Below are positions 1 through 64,000 of a stretch of 64,000 bases of DNA, in pieces (the first letter of the stretch is position 1; each line of letters starts with the position of its first letter). Both the position numbers and the translations under genes were made by a program. The stretch spans positions 34,933,501 through 34,997,500 of the forward strand of contig NC_134145.1 of the NCBI RefSeq assembly GCF_033958435.1, written 5' to 3'. The stretch is from Carettochelys insculpta (taxonomy: Eukaryota > Chordata > Testudines > Carettochelyidae). The notes below the pieces were generated by a model. It was not told the DNA's origin. It made no database searches and saw only the letters and a list, made by a program, of their open reading frames with translations.

Positions 1-5
1 TAGAG

Positions 6-890
6 CAGTGGTTCCCAAACTTTTTGGCATCACGCCCCCGCTTTTGATTTTTGAGAAACCCTCACGCTCCCCACCTCTTCTTTACCATCATCCAAACCCC
101 TTTTAACAAAAAAATTCAATTTGTAATTTGAAATAAACACAAAAACTTGATATAAAAATGTTTAAAATTAAAAATAAGCACAAATAATTTTTCTTGGCCC
201 GTTGTGGTTGCCTGGTGCAGCCCCAACTGGCCAACTTCCTGAGCCCCGTGCCAGCCTCCAGAGCTGCCCACGCCAGCTGCCCGCCCGCCAGAGACCTGCA
301 CTACCAGAGCCACTCGCCTGCCTGCCAGCCGCTGGGGACGCTGTCCCCCTGCCCACTGGCCACCCGAGCCCTGCACTGCTGGCACCAGGCACCCGCCCAC
401 CAGCCACTCACCCCAACCGTGGGCCAGACACCTGAGCACCCCTCCCAAACCCCACACTGCCAGGGCCAGCCACCCACCCACCATCTGAGCCCCATGCTGC
501 TGGGACCAGCCATCCGAGCCCTGTTCTGCCAGGGCCAGCCACCAGAGCCTGAGTCCCACAAGATGGCTGGCTGCCTGAGCCCTGCAAGCCCTGTAAGCTG
601 CCCACCCGAGGCTCTTCCCTGCCCTCCCACAAAACCAGGCACCCCCAGCCCCCCATCTAACCCCACCCTCCTTCTCCAACCCAACCCACTTGTGGGTCTT
701 TCCCAGCTGCTTGCTTTTTATGGCAGCTGCACCAGGTCACTCATGTAAAATGGCAGGGGCTGAGAGCCAGAAGCAAAGGCCAGATCTTTCTTCAGGTGGG
801 AGAATAATGGGGGTCTGGGTCACCTCACACCCCCCTGAAATTTCTTCATGCCCTTCCAAGGGGACATGCCCCCCAGTTTGGAAAACCATG
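6..890. mobile_element. Non-autonomous hAT-type (Tip100/Zaphod-like) DNA transposon
   Basis: The left end begins CAGTGGTTCCCAAACT and the right end, read on the other strand, begins CATGGTTTTCCAAACT, giving imperfect terminal inverted repeats. The bases after the right end are ATCTAGAG and the window opens with TAGAG before the left end, so five bases of an 8-bp target duplication are visible, as expected for hAT. The interior (about 190-700) is C-rich on the plus strand. Open frames there are composition artefacts with no recognisable domain. Confidence 0.7.
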
Positions 891-1321
891 ATCTAGAGTA
901 TTTCACCAGTTTGGGATTGGAGGTCAGGAATATAAGATCAGGGCCTAGATTTATTTGTATTTTAACTGACTCAATGTGTGTATCAAGGTCAGTTGTTGAG
1001 TCAGTTCAGTTTTTGCGTGAGTCATGTCACTTCCAGTTATAAAATCTAATTAAAACCAGTAAGTGATACACACTTCTCAGATAAGAGACTAGTTATTTTG
1101 TGGTTTTGCTGGACTCCCCTATACTGGCATTGTGTTGATGGTCTTAGTGAAAACTTATAGTGCTTTGGGAAACACTGGAATTGGACCCTGCTGCACATAT
1201 CAAAGAGAAGTGAGGCTGTATATTTTATTCTAGATAGTGGGCTTGAGTTGTTATATTCAAGAGTATGTTACACAACTGTACTGCAAAGCAGCTGAAAATT
1301 TGATTCCTAGAAACAACCCTT

Positions 1322-1618
1322 AGAATCATAGAATGATAGACTACTAGGACTGGAAGGGACCTCAAGAGGTCATCGAGTCCAGCCCCCTGCCCTAAAGGCA
1401 GGACCAAGTACTGTCTAAACCATCCCTGATAGACATCTATCTAACCTGTTCTTAAATATCTCCAGTGACGGAGGTTCCACAACCTCCCTCGGCAATTTAT
1501 TCCACTGTTTGACCACCTTGACAGCTGGGAACTTTTTCCTAATGTCAAACCTAAACCTCCCTTGCTGTAGTTTAAATCCATTGCCTCTTGTTCTATCCTC
1601 AGAGGCCAAAAAGAACAT
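1322..1618 (-). mobile_element. CR1 LINE fragment, 3' end of ORF2
   Basis: On the minus strand 1415-1618 encodes the extreme C-terminus of CR1 ORF2 (WNKLPREVVEPPSLEIFKNR). It is followed by the typical CR1 tail (GGACTCGATGACCTCTTGAG, then an ATTCTATGATTCTA end near 1322). It is 5'-truncated, as most CR1 copies are, and has no coding capacity. Confidence 0.9.
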
Positions 1619-3130
1619 TAGAGATCACTATTTAACCAGAACAAACACCCAAAACCTGCAAACTGATTCTTACACCCTGGCATTGTCCTCTTTAAATTAA
1701 TGAAGCTTTGCACAGGCACAGAAGTCCATGTGCATGAATTTCACTGCAGGATCAGGACCCAAGATAGTAAAGGTGATTTGTTTATTTTTGTTACAGTAAC
1801 ACCTAGAAGCTGTACTAATGGACCACTGTGTGGCTTCATTGTAGAACTTACCATCTGTGTGTAAAGAGCTACCCATCATAGGCAGTGTCTCCTGGTGTTG
1901 AGTTCCTGTAGCAGAGGGCCATATGATTTGCACTGCCTGGATAATAGGACTTTTTTTTTAAAAAAAAAAATAGCAAATGCTAATATTTGTGAAAAGTGGC
2001 AGAATGGTAAGACTGGACATTGTACTTTTTTGTTCTTTTGAAAAAGCGTGGGCAGGCAGCAGCAGTGCAAGCTTTCCTGACCTACTTTCCATGTGTGCCT
2101 CACTTATGTTCTGATGTGCTCAACCCTAGGATTGGCCAGTTGTGTTCATTCTTTGTCTCCTCATGTTTGTACCAGGGATTCCAGCTCATGTTGAAGGTAG
2201 AAGGTACAAGATCATATTCATCACCATTACATAATATAATTGAGATGTTGTTGAATGTGGACCAAAGCATGTTTTGTCTTTCAACAGTGGTAAATGGAGT
2301 TTCCCTTCTTATTCTATCAGCAAACCATTTTCAACACCAGCTGCTGGAGGGCCAGGGAGCCAGTCACTGAAAAATGCTGTCAGCACTGGATCATTTTCCT
2401 AGTATAGATAAGAGCCAAAACCAACCAGCTCACTTCAGGCATATCTTGAGCCAACCATCAGATAACAATATCTGGGTCAAATTTGAACAAAAGACTTGTA
2501 ACAGAGAAACAGCACAAGCATTTCTCCCTGCTAATCTAGTGAGCAACGCTATCCCCTCAGTAAAATGGAAATTAACAGGCTATGTCTTTGTACAGGAAAT
2601 TCACATTGGTTCCTTCTGGGAATCCCCCCCAGTAGCAAATGTGGTCATGGTGGGAGCTTTAATTTTTTTTCTAATGTGAGGAATGGATTTTACCCTGTTC
2701 AGTATAGATTCCTATGCCAAATTGATTAATTTTTTTATTTTTGTAGACCTGAGACTGATTTAACACATGAAGTAGTTTTCTGTTACAGTCTTGTTCCAGC
2801 TGAGCTCATGGCACAATGAAACCTAGTTTCACCTTGTATATGTAAAACTGTTTATTCCTTCCTAACTGGTGTACATTTCATTTGTTCTTATTAAACATCA
2901 TTCTATTTACCTCAGACCATTTTGAGTTATGACCCTACCCTCCAAAGCACTTGCATTGTTCACTTACATGTTCATTTTCAAGAATCATGTTCAGGGTCTC
3001 AATTTTACCTTCCTCTGACTCCAGCTGCCTGAGTTGAGCATGTCTACATGAATGGTGAAAGATCCAGGATTAAGAGGTCACAGACCACAACTCTCCCTTC
3101 AGGCACAATGGAACTTTAGAATATATGGAG
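1619..3130. other. Intergenic stretch, no feature recognised
   Basis: Mixed-composition sequence with a homopolymer pair (T then A) near 1951-1970. The longest open frames (2020-2370 and 2374-2679, plus) show no domain, no codon-like pattern and no flanking splice pairs. I see no gene here. Confidence 0.5.
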
Positions 3131-3222
3131 ATTTTTTTTTTTAAATGGCCTCCTTAAGGATTGAACTCACAACCATGGGTTTAGTAGGCCAATGCTCAAA
3201 TCACTGAGCTATCCCCCCAGAA
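3131..3222 (-). mobile_element. tRNA-derived SINE, minus orientation
   Basis: Read on the minus strand the unit starts GGGGGGATAGCTCAGTGATT, containing an A-box-like TAGCTCAGTGA, and continues to a B-box-like GGTTGTGAGTTCAATCC. It ends in an A-rich run (T run at 3131-3143 on plus). This is the layout of the tRNA-derived pol III SINEs known from turtles. The stems do not fold into an intact tRNA, so it is not called as a tRNA gene. Confidence 0.7.
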
Positions 3223-4664
3223 GGTTTACAGTAAACATGTCAAGCATAGAGCCTGGTTGATGTTTTTGGCAGCTTGCAACTACATGGCCTCAGGCAGCCC
3301 TCCACAACAGCTCCTGGCTTGGGGGAGGGGCACAGTGAGCTCAGCCCACCCAGACCTGTCCAGGCACTCACCTGTTTGTCCAGCTACTGCAAACCATCCC
3401 TGCTCAGCTCCCGCATATCTGGTGCCATCATCAATCACTGCGCTCTGCAGGCAAATGCTTAGCGGCTCTCATGACAGCAGTTGAGCCCAGTCAGTTCTTG
3501 TGAGGATTCAGACAGTGCCCGGGGAGAGCAGTTGGTAACAGCTGAGCTGCAAAGAAGCAACCAGCTCCACGTGGAGATGGGCTGTGAGTGGGGATCCTGC
3601 AGCTTGGTGACTTGTGAAGATGTCTGCCCGCTCCTCCCGACAGCGACAGCGGCTGGATAGATGTGGGCCCCTGGTGGGGATGAGGCTCCATGGTTGAAGC
3701 ATCTGGGCTACCCGGAGCAGGCTCTGAGGCTGCATTTCCACAATGCCAGCATGATCCCCTCCCTCCTCAGCAGTGCTGGGCTGCATGTGGCTGTTCCTAA
3801 CCTGAGTCTGGGTCCTGCCCCAGAAGCCAGCATTTTACTGAAGCACCCGCCCCTTGAGATGCTGCATCCCCTTCTGGGTGCTGGGCAGCTGTAGTGGATG
3901 CAGGATGGCCCTCCTGTTGGCCCCATGCCCCCTCCAGCAGGGGAGACTGATGGAGGTGTTAGGTGACACTTTTGCTCAGGGTGTCTTCTGCTGAATTTAA
4001 AGTATTGTCTCCACACAAACTCCAGAAAAGACTTTCAGAATCAAGCTGTTCTGGACATACTTAAGGTGTGTATTTTGTTTTAAGCTGGTGAGAGCTGGCA
4101 CTTCTCTCATATGTTTTTCTATGCAGCTATCAGCCACTGAAAGCAATAGGCTTCAGTCGAATGAATCCATGCTAGACAAACCTTTTTCATTACATGGTAT
4201 TTTTGACCAATAAAATGCATATTTTTGGCTCCAATGCTAAGAGCCAATCAAAATTCCTATTAACTATTAAATTCTTCATTAAAATAGTTTTATATTCAAA
4301 CAAGACTTGGAAAATATTATAAAATATACGTAAAACATAATCTATAATAATAATTATGACTTTCTCACAGCAGTACATTTTCTTTGGCAGCCCTGAAAGC
4401 TATCAGTTTGCATTTGTGTGCTCCTCAGTAGGCTTTGAGTTTCACATGCCTTGTTTAAAGCTTGTCTGTGCATAACCCTCGCAACAGCTACTCTGAGACT
4501 GAGGAATGAACTCCAATGGAAACTAAGGAAATGTTCACCACCTTCTGCCTTTCTCAGCTAAGGGAACCCTCCACTCCCCCAAAAACCAAACAAACCAGGC
4601 CATAAACAATTCTTAATCAGGGAGAGGAGAGCATGTAACAGCTGTCATGCCTGTATTGTGTCAC
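3223..4664. other. Intergenic, GC-richer then AT-rich, no feature recognised
   Basis: 3240-4020 is moderately GC-rich with overlapping open frames on both strands, none with a recognisable protein pattern. 4020-4660 is AT-rich. I see no exon-like segment with conserved reading frame. Confidence 0.4.
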
Positions 4665-4930
4665 ATGACCTTATTAATAAACTAGAGAAAAGCAATCAAG
4701 AGGATGTGAGTACATAACTGGCTGGATAATTCAGTCTCAGGGAGTGGTTATTAATGCTGGAAGGTCATAAAAAGGTGGGTTCTGCATGGGTCAGTTTTGG
4801 TTCTGTTTAATAATCAGTTTAGATCATTGCATGGACTCTACAGAGAGTATGCTTATGAAGTTTGTAGATAATACCAAGCTGGGAGGGTTGCAAGTGCTTT
4901 GGAGGATAGAGTCAGAATTATCAGAGGTGT
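4665..4930 (+). mobile_element. CR1 LINE fragment (reverse transcriptase region), plus
   Basis: 4785-4925 matches the CR1 segment that runs from the block upstream of the RT catalytic motif into it. The plus strand reads a decayed gly-ser-val-leu-like stretch and then FVDNTKLGG in place of FADDTKLGG. The catalytic Ala-Asp-Asp is therefore mutated to Val-Asp-Asn. Multiple frame disruptions mark it as an old copy. Confidence 0.7.
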
Positions 4931-4938
4931 TACCTACA

Positions 4939-5036
4939 TTAGTCTGTATCCACAAGAGTAACAAGAAGTCCTGTGGCACCCTCTAGACTATTATTTTTGA
5001 GCATAAGCTTTTGTGGGCAAAGACCCACTTTGTCAG
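4939..5036 (-). mobile_element. Penelope-like element 3' end (subfamily 2), minus
   Basis: The minus strand carries the conserved PLE tail: AAGTGGGTCTTTGCCCAC, then AAAGCTTATGCTC, then a degraded GTGCCACAGGACTTCTTGTT. The same tail recurs at 28196-28245, 30455-30550, 37928-39040, 40345-40465 and 50395-50584. Only the terminal part is present. Confidence 0.75.
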
Positions 5037-5047
5037 AATTCAAAAGG

Positions 5048-5120
5048 ATCGTAGATTATGAGAACTGGAAGGAACCTTGAGATGTCATCAAGTCCAGTCC
5101 CTTGCACTCCCATGGCTACG
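5048..5120 (-). mobile_element. CR1 3' tail, minus
   Basis: The minus strand reads the CR1 terminal segment (GGACTTGATGACATCTCAAG, then TTCCAGTTCTCATAATCTAC). It abuts the PLE tail to its left with only a few bases between. Confidence 0.75.
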
Positions 5121-5398
5121 TAATTCAGTGCTACAAAATAGGATGAAGCAGAGTGGTGAGAAAGAATAATGGTATGATGCTCACTGTGTCTCCCTGTTTT
5201 TGTAATTCCCTTCAGGGGGGACTCTCATGCAGCAGTAAAGCTATCCCTGATAGTCCTTTCCACTGAAATGGCAATTTGTACCTCTTTACACCACTATTTA
5301 CACTCAGAGCTGTAGGAAATTTTCACCTTTACACAATGCTTATGTATAGAAAGAGGGAAGCCCTGAAGATGGAGGGAGAAGACATAAACTCAGAGCAC

Positions 5399-5548
5399 TC
5401 TATCAAAACAAAAAGCAGTCAAGTAGCACTGTGTGGGACAGACCCACGAAAGCTCACCTAATGAACCATTTTGCTAGTCTTTAAAGTGCTACTTGACTGC
5501 TTTTTGTTTTGATAGTGTATAGACTAGCACGGCTTCCTCTTTGTTACT
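5399..5548. mobile_element. Short palindromic Penelope-like insertion (subfamily 1)
   Basis: An 11-bp direct duplication ACTCAGAGCAC (5388-5398 and 5549-5559) bounds the insert. The right part (about 5440-5548, plus) is the PLE subfamily 1 3' end: CCCACGAAAGCTCACC, then TGACTGCTTTTTGTTTTGAT, then a terminal TTGTTACT. The left part (5399-5432) is an inverted copy of the same end, starting at ATCAAAACAAAAAGCAGTC and lacking the last about 40 nt. The turn-around falls at the short stem GTGGG/CCCAC. Confidence 0.85.
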
Positions 5549-6160
5549 ACTCAGAGCACCCTGTGCGAAATGCTGACTGACCCTCTGCAGGGGGTGAATA
5601 AGAACTAAGCACCATTTAAATCATGCTTTGAGCACTACAGTAGTGAATAGATGGTGCACTGACCCTCAGCAGAGGCATGAATTTCACCACTTTTGAATGG
5701 CTTCTGCCTGAGAGCTAGAGGCTGCTTCCCCACAGCCCCCCCGTTTGAGGAGCACAAGTGAGACTTGCTCTTTCCTTCTGCCTCAAGTCTGAACATGCTC
5801 TTTTCGTGATGCCAGTGCAGCATTCAGATACGGAGAAATCATAAGACAATGGCCTGTCTGATCCACTGATCCTGTTTTTAACTTATCAAATCTTCAAAAG
5901 TTATCATTCCAGCTCAGAGCAAAAGGCTGGGGTAGTCTTTTTTTCAAAGCCCAGATTTTGTACCGACTGAAAGCAGGACACCTTCCCATTACTCCCATTG
6001 AAGGCAAATGAAAGTTTTACCAGTGGCACAATCAGAAAGTTTGTCCTAAGCGGGGAAATCACTCAGTGAATCAGAGTTTTAAGCAGTGGACTAAACATCA
6101 CTTCCACTCTCTGGTAATCAGGCTTTAGCGCCACGCTGTTTGCGATGGCATCATACTCCT

Positions 6161-6271
6161 GTAGTACCCAGAGGCGCTGAGACCTCATCTGGGGTGAGCG
6201 AAGTCTCTGCTCTACAGCCGAGCAGAGACTTCGCTCACCCCAGATGAGGTCTCAGCGCCTCTGGGTACTAC
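6161..6271. repeat. Perfect 52-bp inverted repeat (palindrome) with 7-nt loop
   Basis: Arms 6161-6212 and 6220-6271 are exact reverse complements over 52 bases around the loop TACAGCC. The unit is flanked on both sides by ACTCCT (6155-6160 and 6272-6277), which looks like a 6-bp target duplication. Arms begin GTAGTACCCAGAGGCGC. No other copy was noticed in this window. It could be a small fold-back transposon, a hairpin RNA source or an assembly fold-back. Confidence 0.9.
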
Positions 6272-6294
6272 ACTCCTATTAGCCCGCCAGTCAC

Positions 6295-6990
6295 CCACAG
6301 AAACTTTCGGCGCGCGGGGGGGAGGGGCCGAGGCTAAATCTCAATTTCTAGCCTGAAAAACGAGCGGAATTTAAAAAAAAAAAAAAAAAGGGTTTGTTCA
6401 CCTCAGAGCTGTAAAGCAACCGGGTAGGTCTGGTAATTATCACACGGAAGCCATGAGAAAAGAACAGGGGCCGGACGCACGGGGGACGTCGTTTGCAAGG
6501 TGGAATGACGCTCTGAAGGTCTCCAAGCCTTCCAGGGGGCGGCTCTTCGCTCTTTCCTCCCAGCTACACAGCAACGCGCAGCTCTTCCGGCAGCGCCCCG
6601 CCGTGCTCCCGACTTCCCCTCGACCCGCGACTTTCTCTCCGACACGGAGTTTCCTGATTTTTCTAGAGCTCGGGGCGGGCGGGGGAGCGGGGGAGAGGAG
6701 AACGCTGCGGGGTTCCACGGTGAACGGAGAGCGGTTGGGGGAGGGGCCGCAGCGGCTGGCAGTTAGTTCCCTTCTGCAGCAGGAGCGCCACTCGCTAGGG
6801 AAACTACTCAGCCCCCGTGGTGTCGCGTGGCGGTGGGGGGGGGGGGGGGTAGAACTCCCGCCGTCCCGTCTCAGCCGTGGAGCCCGCCCCTTGCCTTGGG
6901 TGAGTGACTCCGGCTGCCCCACGCCCCACCCCCGCCTCCACAGTCAGCACCAGGTGGGGAGCGGAGGCAGGTGAAGAGGTGCGTTTGCCA
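6295..6990. promoter_or_regulatory. CpG island with no gene recognised
   Basis: About 700 bp are strongly GC-rich with dense CpG (for example at 6308-6320, 6468-6490, 6570-6650 and 6820-6835). The surrounding DNA is AT-rich and CpG-poor. Such islands usually mark a promoter or first exon. A donor-like CAG/GTGAAG lies near 6970 on plus. The open frames on both strands (6453-6974 plus, 6440-6922 minus) have biased composition and no domain, so I make no protein call. A non-coding RNA promoter is possible. Confidence 0.6.
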
Positions 6991-7079
6991 GGCCTGGCCG
7001 CTGCCGTGTGGGAAGGGGCAGCCAATTAACCCAGTCAGTCTTCCTGGGGGTGGGGAGACGCAGCAGATTATAGGAAGGA

Positions 7080-7552
7080 TGTGGATACACTGGAGAGGGT
7101 CTAGCCGAGGGTGACCAAAATAGTTAGGGGTCTGGAGCATATGACCTATGAAGAAAGGTTGAGGGAATTGGGACTGTTTAGTCTGCAGAAGAGAAGAGTG
7201 AGGGGGGACTTGATAACAGCCTTCAACTTACTGAAGGGAGGCTGCAAAGAGGCTGGAGAAGGGCTGTTCACAGTGGCCACGGCTGGCAGAACACAGAACA
7301 ATGGTCTCAAGTTGCGGTTGGGAAGGTCCAGGTTGAACATTAGGAAAAACTTTTTCACTAGGAGGATGGTGAAGCATTGGAATGGTCTACCCAGGGAAGT
7401 AGTGGAGTCTCCATCCCTGGAGGTGTTTAAGTCTCGCCTGGACAAAGCCCTGCTGGGCCTGATCTGATGGGTTTGGTCCTGCTTAGAGCAGGGGGCTGGA
7501 CTCGATGGCTTTTTAGGTCTCTTCCAGCTCTATTGTTCTATGATTCTATGAT
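7080..7552 (+). mobile_element. CR1 LINE 3' fragment, plus
   Basis: 7111-7467 is an open frame for the CR1 ORF2 C-terminal region ([37 protein letters not shown]). It is followed by the 3' UTR with GGACTCGATGG and a terminal repeat of ATTCTATG type (7530-7552). It begins about 90 bp after the CpG island. It is 5'-truncated and carries only the end of ORF2. Confidence 0.95.
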
Positions 7553-8327
7553 TAATTCAGCCAGGGGGTAGGTAAGGGGAAGGACACACCAACTTGGGTG
7601 TGGGGCAAGTGGAAACAGAAGTCTAGTTTGAGGAGCAGAGCTTGTAGTTTGTGTGGGGGTGGAGGCTCCATTGGTAGAGGTAATATCTTGCCAGGTTACT
7701 GTAGATTTTAGCACCTCTCCCTCCAGGGGTATCTAGTTAAGGAGAGAACAGAGCTCCCCTGCCACTGGCCTTGGAGCCCAGGCGTAACTTCTCTAAGGCC
7801 TTATCAGAACTAGATTCCAACAGCAGGTGTAGCTTTACTACTGCAAACATGTCTGTGTAGATAGACAAATCCACTGATTGGCTCCTCTGGGTTTATCCTA
7901 CTTTGAAAGCTTGAGGGTAAATGCCACTGGGTGCAAAGAGCAGCTTTGCTCATTGCTACAAAAGGTTGTGTTGGTACAGTTTCTTCACAGGCTGTAATTG
8001 GAGCAAATCCTTAGGTAAAAACAACTATTTTCATTTTAACAAATTGCTGCATGTTTATGAAAATTTATTATTTTGCTGGAATGTCTTGGCAGATAATCTT
8101 AGTATAGGTAAGAAGGCACACAATAATGGTAGTAAAATTAGATGGAGACTTCTGAAACTGTCCCATTTTAATTTCTATTTCTCATTTTAATTTCTCCTGC
8201 CACCTTCTAATTTCAAGGAATAGAAAAGTTACTGTTTCAGTCCCTAGTTGTATCTTACTCTGTTCCAGCACACTCACTGTCTACTGCTGATATTTTACTA
8301 TTCTAGTAACATCTGGCATCTTACTCT
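7553..8327. other. Intergenic stretch, no feature recognised
   Basis: AT-rich single-copy-looking sequence between a CR1 tail and a palindromic PLE. The open frame at 7921-8190 (plus) has no recognisable domain. Confidence 0.4.
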
Positions 8328-8622
8328 TGAACATATCAAAACAAAAAGCAGTCAAGTAGCACTTTAAAGACTAGCAAAATAGTTTATTAGGTGAGCTTTT
8401 GTGGGACAGACCCACTTCTTCAGACCATAGCCAGACCCGAACAGACTCAATATTTAAGACACAGAGAACCAAAAACAGTAAGCAAGGAGGACAAATCAGA
8501 AAAAGATAATCAAGGTGAGCAAATCAGAGAGTGGAGGGGTGGTGGGGGGAAGGTCAAGAATTAGATTGAGCCAAGTATGCAGACGAGCCCCTATAGTGAC
8601 TCAGAAAGTTCCCATCACGATT

Positions 8623-8940
8623 TTAACCATGTGTTAATGTGCCGAATTTGAATATAAAAGTCAGCTCTTCCACTTCTCTTTCCAAAACCGTGCGATAATT
8701 CCTCGTCAGTAACACACATACCTTTAGGTCATTGACAGAATGCCCCATTCCATTAAAATGTTGACTAACTGGTTTGTGGATCTGGAGTGTTTTGATGTCT
8801 GTTTTGTGCCCGTTGACCCTTTGTCTAAGGGAGTTAGAAGTCTGTCCAGTATACAAAGCATCTGGGCATTGTTGGCACATGATGGCATATATGATGTTAG
8901 TAGAGGAGCATGAGAAAGTGATCCACGGGCACTTTCTCAT
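8623..8940 (-). pseudogene. PLE GIY-YIG endonuclease fragment, left arm
   Basis: About 100 residues of the Penelope endonuclease are readable. They include a partner of the GIY motif ([15 protein letters not shown]), a YTG in place of YIG, the conserved LRQR-x-NGHK helix with the catalytic-type Arg, and the distal Glu region (EVEELTFIFKFGTLTHG). The frame starts in the arm and lacks the RT and linker, so it cannot make a functional element protein. Confidence 0.9.
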
Positions 8941-8969
8941 GCTCCTCTACTAACATCATATATGCCATC

Positions 8970-9296
8970 ATGTGCCAACAATGCCCAGATGCTTTGTATA
9001 TTAGACAGACTTCTAACTCCCTTAGACAAAGGGTCAACGGGCACAAAACAGACGTCAAAACACTCCAGATCCACAAACCAGTTAGTCAACATTTTAATGG
9101 AATGGGGCATTCTGTCAATGACCTAAAGGTATGTGTGTTACTGACGAGGAATTATTGCACCGTTTTGGAAAGAGAAGTGGAGGAGCTGACTTTTATATTC
9201 AAATTCGGCACATTAACACATGGTTTAAATCGTGATGGGAACTTTCTGAGTCACTATAGGGGCTCGTCTGCATACTTGGCTCAACCTAATTCTTGA
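8970..9296 (+). pseudogene. PLE GIY-YIG endonuclease fragment, right arm
   Basis: This is the mirror copy of the left-arm frame: MCQQCPDALY, then YIR in place of YIG, then LRQRVNGHK, EVEELTFIFKF and a C-terminus ending in LAQPNS. Both arms thus carry different substitutions in the YIG motif. There is no RT domain in either arm. Confidence 0.9.
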
Positions 9297-9974
9297 CCTT
9301 CCCCACCACCCCTCCACTCTCTGATTTGCTCACCTTGATTATCTTTTTCTGATTTGTCCTTCTTGCTTACTGTTTTTGGTTCTCTGTGTCTTAAATATTG
9401 AGTCTGTTCGGGTCTGGCTATGGTCTGAAGAAGTGGGTCTGTCCCATGAAAGCTCACCTAATAAACTATTTTGCTAGTCTTTAAAGTACTACTTGACTGC
9501 TTTTTGTTTTGATAGTGTATAGACTAGCACAGCTTACTGTCTGTTACTGTTCTATGAACATAGTTTATGTTTGGCTTCTTGCTCTCACTGATATCTTCTC
9601 TTTGTACTAAATGTTATCTCTCTTTTTATAATAAACATCTGATTTTATTGTATGTTTTTTGTCTCTTCCTTTCATCTTCATATAACTTTGCTGCTTTCTT
9701 TTTGTATTTCTAACTTACGTTTCTGGCCATCAGCTATTGGTCCAATAAGAGTTTACCTCAGCCATCTTGTCTCTCTGATTTGCTGGGTCTGACAGAGCTA
9801 CCACTGTAATGGAGGGGTCAGCATACTCTTTACGTAAGGCCCCACTTCTCATCCCTGCAATAAGCAGGCCTCCCCCAACCTGTTTAACGTAATACAGAAC
9901 TATGGAACTTTCAGTTATGTTTATATGAAAAAAAAAAAACCAAAACCCTTTCCGTATATGCAAGGAAATATACA

Positions 9975-10280
9975 CAGTAAAACCTTCAATTTAATGGACT
10001 AATGTGGGGAAGGGGTGTCTGTTAATGCCGAAAGTCAGTTATATCCGAATGGTTATACTCTATGACGATGCATTGACTTTCCCAGCCCATCACTCACTAG
10101 TTTCCTCTGCCCCCCCCGCTTCCCTTCCCCTCTCTTGCCCCATTCTTCCCCTCATATCTCCCTCTCCCAATTACCAGGAGAGGAGCTGAATGCCAGCCTC
10201 ACTCCTTCTGCCTCCTGCAGCTCTCAGCGCTGCAGCTCCTCCAGCCCCCAGTTCTGAGCTGCCCGCGCAAAGGTAGAGCA
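9975..10280. mobile_element. Tigger/pogo-like DNA transposon remnant (left end)
   Basis: The segment starts CAGTAAAACCTTCAATTTAA after a TA dinucleotide, resembling the better preserved element at 23324-23789 (CAGTAAAATTCCTTTAATCC). A second piece of the terminal region, GTTAATGCCGAAAGTCAGT, follows. No right terminus was found. 10100-10270 is C-rich. Confidence 0.5.
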
Positions 10281-10299
10281 TGGCTGCAACATTTTTAAT

Positions 10300-11030
10300 C
10301 AGATGGATGAAACTGAAACCCAACAGCCAATTGTACTGTGGCCCCTCCCTTATGAAATTTCACAGACCCCTGAAGAGGCCTGCCCCCCATTTTGCACACA
10401 CCTGTTATAATTCATATTAAATATATTCAGTTGTGTAATATTATGCATCAGCTGTAGATGGTGCCATAACCAAAATATTGTTACTATTATTTTATTGGGT
10501 CTGAACATTTTATGTCAGTGGCTACATCTAAACTAATTATACCTAAATCTATACAAAAGATCAATAAGTAACTGAATCTTCCACTGTCTTTTTCTCCAGA
10601 AGAATTGGAAAATTCCAATGCCAAACTTTGAGATTCTCCTTATTAATTTTAAACTAACAGATGAGCAATAAATAATTTTTATGTATGCTGGATCCCATAT
10701 TCTTTGTGCCTCCAACCTCAGTGATAGGTTTTGTGTGTCCAGTGAATTGAAGACCTGGATGAAGATAAGAGACACAAAAAACTGGACAAGGGTAGATCTT
10801 AAATTCTAATAGTATGTATCATCTACTAGTAAAATAGAGACCATGTCTTTCATAGTCCAGTGTAATGTACACCTTTCTTGAGAATGTGACCTTTGCTTCT
10901 CAGTAGATTTCCAGGTTGCTTCTCATTTATTGTGCTAATTGTTTCCATAGTGTGAAGCAGCTTGTATTTCTCTACTACATCTCCCTTTTGTCTGAAATAT
11001 CAAAATAATTATTTTATACAACTGTGTTAT
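10300..11030. other. Intergenic, one hAT-like right end then nothing recognised
   Basis: 10330-10412 resembles the right end of the hAT family seen at 6-890 (CAGACCCCTGAAGAGGCC then CCCCCCATTTTGCACACAC). The remainder is AT-rich without a recognisable gene. Confidence 0.35.
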
Positions 11031-11033
11031 CTG

Positions 11034-11744
11034 GGCTACGTCTACACGTGCAGCCAACATCGAAATAGCTTATTTCGATGTTGCGACATCGAAATAGTCT
11101 ATTTCGATGAATAACGTCTACACGTCCTCCAGGGCCAGCAACGTCGATGTTCAACTTCGACGTTGCTCAGCCCAACATCGAAATAGGCGCAGCGAGGGAA
11201 CGTCTACACGTCAAAGCAGCACACATCGAAATAGGGATGCCAGGCACAGCTGCAGACAGGGTCACAGGGCGGACTCAACAGCCAGCCGCTCCCTTAAAGG
11301 GCCCCTCCCAGACACAGTTGCACTAAACAACACAAGATCCACAGAGCTGAGAACTGGTTGCAGACCCTGTGCCTGCAGCATAGATCCCCAGCTGCCGCAG
11401 AAGCAGCCAGAAGCCCTGGGCTAAGGGCTGCTGCCCATGGTGACCATAGAGCCCCGCAGGGGCTGGAGAGAGAGCATCTCTCAACCCCCCAGCTGATGGC
11501 CGCCATGGAGGACCCAGCAATTTCGACGTTGCAGGACGCGGATCGTCTACATAGTCCCTACTTCGATGTTGAACGTCGAAGTAGGGCGCTATTCCTATCT
11601 CCTCATGAGGTTAGCGACTTCGACGTCTCGCCGCCTAACGTCGAAGTTAACTTCGAAATAGCGCCCGACGCGTGTAGACGCGACGGGCGCTATTTCGAAG
11701 TTGGTGCCGCTACTTCGAAGTAGCGTGCACGTGTAGACGCAGCT
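11034..11744. mobile_element. TIR element, TCTACAC(G/T) family, 711 bp
   Basis: Ends are GGCTACGTCTACACGTG and, inverted, AGCTGCGTCTACACGTG, flanked by a 3-bp duplication CTG (11031-11033, 11745-11747). The outer parts are dense in TTCGA/TCGAA motifs arranged as inverted repeats, while the interior is GC-rich. 3-bp duplications suggest a PIF/Harbinger-type origin. Eight related copies occur in this window. The frames inside encode no transposase. Confidence 0.8.
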
Positions 11745-11747
11745 CTG

Positions 11748-13470
11748 GTGTCCAGATATGATGGTGTGTGTATTAGAAATACGGATGTGGTTAGACATAA
11801 AGCTATGTGAAATAAAAGCCTGGGTTATATTCAAAGCCATACATTTCTTGAGGCTCTTTGCAAACAGTATGTTTGAGGCTATTTTACCTTGTTTAAAAAC
11901 TATTTAATTTTTCTACTAAAATGTCTTCATAAGCAGCCCAAATCTCGCTCCCTGAGAGGGAAATGCATTTGTCTGGGAGCTCAATAACTTCTAACAGTCT
12001 CCCTCTTGTAATAAAGAAATTGAAGTATATGTCAATGAGAAACTTAAAATCTCCCTGATCAGTTTTTCAAATCTGGTTCATTCCACGTACTTCTGTCAGG
12101 GTCTCCTCATGGAGAGCTTCTATTGAAATGAGGGGCTAGCCACCAATCACGTGATCCTCTCATGCTCATAGTCTCACACTTGTTTTTGAAGACACATGTA
12201 CCCTGTTGGAAAATATAAGAATGTGTCTAGCTATTACTCCATGTGTTGCTGCTAGTGAGAACTTGATTAACCATTTTAAAATTATCTTTTAATTAATAGT
12301 TCAACTTAACTGTTATATTAGCTTTATTAGAATATTTGAAATGAATAAATGGCAATCTGCCATTTGTTTATCTACTGATTGCACGAAGGGGCGGATTCCC
12401 ATCCATCCTCCTCCAAAGTAATTTCACATTAAACTTCAGCTGGAAGTTTAAAAATGCTGGCGCATCATGTAGAATAATATGTAGTGGTGTACACTTCCTG
12501 TTGACACTCTCATATTTTTTCTCCTGCTCACTTACAGGAAGCAGTTGTAGATTCTGAGCAGAATAAAACTAGGTTAGATTATCACAGCAGCAGTATTATG
12601 TTTAGATTTCATTTTATTCATTCCTGTTAGTTAAAAATGTTGTCCTGTAAACTGCCCCAGTCATCTTTGAAATGCTGCAATATCCTGTCTTGAAGTAGGA
12701 CTGCAGCCTGATAAAACAGCCATAAAACCCACAGACACAGGGGGTCTTGATTCAAAGGAGACTTGAATCTCAGTTACGCAGTATTTTTACTTCAGCTTTG
12801 AATTGAAATCATGTTTCCAAACATCTGGTGACGTTTATGTGGGTACAGCCTTCTTATATGGAGATGACTTGGTGCCAGTGTTTCAGTGAGAAATTGCAGT
12901 GTGAGAATATTCATACATTTGATATTTTGATGAAATGTGAGATGGGGGTCCTACGAGGCTCACCTTGGAGGAGAGGTTTCAGTTCCATGGAAAGAATCTT
13001 TCAAAGCCCAGACTTGGAAAACTTGATGTGGCTTCAAGCCACCATCTCAGAAATGTATTTGCTAAACGTATATTTCTCCAAACAGAAACCCTAAACGTTT
13101 TTGAAACTTTCAGAAGGAATTAATATAGCACTTGTCATTGAGAAGGATGCCCAAATACCTTATATTCTGAAATACGCACGCCAAGTCTGACGTGGAATGG
13201 TGCCCAAATAACTACTCAGTTTTTTTAGAGGAGGATTGAGATCTTCCACAGTTGAACCTAAAAATGGCAGTGTGAAACCACGAGCCAAATTCGGCCCTCC
13301 TGTTGCCAGCATGGAAGGCGTAAATTCAGAATTACCAGTTTACTTTTACTGTGTAGAGTAGAAGGCCATAAACAAAACAGGAGGGAATGGGGCTACACAT
13401 ATTCTGCACATCAATGAGAAGTGCTGTTGGTGGTTGTCAGGTTTGTATAATTTTTTGTGGTGCCCAGAAT
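11748..13470. other. Intergenic stretch, no feature recognised
   Basis: AT-rich sequence. The frame 12828-13094 (plus) has no domain and no splice-site pair around it. From about 13480 to 13860 the strand turns G-rich in a way typical of the interior of the hAT-like families seen elsewhere here. Confidence 0.4.
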
Positions 13471-13895
13471 GGGTCCAAAGCCTGCCCCTTCACCTGCTTT
13501 GTAAGTCAGTGGGGGAGTGAGGGCTGCCATCTGGGGGTATGGGGAAGGGGCTTAGGGTTTCGGTGGGAGGGTCAGGGCTGCAGGATGTGGCTGGAGATGG
13601 GGAATTCAAAGTGCAGAAGGGGGCTCAGGGCTGTGGCAGAGAGTTGGAGTATGGGAGTGTGAGGGCTCTCAGGATGAGGAGTTTGGAGTGCAGGCTACCC
13701 TGGGACTGAGGCCAGAGGCTTCCCTGGCCCTCTCCCTGGCAGCAGCAGCAAGCCCTGGAGAAGAAGCCCCCTCTGCATGCCAGCCAGCCCCACCAATGAG
13801 GAGGGCTAAAGGGGGCAACTGCCTGGGTGGGCAAGTGATTAAAAGGGCTCAAGGGCCCCAGCTGCAGCCACAGTAGTGTTGTCTGCTCTCAGGAG

Positions 13896-13948
13896 AAGCC
13901 ACAACATCCTTTGATTCAAAGATGCTTTTGATATGCCCCATGCAGGTT
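13896..13948 (+). repeat. Dispersed repeat, copy 1 (inverted partner at 18786)
   Basis: The segment reading GAGAAGCCACAACATCCTTT and GATGCTTTTGATATGCCCC is repeated in inverted orientation at 18786-18845, with small differences. The family was not identified. Confidence 0.55.
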
Positions 13949-14089
13949 CCAGGGTGGCTGAAGCAGCAGAGTGGTAAATACCATTCTCAGCTTCCCTGGA
14001 ACCTGCACAGCTGCTATGGCTACTGCTAAGGCCCCTTTTTGTCATGAGAGATGGTGGTGACCAGCGGCAGTGAGGATCTATGGGCAGTG

Positions 14090-17000
14090 TTTGAGTCGTC
14101 GGCTTCTCTCATGGCTTATCAGTTCAATATTGGATTTGCCCAATAACTACATGTCAGTCTATTTCTGAATTCCTGAGTCTGAGAGTTTTTCCTTCTAAGA
14201 TGACGTTCTTTTGCATGGCTTGCACATATAAAAATGAAGGATGATGTGCCCTGTCACAGCAGTTGTTGCCAGGTATTTCGATCTGATGATATAGATTCCC
14301 AGGATTTTGGATCAATGTTGAATTTTTTTCATGGCATTTTTGCATGTGTCCTGAATCTTAGGTTTGGTTTTCCTCTTGTTCTCAACCCACATGACAGTTC
14401 ACCAAAGAGGATTGCTCTGGGAAGACGTTTGTCGCCTGTTCTTCTCACATGACCAAGCCATCTTAGTCTTCTGCTGTTGAGGATTGCTATGAGGCTGGGT
14501 ATGCCAGAGCTTGACAGGACGTCTGCATTTGAATCTTTATCTTGCCAGTTGATATTCCTAGTTGGGTGGAGGCAGCACAGACGGAAGCTGTTCAGTTTTT
14601 TCTCCTGGTTTGAGTAGGTGGTCCATACCTCAGAGCCATATAGCAGGATACTCAATATACATGCCTGGTAGATTAGTATCTTCATTTTCACTGACAGTTT
14701 AGGATTGTTCCATGCTCATTTGTCTGCCAAAAATAGTAGCTGCCTTCCTGGTTCTGATGTTCCATTCTTCGTCCATGGATAGGTTTGTGGTGACTGTAGA
14801 TCCAAAGTAACAGAATTGTTGAACCATATCTAATGGAGTGTTATCCAGAATGACATTGGGTCACTGTGGTATGCCTTGAGTGAATACAACAGTTTTCTTC
14901 ATGCTTATGTCAAGGGGAGACAACTTACAGGCTCTGGACAGACAATTCATCAGTGACCGTAGCATGTCTTCATTATGAGCAACAAGAGCTGCATCATCTG
15001 TGAAGAGGAGTTCTCTAGTGATGACTTTCTTGACCTTAGTTTTGGCCTTGAGTCTTGCCAGGTTGTAGAGAGAAACATCTAAACTTGTGTGGAGAAATAC
15101 ATCGCTGTGTGAGTTTTGAAATGCACAGTTTAGTAGAACTGAGAAGAATATGCCAAAGAGGATATGCCCTTGTTTGACTCTGCTGTTCATCGCAAACAGT
15201 TCTGATGTAGATCCATCATATTGCACTGTTGCATTCATGTTTCCATGAAAGGATGTTATGAGCTTGAGTAAGGTCGGTGGGCAGCCAATCTTGGTTAATA
15301 CTCTCTATAGTCCTGATCTACTAACTGTGTCAGATGCCTTTGTTAAGTCCACAAATGCTACGAATAATGGCTTTCCTTATTCTCTTCATTTTTCCGGTAG
15401 TTGTTGAAGTCAGAAAATCATGTCCTTTGTTGACCTCCCAGCCCTGGAGCCACATTGTGTTTCTGCATAGACTTGATCTGCGAGTTTTTGCAGGCCTTTG
15501 AGAATGACATGGGCAAATGCTTTTCCTATGATGCTCAGTAATGAGATGCCTGTGTAGTTGTTGTAGTCATCCTTGTCGCCTTTGTTTTTATAGAGAGTGA
15601 TGATATTTGCATCCTTCATGTCGTGGGGGGAATCTCCTGCTCTCCAGCATTTTAGGAGTATATCATAGAGGAAGGGGAAGAACACAGCCTTGTTTACCTT
15701 TAGGACTTCAGCTGGGATTCTGTCCTTTCCTGGTGCTTTTCCACTGGAGAGAGCACCAATAGCTTGAGAAAGTGCCTCCTCCATAGGTGCTGCATCTAGC
15801 TCAGACATTTTTGGAAGAGTTGGAAGGTTGTCAAGTTCAGATTGTATTGTATGCTTGTGGGAATAAAGACTTGAGTCGTGTTCCACCCATCTGGACATCT
15901 CCAGCTTTTTGTCTGTGATCACCTGTCCATTTAAGTGCTTCAGTGGGGCAACTTTGGTAATGTTTGGTCTGAGTGCTTTCTTCAATCCATCATACATGGT
16001 TTTCAGGTCCCCCAAATCAGATGATTTTTGAATATTAGAACATAGAGCAGCCCAGTACTTGTTTGCACACTGCCTGGATTCTCTCTGAAGAGCAGATCTT
16101 GCAGGTCAAAGTTGATCTCTTGTGCTTTGAGATGGGTTCTTTATGTTATTCAGATGTGCCTCGTGTTTTTCTTCAAGAAGAGGCCTAACAATGTCAGCAT
16201 TTTCATCGATCCAATCTTTGTAAGAGAATTTATATGTTCCAAAGGCAAATTGGGCACATTTGTATATTGCATCTTTCAGCATGGATCATGTTTCGTCAAC
16301 GGTTTGTTGGTCAGGTTTGTGTTCCATTTTGCGAGTGAGATCACCTGCAAAGACAGAGCATTTCAGCACAACTCCGGTATTCAAGGTATTGATTTTTAGC
16401 TTATTGCATTCCTTTGTCATATAAAATTTCTTTGGGATGATTTTCACTCTGCTGATGATCAAGAAGTGATCAGTGTCACAATCTGCACTGTGATACGTGC
16501 ATGTAAATTTGACGGCTTTGAGATATTTCCTGCATACTAGTACAAGGTCAAGTTGATGCCAATGAACAGATCTGGGGTGGCACCATGAACCCTGTAACAC
16601 TCTTTCAAGTTAAAGAAAGTATTAGTGATGCAAAGCTCATTCTGAGAGCTGAATTCAAGAAGGCTTTGACCATTTTTGTTCATTTTCCCAATAGCATGGT
16701 GGCTGAGGCAGATGGGCCAGGACTGATGGTCGCGTCCAATTCTTGCATTGAAGTTGTCAACAATGTATAGTAGTTCGCCAGTTGGTGGGGAGTCAATAAC
16801 TTTCTGAAGATTATAATAAAAGCGGTCCTTATCTTCGGTGCACAGTACCAACGTGGGTGCATAAGCACTGAAGATGTTGACATGTCATGACTTGGTGCAG
16901 AGCTTCAGGGATATAATTCATTCCGATTCTGCTGTGGGTGTATTGATAGATTTCAGCAGATTGTTCTGAACAGCAAATCCAGCTCTGTAGAGGCAGTGTT

Positions 17001-17870
17001 CCTCTGAACTCAAGCCCTTCCAGAAGAAAGTGTAGTTGGTTTCTTTCACTGACCCAGCATCTGCCAGCTTGGTTTCCTGGAGAGCAGCGATGTGCATGTT
17101 CGGTTTGTGTAGCTGTTGATCTATGACTGCTGTTTTGTGTATTGAGTCAGTGTTCGTAAGATTCATGGGCATGTTCAAGTCCTGGACACATGGTCCACAC
17201 ATTCCAGCTATCGAGCCAGAGGCAAGTTGATTTATTATTTCGGTTTTTGATGGGTACATCATTTACATCTACTTTTTGATTTTTGGTCTATCCCCATGTA
17301 CCCAATGAGGAAGGCAGATGTGGCGGGTGAACACCTTATTAACCGGGGGCTGCTCAGCTTGAGGCAGGCAGTAGCTGACCAATGTGGTGCGATGATTCCT
17401 CCCACCAACAAAAGTGACACAGGGCGTCCTCCTCTTCACCAGTTGAGGAGGGCTTATAACCCGTAACTGCCACTTCCTGTGTTATTTCCATGCTATCAGT
17501 AAGGATGGAGCATCCTCTCCATTTGGCACCGTCTTATACGCTGCATTGCGTGTGCCAGTGTTTGGAGCAAGCGCGTTGCCCCAGTGGCACTGTCCCCCCT
17601 CAGTCTCCCCAGTTGAATCCAAAGGAAAGACAGAAGTCGGTACATTTGGAATTGAGGTGACTGCAGGGTGATGCTGGAACGATGTATCCTGTCTGCTGAC
17701 TGCCTTAAGGGTCTCCAATCTGGATTTTCTGTCGGAGTTTACTCCCATAGCCTGTGGCTCTCCCAAACCTATCCGCAGTGAGGAATTTTCTGACAGGGTT
17801 GTCTTTCCTGGGGTGACATAAGGAGTCACATTCCCTTTGATGCTGGTGACCAAATCATGGTTCATACGCC
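14090..17870 (-). mobile_element. Decayed APE-type LINE (non-CR1), minus
   Basis: On the minus strand, in order: endonuclease pieces (16918-17262, with IAALQETKLADAGS and YTFFWKG; 16286-16851), RT N-terminal half (15410-16015, with SGKAPGKDRIPAEVL and NNYTGISLLSIIGKAF), RT palm (14861-15238) and a C-terminal region (14329-14691, RLRWLGHVRRTGDKRLP). The catalytic motif reads FTDDA in place of FADDA, and frames are broken in at least five places. It resembles the ERT-type LINE proteins often mis-annotated as craniofacial development protein 2-like. I could not assign the clade. Confidence 0.85.
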
Positions 17871-17929
17871 ATTTGAATTAACCAAAATAATCCAGGGACT
17901 CAAGTATCTCAGACCCTCATCTCATGCAG

Positions 17930-18700
17930 AATGAGGGGGTAGAAGCCGCACAGTCCGCCTGCCCGTTGTCATGGTCGGGGGTCTGCGCTGCCCACCCAGT
18001 AACTGCGGGCCGTGGTGCTGCTGCTGCAGCCTCTGCTTGGGGCTCACAAAGGGCCATGTGAGCAAGAAGAGATAACAAATGGCAAATGGCGGGGAGGATC
18101 AGCTCGATCTTCCCTGCCACTGCCTGCAACCCTGTTGCTGAGCTCGCCCCCAGCACCCCCAGCCTGGCCCACCCCAACACTCCCCTGCCTGCAGCCCCCC
18201 ACAACAACCCCTGGCCCGGCCCACTCCGAACACCCCCTGGCTTGCACTTCGCCCATCCCCCAGCCCAGTCCGCTCCCAACACCCACCCCCCCCAGTCCCC
18301 AAACATCCCCCCTCCAGGTAAGTTAAGCACCTGCACCTGGTGCAGCCTAGAGGAGCTGCCACTTTCTCCACCGGAGCTTCTGGTGCCTCTAGCTGCACAT
18401 AACAAAGCGCCCACAGCCTTGCAGTCAGCCGCCTTCAGTCATGCTCTGCAGCTCCTCCCACACGCTCTGGCCCAGTCCAGCCCGTTCCTAACACTCCCCG
18501 GCCCACAGCTCCCCCCGACCCTCTGGCCCGGCCTGGCCCAGCCCAGCTTGGCCCACCGCTCCCTGCGTGCACCCCCCAAGTAAGTTAAGGACTTACTGCC
18601 GGTGCAGCCCAGAGGAGCTGCCACCTTCTCCGCTGGAGCTGCTAGTACTGCCAGCTACACACGGCAAAGCAGCTCTAGCTGCATGGTGGGGCGCCCGCAG
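17930..18700. repeat. GC-rich tandem repeat, about 262-bp period
   Basis: The segment from GTAAGTTAAG at 18318 to about 18440 recurs from 18580 (both contain GTGCAGCC then GAGGAGCTGCCAC), a spacing of 262 bp. The preceding C-rich stretch from 17930 is similar in texture. Open frames on both strands are composition artefacts (Pro/Ala/Gly-rich). Confidence 0.6.
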
Positions 18701-18785
18701 CTGTGCAGTCAGGTGCTTCCAGCTATGCTGCAGGGTTCCTTCCGTCCCCTCCATCCCGGCCTGGCCTGCTCCCAATGCTCCCACT

Positions 18786-18845
18786 GCACAGGGCATATCA
18801 AAAGCATCTTTTATTCAAAAGATCCTGTGGCTTTTCCCCAGTGCA
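18786..18845 (-). repeat. Dispersed repeat, copy 2 (inverted partner at 13896)
   Basis: Read on minus it gives GAAAAGCCACAGGATCTTTT and GATGCTTTTGATATGCCCT, matching 13896-13948. Spacing and flanks gave no clue to the element type. Confidence 0.55.
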
Positions 18846-19169
18846 GGATGGTTTGGTGCAGTGCAGCTGCCCTGGAAATCTTTGGGGCAAGTGGGGGTGG
18901 TACTTGGGGGTTTTATGCATGGTGGTGGTGGGGGAGCTCATGGCCCTGGTTCAGGGAGGTGGGTAGGGCAACTGGCCACTGTCCTGGTACGCTCCAGAGG
19001 AGGTATGGAAGGGCGGTGGTTGGGACTGGGGGAGTGGCCCAACCCCAAATGTTGGTGGAGCCAGGACTTGTGCTCTGAATATTGAGGTAGCGCATGGGCA
19101 CCACAGGCCCCTGGAACTCGCTGCCTGCCTGGGGGTGAGCACTTCACACCAGTGCAAAGCAGCATCTTG

Positions 19170-21600
19170 GGAGTGGGAAAATGGGATACAGAGAGACTAG
19201 CTATGGTGTAACAATCTACTTATGCAAAATCTCTGCAGGGTAAGAAGGGAGGCAGCAACCGCAGCTACTGTTACGGTATGTGGCATTTCGTGTCCTGAGG
19301 AGAGCATTTTACCTTTTCTAACCAGCAGAGTTGCCCTTTATTAGGCTGTTTATTCAGGCATTATACAGGTGGCTAGGATTTGGGCACATGTAATAACCCA
19401 AGAGGAAATTTTCCAAAGGCATCAGCCAGTGTCTTTAGTAGCTTGGAGTAGCTGAGGGTGTCTGTGTTATAATTCAGTCAAAAGCTAGAAATGTCTTCTC
19501 AATTGTTTAACATGCTGCAGACAGCCCTGCTAAGGAGACAAATAAGCTTTGTTGCACACATTTGACTTCACAGTATTTTGAATGCTAATTTCCTTTGATA
19601 TAAGTTCCAGGTTGGATTCAAACTTCTGGTGCAGATGAATATTATGTGGGTGCAGATCAAAAAACCCGGATAGTGGTTTATGCCTGAATGTCATGATGAT
19701 TGGTGCATCTTCTAAGAATTAGTTAGCCTCACTTTTATATTTAATGTCTTATACGGGATTAATAGGTGTCTTAATAAGTGGTTAACCAATTGTTACATAT
19801 TATTAGAGTCCTGCAGTCAGTAGTTTGTTTAGAAATACTGTATAAATCAGGTAGTTGTAACATCTTGTGATGTGCTCATAATTATCTATGACATATTACT
19901 CAAGTCTGTAGTATGGTCAAGTCATCAATAATAATTTATTAAGTTTTTAAAAACTGTTTGTAAATATGTGTCTCAATTAACTTTACCCCCTTCTCCAAAG
20001 AGAACTGAAGTCCTACCTTTTAGTGTGGACAGATATTAAGGTGCTAAGTGGCAACTTTATATTTGTCTATACCTTCATTAATAAAACTAAAGCACTTATA
20101 AGTATGGAAATGAGTAATTTCAGAAATGTTATCACCTCAGCCTAGCTGAGAGGACAAAAATTAAGCAGGCATAGAGATACTTTGGGGAAGAAAGTTATTC
20201 CTCTAAAAATGCAATATATTTATTTATTTTAAAAGATTTAAATTTATCAAAGGTAGACTTTATAAATGGTCAAATAGAATATTTTAAGTGATGATAAATG
20301 AAGTGCAGTATATTTTTTGGACATTGAAGATTGGATTGTAGGATCTTATGTTCACTGGCTGCAGCTTATGTGGTTTAACTGATGTAATGGTTGATGTAAC
20401 TTCCATTAGTATGTTCGAAAGAATTCTGTGGAACTTTTTACACAATAGTCTATTAAAATGATTGACTCATCTTTCAAAATTCCATTAATCTTAGCATTAT
20501 AGGAAGAAGTTCTTGCAAATATATTAAAGTGTGTTTCTTGCCTGTTGTTACCAATGGAAGTTTTTGCTGTGAAAATGTATTGGGAGCAGCAGCAGAGCCA
20601 TACTTTTTTCCCAACGTAGTCAGATTTTGGGGGTTACCAATGTGACAGAGAATAATCTATAACCTTTGATGTTTCAATTTACAGTGAAACAGCGAGACAA
20701 AATTAGGCAACTTCTCATAGTAGGAGACTCATCCAAATGTAAGAAGCAAGTTTTGCTGCGTCTGTATTAGAAGAACACCATCAGGTAGAAACCAATTTTT
20801 GTCACTTTAGAGAAGTATCACTGTATATACATTCCAGACATTGTTGTTTTTTCATTAATTCATTTTATGCTGTTGCTATTCTAACTGATATGGTAGCATG
20901 TTCAGTTACATTTTGGACTACTATAGTATTAGGTGTTTTACTGCCACCTCTAAAGTCCAAGCAACATGCTTTCAAATTTAATTTCTTAGTGAGATCTTAC
21001 AATTGTATTGGACTCATAACTAGGTGTCATTTTAACACTGAAAGGAATGAGCAACCTTTAAGTAATTTACATACATTTCTTTGGAAAGACAACTATTGGA
21101 GTTCTCAATACTCAGAAAGATTAACTGAATAGCTATTTTATGGTGTAATTTTTGTGTAGAGCAGTGTTGAGTAACACACTGATCGTACTGTATTTATTAA
21201 TACAGCAAATCTGTCTGTGAATCACAGTCCCATTTCATTATTCTTAATACCATATAGGGATAGAAGATGCTAAGTGCCTCAGCCAAATTCATCCCTGGAA
21301 TAATACCATCAAAGTTAGTTGAGGGAACATGGATGAGCCTTTAGATTGGTTTTATAAAGAGCAGGCAGCAAACATTACTTACCAATTATAAAACGATATG
21401 CTACACAAAATATGTTGGCATAGAAACTGTTGCACAGAACATGGAAGTCTTAAATCTTTTTTATGCCTGTTTAAGAATTCAGAAAGATACTGAAAAAAAA
21501 CACGGTATAAAGTGTTGACACAGAAAGTGGCTGTTGTGGTCAGAGACAGCTACCTGTGAGAACTGATAATGTGGAACATTTGTGGGAGCAACCAAACAAA
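19170..21600. other. Long AT-rich intergenic stretch, no repeat or gene recognised
   Basis: About 2.4 kb of AT-rich DNA free of the repeats common elsewhere in the window. One segment (20684-20783, plus) lies between a pyrimidine-rich acceptor-like TTCAATTTACAG and a donor-like CAG/GTAGAA, but its open frame has an internal stop. I therefore do not call it as an exon. Confidence 0.4.
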
Positions 21601-21605
21601 ATATT

Positions 21606-21832
21606 GGCTGTGGCCACACTTGGCCAAAACTTCAAAATGGACATGCTAATGGCCAAATCAGAGGATGCTAATGAGGTGCTGAAATTAATATTCAGCTCCT
21701 CATTAGCATGCTGCCGGCCATGGCACTTCGAAAGTGCCGCTTTTGATCGTGCATGGCGTGGCCACACGGTGGTCCTTTTCAACAGGACCCCGCAGACTTC
21801 GAAATCCCCTTATTTCTGTCACCACAAGTAGA
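21606..21832. mobile_element. TIR element of the TCTACAC family, truncated
   Basis: The left end GGCTGTGGCCACACTTGGCC leads into the shared internal blocks GCTAATGAGGTGCTG and CTCATTAGCATG, then GCACTTCGAAAGTGCC. The right half is missing after CCCCTTATTTCTGTCACC. Confidence 0.65.
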
Positions 21833-21839
21833 AACACAT

Positions 21840-23320
21840 GCTGTCATCTGTGGGTAGCAGTGAGTTTTCTGCTGATCAGCTGGGTGAATGTGAATTTCTC
21901 TTGTACGGCTGCCCAAGCAGTCAGCTCACAGGGAGCACTTGTCTGTCTATGATCAGAGTCTCCAAGCTCCTTGGTAAGCTGGTTGAGACTGCAACCCCTT
22001 TTAACTGGCAGCTGGTCTCCTGTCTGGGCCACAGGCCCTCTGATTCCTGCAATCAGGGGTTAAAGTGGTTCCCAAGCTGGAGCCTCCACCAAGCATGCAT
22101 CTTCCTCGGCAATGAGCACAGAATGAGTGGGGTTTCTTTTCTTTATACTAGTGAAGCATTTGGAGCATGCCCAGACTGGTCTAAGGGCCTGGACTTACGC
22201 CACCCATAGGGTGAGATTTACTCTTTCGTAACTAGTGGGGGGCATGGGCCTGTCACAGGCCACTTGGCTACATCTTCCTCTCTTCCAGCTGGTAAAGTAA
22301 CTGTTATGCCAGTGATCTCCAACCTTTTCAGTAACCTGGCACACTTCAGTGAGACAATTCCACAGCACACCCACTTTTTTCAGCTGAATCAGTTGCTCAT
22401 AAGCATCACATTTACTCACATTTACTGTGGTTGCAGTCTTACTACAGAGGTTTGCAGCATCCTAGTGCATACAACAAGCTAAACAAGGATCAAATGCATT
22501 AATGTTTCAAATCCACTACAGAATACACCATCTTAATGAGAACAGACACATTTTCAAAATCTGCTCAAGGCCATGCTAGGGATGTTGAGTAAACAAATAA
22601 CAACTGAACACAGGCTCCCATCCCCACCAGCTTGTTGAGGTCAGAACACATCATTTAAACTGCGTCCCAGCTCCAACAAGCCCTCACCTTCCCTCCCCCA
22701 CCCTTGCCACAGGAAGGGGAGAGGGTGGGCTCCCCACCAGCTCGTTCAGACCAGGAAGCAGCATTTCAGCTTCCTCCTGTCATGAACAAGATCCTATGAG
22801 GTTGGCATTTCCTCTCAAGGTGGCTCTGCAAAGAAAACCACTGTTAGGCCCCACTCATCCTTTTTTCTTTCTTATTGCTATGGAGTTGGCATGTTATCAC
22901 AGTTCAAAACATTGTTGCTGACACTGTTACGACCGGATGATTATAGTCAAACACTCTAGTATATTTGTAGAAGGGCAATGTGGTAACTATGTAAGAGGTG
23001 AACCCTTAACAGGAAGTTGGAAAGACTGAGCTTGGAGATTTTGTTGGTGAAGTAGGACATATGCAGTGGGCCCACATCTGGGGGGGCAGGGGGGAGCAAG
23101 TAAACTTTTCATGCATAGCGACAATGGAACAATGCCCAGGGATGTTGGAGGAGCTCAACCATCTTTGATGCTTCAGAATTCATTCTCCATGAGTTGAAAA
23201 AGGAATGACAGCACTCCACTTGCTGTATGTGAAGCATCCTTACAATGCACCAAGAGACAGAAAAGTCCGGTATGTTGATGGGCACGTTATGGAAGGTTTT
23301 CTGCATTGGGAAAGGTGACA
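21840..23320. other. Intergenic, decayed repeats only
   Basis: 22310-22490 begins ATCTCCAACCTTTTCAGTAA, resembling degraded ends of hAT-like repeats. The rest gives no recognisable gene. Confidence 0.35.
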
Positions 23321-23323
23321 GTA

Positions 23324-23789
23324 CAGTAAAATTCCTTTAATCCAGCATGTCCAGGACCAGACAGGTGCTGGATTATCAAATTTTCTGGACTATTGGACAT
23401 CACCATAACCCCCATGCTCTAGATCATACCCTCCTGTCACGGCTAACCACTCACTAGCTTCTTCTCTACTCCATGCTCCTGCAGCTTCTTCACCAACCCA
23501 TTCCTTCTCAACTTCTTCACCCCCCTGGCACTCCTGCAGCTTCTGCACCCCCGTGTATCTCCAGCTTCACCTCCCCTGCATGCCCCAGCTCCAACCCCTG
23601 CATGCCCTGGCTCAACTCCACCCCCCAGCTCCCCTGCAGCCTTAACCCACCCCAGGCTTAGCCCCATTGCTCCCAACCCAACACCCAAGTCCCCTGACTT
23701 ATGCGAATTCCGAGGCATGCATATCTTGGGGGATGCCAGACCACGAGGATTTCTGGACAGTCAGAGGCCAGATGAAAGGAATTTTACTG
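23324..23789. mobile_element. Tigger/pogo-like non-autonomous element
   Basis: Terminal inverted repeats CAGTAAAATTCCTTT and, inverted from the right end, CAGTAAAATTCCTTT are perfect over 15 bp. A TA precedes the left end and TG follows the right, close to the TA duplication of this superfamily. The interior 23460-23690 is C-rich with no transposase frame. Confidence 0.8.
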
Positions 23790-25752
23790 TGTTTTGCAAG
23801 AATTCAGAAGATCAAGAAAATTTGATACAAATAGAATTTAATTTTCTTTCTTACAGGCATCAGTCTGATCATTCAGACAAAAGGGTAGATAGTTTTATTA
23901 CCATGGGCAGCAGGTACTGTAGGTAGGGGTAAGTGGTGCATGCACACTGCTCCCAACCCAGGGTGCTTCCTGCAGAGACTTGGGGCTTCTGGGGCGCCTG
24001 GTGCTGGCCAAGGCCTGTGGGTGCTGAGGCTGTACTGTATGGGAGCTGAAGCCTCACCCCTACCCTAAGCTGTCTAGCGCTGGGGCCAGAGGCCATAGTG
24101 TGGGTGCTTCTGGCTTGAATTGGCTTGTGTTGGGTGCTTCTGGCTTGTGTCAGTTTGTGTTGGAGGAGGAGGGAGATGACCTTAGGCACAAGGGGAAGGG
24201 CTAGGGACTAGCCACTGCTGTTTACTGCCCATCCAAGGAATGTCAATGTAGCCTTATTTCTGGTAGTACTTTTAGGCTAGATCCTGAGATAAAATGTGCC
24301 TACTGCTCAAACAATTTAGAAGAGCAAATTATGCAGACTAGATGGAAGATGGTCTTGGAGTGAGCTCCTACACCAATCACTCAGGCCCAGGATTAGCATG
24401 ATCTAAATTGCTCAAGGAGTGCATGTATGAAATGCTGCTACTCCTATAGGACTACATACATGGCAAAATAATAAAGAATTGGGCTCTTTATGTGTGATAA
24501 TGTCTATGGCTATGTTCCTGAAGTGGCTGACTATAGCAGCCTCACAAGGAGGGGAGCTGTCTGTACTCTTGATGTTATGCAGAAACAAATGAAATGTAAA
24601 TTAAACGGAGAGGCGAGAAACTAGATCCACTGCCATTTTTGCTTCAGCAAATTATCTGTGATATGATCTGAATGCAGATACCACCATATTGTGTAAAAGC
24701 TATTCAGGCAAATTAATTACATGTTTCGTTCTTATGTTTTGAAATGCTCTCAGAGGTTCTATCTGGTATTGCTTAACTATGGTACACTGTACTGAAGTAA
24801 ATTTAAAAATTATGAAACTACTTTTGGCACTATGGTTTATTTTTGGAGGCATGAATGAAAAATATTTTATGCAATCTCAATGGAAAATATTAATTTCTCC
24901 ATCGATGTTTAAATGTTATTGTTCTGTTGGTGAAATATTTTAATGCAGAAGTGAGCACATATTCTCTTTATAAGATGACTAATATACAACTAAATTCGTG
25001 GCTTAAATATTTCACTGTATAATATGGTTGAACATTTAGAAAACATATAAGCATCAAATTTATAGCACCTACTGTAGGAACTGGAAAAGCAAATCCTCCT
25101 GGGCTTAGGTTGGTGACATCACCTCTACTTAGCAACTGATCAGAAATAATCATCTTATTAAAATTCTGTTGTGTGTGCTGAAGTAGGGATTTTAAAAAAT
25201 CCAAGCACAATAATCCCATTTTCAATAGGGTTTATTGTAAATGTTTAGTTGAAGGAAAATTAGGGTTAGTTTGCCATTATTTTGCATGTGTGTTTAATTT
25301 TGGCAGCCAGGAGTAGCTATGAGGAGCTGGAAAATGCTGACAGTATCTTAACTGGGTGGATCCAAGGGCTGAGTAAATGAAAATTTGGTATGATTGGAGA
25401 ATGAGGCTCTGTTCATTGCACCAGCCAAGCAGGAGGAAGTGCTGGGAGGAGTACGGCTTACCAAAGCCAGAGCCCCTCCTGTTTTTAGGAGAGGGTAAGA
25501 AGCTATGTTTCCCTCACCTTCCTCTCCTACCCTACTTCCCACCTTAATATTCAGGTCTGATAGTGCTGAGATGCAGAGGGCAACTCAGGGGAATATTTGA
25601 GTTCAAGAGAGCAAGAAATGCTTCCATAAGTGGTGCTTACGCTTCAGTTACTTAGAAGGGAGGGAGAGGAAAGCAGGCACAGGCTAGTACAGGTGGTGAG
25701 AGTTAGGAAAGAAAGTAGGTGATTAGAGGAAGCTGTTGAGGAAGCAGTAGAA
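23790..25752. other. Intergenic stretch, no feature recognised
   Basis: Mostly AT-rich. 24000-24190 holds a short direct repeat (GTGCTTCTGGCTTG, twice). No exon or known repeat was recognised. Confidence 0.4.
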
Positions 25753-26178
25753 GGCTGCATCTACACTAGGAATTGCTTTTGAAAGAACAGGGCCTTTTCT
25801 GAAACAACTCACAGAGTGTCTACGTGCAAAGTGCACTCTTTTGAGCTGAAATCGAAAGAAAACAGCACTTTTTCTGATGGCCCTTTTCCTCTCGCCAATG
25901 AGGAAGAGAGCCATTTCTGAAAGACTTTCAGAAAAAAACACGTGTAAACACCCCGGGGGCTTTTTTTGAAAGAGCAGTCTTCACGGCACCGGATTTTTCA
26001 GTCCCCAACCCATTCTTTCAAAAGAGCAGGACCTGTGTGGATGCTCTCTATTGAAAGAGCAGATCGATTTTTTTATCCACTTTTTTGTGTATGGCTGCAA
26101 TGTTTGGGAGTATTTTTTCAGAAGAGCTCTTCTGTAACATCTTTCAAAAGATTGCTGTAGTGTAGTGTAGTTGTAGCC
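25753..26178. mobile_element. TIR element of the TCTACAC family, 426 bp
   Basis: Ends GGCTGCATCTACACTA and, inverted, GGCTACAACTACACTA. The interior has many TTTGAAAG/CTTTCAAA and TTTCTGAAA blocks, plausibly CpG-decayed TTTCGAAA motifs. No convincing flanking duplication is visible. The minus frame 26118-26441 only overlaps its edge. Confidence 0.7.
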
Positions 26179-27690
26179 AGAAAGTTCTGGGATATTCCAG
26201 CTGTCTGTGGGAGCACTTTTTCATTATCCAGGACTAACAAGAAAAGCCCTGGGCTCAGTTTCTTGGCCCCAGCAAATCCTGGGATTGGAGCAGAGCATAC
26301 AGAATTGCTGATGCCTCCCCCACTGGCCAGTAGTCCATAAAAGAATGTAGCAGAAGAGAAAGGACCTGACCCAGAAAAAGTAGTCAAGTTACCATGCTGG
26401 TTTTCAGATGTCAGGTTCCAGTAAGTGGAAGCAGCCCCCAAGGTAAATTTTTAATGGGGTTCACAGACTCATGTCTCTGTTTCCTTTGAATCTGCCTAAC
26501 CCAGCCTGGACATGTTGCTGTTAGAAGCTGGGGAGTGACATCAGGGATGCAGAGTGACCCTCAGTCCCAGCAAGAGAGACTGAATTGCACTTTGTGGTCT
26601 GAAGGGAGAACATCCTGACTGGAAATTTCAAAATGGAGCTTAACTGAGGAGAAGTGGATGGTCCTCATTAGGCTTGAACGGTCCCTTCTTTGACCACTTA
26701 AGTGGAGAGAAACATACATCCTCCTCCTCCGTACAAGGCTTTTTCTTGTATTATATTTTGGCCATCTGTACAGTTTCATACCACATAAATGCACACAATA
26801 AATCACAAACAAGGAAAGGGTATGATTCCTTGCTGCATAACTCTCTGCTGTTAAACATGCTGAACTAGTTACAAGGAGTAGGCGGATGTGATGAGAGTAG
26901 GCAAATATTAATTGAGGTAACTATGGTAAATATAGTTCTGTATGTTCAGTACTCTTATCTGGATCCGCTCCAGCTTATCTTACTTCCTTTTAGGCACCCT
27001 CTCCTAGTGAATTCAGTGAAGCTCCTGTGCATGACAGGAGAGACTACTTTCATGTGCATAACTAATCACCCTAATCAAATTCAAGGCTATGTTCCAAGTT
27101 CTAATTTCTGTACACCCAGACAAGCCCTTTGAAAGCAGTGGAGTTGTGCAGGAACAAGTGAGATCACACTGTGGCCCTCTGCTGATATTAATCTGCTATA
27201 CATATTCTTTGGTATAACTAATAGCCTCATGTTGCAAGGCTCTGGAATTGTGCTGCCATGCTGAACAATAAACAGCATTACAAAAATGCAGGCACCTAAT
27301 CTCTCTCACAGTTTATCACTTGTGCAATGCTGTAACTGTTTGTCCAGAATTGTCATATGAGTAGTGATCCAAGTTAATCTCATAATCACATTATTTTCCT
27401 TTCATGCCATTCACTAGCAGACTTGGCACTGCAAAGAGTTTGCTATACCGGAAGTGAAATTTACATTTTGCTTTGTTGTTGTGACACCTAGCTTACGTCC
27501 TGTAAAGTTTCAGTAGATGTTAGTCTGACATGTTAATAAATTTGGTACTTGAGTGGGCATCACAGTAAAGACTTGTTGCATTAGTAATTGCCTAAGGAAA
27601 TGCATACAAAAGATGGGAAAACCAGTAATGTCTAAAGGAGAGGAGGCCAACTGGATGTAGCTCTCCGACTGAAGGATTCTCTAGATCGGG
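26179..27690. other. Intergenic stretch, no feature recognised
   Basis: No known repeat end, exon or RNA gene was seen. The small open frames at 26561-26868 and 26923-27278 have no domain. Confidence 0.4.
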
Positions 27691-27864
27691 GTGGCCAATC
27701 AGTGGCTCTGGAGTCAGAAGTTAATATGTGGCTCCTTGCATAGCTGCCAGCTCTGGGAATAGAGCCACAGGCACCAACTTTCCAGTGTATGTGGGGTGCT
27801 TATTGCTCAACCCCCAGTTCTGCCCCAGATCCTGCCCCCCCACTCTACTCCTTATGGACTAGAT

Positions 27865-28019
27865 CTGTGGTGTCCAGCACACTAACCACAGGTGCCTGTT
27901 TTGCTGGTTTAGTGTAGCTAGTTGGCTTGAATAAATATATTTTCAGAATAATGTGACTAGTTCTCTACAGCAGTAGCCACTATATGTGGTTTTGCTTCAG
28001 AACTGATTGGACTCCACAG
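27865..28019. mobile_element. Short hAT-type TIR element inside a CR1 tail
   Basis: TIRs CTGTGGTGTCC and GGACTCCACAG are flanked by GACTAGAT (27857-27864) and GTCTAGAT (28020-28027), a 7-of-8 match typical of hAT. The flanks resemble the CR1 3' UTR, whose tail continues at 28028. Confidence 0.7.
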
Positions 28020-28027
28020 GTCTAGAT

Positions 28028-28095
28028 GGTGCTTGGTCTTGTCATGAATGGACTTGATGACATCTCAAGGTTCTTTACAGTTCTATGATTCTGCC
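28028..28095 (+). mobile_element. CR1 3' tail, plus
   Basis: TGGACTTGATGACATCTCAA followed by CAGTTCTATGATTCTG is the CR1 terminal segment. Confidence 0.8.
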
Positions 28096-28195
28096 CTGTT
28101 ATAAAAACTAATATACAACTAAAAGCACAGGCTGGCTTATTTTCAACAATTTTGTAAGTTTCATGACTACAGTAGGTTGACTGTGCCTTGAAAAG

Positions 28196-28245
28196 GACTT
28201 CTTGTTGTTCTTGAAGATACAGACTAACACAGCTACCTCTCTAAT
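28196..28245 (+). mobile_element. Penelope-like 3' terminus (subfamily 2), plus
   Basis: CTTCTTGTTGTTCTTGAAGA then ACAGACTAACACAGCTACC is the extreme end of PLE subfamily 2. This is the same 35-45 nt that is missing from the truncated arms of the palindromic copies. Confidence 0.7.
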
Positions 28246-28939
28246 CCGTGAAAAGTAATGTTGATTCTCATCAATTTGAAAAGTCATCTAACGTATATAG
28301 TAAGAGTTGACAGCCGAGACCTCTCAAGTGAGTTGAATGCTCTTACCACTAAACTGAATGAATAACCTCATCTCTGTGTTCCCCCTCCACCTTCTGACAT
28401 GACCTTCAGTTTCGTTGCCAGTTCACAAATCATGATGATATCAAAAGTGTCAAGAAAATAGTTTGAATCTATTCATTGTGTTGGTCAGGTATTGCTATGA
28501 GGATGGAAATATGCTGGTCTGCAAACCACTTGAGGGGCAATTGCTTATTATATATGCCCCCCAGTATGTGCGCCATTGGAATAGGTTACAGGACACACAG
28601 CTAGACAAACTGGGTTGTATTCCTAGCTGTAATCACTAGCTTGCCACGTTGCTTTAGCAAAGTTATGAAATGTCTCACTGACTCAGCTAATCTATTTATT
28701 AAACAGGTATGTTGCTATGTTCAGTTCTTTACCTTCTTTCATATAGCAAGCATGTAATGCAACCAATAGAGTTCTACATCACTTGACTGCATGTTCTATA
28801 TTACAAAGCAATAATCTGGGGTCCAAGTTTTTAAAAGATGCCAAGCTCTGCTCCACATATTTCTTAGATATATGCTTAACTTTGAGAATTAACATTACCC
28901 TGCAATAATGAACCTTTACTTTTTTCCCCCACATTCACC

Positions 28940-28945
28940 TTTATT
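28940..28945 (-). terminator. Candidate F3 polyadenylation signal AATAAA
   Basis: TTTATT on plus gives AATAAA on the F3 strand, about 1.12 kb below the stop codon, a distance similar to the human F3 3' UTR. Other weaker hexamers exist between, so the choice is an inference. Confidence 0.4.
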
Positions 28946-29812
28946 TCAGTAAGAAAGTATATTAAAGTTACCACAATATATACAAATATCACCAATATAA
29001 AAATTATTCCAATTTATAAAAATTATAAATACATAAATAGTAGTATGAGATACCTCCATATCACATCACCCAAGTAGTTCATTTATACCCCACCTTATAA
29101 AAATAAAATATTAATCTCTTAAGTGTTTAATCATCAGTATAAAGTGCTAAATTCTATTTCCAATTGAATATTTACAAGAAATTAGTTACATATTGATTCA
29201 AATTGATTGCAAACAGTGCAAGTTAATCACTTTTAGCAGCTGGACTTGACAAAAGTCTAGAAGGGTAATTCCGTATCTGTGTTGTTAGCAGGTGCCTCTT
29301 CTGAAAATGTCTGTTAGAAGCTTAGATCTGTTGCATTATGGTTTTGAATGTTGGTTTTTGATATGGTACACTCATGTCCTCAAAGGTGAATTTGTTAGGA
29401 TGTCATATAGTCAGTCATTCATTTAGTTTTGGTAATCTGTATCAATTTACATACAGAATAAACCAACCTATATCAACTTGTACACAGAATGAACCAGTCT
29501 AAAATTGATCTATCCAAAAAAGTGCAGAAAGAATAGTATTGTTTTCATATCTGTGAGCTAGTATTTCATCAACACATATTTCATCAGTTTACTAACATTG
29601 TTAAAATCAAAACAAAACAGGATTTAAAATGTAGGTTTGCTTTAAAAATATTATATATATAAAAATAAAAGTTTCACAGAAACAGCAAGTGTTCCTTTAC
29701 ACTTATGTAAAGGCTAATATGTAGCGACAGTAGTTTTTTCCACCTCATTAAGTACCATAAGCTTTTCTGTCTGGGTACGCAGCAACATTTGAAGTTGTAA
29801 CAAAAGACATTG

Positions 29813-30054
29813 ACTGTGTCTACACTACAAAAATAACTTTGAAGTGGCTTACTGTGACATACAACTTCAAAGTAAGCAACTTCAAAGTACAGCGTCTACA
29901 CATACTCCATTGCCGGGAATGGAAGTTGGGCTCCCTACTTCGAAGGTAACTTCAGAGTAAGGGAAAACGTGTGTAGACTCTCTCCTGGCTACATCGAGGT
30001 AGTGCCTAACTTCTAAGTTAACTTCGAAGTTAGTTTCTAGTGTAGGCGCGCCCA
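29813..30054. mobile_element. TIR element of the TCTACAC family in the F3 3' UTR
   Basis: Ends ACTGTGTCTACACTA and, inverted, TGGGCGCGCCTACACTA, flanked by TTG (29810-29812, 30055-30057). Interior blocks AACTTCGAAGTTA and ACTTCAAAGTA are shared with other copies. It sits 13 nt downstream of the F3 stop codon and so would be transcribed in the mRNA. Confidence 0.8.
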
Positions 30055-30067
30055 TTGTGTTTTTTTC

Positions 30068-30213
30068 TTAATCATCATTAAGTGGCATGGTTTCTTTTTC
30101 CTTTGCAGTTTTTGTTTTCTTGCATTTACACAGGGTCACAGATAAAACAATAATTGTAAGGAGGATTACAATGGCAGCAGCTGCTATGATAATAAATACT
30201 TCGATTCCATACT
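30068..30213 (-). CDS. F3: F3 coding exon 6 (membrane helix and tail)
   Basis: Acceptor CCCCAAACAG; it encodes [20 protein letters not shown], then [20 protein letters not shown] and the C-terminus TMPLNDD, stop TAA at 30068-30070. The tail ends in Met-Pro-Leu-Asn where human has Ser-Pro-Leu-Asn. Neither of the two human tail serines is present, only threonines. Confidence 0.95.
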
Positions 30214-33200
30214 CTGTTTGGGGGAGAGAGGTGGGAGAGAAAAAAAAGCAAGCAAAGAATTAATAGCTCATCAATACATATTGTTTTATATATAGTGATC
30301 ATAACTAACATGTTTCAATCTTACAAAGGTATTGAATCTCTCTCATGAGGTGGCAAGACCATTTAGGACTCCATCAAGCCAGTCCCTTCCTATGTGACAC
30401 TCAGTTTTGTACATCTTAACAGAACTTATTCTAGGGTTTTAAACTGCCAAAACCAAAATAAAGCAAGCAGTCCTGTAGCACCTTAAAGACTAACAATTTT
30501 ATTTATTATGTAAGGGGCTTTTGTGGGTAAGACCCACTTCCTCAGATTAGGACAGAGCTCATATTTTGACTTGAAAATTCTGTCTTGTTGAAATGTTTTA
30601 TTTTTGGATTTTGGGTGGATGTACAGCTCTTAAATGCAGGGTCTTTCCTACTCTCTCATGCCATTTCTGTATTTCTGTTAAGGCTGGACTGACTGGTTCA
30701 CAGGTCACTTACATATGCTATAATCAAGGGCATAATGGAAAAAAAAAAGTCTTCTTCCCTGTGCCAGTCCTTCATTGATTTCTTAATTATTTGATAAAGA
30801 CATATATTTGCATGATTGGACACATATTTAATGTACATCATTTGGGGAAAACATCTTTAAAAGGGTTGTTGATTAATCAGTTAATGTGATTAACAAAAAA
30901 TGATTAAGAATTAATTACGATTAATCACAGTGCTAAACAATACCAACTGAAATGTATTCAATAATGTAGATCTTTTTCTACTGTTTCAATAAAATGTACA
31001 GTGTTCACCTTCTATTTAATTACATAAGTGTAGTCTCTTTACTGTGAAAGGGTAATTCATGAAATAGACTTTAGTTACACAACCACTCGAAAACAAAGTA
31101 AAACTTTAGCTCCTACAAGTCTGCTAAGTCCTATTTCTTTTTCTGCCTATCATTAAGACAAACGAGTTTGTTAACAGTAATGGGAGCTACTGCTGCCTGC
31201 TTTTTATTTATAATGTCACCAGAAAGTAAGAATAGGTGTTCAAGTGGCACTTTAGATGGAGTTGCAAGGTATTTACTGCTGAATATCGCAAACATTTGTA
31301 TGCCCCTTCTTGCTTTAGCCACCATGCCAGAGGACATACTTCCATGCTTGTGATACTCAAAAAAAATTAAAAAAAAAAATTAAAACTGTTACTGAACTCC
31401 TTGAGGGTGAACTGTATGCCTCCTGCTCTGTTTTACCTGCATTCTGCCATATGCTTCATGTTATAGGAGTCTTGGATGATGACCCAGCACATTTGTTTTA
31501 AGAATGATTTCACAGCAGATTTGTCAAAACACAAAAGGCCAAATGGGCAATTTCTAACAATGGCAACAGTATTCCACCAGGGTTTAACAATTGGAAGTGC
31601 CATCTGAAATCTAAGAGGGCTGAGATGTGGCATATGCTTTCAGAAGTCTTAAAAGAGCAAGAGTCTAATGTGGAAACTACAGAACCTGAGTCACCAAAAA
31701 AAAAAAAAAAAGTTATGCTGGTGGCATCTGATTGAGATGATAAAAATGAACATGCACCCGTCCACACTGGTTTGGATCATGATCCAGCAGAACCCATCAT
31801 CAGCATAGATGCATGTTCTCTGAAATGGTGGCTGAAGCATACGCATCTGGCAAGTAAATATTTTACAATGGCAGCTACAACAGTGCTATGTTCTCACTTT
31901 CAGGTGACATTATCAACAAGATGCAGGCAGTATTATCTTCTGTAAATTGTAACCAAACTTGCTTAACAAGAAGTTAGGACTGAGTGGGCTTACCAGCGCT
32001 AAAGTTTTATATGGTTTTATAATTCTAAGTTCAACTTTTGTGGTAAAGACTTTGCATTACAGTACTTGTATGAGACTAATTAAAAATGATCTTTACAGTG
32101 CAAATATTTTCCATTAAAATGTAAAGTATACACTTAGACTTTTTATTCTGTGGAGTAATTAAATCAATGTATTGGAAAATGTAGAAAACATCCAAAAAGA
32201 TTTAAAATAATGGGATTTCCATTATTGCTTAACAGTGTGATTGATTGCAATTACTTTTTTAATTGCTTGACAGCCCTGATCTTTAAGGTTATGGGTGCTA
32301 CAACTTGAAGGACAATAAACTTTAAATGATCACTGGCACTAGAGAAAATGGCGAGAGCACAACAAAAAAAAACAAACAGGAGGTCGCCTCAGTCATGTGT
32401 GCACCACTCCTTAGTGATTTTAAGTCTTACATAGTTTGTTGTCATGCATATCTAAAGGCTCCATCATGCAAACACTCACAATTGGGCCATTAGTTGGGAA
32501 ACTTTCATTATAAGAAAAATAGCATTTGTCAAAGGGAGGAAAAGGGAAGGAGGAAATAGATCCAATGAAGGTCTACAATAAATTCAGAAGCTTGGTGAAA
32601 AGTTGTCAGTGCAGGCCCACTAAAGAGGAAGAACATCTTTAAGTGAATAGGTAATGGTAGATGGTGGACAAAGGTGGAATGTTCAGAAGCACTGAATGTT
32701 AGCCTAACTTGCTCTTACTAGAGCTTGTTGGCAATTTTGTTATATGGTAGAAACCTCACTGATGATTACCTCATCAAGAGTTCTTCTTTTGGGTTTTCCA
32801 CATGGGAGAGGAAATGGAGCCCTAAGTAATTTAAACAGGACGCTATTTCTTTGGGAATTAATGAAACTTATATACCTCAGTGCTTTATACAGAGAATTAA
32901 AAAAAAAAATTGTTGGGATGCAAGAGACAGCAAGACAAATAGTCTATTTACTTGTTTCACCAGGTACATACCATCCAAAATCTCTCTGTGATGATTGGTA
33001 CATTTCATCATGCTTTTTTGATCTTCGTGGTTCTCCATGCGAGACAGAACAGTTGCCCGTACCTCAAAGCAGTAGTTCTTTCCTTTGTCAATTCTTATTT
33101 CAAAACGATTACTTTTTGTTGTTGCCTCTTTCTATGTATAAAGGAAACAATGACACTTTCTTCAGGAAGACATTTTTTGTAAAAGTTTTAGATCTTAATA

Positions 33201-36200
33201 GCAGAAGGTTTGTAACTATAGAAAATGCAAAATTACAGGTATAGGAAGTTGAAAATAAGAATTTACCTTTCCTGTACTTCCATCTTTCCAATAATAGAGT
33301 GTATATTCCAAGTCATTTTCAAAGATATCTCTGATACTTTTAAAGGTCTTATTGGGAAATACATAAGGTGTAAGTGGATCTTCAATGGCCACTTTCAGCG
33401 TGGAGTCAGTTTGTTCAAAAGTTTGAATCTTTGGTCTTCCGATTGTAGCTAACACACATACAAAAACAGTTTTTAGAATTAATTCCAGGCTTAGGAAGAA
33501 AATTATTGGTAGTATCTTCTTCACACATCATTCCCCACTTCCACCTTTAAAAACAAAACAAAACAACCCACCTCACCCACAGACAAACCAAGCCAAAAGT
33601 CCCCTAAACATATTCTACTTTTGCCAGGTTTAAACACGGTGCTGGTGTCACACAGTGACCGGCACAGTCTATGCCTAGTAATAACATTTCAACCCAGTGC
33701 ACGGCATTCACACAAAGTTCTAGGCACCACTTAAATCCTATGTTAAGGATAAGTGGTGCAAATCAATGGAGTGAGATTTCAGGGATAGCTAGAAGATGGT
33801 CAAGCGCCACAATGACAAGAATAAGAACCTAAAAATACCTCTATGCTCAATCCAAAACCCATTGAATCAGTGGTGGTGACACAAAAAAGTGACGTGATAT
33901 AAACAGACTATTACCAGGCAATCCTACTTACTCTGATTGTACGGTGTGAATTTTGGGGAGATTGCATAAGGTGGCTCTTCAAAGTTGTCTGTTCTTGTAA
34001 GCATTTCAGACACTATATGTGCAGTATAGGTGTCTTTTACGTTCTTCATTTTGTCACTAACATCACACTCTGTTTCTTTTGTGTAGATGCACACTTTTTC
34101 CCAGTTTGAGTTGATACTGAAAGGAACCAAAAATGAAATATTGATAAAACACTTTCCAAAGTTTCATGCATATGCATATATGTTCAGGCATGTCTTCTAT
34201 AATGCCTAGGATATAATAGTTCTCAGTAACCATCAAAGTCCACAATTTTTACAATTTCTTCTAAATACATAATGCTTGTACCTGTATACCCTAGTCTGTG
34301 AAATTGAGGAGACTAAACCATACCAGGCAAACGTGCTAAATTCAAAGTTTGAAAAATTGAATTAAGCAACTAACATTTAACTCTGAGGCTGGGTCTACAT
34401 GTTCCCCTTCCTTTTGAAAGGGGCATGTTAATGAGCAGGTTCGAAAGATGCTAATGAGGTGCTGCAATGAATATGCAACGCCTCATTAGCCTAATGGCAG
34501 CTGCGGCAATTCGAAAGTGCAGCTTTTGGAGTCGCTCGCCACCCGTGGAGACAGGACCTTCCGAAAGGACCCCCCCTGGTTTTTGAAAGCCCTTCTTCCT
34601 ATCTGGTGATCGGAAGAAGGGCTTTCGAAAACTGGGGGGGGTGTCCTTTAGGAAGGTCCCATCTGCAAAAATGTCAAGCTTCTATGGATGTCTAAATGGC
34701 AAAGAGAAGGGTGCAGTTCATTTATTTTTTCATAAATTAAAACAAGCATATTTTTATTAAAAAATATTTGCAAACAGGGAGAAAACATCCCTCTTTGCTT
34801 CTTAATTATATCAAAAGGAGCAAAAAAAATAAGCTTGTGTGTTTCGTTTACTATTTAAAAACAGAAAATATCAAATGTGGTCTCCTTTATTTTTGCTGGA
34901 GAATCAGAAATAAGTATCAGGGCTTCCATGTAGTTGAGTTGAAATGACAGAAGTGCATGTGTGTTCGTCATAATTTTTAGTTAAATTGGAGTTTGTTCAA
35001 ATTTAAGTTTCTTGCGATGTTGCAATTCCATTGCTTTCCGAGTGGTTTATAGAGTCCTTGAGAAGAGACAGGGAAGATATTTTATCTTCAGAAACAGGAA
35101 AAATAGCCAATCCATGTTTCAGGGCTTTTTAAATCCACAGTAAGGAATCAAAAAAGGACATATACTTTTAAAGTTAGGTTATCTTTAAAGAGGACATACT
35201 AGCCACCCTCTGGCCTCTGCCCACCAAAAACCACCTTTCCTGTGCACGCAATTATTCTTAGCACAAACAATTTGGCCATATCTACACTAGCCCCAAACTT
35301 CGAAATGGCCACGTAAATGGCCATTTCGAAGTTTACTAATGAAGCGCTGAAGTACATATTCAGCACCTCGTTAGCATGTGGGTGGCTGCGGCACTTCGAA
35401 ATTGACGCAGCTCGCCACTGCGCGGCTCGTCCCGACGGGGCTCCTTTTCGAAAGGATCCCGCCTACTTCAAAGTCCCCTTATTCCCATCTGCTCACAGGA
35501 ATAAGGGGACTTCAAAATTGATGCGGCTCGCTGCCGCGTGGCTCGTCCCAACGGGGCCCCTTTTCGAAAGGACCCCGCCTACTTCGAAGTGCCACGGCTG
35601 CCCGCATGCTAATGAGGCGCTGAATATGTATTTCAGTGTTTCATTAGTAAACTTCTAAATGGCCATTTACATGGCCATTTCGAAGTTTGGGGCTAGTGTA
35701 GACATAGCCTTTTTTTTAAAAAATCTTTGGAGTGTTAATTTATGTACGTAATTTGTAAAAATTAGGCTCCAAGGTTTGAAAATACAAAATGCTTGTGCTA
35801 AGAAGAGTAATGTATTTATTAGCACAGCTGCGGAAATCTACAAATACTTATATTTACAAATCCCATCATACAGCTATCTCTACAGTTTAGAAACTAAACT
35901 ACAGCCCACACACTTGACATATATTCTTTGAAAGTAATGTTTATTTAAAATTTCTTTGTGTAGTAGGTCTTTCAAAGCTTCCATCCTTTTAGAAGTTTTA
36001 GCTTTCTGGTGAATCATTAATTGAAATTAAGTATTTTAAGGACTCTTCTGCTTGTGAACCTACATTCAAGAAAATTTAAGAGACTTGTTCTTGAATTAGG
36101 ACCAAATCCTGCTTGCCTTACTCGCACAAATGATCAGATTAATAATCATATCGATTCTGTTAAATTACATACAAAGAGAATTTGTTCCTATAAGATCCAA

Positions 36201-39200
36201 ATAAAATTAAAAAGGACAAAAGTTAGGTACCTAAAGATAAAAATAGAAATCTATTGGGGTTCCATAATGTCTGGCTCTTGCATTGCAAGTTAAATGAGCA
36301 GACTGCTGTACTTATATGGAGTACCACTAAGATAGATGGTGTGGTTGCAGCAGTGAATGTGTCTGGATTGAAGTGCAGGATTGGGACCTTTGTCCATTTG
36401 TGTTGGTAGGTTTGGGCCCTTGTGTTGCATTATGCCAGTAGTATTCAACCTCTTCCGTTTGTGGACAGTGTTCCCTGTAAGTAGAGGGAATGGGCGGCCA
36501 CCCAGGAGAGATTCAGTTGTCGCCCAGCTGATTAGCAGAGTGCCCACAGTGGGCATCATGTATTTTTACAGGTGGTGCACATATGCACGTCAGTGCATAT
36601 AACATTTATTCTGCACATGGACAGAAAAATTAGAGGGAATACTCTTTGGGGACTCTTAAAAATTTCAAATGGAGGTATGTGCACCTACTTTAGAAATCTT
36701 AACAGTCTGTGACCCTCAGTTTGAAAAAATCACTGCACTATTACGTCCTTTTGCTTAAACAGTTGGCTTTATTAAATTTTAAAATGCTGTATAAGGAACA
36801 TGACAGAGTACATTTAACCTCTCACCCAGTGCTCACAGAGAAAAATCATCACAGAAGAGTTATGGCATATTTCACCCTTTACTCATGAAGGTTAGCCTCC
36901 AGTTGTAGACACTGGCACATGCCAGAAACTGTTACAATACAATGCTTTCCAGAAGTCTAGTGTGCAGACAGTTAATAATGTAGTCTCTTTCAGGCATGTT
37001 CAGTCATTGCCTTCATAATTCATAGACTGTGTGCACAGTAAAGGTTTCATATTCATCAACAGAATATTGTAATTAAAATAAAATTAGGTACTCAAGATGT
37101 GCTTGTTTCCTATTAGTCCAGTGTTTTTAAGAACTCTAACATTAATTCTGTGAACCATGAATTGAGGAAAATCCATGCAATTAGATGGAGAGATTATTTT
37201 AAGGTTATTCAGCAAGTCTAAATAACACTGATCCACTTTACTAATGCATTAATCATTAAATTAGAATAAAATTAATCATATCTATGTCTGCAGTTGCTTT
37301 CTCAACATTAAAAAGAGGGAACTGTTTTGGCAGATTGAAAACTGATTTTTTTTAATGTAGAGGGTCACATTCTACCTAGTCTTTGTGAAGGGGTTGTAAA
37401 TGGGTACAAAGATTTTCCAGTATCATGTGACCTGTACTGAAACCCCAGAGTCACGTCTAGATCCACACATTTTACTTCTAGAATGTGCTGAATCAGACCC
37501 CAGAAAAAGGTACACCTGCATCTGGAAGCAATCAGAACTCAAAGTAGAGACCACAACTTTCTCATAAGCATTGATTTGGATTCTGTGCATTATATTCAAG
37601 ACATGCAAACATTCTGCCATGACTATACTGTTTTCTGCCTCAATCTCAAATGTCTTTTTATTATTGCCATTCATTACAATCCAGTGAGCATGGACAGAAG
37701 GGCATGGGTACATCGGAAACTCATACTTACAATCATATTAAACTTACCCAGATATTGCTACTGTATAGACATAGTTGGTTGGCTTGGGTTGCCACTGCAA
37801 TATTGTTTTGAAGTTGATTGATGACCAAGTTATATTAACTGCTGTTGGCAGCTCTGAATTACCTTTAAAGACAAAAAGAAAGAAAAATGTGATGAACTCC
37901 CAACAGCGTGACTCCAGATTTATTGCAACGAAAAGTCTTGTGGCACCTTATAGACTAACAAATATTTTGGAGCAGAAGCCTTCATGGGCAAAGACCCACT
38001 TCATCAGGTGCATGAGTGGGGGGTATTTAAAAGAATGGGATCCCAGTAAATGGGAGGGCCAGAGCTAACAAGGTCTATTCAGCAAGGTGGAAATGGCCCA
38101 TTATCAATAATACGTATCAAAAGAGGAAAAAACAAGTCAGATCACACAGGGGAACATGAGCCATTGTCAGAGTCTAATGGGGAGATATTAACACGTAGGG
38201 CAGAGAAGCTGTTTTTGTAAGCTGCGAGCCACTCCCAGTCTCTGTTTAATCCTTGATTAATGGAGTCAAATTTGCACATAAACTGCAGCTCAGAGATTTC
38301 TCTCTCCATTTGATTTTTGAAATTTCTTAGTTTCAGGCTGCTACTGAGTGTCCAGGGAGATTGAAGTGTTCCCCCACAGGCTTCTGTACATTACCGTTCC
38401 TGATGTCTGATTTATGTCCATTTATTCTTTTATGGAGAGACAGTCCAGTGTGGCCAATGTAAATTGCAGTGGGGCATTGCTGGCACATGATGGCATATAC
38501 TATATTAGTAGATGTGCAGGTAAAGGAGCCCTGATGGTATGGTTGATGTTAGGTCCTGTGACGATGTCACTGGTGTAGATAAGTGAGCAGCATTGGCAGC
38601 GAGGACCATTGCATGGACTGGCTCCAGGCCTAGAGCCACCTAGAGCCACTCCAAATTTGGCTCCATTAACCAAGGATTAAACAGAGACTGGGAGCGGCTT
38701 GCAGCTTACAAAAACAGCTTCTCTGCCCTGAGTGTTAATATCTTCCCATTAGACTCTGACAATGGCTCATATCTCTGTCTGATCTGACTTGTTTTTTCCT
38801 CTTTTGATAATGGGCCATTTCCACCTTGCTAAATAGACCTTGTCCGCTCTGGCCCTCCCTTTTAGCGGGACCCCATTCTTTAAATACCCCTCTGAAACCA
38901 CCCCCCTCACTCATGCATCTGGTGAAGCGGGTCTTTGCCCACGAAAGCTTATGCTCCAAAATATCTGTTCGTCTATAAGGTACCACAAGACTGCTTCTTG
39001 TTCTTGAAGCTACAGGCTAACACGGCTACCTTTCTGATACATTTATTGCATTCCCTATTTAGCAGATGTGAGATTTTTTTATGCATATACAGTATAGTGG
39101 TTTGTGGGGGGGGGGGGGGGAAAAATCACAGAAATCTTACTCATTTTTTTTTTTTTTTTACTCCTGTATGTGGGAAGACAGTTCCTCTCCTCCCACTTAG

Positions 39201-40996
39201 TGATCTAAAACTTATGTAATTTAGCATAGTTGTTTCCTCTTGCCCCCAAATCATATGGGCAGAAAGACTACTGGATACATCTAGGAACAGTTCAAAATTT
39301 TGCTTGCTCGTAGTGTTTCTGCTGTTTAAGCAAACACAAATGTTTTATAATGAGTTTGAAAAGACTTGAAGGGTATGTAATATTTTGCATTCTATCTGAC
39401 ATTCATATATCATATACAGTATAGCTAAAATCCATATAACTATAGTGTAGAATCCAGTAACAGTTTCCTGATCCTTATTCAGATAAATTCTTAACTGTAG
39501 TAATTATATATCTTATTGACTTTTTTTTTTTTTTAAAGCAAACTCAGGCAAACTGCACACCAAAATAAATGCATAATTTCATCTATAAAAAGTGGTTAGT
39601 CAGTAAATTAAATAATTATGTTTATGTAAGCATGTTTGTATTGTTCTATACATAAATAAAAATTAGTAGATAAAAGTGCACATTTTACTGTTTAGTATTA
39701 AATTTCAACCATTTCCAATCACAAATTGGACTAGAAGTATGTGAAAAACATACAGTAGCCAAAGCGGGGGGGGGGTAGTGCATTAAGAAGTCATACACTC
39801 CACAATAAAATGGAAATAGTAGTTTCTTTATTTTTATAATTTATTTCCTTGTATGAATAATCACACTCTATGACTATCACCCACTTGATATGCTTTAAAA
39901 AAAATAGAGCCAAAAATGAGAAGTATCAAAATTGGAGGTATTGAAAAGAGATGCCAAATAATACCAGTAAGATGTTGGTCTGTAACCAGTACATAATAAT
40001 TAATAAATTTATTACCTGTCTTTTCTTCTCTTTGAACCATTTAAAATATATTAACATCACCCTCTAATGTTCTTATAAACAACCCTAAAGCTGAATTTTA
40101 ATTTTGAAATTAAAACTGTACTAAAGGGAGAAAAATATGGGGCACTTCCTGGAAAGGGGACTGTGCAAACCCTAGTGCTCTCCTGGGCTCCACTGGGATC
40201 AGTACAGATTTCAGCAGAGCCTTGTTAAGTTCACTGGTGTTTCATGAAGCTACGGGATCCATTTGTGGCATCTGCTGCCAAACCCACAGCTCCTATGTCC
40301 CATAGAACAGGCCGGCTGAGGTCACATGGGAGTTCTGACACACCAGTCGGATGCATCTGATGCAGTGGGTCTTTGCCCATAGACGCTTGTGCTCCAAACT
40401 ATCTGTTCGTCTATAAGGTGCCACAGGACTCCTTGTTTTTGCAGATACAGACTAACAGGGCCTCTGAGGTTTGGCACATTTGTGCACTTCTGGCCCCCTC
40501 CAGCTGCAGAAGAACTGTGTGTGGTTTATGGCCATTGAACTTGCCAGGTGCAAAAGCCAAGCCAGGCAGGGCCTCCGGAGTCCACGTGCAGGGCACACTG
40601 CGCAGCCACGTTCTTGGCTGTGGGGTCTGACCCTGGAAATCTCTCTGGCCGCATCCCCAGGCTCATGCCGGACGCTATCCTCCAGTCTTCACAGCCACAG
40701 CAGCCCCAGGGAAGCATTGGTGTGTCCCACCCGTCTCGGCACCCCGTCCCCCTGTGGCCGGCAGCCCCCCCGCACTTCAGGCTGGCCCGGGACAGGCAGG
40801 CTGGGCTGTGGAAGCGGCTTACGCACCGCTGGGCATGGGGCGCTGTCCACCGCCGGGCGCGGCACAAGCTGGTGGCTCTGGGCAGGCAGCCGGAGCAGCG
40901 ACACTCACCTGTGCAGTAGCCCAGCTGGGAGAGCAGCGCGCCCCAGAGCAGCGCCCGGCTCCAGGCTGCGGCTAAGGCGTCCAAGGCGCTCGCCAT
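30068..40996 (-). CDS. F3: Tissue factor (coagulation factor III), six coding exons
   Basis: Join of 40909-40996, 37748-37862, 33932-34116, 33267-33448, 32972-33131 and 30068-30213; 876 nt, 291 aa plus TAA. Tissue factor is the cell-surface receptor and cofactor of factor VIIa that starts coagulation. Visible: signal peptide (about 1-28), two fibronectin-III-like domains (about 30-130 and 131-245) with Cys pairs 77/85 and 211/234, one membrane helix (about 246-271) and a basic tail with Cys272 and Cys274. The contact residues human Lys20, Trp45, Asp58, Phe140 and the Lys165-Lys166 pair align to conserved residues; human Lys15 is Ser and Arg135 is Phe here. Sequons lie at Asn39, Asn128 and Asn162; human Asn124 glycosylation is absent. 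The mature length of 263 aa equals human. No frameshift or stop is seen. Human comparisons are from memory. Confidence 0.97.
30455..30550 (-). mobile_element. Penelope-like 3' end in F3 intron 5
   Basis: Minus strand: GAAGTGGGTCTTACCCACAA, then GTTAGTCTTTAAGGTGCTAC and AGGACTGCTTGC. This is a degraded subfamily 2 tail, in the same orientation as F3. Confidence 0.75.
30861..32278. mobile_element. Fold-back hAT transposon in F3 intron 5
   Basis: TIRs (AGGGTTGTTGATTAATC at left, CAGGGCTGTCAAGCAATTAA inverted at right) are flanked by an exact 8-bp duplication ATCTTTAA (30853-30860, 32279-32286). The outer several hundred bp of each side are related in inverted orientation. Both contain the C-terminal transposase region and its AT-rich 3' tail, minus on the left and plus on the right. 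The middle includes an A run near 31696. It cannot be autonomous. Confidence 0.8.
31131..31337 (-). pseudogene. hAT transposase C-terminal dimerisation domain remnant
   Basis: The minus frame gives [20 protein letters not shown], then [20 protein letters not shown] and VCLND. This is the hATC pattern (tyrosine-leucine-ala core, LFS-x-GDIxNKKRxxLxP-x-xxxKLxxLN). It is the left arm of the fold-back element. A degraded mirror copy lies at about 31840-31970 on plus. Confidence 0.8.
32972..33131 (-). CDS. F3: F3 coding exon 5
   Basis: Acceptor TTTATACATAG, donor GATG/GTATGT; phase 0 to phase 1. It encodes [20 protein letters not shown], then CFEVRATV and the second disulfide partner in SMMKCTNHH. 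The acceptor AAAGAG was chosen over a downstream AG because it restores Lys-Lys across the junction and the length typical of the family. Confidence 0.95.
33267..33448 (-). CDS. F3: F3 coding exon 4
   Basis: Acceptor GTGTTAG, donor GGAAAG/GTAAAT; phase 1 to phase 0. It encodes the first part of FNIII domain 2: [32 protein letters not shown] and [13 protein letters not shown]. The final Lys190 corresponds to human Lys165, and its partner is the first codon of exon 5. Confidence 0.96.
33932..34116 (-). CDS. F3: F3 coding exon 3
   Basis: Acceptor CCTTTCAG, donor CAGA/GTAAGT; phase 2 to phase 1. It encodes [20 protein letters not shown] (first disulfide, Asp58 equivalent) and ends with SPKFTPYNQ. 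Relative to human it is three residues shorter in the loop before the [11 protein letters not shown] block. The last base joins exon 4 to complete an Asn-Gln-Thr sequon. Confidence 0.96.
34387..34660. mobile_element. TIR element of the TCTACAC family, truncated, F3 intron 2
   Basis: The left end GGCTGGGTCTACATG leads into GCTAATGAGGTGCTG, CCTCATTAGCCTAATGG and CGAAAGTGCAGCTTTTGG. The right half 34555-34655 folds back on itself (TTTGAAAGCCCTTCTTCC against GGAAGAAGGGCTTTCGAAA). The outer right TIR is missing. Confidence 0.7.
35274..35709. mobile_element. TIR element of the TCTACAC family, 436 bp, F3 intron 2
   Basis: Long outer inverted repeat GGCCATATCTACACTAGCC against GGCTATGTCTACACTAGCC, continuing through CCCAAACTTCGAAATGGCC. 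It is flanked by TTT on both sides (35271-35273, 35710-35712). Inside are further inverted (AAGTCCCCTTATTCC) and direct (CTTTTCGAAAGGA) repeats. It has no coding potential. Confidence 0.85.
36466..36644. mobile_element. Short hAT-type TIR element (GTTCCCT family), F3 intron 2
   Basis: Ends CAGTGTTCCCT and, inverted, GAGTATTCCCT. The flanking 8-mers TTTGTGGA and TTTGGGGA match at 7 of 8. Internal blocks GGCGGCCACCCAGGAGAGA and CAGCTGATTAGCAGAGTGCC recur at 54100-54200 and 49100-49226. Confidence 0.8.
37748..37862 (-). CDS. F3: F3 coding exon 2
   Basis: The acceptor TTTAAAG precedes GTAATTCAG, and the donor is TCTGG/GTAAGT; phase 1 to phase 2. It encodes the first strands of FNIII domain 1, including AVNITW (N-glycosylation sequon), [12 protein letters not shown] and YVYTVAIS, which match the tissue factor signature. 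A palindromic PLE begins 55 nt upstream of this splice acceptor. Confidence 0.96.
37928..39040. mobile_element. Head-to-head palindromic Penelope-like element, F3 intron 1
   Basis: Direct duplication ATTTATTGCA (37918-37927, 39041-39050). The left arm (37928 to about 38635) is minus-oriented and holds the GIY-YIG endonuclease region ([18 protein letters not shown], then [13 protein letters not shown]) and the 3' UTR; it starts at ACGAAAAGTCTTGTGGCACC. The right arm (about 38645-39040) is a plus copy of the 3' UTR with the complete terminus. The central region is not symmetric: only the left arm keeps the endonuclease. Confidence 0.9.
39051..40344. other. F3 intron 1 remainder, AT-rich
   Basis: A poly-G run (39106-39120) and poly-T runs (39147-39159, 39523-39534) are present. 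No repeat family or alternative exon was recognised. Confidence 0.4.
40345..40465 (+). mobile_element. Penelope-like 3' end (subfamily 2), F3 intron 1
   Basis: GATGCATCTGATGCAGTGGG, then TCTTTGCCC, CTATAAGGTGCCACAGGACT and ACAGACTAACAGGGCCTCTG. It is plus-oriented, complete at the terminus, with no inverted partner seen on its left. Confidence 0.75.
40909..40996 (-). CDS. F3: F3 coding exon 1 (signal peptide)
   Basis: It encodes aa 1-29 plus one base (phase 1): MASALDAL to LSQLGYCT, with hydrophobic core ALLWGALL. The start at 40996 is chosen because it lies about 50 nt below a TATA box and has G at -3 and G at +4. An in-frame ATG at 41125 lies upstream of the TATA box and would not be transcribed. 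The donor is CAG/GTGAGT. Confidence 0.93.
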
Positions 40997-41067
40997 TACT
41001 CGCGCTGCGTGGCAGGTACCCGAGGCGACGGCCAGAGCAGAGTCTGCCCAGGAAGTGGCGGGATCCT

Positions 41068-41074
41068 CTTTATA
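41068..41074 (-). promoter_or_regulatory. F3: F3 TATA box
   Basis: TATAAAG on the F3 strand, 72-78 nt upstream of the ATG, predicts a start site near 41040-41045 and a 5' UTR of about 45 nt. Mammalian F3 promoters are also TATA-containing. Confidence 0.8.
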
Positions 41075-41116
41075 GCCGGCCGGGGGAGCAGCGGAGCAGA
41101 CGGGGAGGGCTTGAGG

Positions 41117-41139
41117 CTGAATCACAGGCGGTGATTCAG
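41117..41139. promoter_or_regulatory. F3: Paired inverted AP-1-like site upstream of F3
   Basis: CTGAATCAC and GTGATTCAG form a perfect 9-bp inverted repeat around AGGCG, each arm containing TGAATCA/TGATTCA. It lies about 45 nt upstream of the TATA box. Human F3 has two adjacent AP-1 sites, one of them TGAATCA-like (from memory). Function here is inferred. Confidence 0.55.
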
Positions 41140-41474
41140 CTGCTGCACCCGCCGCGCGGAGGTGCGGAGTTCAGAGCCGCTCCCCTCGGCCAGGTGCCTG
41201 CGCCGCCCGGCGGGGCTGTGGGCTGGCCCGCGGACGCTGCGTGTCCCAGGGCGGATGGCGCAAGGTGGGGGCCGTCGGAGAAGTGAAACCCCGGTGCGGG
41301 CGCTTCCCCTCCCCTGCCCCCGCCTCTCCTGCGCCGGGCGGCAGGGGGCGCAGCACTGCCGGGGATTGCTGCTTGCCTGCTGCGGGCGGGGGCCCTTCGC
41401 ATGGGGGCCTGTATCCTGTGCCTCGGTCCCCTCACCCCCAGCGCCCTTCCGGCGCCTGAGTGCTGGAGAGGACA

Positions 41475-43925
41475 TAACAATGGGGGGGATGAAGGAATTC
41501 CGAAATCAGGCACATGAAGGCGTTTTGGACTCTATTCTGAGGAGTCCGATAGTGGTCAGGTCCGGGGGCCATGTACCCTCGGAGCAGGAGCTGGTGCGAG
41601 GTTTCCAGGTGAAAAGGAGAGGGGGAGGAAGGAGTGACTTTGAATACGCCTGTTTTTGCGGTTTCTTTCTTTTATTTGGTGCCAGGGTTTCCAGGTGGCA
41701 GCAGTACAAACTCACTGACCCTGGGAACTCATACAAGGAACAAGCTTCAGGTACTTATGAGCCAAGGCACAGCTGCCAGGGTTTAGGCCTTTAGCTCTGC
41801 AGGAGGCACCCAGTGAGCCTCTGGGCCCCCTTCCCCCTTGGCAGAAGCCCCTACTGCACCACCCCTGTCTGGTAGGTGGAGACTGGAGGGGGGGGACACA
41901 AACCAAGGAGTGGGGAAGCTCCTCCAGCCCAACTTTAACAGTACAAAGAGGGGCATGTGGCTCCTCCACTACAGTTTAGCTTCCCTGCCATCAGCTGCTC
42001 TTTCTTATTCCCCCAGTATTGGCTCCTTGTGATTAGAATTGCAGGAAAGTTTATAACAGCCCCCAGGATAGCAATTTAGTGTTATGCTTCATTACAAATT
42101 CAAAACTTGGGCCAGGCAAAACACATCTCTTGAGTGCCTGTGGGCTGCTTTGTGGTTATAGGAGACATGCACAGATAATTGGTTTACATTATTTACATAA
42201 TCTGAAAATATGTAAAACTGTGAATTGGGCTGAGTTGTGCTTTTTTGCTTTTGGTCCATTCAGAACCCCAGGCTCAAATAAATATTTGGGAAGTATGACC
42301 CCCATCCAAATGAAACCAAAGAAGAGGGTTTGCATGAGGTCATTTCCTGTTTGTACACAGCTCAAGGGAGGAATTTGTGAATGTGTACCATAGCCATCTA
42401 TTGGAAATAATTTCCTGCTCATGTAAAATATTAGCAAAACTAGAGGAATTGTTCTTATTTAGCAAATTAGAAATGTGTAGCTTTTCAAGGACAACATCTT
42501 CTGTGCATAGGTGCTGGAAGTAAGGGTGCTGGAAGTGCTGCTGCACCCGCTGGCTTGAAGGGCTTTCCATTATTTATAGTTTGGTTCAAGTGGCTGTCAG
42601 CACCCCCTCTAGACAAATTATTCTGGCATTCCTGTTTCTGTACAGACTTTCTTGCTTTCCTGTGATGATAATATGATATGGACCATTCCATAAACTGTCC
42701 TATCTATGTTTTCTTTCTCCCCTACCTCTACCTTTTTACATATTTAAGTATTTATACAGCACTCATCACCATGGTATCTGAATACTTCTCAAGTGTTTGT
42801 AGAGTTAGTGTCATAAAAGGAAGGAACATACTGTGACAGTTTTACAGGTGAAGTGCTGAAAAGATAAGCAAGTAGCACAAAATCATACAGGAAGTTTATA
42901 ACCATTGGACCAAAGTCTTCTGAGTCCCAGTACAGAGTGTGAACCACAAGCCTACCCATCTTCCCACTACATTTTTCTGAGGTCTCTCTCCATCTCTTTT
43001 TTTGACCAGGACTACTCGGCCTCACTTTTTTTTAAATTCAACCTTAAAAACAGGGATCTTTATGGTGCATGTGGATACTAGATAACCTCTTGTGCTCTTC
43101 TCCCTGCATTCCACCTTCCACTATTTCTCATGAGCCCTCTGGCTGCGGTATTTCAATATGGGATATGTTTGGTGATCTGAAAAGTGCCAAATGAATGTCA
43201 AATAGCAGCAATAGTATGTATAGAAAATACTAGGACATGAGAAAGGGTGTGTACATTTTATAATAGGAAGCTGACTGTTTCTCTATCATCAAAGTTGATT
43301 TGACAAAATCTAATAATTGTAGTCTGTGGGAAAGAGAGAAAAGAGAAAAAAGAGGTTGAGAAGAATGAGGAGGTCAGCATTTGTGTATGTTTACAAAACA
43401 TTTCAAGTTTTAATTGCTTTTACTGGCCGGCTCAGCACATGAAATCTTTGAGTCAGTTCTGCCTTGTAATTGAAAAATAAATATTTAAGACCACACTAAA
43501 TTCAGCCCCCCCCATGTTGCAATATAATTAATCTAATCTACTTTAAGGTGCTTATAAATGTCATGGTTTAAAACAATGAATCGGTATAAGCCACACAATT
43601 TCTAATTTTTCTTCATTATTTTTTATTAAATTTCAACATTGGATCCCATTATGCAGCTGCACTTTTCCAGATGAAAGTTTGCATTCTTTAAATGTATATA
43701 GCGTTCTTATTTTATATGTGGGATTAGACTGGCTTCCGCAATAAATACTTTGATTACAAGATTATGACCTTGTAAATTCTGTAGTCTTATTTTTTTCATT
43801 GGAAGAGACCTTTATATGGAGAAATCTTTTCCCCTTGGTTACAGAAAAGAGCCATTTACATGACATTTTTATGCTTTTTTAAACTTTTATTTCCATTTAA
43901 ATTTCCTTACAGGTTTGCTATAAGG
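41475..43925. other. Intergenic upstream of F3, with a MIR-like SINE remnant
   Basis: 42755-42985 resembles an old MIR/CORE-type SINE: TTTACAGGTGAAGTGCTGAA, then ATCATACAGGAAGTTT and GAGTCCCAGTACAG. The rest shows no exon of a neighbouring gene. In amniotes SLC44A3 usually lies on this side but no part of it was recognised. Confidence 0.45.
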
Positions 43926-43929
43926 AATG

Positions 43930-44160
43930 GAAAGTAAGAATGTAAGAATGGCTATTCTGGGTCAGGCCAATCATCCATCTTGTTCACTGTCCTGTCGTCT
44001 GAGAGGAGCCAGTGCCAGAGGGTTCTTGAGGAATGAACAGAACAAGACAATTTATTGAGTGATACATCTCCATTCACCCAGCCCCAAATTCTGGCACTCA
44101 AAGTTTAGGGACACCTTCTGTAGCCACAGATACTACAACAGCTATTCATAACTAATGCAT
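43930..44160 (-). mobile_element. CR1 3' UTR fragment, minus
   Basis: GTAAGAATGTAAGAATGGCT and TCTGGGTCAGGCCAATCATC on plus are the reverse complement of the CR1 3' end seen intact at 63180-63374 (TGGTCTGACCCAGTATGGCC, then ATTCTTATG). It is diverged and runs on as an old copy of the same subfamily. Confidence 0.75.
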
Positions 44161-44519
44161 TTGGTAAAGTCCTGCTTCTATTTCAGTGGATGTAAGTCAG
44201 TTGTCCCCATATATTAAGAGATGCATCTATATGTCAGTGTCTGGGCTGACCATCAGTGCTTGCAGCCCCCTTGCCAGGCCTTTGTCTTTCCCATGAAGCA
44301 ATATGCAAAAGACCATCCACTTTTAAACAAAAGCAAACATTTCTGGTGTCCAACTGTTAGTTGCCGGTTCCTATGATTTTATCAGGAGTCTTGCTAAATT
44401 TAGTATTTCTATGAAATCTTCCATTCCTGGAATCTCACTTTTCATTAAAAAATAAAATATGCTCATAGAGCTCATGTTTGCAAAGAAAAGCCTGAAAATG
44501 TGACCTGAATATATCATAA

Positions 44520-45165
44520 AACAGCAGTTCTCACCTAGGAGTCTGTGCTCCCATGTGGGTCCACAGGTCCTTTGTGGGGGGCATTGGGGCTGTGCAGCTG
44601 AAACCTGGTGCCCTGAGCCCTAGAGTCCCCCTGGAGGGCTGAAGCTGGGAGAAGCACAGGACTGAAGCTAACCCCTGCCCCCAGTGCTGGCAATGGCATG
44701 GAACTGAAGCTAGTGTCCACCCCCCAAGCCGGCAGCAGCATTGGGCCGAAACCAGCATGGCTCACTACATTCCATCCTTGATGCTGGGGGGCAGGCAGTA
44801 CTGAATTCCCGAGCCCTGGTGCTCCCCATGGGCAGAAGCCCTGACCCAAAGGGTAGAACTGCGGGGATGCACAAAAGTTTTTCCCCTCAGACGTGGTGTC
44901 TTACCCAGAATGGGGCAGTCGGAGGTCGCTCCACCCTCCCTTCCAACTTTCTTCTTTCTCCGAAGCCCCTCAGGCCCAGCCAGAGTTAAGCTGTCCAGGG
45001 CACCTACTCCTCTGGCTAGCACTCGCATGGAGCAGGTGGCTGTGGCAGTCCTGTGTTGGCTGCTGATGCCCGGGGTTGCAGCTAGCCCTCAGTTCCCAGT
45101 CCCCTTTATCTGTTTACACAGCCAGGAACAGCTGCATCTGTGGGGGGATCCATCTCTGGGGTAGG
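44520..45165. mobile_element. hAT-like GC-rich non-autonomous element, boundaries unsure
   Basis: The left end CAGCAGTTCTCACCTAGGAG resembles the inverted right end at 49735 (ACAATAGGAGTTCTCAACTG) and the hAT family at 6-890. The interior is rich in GGCTGAAGC-type words. No duplication was identified. Confidence 0.4.
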
Positions 45166-45166
45166 G

Positions 45167-45262
45167 CCAATTTCCCTCTAATTTTTTCCATCCTTGTGCA
45201 GAATAAACTTCGTTATGTGCACCAATGCATATGTGAAGATGGACTGAGCTGTTGATTGACAG
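45167..45262. mobile_element. GTTCCCT-family hAT fragment
   Basis: TTTCCCTCTAATTTTTTCC, TGTGCAGAATAAACTTCG and ATGTGCACCAATGCATATG match one side of the element at 36466-36644. Confidence 0.6.
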
Positions 45263-45850
45263 ATCTCATCTCCTGTGATGCTGTTGGTGAGCAACTAAAC
45301 CAATCCTTGATCAGCAGAGCCGATTACAGAGGTCACATAGAAAAACCTCCAACTGGAAGCATTTCACATTCTTTTCGGATCCTATATTTTTCCTGTAGTG
45401 CCTTGATATACTGATTCTCAAAGCATTTAAGAGCCTGTGCAGTAGTTTGCTGCCAGGACAATCTGTCCTGAACTAGTTTCTAGATCATTGGGAGATATGT
45501 CTCATGACTTCACACTGGCCTTTAAGGTATCTTTATAGCACTTATACTGACCACCAATAGGGCACTTTCCATGAGCAAGTTGGCCACAGAAGACCACCTT
45601 TGGTATCTGTGTATCATCCATCCTCATAATGTGACCAATCCAGTGAAAGATTGCTTCCATGCCCACAACACCACACAACTTAAGAACCTCCGTTTTAGGA
45701 GTTCTGTCCTACAAATTCACAGACAGCGCCTATGGAACTAATGAAGTGTCAACATATGACAACGATATATTGTCCATGACTGTGAGCCACAGATCAGGAT
45801 ATTCAGGACAACTGCCTGATAAACTGCTACCTTGGCATGGAGTTTAATAC
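45263..45850 (-). mobile_element. Decayed LINE 3' region, minus
   Basis: Minus-strand reading gives pieces of a LINE ORF2 C-terminus in several frames: VYQAVVLNILICGSQSWT, then VVFCGQLAHGKCPIGGQYKD. This corresponds to the GEL-x-GKR-x-GGQxKRFKD motif common to APE-type LINEs. It is probably related to the LINE at 14090-17870. No intact frame. Confidence 0.65.
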
Positions 45851-45855
45851 CATGG

Positions 45856-46971
45856 TGTAGCGAGGTGTTGTGGCCCCCCCCGACTCAGAAGCAGAGGAGG
45901 CTGCTCAGAGACGCTGGTGAGCAGGCCCTGAGCCAGAACACCTGTGCCCCACCCCTCAGAGGGAAGAACCTGGGGCCAAAAGGGCCAGGGGTGGGGCTCG
46001 AATCCAATTAAAGGACTGGCCTCCAAGCAGGGCAGAGGGATCTGATCAGGCTCTTGGGCGCTGGACTAGGCAACCCAGCACTGACTGGCGGGCCGGCAAG
46101 AGCCTCCCACCAGTGGCCCAGACCAGCCTAGGCAGCTGCAGCCCAGCCTGCCATTGGGCCAGTACCCCAACTTCCCTGGTCTACTGGGGCCCTTGCGCTT
46201 GCAGTGGGCCCCCTCCCCCAAGGCCCTGCCTGGTCCAGAGAGACTGCCTGTGGCCAGTTACTGTGGCACAGTCCTGGAGTCCTCTCTGATACCCGCGGTG
46301 CTGAGGCCTCCAACCGTCCGATTCTTACAGTCCTTCCCCTGTTGGACTATCTGAACGATGTCAAGATGTCCAACTGGCCAGACCTGCCAAGTGCTGTCTA
46401 CCCAGAGGAGACCCACCTGCCTGAACATGCTGACCAATCTGACTGGGACCCCGGGCTGATGGAGGTGGAGGTAGGAAGTGGGCCAGGGGACGCTCCACCT
46501 GAGCCCATGGGGGTGTGTTGCAGCCTGGATCCCCACTACCAACCTCAGGGTGAGAGCAATAGTTACGGCCCCAGGCTGGGATGCAGCAGAGTGGGAGAGC
46601 CTGCATTTCCTTACCCCACCTCCCCAGAGAGAGGCAGCCCCTTGCCTCTCCTGAGCCACCCCGTGTTGGTGGCTAGCTGTTTGTCTGCCACCCTGCCCTG
46701 AACTGAGGGCTGGGCTTCTGTACTGTGTACCTGCCTCCTTGCCCTGAACTGAGGGCTGAGCTTCTGAACTGCTTACGTGCTACCCCGCCCTGAACTGAGG
46801 GCTGGGCTTCTAAACTGTTTGCCTGCTGCCCTGCCCTGAACAGAGGGCTGGGCTTCCTAAGAGCAGGCCTGCCTTGTGCAGCCCATTAAAGGGGACAAGG
46901 CCCCAGGGTTGGCCGGGTGCGGAGTGGGCAAGCTGTGGAGGCCCACGTTGCCGTGGGTCAAGGACGCTACA
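45856..46971. mobile_element. Solo LTR, 1116 bp
   Basis: It begins TGTAGCG and ends CGCTACA, with an exact 5-bp duplication CATGG on both sides (45851-45855, 46972-46976). These are the hallmarks of an LTR retroelement whose interior was lost by recombination. It contains a 46-bp tandem array near its right end. It is GC-rich and non-coding. A PLE inserted one base beyond its right end, so the two duplications overlap. Confidence 0.85.
46695..46860 (+). repeat. 46-bp tandem repeat inside the solo LTR
   Basis: The core GCCCTGAACTGAGGGCTGGG starts at 46695, 46741, 46787 and 46833, a constant 46-bp step, four copies with small differences. Confidence 0.9.
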
Positions 46972-47247
46972 CATGGTCATTCCATAGTAACAGAGAGATA
47001 GCCGTGCTGGTCTATATACTGTCAAAACAAAAAAGCAGTCCAATAGCACTTTAAAAACTAACAAAGTAATTTATTAGATGATGAGCTTTTGTGGGACAGA
47101 CCCACTTCTTCAGGTCGTAGCCATACCAGAACAGACTCAATATTTAAGGCACAGAGAACCCAAAATAGTAATCAAGGTTGACAAATCACAAAAATTATCA
47201 TCAAGGTGAGCAAATCAGAGAGCAGAGGGTCAGAAAGTGGGGGGCAG

Positions 47248-47766
47248 TCAAGAATTAGGTAAAGCCAAGTATGTAAAAGAGCCCCTATAATGAGCTAGAA
47301 AATTGCCATCCCGGTTCAAACCATGTGTTACTGTGTCAAATTTGAATATAAAAGAGAGTTCAGCAGCCTCTCTTTCCAAATGGCTGTGAAAGTTTCTTTT
47401 CAGTAAAACACAGACTTTCAGGTCATTAACAGAATGGCCCACTCCATTAAAGTGCTGGCTGATGGGTTTGTGAATCAGGAGTGTTTTTATGTCTGTTTTA
47501 TGCCCATTAATTCTTTGTCTAAGAGAGTTTGAAGTCTGTCCAATATACAAAGCATGTGGGCATTGTTGGCACATGATGGCATATATGATGTTAGTTGAGG
47601 AACATGAGAATGTGCCCGTGATTCTGTGAATAACCTGGTTAGGTCCAGTTATGGTATCTCCAGAATAGATATGTGGACAAAGCTGGCAGCAGGTTTTGTT
47701 GCAAGGAAAAGTCCCAGGACTGGTGTTCCTGTGGTATAGACTGTGGCTGTTGGTGCGAATCCTCAT
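47248..47766 (-). pseudogene. PLE GIY-YIG endonuclease with upstream Cys motif
   Basis: 172 aa open frame: FPCNKTCCQLCPHIYSGD (Cys-rich linker), [20 protein letters not shown] (GIY-YIG region, YIG intact), LRQRINGHKTDIK, ISQHFNGVGHSVNDL and a C-terminal block with LEREAAELSFIFKF. It is the best preserved endonuclease domain in this window but is detached from an in-frame RT. Confidence 0.92.
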
Positions 47767-48170
47767 AAGGTTGGGAGGTTGTCTGTAGGAGAGAACAGGC
47801 CTGTCACCTAGGGCCTTCTGGAGTGTGGTATCCTGATTAAGGATAGGTTGCAGGTCTTTAATTATGCATTGCAGTGGTTTAAGTTTGGGGCTGCAGGTAA
47901 TGACCAGTGGTGTTCTGTTCTTGGCTCTTTTGGGCCTATCTTGGAGTAGCTGGTCTCTGGGTATTCATCTGGCCCTGCTGATTTGTTTTTTTACTTCTCC
48001 TGGTGGGTAATTCAGGTTTATGAATATTTGGTAGAGATCTTGTAGTTTTCGGTCTCTGTCAGTAGGATCAGAGCAAATGTGATTGTACCTACAGGGCTTG
48101 ACTGTAAACAATGGATCTAGTTGTGTGTGCAGGATGGTAGCTAGAAGAGTGTAGGTGAGTATAGCAATCA

Positions 48171-48600
48171 GTGGGAAATGTTCCTGACAACACCATCCTT
48201 GCCACCATGGATGTAGAGGCTCTGTACTCTAGTATTCCACATGAAGACGGATTACAAGTGATCAGGAATACCGTCCCTGATGTCACCACAGCCAATCTGA
48301 CCTCTGTAACGTTGTTCTCACCTACAATTATTTCCAATTTGTGGACAATTTATACCTCCAGATTAGTGGAACTGCTATGGGCACGCACATGGCCCCACAA
48401 AATGCTAATATATTTATGGCTGACGTGGAACAGCGATTCCTCATTGCTTGTCCCCTATTACTCCACCTTTACTTACGATACATCAATGACATCTTTATGA
48501 TTTGGACCCATGGTATAGAGACTCTAGAAGAATTCCACAGATACTTTAACAATCTGCACCCCACCATCAACTTATGTCTCGACTACTTCACATGAAAGAT
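48171..48600 (+). pseudogene. PLE reverse transcriptase core fragment
   Basis: In two overlapping frames: LATMDVEALYSSIPHEDGL (RT motif with catalytic-type Asp), then after a frameshift LQISGTAMGTHMAPQNANIF and YLRYINDIFMIWTHG. The usual YIDDIF reads YINDIF, so one catalytic Asp is lost. A stop occurs near 48594. It is a dead copy. Confidence 0.9.
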
Positions 48601-49099
48601 ACGTTACCTGGACACTACAGTAAAAATCAAGGACAGCCTGATCAGTACCACACTCTATCAGCAACCCACTGATTGCTATACTTACCTACACGCCTCTAGC
48701 TTCCATCCTGCACACATAACTAGATCCATGGTTTACAGTCAAGCCCTTAGGTACGTTTGCATTTGGTCCGATCCTACTGACAGAGACTGAAAACTACAAG
48801 ATCTTTACCAATTCTACAACAATTTTTTGTCTAAGAGAGTTTGAAGTCTGTCCAATATACAAAGCATGTTAGTCTTTAAAGTACTACTGGACTGCTTTTT
48901 TGTTTTGATGGTCATTCCGTAGGCATCTGGTCAATTTTCCAAAGGCAGTGCTAGCTTTGGATAATAAAGCAAATACATCATGACCCACATTTATGCTAGA
49001 GGACGGAACACTTCTGGTGTAGCAGAACTTGTCAACAGCCTTAAGGACTGTGCCAACAGTAGTGATGGCTGGGCTCTTTGCAAGCAGGATGAGACATAA

Positions 49100-49226
49100 C
49101 TTCTGTCTTTCTGAGGCTCACTGTAGGAGCTCTGCTAATCATTCTGGGAGCTGGGAGGCCTTTGAATCTCCCGTGTGGCCACCCAAGCACACATCTTACA
49201 GGGAACACATCTTACAGGGAACGCTG
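49100..49226. mobile_element. GTTCCCT-family hAT fragment
   Basis: GCTCTGCTAATCATTCTGGG, CTCCCGTGTGGCCACCCAAG and ATCTTACAGGGAACAC match one half of the element at 36466-36644. The end word CATCTTACAGGGAAC is doubled (49190-49222). Confidence 0.55.
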
Positions 49227-49439
49227 GTCAGCAGGACCCTCAGGGAACAGCCACTACAGGGGAAGCCCTCCTGGCAAACTGTCCTTAGCTATCCTTTCCC
49301 AGCACCCTGAGCTACCAGGTCTGCGTGTGCATTCCCTAGCTGCCTCCTGCCTACATCCTGAGCTATTCCACTTCCCATACACAGCTCTTAGATACCCCCT
49401 GCCTGCGCCTGAATGGTTTTCAGACTTTCTGAGCTGAGT

Positions 49440-49735
49440 CATCCCTCTGAGTTACATTTTTGATTGTGTTCCCCACCAACCCAGACAGGCTGAGTGGCCC
49501 ATTGAGGTGAATCTGGCAGTAGAGGTGGTTCTCCCTCCCTGTAATCCACTGTGCAGATCTGGCCTGAGCCCCACCCACCCTCGACCCTCCATAATCAAAG
49601 TTAAACCAAGCCTATGGGCTACAGCCATGGTCACACACCCTGCCCAAACCCTTCCCCCCTCTCGCCTCCACTGGGCTCTGAAGTTTTTATAGCACGTTGA
49701 GAAGAGCCTCAGTTGAGAACTCCTATTGTAAAGGC
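49440..49735. mobile_element. hAT-like element end
   Basis: The right edge AGTTGAGAACTCCTATTGT, inverted, resembles the left end at 44523. The interior has AACCAAGCCTATGGGCTACA-type words typical of this C-rich family. Left limit uncertain. Confidence 0.4.
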
Positions 49736-50394
49736 TCAAAGGGCAAATAAATAAAATCCCAAATATGTTTGTTTTTAAAAAGATAATTTTAAGCCTGTCT
49801 CTTAGATTTTGAATGACTAGGATTGGCAGTACTGTCAAGTATTAAATTCTATGAGATACATTCAGGCCCCAGTGAAGTCTATGGGAGTTTTACCATTGAT
49901 TTCAGTGGGGCTAGATTTCACCTTATACATGTAAGTATGGATGAAACACAGATAGTTCCCATAATGCACATCTGAGCTGCATACCCTGGGTCTGGACTAG
50001 GATGAACTTTTGCCCTCTTACATGCTCACACTGGAATGAAAACTATTTTGCACAGAAGGTGCATGCTAATCTGGTGCAGTCTCCTGTAGACATGCATTTC
50101 ATGTTGCATATTTCTGGGAGTCTCAACCATTTATCAGTATATAGGGCTTTTATTTGCCATTTTGAAATGCTTAAAAATAATTTTTGATCTATGGCCCAAT
50201 TCTGTGATTGCCCAAGTCCCTGCAAATCCTATTGATATCAGTGGGAGCAGGGGGAGTGGATGTTCAGAACCTCAAATCTATCTTCTTGCAAAGGCTTTGT
50301 GAAAGCTATTGATCAGATTGTAGAATTTTGAGGAAGTAATAATTGAAGTGGTAGTAAATTGCAGTTACCATATATGACATACTGATTGCAAAAG

Positions 50395-50584
50395 TAACAA
50401 GCAGTCCTGAAACACCTTAAAGACTAGCAAATTTGTTAGACCATGAGCTTTCATGAGGTGACAGTCTGAGGAAGTGGGTTATACACACGAAAGCTTATGA
50501 CCTAACAGATTTGTTAGTCTTCAAGGTGCTACAGGAGTGCTTCTTATTTGTGAAGCTACAGACTAACATGGCTACCTCTCTGAG
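50395..50584. mobile_element. Short palindromic Penelope-like insertion (subfamily 2 relative)
   Basis: The duplication ACTGATTGCAAAAG / ACTGATCTCAAAAG (50381-50394, 50585-50598) matches at 12 of 14. The left arm 50395-50455 is an inverted, terminally truncated 3' end (TAACAAGCAGTCCTG, TTAAAGACTAGCAAATTTG). The right arm is the plus 3' end with full terminus (GAAGCTACAGACTAACATGG). Confidence 0.85.
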
Positions 50585-51170
50585 ACTGATCTCAAAAGAT
50601 AATTCTAATGTCATGTAGAAAAAAAATCATTCAAGTGCTGTTTTACAAATATTTGTCTTATAACTCTCTTGGTCAGAAATCACAAAAAATGTGAAGTGAG
50701 ACATTTCATTGTGAATGTGAAGAAAAAATTAAAGTATTACTTCATGCTAATATGAGGACAAACTCCGCCTGTTATGGAGCAGTGAAGGGGAAATGCTATG
50801 GAGAAGAAAAGAAACAAGGACGCTTTGCCTCACTGCCCCATGCTCTATGTGAAATCAAGGCCCTGTACTCTGGGGCTGTTCCTTCCCTGCTTTGTTGGAG
50901 GGTGTGTTGCAACCCAAAGGAAGCAGAGCGGAGAGGAATGATGACAAGGCCACTATTTCAGTATCATGTTTTGGATCTAGTAAATTCTGGCTGTGGTATG
51001 GAATCCTAATCCCTTTTTGCTGTGGGAATATGACTCTTTTCTGAAAATCGTGAGCACAGAGTTTTCTCTTGAGTAGTTCTGAAAACTGTTCAGTTGGTAT
51101 TGGTGAGACAAAAAGCGCTCACATCATTAGAGACAGTATGATTGACTTTGAGGACTGTAGTCAACACCAG

Positions 51171-51484
51171 GGCTACATCTACACTAGCCCCCTCCTTTTG
51201 GAAGGGGAATGGTAATGAAGCATTTTGGAAGATGCTAATGAGGTGCTGACAAGAATATGCAATGCCTCATTAGCATAATGGCAGCCACATGTGATTTGAA
51301 AGTGCCACTTTTGGAACGCATGCTGCCTATGTAGACAGGGGCCTTTTGAAAGGACCCCCAGATTTCAAAAGCCCCTTTTTTCCTATTTGGTTTTTCTAAA
51401 GCTCCCGTTGGCAGAGAGCATTTTCGCTAGGGGTGCGCATAGGTACAACTGTGCTGCAGGAGTGATTCTAGCGTAGACTAATCC
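51171..51484. mobile_element. TIR element of the TCTACAC family
   Basis: The left end GGCTACATCTACACTAGCCC leads to GCTAATGAGGTGCTGACAA and GCCTCATTAGCATAATGGC. The degraded right end CTAGCGTAGACTAATCC, inverted, resembles the left TIR. Most CGs have decayed to TG/CA, so it is older than the copy at 35274. Confidence 0.7.
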
Positions 51485-53035
51485 TTAGTGTTAGATTGAT
51501 GTCGCTAATCACTTGCCACTGGTGACAGGTTATATTTCTTCATAGCACAACAATTCTCCTGTTGTATGACCAGCCATGTTAAATAACTAAGGACTGGCTT
51601 GTTGCTGAGCAAAACAGTTTCAACACCATCCACTTTGTCCACAAACGTCATACAAAATTGCTAACACATAAATAAAATGCATACACTGAAACCACAAATG
51701 TTAATGAGTTAATTCCTTAGGGTAGATGGGGCTTTGGAACTGTTTCCAAGCAAAAGCTTTGTAACATTTAAACTAAAGTGTTTAACACTTAGGCCTTCTC
51801 TTAGACTGATTGGAATAGATATCAAACAAAGATGCATTAACTTGTTCGTTCTCTGCTCCTGGCACACCACAACTGCAAAGCAGAGATTCCTGTGAAGGAG
51901 AGTGCATACTACTTCACCTGCACAATTTCAGGTTCACCTGTGCTACCCGCAATGCTCCTGATTCTGTAGTATTGTCTCTTGTTGAGTAGTAGTGTGAATA
52001 ATCCTATTGACAGAGGCTAAGTTTCAGGGTAATTGCCTCTGTATTCCTGCATCCTTTGTCCTGTGCAGGAGTGCCCAGTCAGGTCTCCAGCCATCGCTTG
52101 TTTGTGGGACCCACATCCAACTGCCTTCTGACAGGGTTTTAAGGCTACATAGCCTCCTGTCATACACCGCAGTGTCCCAGGCATCCAGCCTGCACAGGTT
52201 ACAAGTAGATGTTCGGGGGGGGCGGGGGGGCATATGAGATATGACTTTGTGCCGCACTTCTCTCACTGCTCACCTCTTAAGCATTACTGCTTAGCTAACA
52301 TTAATTATTTTATCCATCTTTTCAGTGTATTAAAGAACAATTAAATAAGTTAGTGTCGTTTTAATTGTGCCTAGTGTTTCAGCCACCCAAATGACAATCA
52401 GGAGTACCTTGGCTTCCCACATACTTGAATGATATCCCAGGTACAGTAGTAGGACTTGGTCTGAAGTGTAATTCAGCAAGTATCAGTGTATTAGTACAAG
52501 CCTGTAGCTTACAGTTTTGTTCATCTTTACTAATTAGAGATTTTCTCTGTTCCCTTATATCTCACTTCAGACAGGGGAGACCTTCATCTCTTACACCATA
52601 GCTGTGATTCTGTTTTTCTAATAATACACACACAGCTAATTCTAGAAATGAAACCCATAAGCTAGGTCAGGTACTTCTAATTTCAGTGAAGTTCCACAAA
52701 CTTAGCACTCGTTTGTTTTGTTCTCCAGGGTGCTTTGGCATCAGGCTTTTTAATTTTGGTGGGGACTCCTATCATGCATTGTGATAAGATGTATTTAACT
52801 TGTGTAAAACCAGATGTACAACTCATCTGAAACTCATCTCATGTGCTGAGTACTTAGTTTTGTATTCTGACCAGTTATGCTCAATAGAGAGCCTGATCCA
52901 GTGCTATTAACTCTCAAACTCCCAGTGACTCTAGGAGTCAGGACTCCCTATTGAATCAACAGCTCCACTGCATTCCTGTTAAGTATGTGCATGTTTTTTT
53001 ATGGCTTTAGTATTAAATTTAGATGCAATGGATAC
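51485..53035. other. Intergenic stretch, no feature recognised
   Basis: AT-rich with a G run near 52216-52230. No exon or repeat family was recognised. Confidence 0.4.
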
Positions 53036-53039
53036 ATGG

Positions 53040-53240
53040 AAAATTCTTCTGAAATTAGAAGACTGTGACTCTAGAACAGGACTGAGAGTCAGGATGTTCC
53101 TTTCTTGTCTCAGTGGTGCCACTGATGTGCATGGGGACATTGGGCAGGTCTCTTTACCTCTCTGCATCATAGTTTCTCCAGTATTGAAAATGGGGATAAT
53201 GATTCTTACCTGCTTCTGTTAACTGTTGTAGTAATTCATT
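53040..53240 (+). mobile_element. MIR-like SINE remnant, plus
   Basis: Words TTGGGCAGGTCTCTTTACCT, CATAGTTTCTCCAGTATTG, AAAATGGGGATAATGATTC and ACCTGCTTCTGTTAAC follow the order of MIR/CORE-SINE elements. Old and diverged. Confidence 0.65.
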
Positions 53241-53575
53241 ATTGGTTTAATTCAAAATTTGAAACATTAGTGATACTATAGTGCAGTAGTGTCCAAAACA
53301 AATGTCATGGATCACCACAGCCCCCCCAGCCAGATGCCACCCCCCTGGCCAGGTGCTGTGCCCCCCCGCCAGGCACCCCTAGGTGCTGCACCCCCCCGAT
53401 TCCCTCTCCCAGGCACCCCCATACCAGCCAAGGTACTTGCTGGAGCTGCCCCAGGACTGGAAGAGCTGCTTCCACTCCTGCTGCCACATGGTGGGGCATT
53501 CGCCACTATCCACAGCCCCATTTGCTACATGTGGTAAATGGGGAGTATATTGGACAATGCAGCTATAGTGGCTAG

Positions 53576-54201
53576 CAATATTCCCTCTAGTTTCCTCCAT
53601 CCATGTGTGAGCGGTTCCCACTGGTGACAGGGTAGACTAGTGGCTAGGCCCCCTGGCTGGGGCCTGGGGTGTGGGTCTTCAGCCCTGAGAGTCTGTTGGA
53701 CAAGTTTAGGGCATGGCCCCAAGAACCTAGTCTCCCCTCTGGCAGGAGAGGGGTTTCCTGGGAGGGGCTTCCCCCCTCTTTGTGCCTGGGGGAGGGCCTG
53801 GAGGCTCTCGCTCTGGTGGCCAACTGGGTGGCGGCTCTGGCTCGGGCCCTGCTGCCTCAGAGCCAGCTCCTGCTTCTTGGCTGGTTAGCCTCCAGTTGGG
53901 CTGGAATCCCTCCCTTTATACCCCTCCAGGCCTGACACTGGCTGCAGGTGAACCAGGATGGGGCTAATTGGGTCAACAGGCCCTGTTTAACAGGGCCTTG
54001 CCCTGATGGCCTTCTTCTCACACTCCTACACCATGTCTGTAATAAATTTTGTTCTGTGCATTGAGGCATGTGCAGATGTGCATCACCAACAGAAACACAT
54101 GTGGCTGGCAGTGAGTATTCTGGGTGCTCTGCCAATCAGCTGGGTCATACCTGAATCTCTCCTGGGTGGCCACCCAAGTGTTCATCTTACAGGGAACACT
54201 G
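53576..54201. mobile_element. GTTCCCT-family hAT element split by a solo LTR
   Basis: Left piece 53576-53605 (CAATATTCCCTCTAG) and right piece 54031-54201 (CAGCTGGGTCATACCTGAA, CTCCTGGGTGGCCACCCA, ending CAGGGAACACTG) together match the layout of the element at 36466-36644, interrupted by 53606-54030. The flanking 8-mers agree only partly. Confidence 0.7.
53606..54030. mobile_element. Solo LTR, 425 bp, nested in a hAT element
   Basis: It begins TGTGAGCGG and ends CTCCTACA, with an exact 5-bp duplication CCATG at 53601-53605 and 54031-54035. GC-rich, no coding capacity. Removing it and one CCATG rejoins the host element. Confidence 0.85.
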
Positions 54202-54389
54202 GACTCTAGAGACCCCAGCTGAGAGCAGTATCTGATTGTGCTGGATAGTCTATGGATACAGAGTGAGACACAGGCCTTGCTCCAAAGAGCCAGTGCTGTA
54301 AACAGGGTATTGGGGAGTTAGGCTAAAGGGAAAGAGACAAGCCAGCCTGTGGAAATCAGGGAGTATTGGGAATATAATAGTTTAGGAAT

Positions 54390-54515
54390 AAAGGCACAGA
54401 GCAATGAAACGATTTTCCCATAGCCCTGCCAGAAGTCTGTGGGAGATCCAGGAGTCAAACCAGATCTTCTGATTCCTAATCTGGTGCCTTACCCACAAAA
54501 CCATCTCCCTCATTT
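54390..54515 (-). mobile_element. MIR-like SINE remnant, minus
   Basis: AGTCTGTGGGAGATCCAGGA, GTCAAACCAGATCTTCTGAT and CCTTACCCACAAAACCATCT follow the pattern of old tRNA-derived SINEs common in amniotes. Confidence 0.6.
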
Positions 54516-54519
54516 TCAT

Positions 54520-56878
54520 AAGGATGAAGTACAGGTAGGATTTTCTAAAGCTCCTTGGTGATTTAGGACCATAAGTATTCCCTATGGACAGTTAAGTGGA
54601 CTTGAACTCCAAAGTCGTTTAGATACTTTTGAAAACCCCAACTGACAACATTCCAGTTTCTTGTATTTTAAACATGTTGCTCTGCACTCAGGAATGAAAG
54701 TAACTCAACACCTTCCACATCCCAAACCCAGGGGGATGCAGTACAACAATACCTGCAAGAAAATTAAGTGTGGAGGGGAGTGCAGGGGGCTCAGAGCAGA
54801 GGATTAGAATGTTGGGGGGTCTTCAGGGCAGAGGGTGCTGGAGGGATTCAGGAATAAGGGCGGGGGTTGGGGTCAGGACCGTGGGGGGATATAGGAGGGT
54901 TCAGGAAGAATGGAGGGGGTTGAGGGTGTGGGGGCAGGAATAAGGGTTGGGAACAGTAGCTCAGTGCAGAGAGTTGGGGTGTTGGGGCAGGGGGCTGCAG
55001 GGGACAGTGCAAGGGGAGCTAGGAGTGGGGGCTGTAGCCACACATACTGGGTGGCTGGTGCTGCTGAACTTCCTGTTCCTCTGCTGATCAGGGAGCAAAG
55101 TGAAGTACTCAACTTGTAGTTTCCCTTGCCTGGGCAGCTGGGAACAGAGGCAGGAATGCAGGAACACAGGATTACTCCACCCCTCAGCTAGCAGCTCAGA
55201 GCAGCTACAGCTGAGCACTGGATTGGGCCACCTGTGGGTATGGACCCACATGCACGGCATGTCCTGCATGCCCCGTAGTTGTGCCCCTGAGTCTGCCTGA
55301 AGGAAAGCATCTCTACTTTGCTCTCTCTCCATGGGTGAGGATCTATGCATTGCTGGCAATTTATAAGTTACCCTGCAGCTCTTTCTCATCAGAGTATGTT
55401 TATTCAGAATAAAAAGGCAGACAGAGAAAACACAAAACACATTAAATGGATTTCAGAGCTTTCTCAATATCCCAGAAACCACCTCATTTTCCTCCTGGGG
55501 AGTCTGGTAGGCCAGCATCCCCTCCAGCCCTGCACAGGGGTTTTTGCTTGGGGTCTTTGCTTGCACATAAGGTCCTGCCTGTTTGCTGAATCAAAAAGAA
55601 GCCTATGATTGTGTTTAAACTCAGCCTCTTATATGCAAAGCCCTTTCTGTGTGTCTTGGTCTGTGGAAAACCCAGTTTGAACCAACATGTGCAAACTAAG
55701 TCAGAGAGTAATACTTTCAGTCCCAGAGGTAACAAGTCCCCTTTGGTTTTAATTCTTGGAGAAACTGTAGTAACTTCCTTCATGGAGTTGAACCCAGTTG
55801 TACACCATTCATAAATTCAATAACGGTCCCCACAAATAGTGCATAGGGTACAAGATCTATCACAGAAGTGCTCTGCATTAGGAGCGCTTTGCCTGTATAA
55901 CTATACAGATGTGCTATACCAAGGAAATATGCCTAGCGTACATCCATCTGGCAAAAACTGCTTTACTGGTATAGTTCACTCCTCCCCTTACCTCCAGCAA
56001 AATAAATTATAGCTAAATAATTGCTTTGCTGGTAAAACAGCAACCAAACTAAGCATTTATGCCATCAGAGCTTTGTTGCTCAGGTATCAGTCCTCTTCAT
56101 ACCCTTCACCAACATAGCTATGATAACAGAAATGTGTAGCATAGACATGGCTATATTGTCATGAATATGACTTGAAGTACTGGGTCCAAATTTATAGATA
56201 GTGGCTGATTTTACTCTGCGTCTCCAATCTTATTATTTAACAAACTCTAATGATCTACATGATTGTGAGATGAATTTATATATCTCATATTGTTTAATTA
56301 AGAACAGCAGGTTGCAGAATAATAAAATAAATTGTAGTTTACAAGGAGAACTCTGACCTACTCATGCCTATGTAATGTAGTACACATTGTACCCTAAAAC
56401 CTCATTCACAGATCTAATGCTGTCATGTACAGTATTTGTATAAAGATATGTAAACACATTCCACTGTCTTTTAAGTACTATTCAGTATTATAACATATAA
56501 TCTAGGATTAATAAGAGGCTGTGCAAAAGTGGATATAGCCATATGTAGTGCTAATAAGTAATGCTGACAGTCCCAAACTACTGTACAGATCAATTCCTTA
56601 TCCAATTCCAACCCATTTGCCAACAGAAAAGGCCCATTTTAAACATCACAAAGTGTGTGTCAGTTGTGGGGAAGTGAGGAGATTTTGTAGCAGCAGCACT
56701 TTCCATCTGAGAATTCTAGCACTTTGCATCTGTCAATTAACTTAGCCTCACGAGATCCAGTGACATGGCATTATTATGCCCGGACACTGTTTTACATTTT
56801 CTCCTTCTCTTGATTTCCTGGTGACTTCTGCTCCTTTGCTCTTACACAAGCTTATCCTTTCTCTCCCCCAAAATAATG
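54520..56878. other. Intergenic; G-rich block then AT-rich, no gene recognised
   Basis: 54770-55070 is G-rich with near-repeats of GGGGGTT/GGAATAAGGG type, like the interiors of the hAT families here. The open frames 54910-55119 and 54961-55440 are biased-composition artefacts. 55330-56870 is AT-rich without recognisable elements. Confidence 0.4.
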
Positions 56879-57820
56879 ATTCTTCTTCAAGTATCCCCAT
56901 GGGTGCTCCACTTTGGGTGTTAGGCTTGCCCTGGCGCCGCAGCTCAGAGATCTTGCTAGCTGTTTGTGCGAGACTGTGCATGTGTGGCTCCATTGCTGCT
57001 GTTTGTGCTGTTTTCATCATGTGCACAGTCCAGTCTCATCCAGTTCCTCTCAGCTGCCAATGGCTGCAGATGGACCTTCCAACTCTCTCTCTCTCTGGCT
57101 TGACCTTTCTTCTACTGCACACATTCCTCTTTGGATTTGTGATTCACTGATAGATAGTTTGTTGTTATTGTTGTGTTAAGTAAGTTGATTCAGCGTTAGA
57201 CCGCCGACTGGCTGATGCTTAGTTTCTGTTGACTGTGTTGTGAAGTCATTTACGAAGTTCTCTGGAGCAAGGACTCCTTATCATAGAATCATAGAACACT
57301 AGGACCGGAAGGGGCCTCGAGAGGCCATCGAGTCCAGTCCCCTGCCCCGACGGCAGGACCGACCACCATCTACACCATCCCTGATAGACATCTATCCAAT
57401 CTGTTCTTAAATATCTCTAGCGAGGGAGATTCCACAACCTCCCTTGGCAACTTATTCCAGTACTTGACCACCCTGACAGTTAGGAACTTTTTCCTAATGT
57501 CCAACCTAAACTTCCCTTGCTGCAGCTTAAGTCCATTGGCTCTTGTTCTTTCCTCAGAGGCCAAGAAGAACAAGTTTTCTCCCTCCTCCTTATGACACCC
57601 TTTAAGATATCTGAAAACCGCTATCATGTCCCCCCTCAATCTTCTTTTTTCCAAGCTAAACAAGCCCAATTCTTTCAGCCTTTCGTCATAAGTCATGTTT
57701 TCCAGACCTTTTATCATTCTAGTTGCTCTTCTATTGTTCTGTTAGTTGTTATCTGTTAGTGCTTTACATTTCAAAGTGCTCTTAACTATGCCTGGCACAG
57801 CCAGCTTTAAGAAGTGTGAT
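56879..57820 (+). mobile_element. LTR/leader-like unit, copy 1, split by a CR1 fragment
   Basis: It starts ATTCTTCTTCAAGTATCCCC and ends TTTAAGAAGTGTG (57808-57820). Copy 2 (57821-58261) has the same order of words (GGGTGCTCCAC, GGCTGCAGATGGA, GAGCAAGGACTCCTTAT, TTTAAGAAGTGTG). The two directly adjoin, a tandem arrangement. Copy 1 is interrupted at 57283-57735 by CR1. Confidence 0.65.
57283..57735 (-). mobile_element. CR1 LINE 3' fragment, minus
   Basis: 57370-57717 (minus) is an open frame for the end of CR1 ORF2 ([40 protein letters not shown]), with the 3' UTR and ATTCTATGATAAG-type tail at 57283. It sits inside the leader-like unit. Confidence 0.93.
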
Positions 57821-58261
57821 TCTTCTTCGAGTGTCCCTGTGGGTGCTCCACCTTAGGTGTCAGGCTCGACCTGGAGCCTCAGATCAAAGATCTTGATAGC
57901 CATTTCTGCTGGACCACGCATGTGTGGCTCCTCTGCTCCTCCTCACGCTCTTTCATCACATGTGCAGTCTGGCTTGATCCAGTTCGTCTCAACTTCCAAC
58001 GGCTGCAGATGGAACTTTCAACTGCTCTCTCCTTGGTTTCAATTTTTCGAATTTTCCTTCTCTATTTCTTCAACATTTGTTAAGTTTTTCTAGTTTAAGT
58101 ACTTTTATTGCTTAATTAACTGTTTAGCGTTTAGCCACTGTTGGGCTGACGCTTAGTTTCCGTTAGTTGTTTAAATCTGTTATTGGAGCAAGGACTCCTT
58201 ATCTATTGATTTGCTAATCTGTCCAGCACTTGCTAATATGCCTGGGTTTAAGAAGTGTGAG
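57821..58261 (+). mobile_element. LTR/leader-like unit, copy 2
   Basis: About 440 bp, directly following copy 1. Its end overlaps the start of a short frame at 58238 (MPGFKKCESCQEAMPASDGH), a Cys-x2-Cys motif typical of the gag-like ORF that resumes after the CR1 at 63376. This suggests it is the 5' terminal repeat or leader of the host retroelement (a DIRS- or LTR-type element, class not settled). Confidence 0.55.
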
Positions 58262-58302
58262 TCTTGCCAGGAGGCAATGCCTGCTTCTGACGGCCACTCA
58301 TA

Positions 58303-58558
58303 GGCCGTTTCTACACATGCCATGCTAATAAACGGCCTGAAATATGCTAATGAGGCATGGATACAAATTTTCCGTGCCTCATTAGCATAAGGTCACATGA
58401 TTTGAAGTCCAGAAGATACTCTTCCAGACTCCAAAACAACTTGTAGAAGCACGGCCCTGGGGGGCGTCTTCTGGATGGAAGTCCTTCTTCCGGAGGCCCC
58501 TTCATCCCAAAAATTTTTGGAGAAAATTTCGGAGAAAGTGGCATGTGTAGAAACAGCC
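58303..58558. mobile_element. TIR element of the TCTACAC family, 256 bp
   Basis: Ends GGCCGTTTCTACACATGCCA and, inverted, GGCTGTTTCTACACATGCCA, with the 3-bp duplication ATA at 58300-58302 and 58559-58561. The interior has GCTAATGAGGCATGG against CCGTGCCTCATTAGC. It interrupts the gag-like frame at a Ser codon. 58561-58630 next to it is a 28-bp tandem repeat (CTGTATTTGTGAGTCTTG). Confidence 0.85.
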
Positions 58559-58626
58559 ATACTGTATTTGTGAGTCTTGTATTTGAGTACTGTATTTCTG
58601 AGTCTTGTATTTGTGTCTGTATTTGT

Positions 58627-59129
58627 AGCTGTGAGTCTTGATTAGGTTTTGAATCAAAACACCGTGTGCTGATTGGCTCAGCTGTAGGCAGAGGGAGGAG
58701 CTATCAGGGAGGCCGAGCACTTAAACCCCGCTTGTAAGCGACCAGGGAGCTTGCGACCGGGTGCTTGCGACCAGGGTGAGTGCTAACAGGAGGGAGTTTT
58801 GAGAGGCTCTCCTGGAGGAGGAGAAGGAAGGAGCAAACGAGAGCACCTTGGGGTAAGTGGCTGCTTGTGTTTGGGGGTTCTGGGCTTGAGTTTGGAGTGC
58901 TGAGGTGAGTGTTTGTTTGAAAGGCCGTGTGCTCAGGCAGGCAGTTGGAAGCTGTAAGTCTTGATTAGGTTTTGAATCGAAACACCGTGTGCTGATTGGC
59001 TGAGCTGTAGGCAGAGGGAGGAGCTATCAGGGAGGCCGAGCACTTAAACCCCGCTTGTAAGCGACCAGGGAGCTTGCAACCGGGTGCTTGCGAACAGGGT
59101 GAGTGCTAACAGGAGGGAGTTTTGAGAGG
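58627..59129 (+). repeat. Tandem 5' UTR units of CR1, 323-bp step
   Basis: 58627-58806 and 58950-59129 are near-identical over 180 bp (both run from AGCTGTRAGTCTTGATTAGG to GGAGGGAGTTTTGAGAGG), exactly 323 bp apart. Both include GCTGATTGGCT (a CCAAT-box on the other strand). They look like repeated promoter monomers. Confidence 0.9.
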
Positions 59130-59249
59130 GAAGTTAGAGGGGGAGCTTGGAGGGAGCCAGTGACTTCTATTGCTCTTAAACTTAAATCCTTTATAACAAC
59201 CTCTATCTGAAACATTTAATTAAACCCTCATATATAATTAGAGTAGGAA

Positions 59250-60173
59250 ATGGAGGCAGAAGCCCAGCAGCAGAGTGGCGGCTATCCTGTTTATTGTGTC
59301 GAGTGCAATATGTATGACTACCTATCCTGTGGGCGGGTGGCATATGTGTGTGCTCGATGCAAGGAGCTCCTGGCCCTCAGAGACCGAGTGCATGCTTTGG
59401 AGGCCAGGGTGGCTGAACTGGAGGAGCTAAGGAAGGCAGAGGTGTTTGTTGATGAGACTTTCCGGGACATAGTAGGGCCGTCCCACCTCCAATCTGACAG
59501 TCCTGATGCTGTCACAGAGGATGAAAGGCTCAGGGAAGGAGAGCAGACAATGGGAGCAGAGGGAAACCATCCCATAGTTGGGACCCTCCTTCCAGAGGGT
59601 GCTATTGTATCCTCTCGCGCCGAGGATACTTCTCCGGGGGAGGGAGCGCCAGCTGTTAGGAAGAAGCAGGTTTTAGTAGTGGGGAATTCGATCATTAGAA
59701 ATATAGATAGTTGGGTTTGTGATGACTGGGAGAACCGTATGGTGACTTGCCTGCCTGTTGCGAAGGTTGCGGATCTCTCGAGGCATCTAGACAGACTTAT
59801 GGGCAGTGCTGGGGAGGAGCCGGTGGTCGTGGTACATGTCGGTACCAATGACATAGGGAAGGGTAGAAGAGATGTTCTGGAGGCCAAATTTAGGTTACTA
59901 GGAAAGGGACTGAAATCCAGAACATCTATGGTGGCATTCTCTGAAATGCTTCCAGTTCCACGCGCAGGGCCAGATAGACAGGCAGAACTTCAGAGTCTCA
60001 ATGCGTGGATGAGACGATGGTGTAGGGCGGAAGGGTTTAGGTTTATTAGGAACTGGGGACACTTTTGGGGTGGGGGGAGCCTATACAGGAATGATGGGCT
60101 CCACCTAAATCAGGCTGGATCCAGACTGCTGGCATTAAACATTAAAAAGGTCGTAGAGCAGTTTTTAAACTAA
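59250..60173 (+). CDS. CR1 ORF1 protein with SGNH esterase domain
   Basis: 307 aa, intact. The N-terminal Cys cluster (16-37, YCVECN and VCARC) is followed by a coiled coil (38-62, LALRDRVHALEARVAELEEL). From about 139 comes an SGNH/GDSL-like esterase: block I VVGNSIIRNID with Ser147 (the usual Asp before Ser is Asn), block III HVGTNDIG (196-203), and the Asp-x2-His motif in NDGLHLNQAG with Asp282 and His285. ORF1 of CR1 binds RNA and assists retrotransposition; its exact esterase role is unknown. The start ATG follows the stop-rich leader. Confidence 0.93.
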   Translation: MEAEAQQQSGGYPVYCVECNMYDYLSCGRVAYVCARCKELLALRDRVHALEARVAELEELRKAEVFVDETFRDIVGPSHLQSDSPDAVTEDERLREGEQTMGAEGNHPIVGTLLPEGAIVSSRAEDTSPGEGAPAVRKKQVLVVGNSIIRNIDSWVCDDWENRMVTCLPVAKVADLSRHLDRLMGSAGEEPVVVVHVGTNDIGKGRRDVLEAKFRLLGKGLKSRTSMVAFSEMLPVPRAGPDRQAELQSLNAWMRRWCRAEGFRFIRNWGHFWGGGSLYRNDGLHLNQAGSRLLALNIKKVVEQFLN

Positions 60174-60283
60174 GAGGTGGGGGAAAGCCTATTGGTGCGG
60201 GGGAGCACCTGGATCGGACGGAGACTTCTCTTACACGAGGCTCCATAGATAGGGATTCCCTAGAAGTTAGTCAGATAGGGAAC

Positions 60284-63178
60284 GTGGGAAATTATATATG
60301 GGCAAGATCAGATGTGAAACAATCGCATATAAAAAAATCCAACGCGTCTGTGAAAGGCAGACATATAAATGGTAGTTTTTTAAAGTGCTTTTACACAAAT
60401 GCTAGGAGTCTGTCTAATAAGATGGGTGAACTGGAGTACCTCATATCAAAGGAGGAAGTTGACATAATAGGCATCACAGAAACATGGTGGAATGAGGACA
60501 ATCAGTGGGACACTATCATACCAGGATATAAATTATATCGGAAAGACAGAACAGGTCGTGCGGGTGGCGGAGTGGTACTATATGTGAAGGATAATATAGA
60601 ATCAAATGAAGCAAAAATCCTAAAGGAATCAAAATGTTCCATAGAATCATTATGGATAACAATTCATTCCTCTAATATGAATATGGCATTAGGAATATAT
60701 TACCGACCACCTAACCAGGACAGTGATAGTGATGCTGAAATGTTAAGGGAGATTAGAGAGGCTATCAAAATAAAAAACACAGTAATAATAGGAGATTTCA
60801 ATTATCCCCATATTGATTGGGTACATGTCACCTCAGGACGGGATTCAGAGATTAAATTTCTTGATGCCTTAAATGACTGCTTCTTGGAGCAGCTAGTACA
60901 GGAACCCACAAGGGGAGAGTCAATTCTCGATCTAGTCCTGACTGGAACGCAGGATCTGGTCCAAGAGGTAACTGTTACTGGACCGCTTGGAAATAGTGAC
61001 CACAATATAATAACTTTTAATATTCCTGTGTTGGGAAGAACACCGCAGCGGTCAAACACTCCTGCATTTAATTTCAAAAAGGGGAATTACACTAAAATGA
61101 GGAAGCTAGTTAAACAGAAACTAAAAGGGAGAGTAACTAAACTAAAATCCCTGGAAGCTGCATGGAAACTGTTTAAAGACACCATACTAGAGGCCCAACT
61201 TAAATGTATACCCCAAATAAAAAAACACAGTAAGAGACCTAACAAAGAACCACCATGGCTTAACAGCCATGTTAAAAAGGCAGTGAGAGAGAAAAGGGCA
61301 GCTTTTAAAAAGTGGAAGTGAAATCCTAGTGAGGAAAATAGAAAGGAACACAAACACTCCCAAATTAAGTGTCATAATGTAGTAAGAAAAGCCAAAAAAG
61401 ATTTTGAGGAACAGCTAGCCAAAAATTCAAAAAATGATAGTAAAATGTTTTTTAAATACATTAGAAGCAGGAAGCCCGCTAAAAAAGCAGTGGGGCCCTT
61501 GGACGATAAAGATATAAAAGGAGCGATCAAGGAAGACAGTGCCATTGCGGAGCGATTAAATGATTTCTTTGCTTCAGTCTTCACGGCTGAGGATGTTACA
61601 GAGGTTCCTAAATCTGAGCCAGCCTTTTTAGGTGACAAATCTGAGGAACTCTCCCAGATTGAAGTGACATTAGAGGAGGTTTTGGAGTTAATTGATAAGC
61701 TGAATAGTAACAAGTCTCCAGGACCAGACAGTATTCACCCAAGGGTTCTGAAAGAACTCAAATGTCAAATTGCGGAGTTATTAACAGTGGTTTGTAACCT
61801 ATCCTTTAAATCCGCTTCGGTACCCAATGACTGGAAGACGGCCAATATAACGCCAATATTTAAAAAAGGCTCTAGAGGAGACCCTGGCAATTATAGACCG
61901 ATAAGTCTAACATCAGTACCAGGCAAATTGGTAGAAACAATAGTAAAGAATAAAATTGCAAGGCACGTAGAAGAGCACGAATTGTTGGGCAAAAGTCAGC
62001 ATGGTTTCTGCAGAGGGAAGTCGTGTCTAACTAATCTATTAGAATTCTTTGAAGGGGTTAATAAACATGTGGACAAGGGGCACCCAGTGGGCATAATATA
62101 CCTAGATTTCCAGAAAGCCTTTGACACGGTCCCACACCAAAGGCTTTTATGTAAATTAGGCGGTCATGGGATAGGAGGAAAGATCCTTTTATGGATCAGG
62201 AATTGGTTAAAAGACAGAAAACAAAGGGTTGGAATAAATGGTAAATTTTCACATTGGAGGGGGGTAACTAGTGGTGTTCCCCAGGGGTCAGTCCTGGGAC
62301 CGATCCTGTTCAACTTGTTCATCAATGATCTAGAAAATGAGGTAAGCAGTGAGGTGGCAAAGTTTGCAGATGATACCAAGTTGTTCAGGACAGTCAAAAG
62401 CAAAAGGGATTGTGAAGAACTACAAAAAGATCTCAGCAAACTGAGTGATTGGGCAGCAAAATGGCAAATGAAATTTAATGTGGGTAAGTGTAAGGTAATG
62501 CACATTGGAAAAAATAACCCAAATTACACGTACAACATGATGGGGTCAATTTTAGCTACGACAGATCAGGAAAGGGATCTTGGAGTTATAGTGGATAGTT
62601 CTCTGAAGACATCCATGCAGTGTGCAGCAGCAGTTAGTAAAGCAAATAGGATGTTAGGAATTATTAAAAGAGGGATAGATAATAAGACAAAAGATATCAT
62701 ACTTCCCCTATATAAAACTATGGTACGCCCACATCTTGAGTACTGCGTGCAGAAGTGGTCTCCTCACCTCAAAAAAGCTATATTGGCATTAGAAAAGGTT
62801 CAGAAAAGGGCAACTAAGATGATTGGGGGTTTGGAATGGGTCCCATATGGGGAGAGGCTAGAGAGACTGGGACTTTTCAGTCTGGAAAAGAGGCAATTGA
62901 GGGGCGATATGATAGAGGTATATAAAATCATGAATGGTGTGGAGAAAGTGAATATAGAAAAATTATTTACTTTTTCCCATAATACAAGAACTAGGGAACA
63001 CCAAATGAAATTGATGGGTAGTAGGTTCAAAACTAATAAAAGGAAATTTTCCTTCACACAGCGCACACACAACCTGTGGAACTCCTTGCCAGAGGAGGCT
63101 GTGAAGGTCAGGACTCTATTAGGGTTTAAAAAAGAGCTCGATAAATTTTTGCAGGTTAGGTCCATAAATGACTATTAG
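60284..63178 (+). pseudogene. CR1 ORF2 (endonuclease-reverse transcriptase) with one in-frame TGA
   Basis: 965 codons in one frame, broken only by TGA at 61319-61321 after FKKWK. The APE endonuclease (60284-61321) keeps the motifs FYTNARS, ITETWW, GIYYRPP, IIGDFNYPHIDW and GNSDHNI. The RT part (61445-63178) keeps SPGPDSIHPRVLKEL, YRPISLTSVPGKLVE, YLDFQKAFDTVPH, GVPQGSVLGPILFN and the catalytic KFADDTKLF. The C-terminal region ends FLQVRSINDY. TGA for CGA (Arg in related copies) is a plausible single CpG decay. It otherwise shows no frameshift. Confidence 0.95.
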
Positions 63179-63376
63179 CCAGGGGTAAAGTATGGTGCCC
63201 TAGCCTTCAGTACAGGGGTAGGAGATGGATGGCAGGAGATAAATCACTTGATCATTGTCTTCTGTTCTCCTTCTCTGGGGCACCTGGCATTGGCCACTGT
63301 CGGCAGATGGGATACTGGGCTGGATGGACCTTTGGTCTGACCCAGTATGGCCATTCTTATGTTCTTATGTTCTTGT

Positions 63377-64000
63377 TTGGTGCTTGAGTGCCCCCATTGT
63401 TCAAAGTTAACTGCGATGCCTCACAGAGACAGGGAGATGCGTCTTCGCACGCTCCTGTTTAAGAAGGCACTGCAACTAGCTCCGCTGGAGAGTGGTGAGC
63501 CCTGTCAGGAGGGACACCCTAAGGATGGAACGTCATCTACTGAGGAGGTGGCACATAAGCACCCAAGAGTCTCCCCCACTCGCTCACTACCCAGTCTGTC
63601 TGTGGGTGCAACAGTCGAGGCTGAAACAAGCTCAACTAAGGTCTCTGGTGCTCGTAAGAAGGCCAGGTCCAAGAGGAAGTCTTCCTCCCCAACGTGGGGG
63701 ATAGAGACCAGCGCTGCAAGAGCCCCTGACTGCCCTGAAGTGGCACCAGAGGCTTCGATCCTGGCAAGGGCACTGGTGAAATCTAGAGTGCCACTGGCAC
63801 AGACAGTATTGGTACCGACAGAGTCTAGAGCACCATCGGCACTGACAGTCCCGGCACTGAGATGCTCAACCTTGGCACCGACAACCACAGCACTGAGATG
63901 CTCAAACTCGGCTCTGACAATCACAGCACTGACAATCATGGCACCAAAAACCATGGCACCACGGTGTTCTTCAGTGGCACTGACAATCACAGCACTGATG
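63377..64000 (+). CDS. Gag-like ORF of the host retroelement, runs off the window
   Basis: The plus frame beginning CLVLECPHCSKLTA (63374; first Met 63416) stays open to the window end. A Cys-x2-His/Cys motif is followed by a basic stretch (HRDREMRLRTLLFKKALQ), a Ser/Lys-rich block (ARKKARSKRKSSS) and a Thr/Ala/Leu-rich tail made of repeats of GGCACTGACA/GGTACCGACA type. Together with the piece at 58238 this resembles gag-type ORF1 proteins of DIRS or LTR elements in reptiles. Family assignment is an inference. Confidence 0.55.
   Translation, partial: MVLECPHCSKLTAMPHRDREMRLRTLLFKKALQLAPLESGEPCQEGHPKDGTSSTEEVAHKHPRVSPTRSLPSLSVGATVEAETSSTKVSGARKKARSKRKSSSPTWGIETSAARAPDCPEVAPEASILARALVKSRVPLAQTVLVPTESRAPSALTVPALRCSTLAPTTTALRCSNSALTITALTIMAPKTMAPRCSSVALTITALM
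63811..64000 (+). repeat. Imperfect tandem array in the gag-like ORF
   Basis: Short words GGTACCGACAG, GGCACTGACAG, GGCACCGACAAC and GCACTGACAATCA recur at irregular 12-30 bp spacing. They encode repeated Ala-Leu-Thr type peptides. The array continues beyond the window. Confidence 0.6.

Follow-up and report, generated by a model that had tools for sequence, protein, structure and literature searches.

Two-sided target priming as a probable origin of head-to-head, one-tailed Penelope-like insertions in a turtle genome

The mode of integration of Penelope-like elements is still an open question. It is raised in a concrete form by a 64,000-nucleotide stretch of the Carettochelys insculpta genome (NC_134145.1, positions 34,933,501 to 34,997,500; hereafter the window). 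Here, five Penelope-like inserts carry the same 3' terminal sequence, inverted, at both borders, and one of the two copies is complete while the other stops short. What step in integration could leave such ends?

Head-to-head insertions in the window

A profile search of the window detects 14 Penelope 3' ends above the inclusion threshold, which we read as nine inserts; no full-length Penelope element was seen there. The five inserts examined for architecture, whose coordinates in an earlier note made from the sequence alone are correct to within a few bases, all have head-to-head 3' ends lying between target duplications. By hand reading, the 3' end of each is complete on one side (the tailed arm), and the opposite, tailless end lacks the last 33–42 nt, close to the 35–45 nt first estimated. 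Three tailless arms stop after GTTTTGA(TAG) and the remaining two about 8 nt short of it, a within-group coincidence with p ~2e-4 if breaks are assumed to be uniform over 122 nt. Duplications are present at all five, and four rather than three are exact (8–11 bp). Of 1500 placements made at random, 9 gave an exact duplication of at least 8 bp.

Insert 5399–5548 lies between exact 11-bp repeats (5388–5398 and 5549–5559). Its tailless arm (5399–5445, minus strand) is internally deleted and ends in a hammerhead-like stem II, and its tailed arm (5446–5548, plus strand) has the complete 3' end. Insert 8336–9554 has an exact 8-bp duplication (8328–8335 and 9555–9562). Both its tailless arm (8336–8920, minus) and its tailed arm (8924–9554, plus) contain the endonuclease region, and their inner ends are about 6 nt apart in extent. 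Insert 37928–39040, with an exact 10-bp duplication (37918–37927 and 39041–39050), consists of a tailless arm at 37928–38637 (minus) and a tailed arm at 38652–39040 (plus); the endonuclease region at 38275–38637 is found in the tailless arm only, the opposite arm having no counterpart.

Insert 46988–48907 is reversed in order. An 11-bp exact duplication (15 bp with one mismatch; 46973–46983 and 48908–48918) flanks a left, tailed arm at 46984–48179 (minus) that runs from the endonuclease into the C-terminal part of the reverse transcriptase. The tailless arm has an inner reverse-transcriptase part at 48180–48820 (plus), of which 48180–48664 is unmatched in the tailed arm, and a 3' end at 48867–48907 (plus). 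Between these two parts lies a 49-nt antisense patch (48821–48869, minus), a direct repeat of 47509–47557 (98%), which probably reflects a template switch onto the cDNA of the opposite arm. Template switching, one of the fixed steps suggested earlier, is thus seen once, as an addition. The fifth insert (tailless arm 50395–50450, minus; tailed arm 50456–50584, plus) has an inexact duplication, 14 bp with two mismatches and a longest exact run of 6 (50381–50394 and 50585–50598).

Four additional copies are single-armed (near 4939, 28194, 30454 and 40351), which sets the head-to-head share of the window at 5/9 inserts. Three are tailed: 4920–5037 (minus), with a 9-bp exact duplication (4911–4919/5032–5040); 28196–28245 (plus), barely more than a tail, with a 10-bp duplication containing one mismatch; and 40351–40464 (plus), whose tail has diverged. 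The fourth, 30444–30547 (minus), is tailless. No convincing duplication was found for the last two.

Against a Pfam GIY-YIG cut-off of 22.6 bits, insert 37928 scores 25.2 and insert 46988 falls just under at 22.0; the 8336 copy gave no GIY-YIG match, and the window reverse-transcriptase piece matches weakly (E 0.048). The scan was extended to six turtle relatives, of which two attain the GIY-YIG cut-off, P0001 at 22.6 and P0005 at 29.1. P0001, which is 62% identical, has GIY-YIG at 292–341 and RVT_1 at 2–62, although the latter scores 21.5 bits where 29.6 is required; RVT_1 passes in P0022 and P0035, neither of which gave a GIY-YIG match. A hammerhead core-like pattern (at most 3 mismatches) occurs four times, versus none in 100 shuffles, and at E values up to 1 Rfam gives no hammerhead family. 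On either side of the tailless start lie the strands of a 9-bp stem, TGYTAGTCT/AGACTARCA, which pair in 57/61 cells; shuffles equal this figure in 154/500, so the covariation is not significant. Folding of four individual sequences gave stabilities no better than those of shuffled controls (z 0.5 to -1.3). Pattern searches of viral and genome contig collections returned no copies outside this genome; a related-protein scan of the viral contigs yielded 88 pattern stretches and no confirmed relative, and neither plasmids nor, by sequence, solved structures gave a match.

Two end classes and one tail in the genome sample

Since the pattern was first noticed in the window, a small genome sample serves as its independent test. 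It comprises 78 C. insculpta loci, 28 of them selected by their tails, and is tabulated below together with the window; sampling was restricted to copies outside subfamily A (8336-like). End positions on the 3' profile (score of at least 30, duplicates kept) are bimodal, with 62/167 at 79–96, 87/167 at 113–120, 10 between and 8 lower.

Strong duplications accompany only 19 of 45 distinct head-to-head pairs. Exactly one tail is present in 18 of these 19, none in one and two in none; by class, 16 pair a tailed with a tailless end, two a tailed with a shorter end and one a tailless with a shorter end. The two ends are offset by a median of 40 nt (range 28–74). Where pairs were not chosen by tail, 11 of 12 genome pairs have exactly one (binomial p 0.003 against 0.5, the maximum allowed under independence), as do 5/5 tail-chosen genome pairs and the 2/2 window pairs counted. 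Outside the window, therefore, one tail is found in 16/17 inverted insertions with strong duplications, and together with the bimodal ends this supports the earlier proposal of a fixed integration step rather than random rearrangement. Duplications are 7–13 bp when exact and up to 16 bp with one mismatch.

Among the strong pairs only L046 is free of tails, its two ends lying near 55 and 85. Two tails are present in L024, whose duplication is 7 bp long and AT-rich; a threshold of 7 bp would make the count 18/20. L006 is also two-tailed but lacks a duplication. At a separate locus, L056, the ends point in the same direction. The 26 pairs that lack a strong duplication comprise 13 tailed with tailless, seven tailed with intermediate, two tailless with intermediate, one tailless with tailless and three two-tailed, one of these last being a mis-pairing in the window.

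Head-to-head structure is common, not universal. From 43 distinct anchors found by an upstream pattern, 21 lie in inverted pairs (10 tailed, 10 tailless, 1 other) and for 22 the flank that was retrieved contains no inverted partner. For the 22 unpaired anchors the one-sided duplication search is weak, its null reaching 10 bp in 4%.

Arm lengths, rival explanations and a proposed route

We propose that two target-primed cDNAs, one from each of two start sites, were joined at their 3' ends to make these insertions, a reading to which we give a probability of about three in four. The element's endonuclease would cut both target strands with a stagger, giving rise to the target duplication, and each freed 3' end would prime reverse transcription inside the element RNA. 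Priming at the distal site would yield the complete, tailed end, and priming at a site about 40 nt upstream the tailless end. Both antisense cDNAs would run inward to unequal lengths, and joining their 3' ends would leave the element's 3' ends facing outward. Each strand would use one start site within the same event, and the cDNA ends may be joined through annealing at short palindromes or microhomologies.

The arm lengths bear on the strongest rival, self-priming, in which the first arm, once made, snaps back at its end (or antisense RNA primes itself) and serves as template for the second arm, a masked stretch leaving no tail. Such a route has been proposed for a rotifer Penelope from palindromic centres (PMC3846280). 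It predicts nested arms, and inserts 8336 and 50395, with the tailed arm longer, fit it. When pairs of a tailed and a tailless end are taken regardless of duplication quality, 21 can be decided: the tailed arm is longer in 10, and in the other 11 the tailless arm is, so that the arms are not nested. Among the decidable pairs with strong duplications, the tailless arm extends deeper into the insert in 8/12, and in 6/8 when only differences of at least 10 nt are counted; it is longer by about 360 nt in insert 37928 and about 485 nt in insert 46988. The script scored the tailed arm as longer in 4/12, among them 46988, which hand reading reversed. In the eight pairs with the deeper tailless arm, neither arm can therefore be a simple copy of the other, and priming from the first end, as the earlier note had suggested, is not supported as a general route. 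Moreover, the central loop of insert 5399 has, by hand reading, the orientation of the tailless arm, and the tailless stop falls at a fixed element position, as expected of a start site. We consider self-priming improbable; as the sole route it is contradicted by the non-nested arms, unless subsequent inner deletions in the tailed arm account for every one of these cases.

A foldback or MITE-like element moving as a whole would also combine inverted ends with target duplications, as DNA transposons do, and many copies are short (130–250 bp). A TGCA palindrome lies at the centre of several copies, and one centre is common to L055 and L058. These two, however, carry their tails on opposite arms, and centres otherwise vary: the 19 strong-duplication pairs hold 16 distinct combinations of inner starts, positions 1–2 being a mere profile edge. 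Duplication length also varies, the ends are asymmetric, and longer copies contain reverse-transcriptase and GIY-YIG pieces. On these grounds we reject this reading as very unlikely for the copies sampled.

Inverted repeats are unstable and a recognised assembly hazard, yet neither palindromes created by assembly nor chance rearrangement of finished insertions is credible against fixed end positions, outer-border duplications with a null of 0.6%, and arms that differ from one another in the three long window inserts (97%, 83% and ~90% identity). One published C. insculpta assembly, which may not be the one analysed here, used HiFi reads (PMC10960847).

We tentatively suggest that the start sites form an obligatory pair, a dimer on one RNA priming one strand per site, so that any two-sided insertion would have a single tail. 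The register might be shifted by a third, less frequent start lying about 30 nt farther upstream, at ATCTG or immediately after it (L046, L015, L075).

Comparison with known systems

The architecture of the turtle inserts, with its tail and inverted pseudo-LTRs, is already in print for Penelope elements; it is not new, and a curation guide also mentions it. In LINE-1 twin priming, a second cDNA is primed from the other target strand to give an inverted insert with target duplications, and that cDNA begins at a variable internal place. In the turtle the second cDNA would instead begin at a constant position close to the 3' end, and the two insert ends carry the same terminal sequence.

Penelope of Adineta vaga is a close architectural match. 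Its description reports inverted, head-to-head pseudo-LTRs, target duplications of 8–10 bp in the described cases, palindromes at the inverted junction, a 31-bp tail that is optional on one inverted copy, and a 5' inverted copy 37 bp shorter (PMC3846280). The turtle inserts share the inverted ends, the duplications, the one-sided tail and, in some copies, a palindromic centre. They differ in that many sampled copies are short and the one-sided tail is nearly constant, and their arm lengths argue against the self-priming proposed there. This near-obligatory rule goes beyond the tail described in print, which is optional, and we found no count of it in the literature searched. Drosophila virilis Penelope also has an optional tail, of 30–40 bp (as cited in PMC11167929), a likeness of description, not of sequence.

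For our two start sites, and for the cleavage and extension of both strands, we rely on in vitro results published for Poseidon PAc of Anolis carolinensis, which encodes GIY-YIG and reverse transcriptase and has a reported hammerhead motif (PMC11167929). Its genomic tail corresponds to the stretch of RNA from one internal start site to the adjacent one, and its protein cuts and extends both target strands. By this analogy, again one of description and not of sequence, the fixed step in the turtle matches that biochemistry. The same work reports no start-site difference between strands in vitro, so a rule of one site per strand is not predicted by the Anolis work, whereas finished turtle insertions appear to pair the two sites. 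The tail pattern is matched exactly at 10,455 places in the turtle genome, making this genome a natural record of the integration reaction. In that record, the one-tail rule and the non-nested arms discriminate between two-sided target priming and self-priming, and they predict that the choice of start site on one strand is linked to that on the other.

Inverted inserts in the window and their ends

The five loci were read, the Penelope-like 3' ends of the whole window were aligned and a profile of seven complete ends was searched against the window. Fourteen Penelope 3' ends exceed the inclusion threshold. By our reading these make up nine inserts, five of them inverted (named here by their start positions, 5399, 8336, 37928, 46988 and 50395) and four single-armed. 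The inverted inserts and their borders, as claimed in the earlier note, proved correct on re-reading the loci and aligning the ends. Its claim that a target duplication flanks each of the five also held, but four are exact (8, 10, 11 and 11 bp) rather than three, and the remaining one, of 14 bp, has two mismatches. An exact duplication of at least 8 bp arose by chance in 9 of 1500 random placements. All five inserts pair one complete, tailed end with one tailless end that lacks the last 33–42 nt. Were each end chosen independently of the other, this outcome would have a probability no higher than 0.03. Target duplications are also carried by the single-armed window copies 4939 and 28194, and possibly by two single-armed loci of the genome sample (L067 and L077), where the null is weaker.

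The window inserts contain pieces of a GIY-YIG endonuclease, to which insert 46988 adds a weakly scoring reverse transcriptase. Turtle proteins are the best among the 40 related proteins listed, which include a few from lizards and a crinoid. Both domains are matched in one turtle relative, the reverse-transcriptase match scoring under its cut-off. At 59832–60056, the window has a 79% amino-acid match to residues 27–101 of a turtle protein, P0002. The match apparently lies outside the Penelope part of P0002 and may be another repeat or a host exon. An inverted repeat at 6160–6272 has perfect 53-bp arms separated by 7 nt and matches an Rfam microRNA model under the cut-off. Two hairpins were also seen: a short one at 34553–34659, with 35-nt arms at 34569–34642 and weak microRNA-model matches, and another at 35274–35709 that is longer, its arms measuring 134 nt.

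One tail in nearly all verified insertions of a genome sample

In the 2.18 Gb turtle genome, whose contig C9 includes the window, the tail pattern has 10,455 matches; a second pattern, located upstream of the two end points, has 15,531. We read 78 loci near where contig C1 begins: the tail pattern picked 28 of them and the upstream pattern 50, half of the 100 places listed for it. The sample is confined to a single chromosome end and, for the most part, to a single subfamily, and insert architectures were taken from assembled sequence. The 3' end positions are bimodal in the profile of ends (n = 167, duplicates included), with 62 at 79–96, 87 at 113–120, 10 between and 8 lower. Duplications were sought within 10 nt outside to 6 nt inside the profile edge, and the ends they define lie at 76–92 (tailless) and 117–127 (tailed), the median distance between the two being 40 nt. 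Tailless ends are genuine, because a hidden tail would move the duplication some 30–40 nt away. Three loci (L015, L046 and L075) have a third, shorter class of 3' end at 50–55, at or directly after ATCTG, possibly marking a third start.

Removal of 13 duplicate pairs left 45 head-to-head pairs, including the five window pairs as paired by the script. Because the script joined the right arm of 5399 to a neighbor and ran the left arm of 8336 too far, these two inserts are not counted as themselves. Strong duplications, defined as exact over at least 8 bp (null 0.6% of 2000) or at least 11 bp with one mismatch (null 0/1000), flank 19 of the 45 pairs; the other 26 are without one. These 19 comprise 16 tailed plus tailless, two tailed plus shorter, one tailless plus shorter and no two-tailed pairs.

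Exactly one tail is found in 7/8 of the strong pairs with an upstream-pattern anchor (the match by which a locus was chosen) and in 4/4 of those neighboring an anchor. The rule thus holds in 11 of 12 pairs neither tail-chosen nor in the window (binomial p 0.003 against one half). All five pairs with a tail anchor have one tail, although selection guarantees at least one, and the chance for these five alone is 0.13. Both counted window pairs agree, the window being where the pattern was first noticed. Lowering the threshold to 7 bp admits the two-tailed locus L024 and gives 18/20 one-tailed; raising it to 9 bp gives 14/15. Inserts 5399, 8336 and 50395 of the window, when included through hand reading, leave the result the same in kind, as each has one tail.

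Inversion is not universal among Penelope copies: an inverted partner is missing from the fetched flank (0.8–1.5 kb) for 22 of the 43 distinct anchors that match the upstream pattern, although some partners may lie beyond that flank. At locus L056 a 12-bp repeat brackets a stretch of ~1.5 kb, and the Penelope ends detected within it point the same way, a possible direct insertion rather than an inverted one. Eight tail-selected loci on C1 (L016–L023, ~5.99–6.32 Mb) resemble copies of one repeated unit; L017, L018, L020, L022 and L023 have one inverted-pair layout in common, and L016, L019 and L021 an identical lone tail end.

Arm lengths, centers and known Penelope systems

Two separate priming events would give the two arms, at least where the tailless arm is longer inward. 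Under self-priming, one arm would instead be copied from part of the other. Against this, the tailless arm reaches further inward in 8 of 12 decidable pairs, though the difference is only 3–4 nt in two pairs of that kind and in two of the 4 where the tailed arm is longer. Where the arms differ by at least 10 nt, the tailless arm is longer in six pairs and the tailed arm in two. One of the latter is 46988, where the script was misled by an internal patch and hand reading makes the tailless arm longer. The tailless arm exceeds the tailed one by hundreds of bases in 37928 and 46988, both in the window. At least these pairs therefore require each arm to have been primed separately, unless the tailed arm lost its inner part through later deletions.

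Insert centers vary, and several fall in palindromes or short overlaps, as would fit the annealing of two cDNA 3' ends. The patch in 46988 is 49 nt, antisense and identical to the other arm at 48 positions, and its sequence would fit a template switch onto the neighboring cDNA. Loci L055 and L058 have an identical center (ATGCATCTG at the junction of profile positions 1 and 37), with the tail on opposite arms and a strong duplication in neither.

Our search of openly licensed literature, mostly in outline, found no count of one tail per insertion and no analysis of inverted Penelope architecture in turtles. Inverted pseudo-LTRs and short 3' extensions already appear in a curation guide (PMC8969392). 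A paper on rotifer Penelope describes inverted pseudo-LTRs with a tail optional on one copy, and proposes self-priming (PMC3846280). The Anolis Penelope protein cuts and extends both target strands and starts reverse transcription from two internal sites, the interval between them being the genomic tail (PMC11167929).
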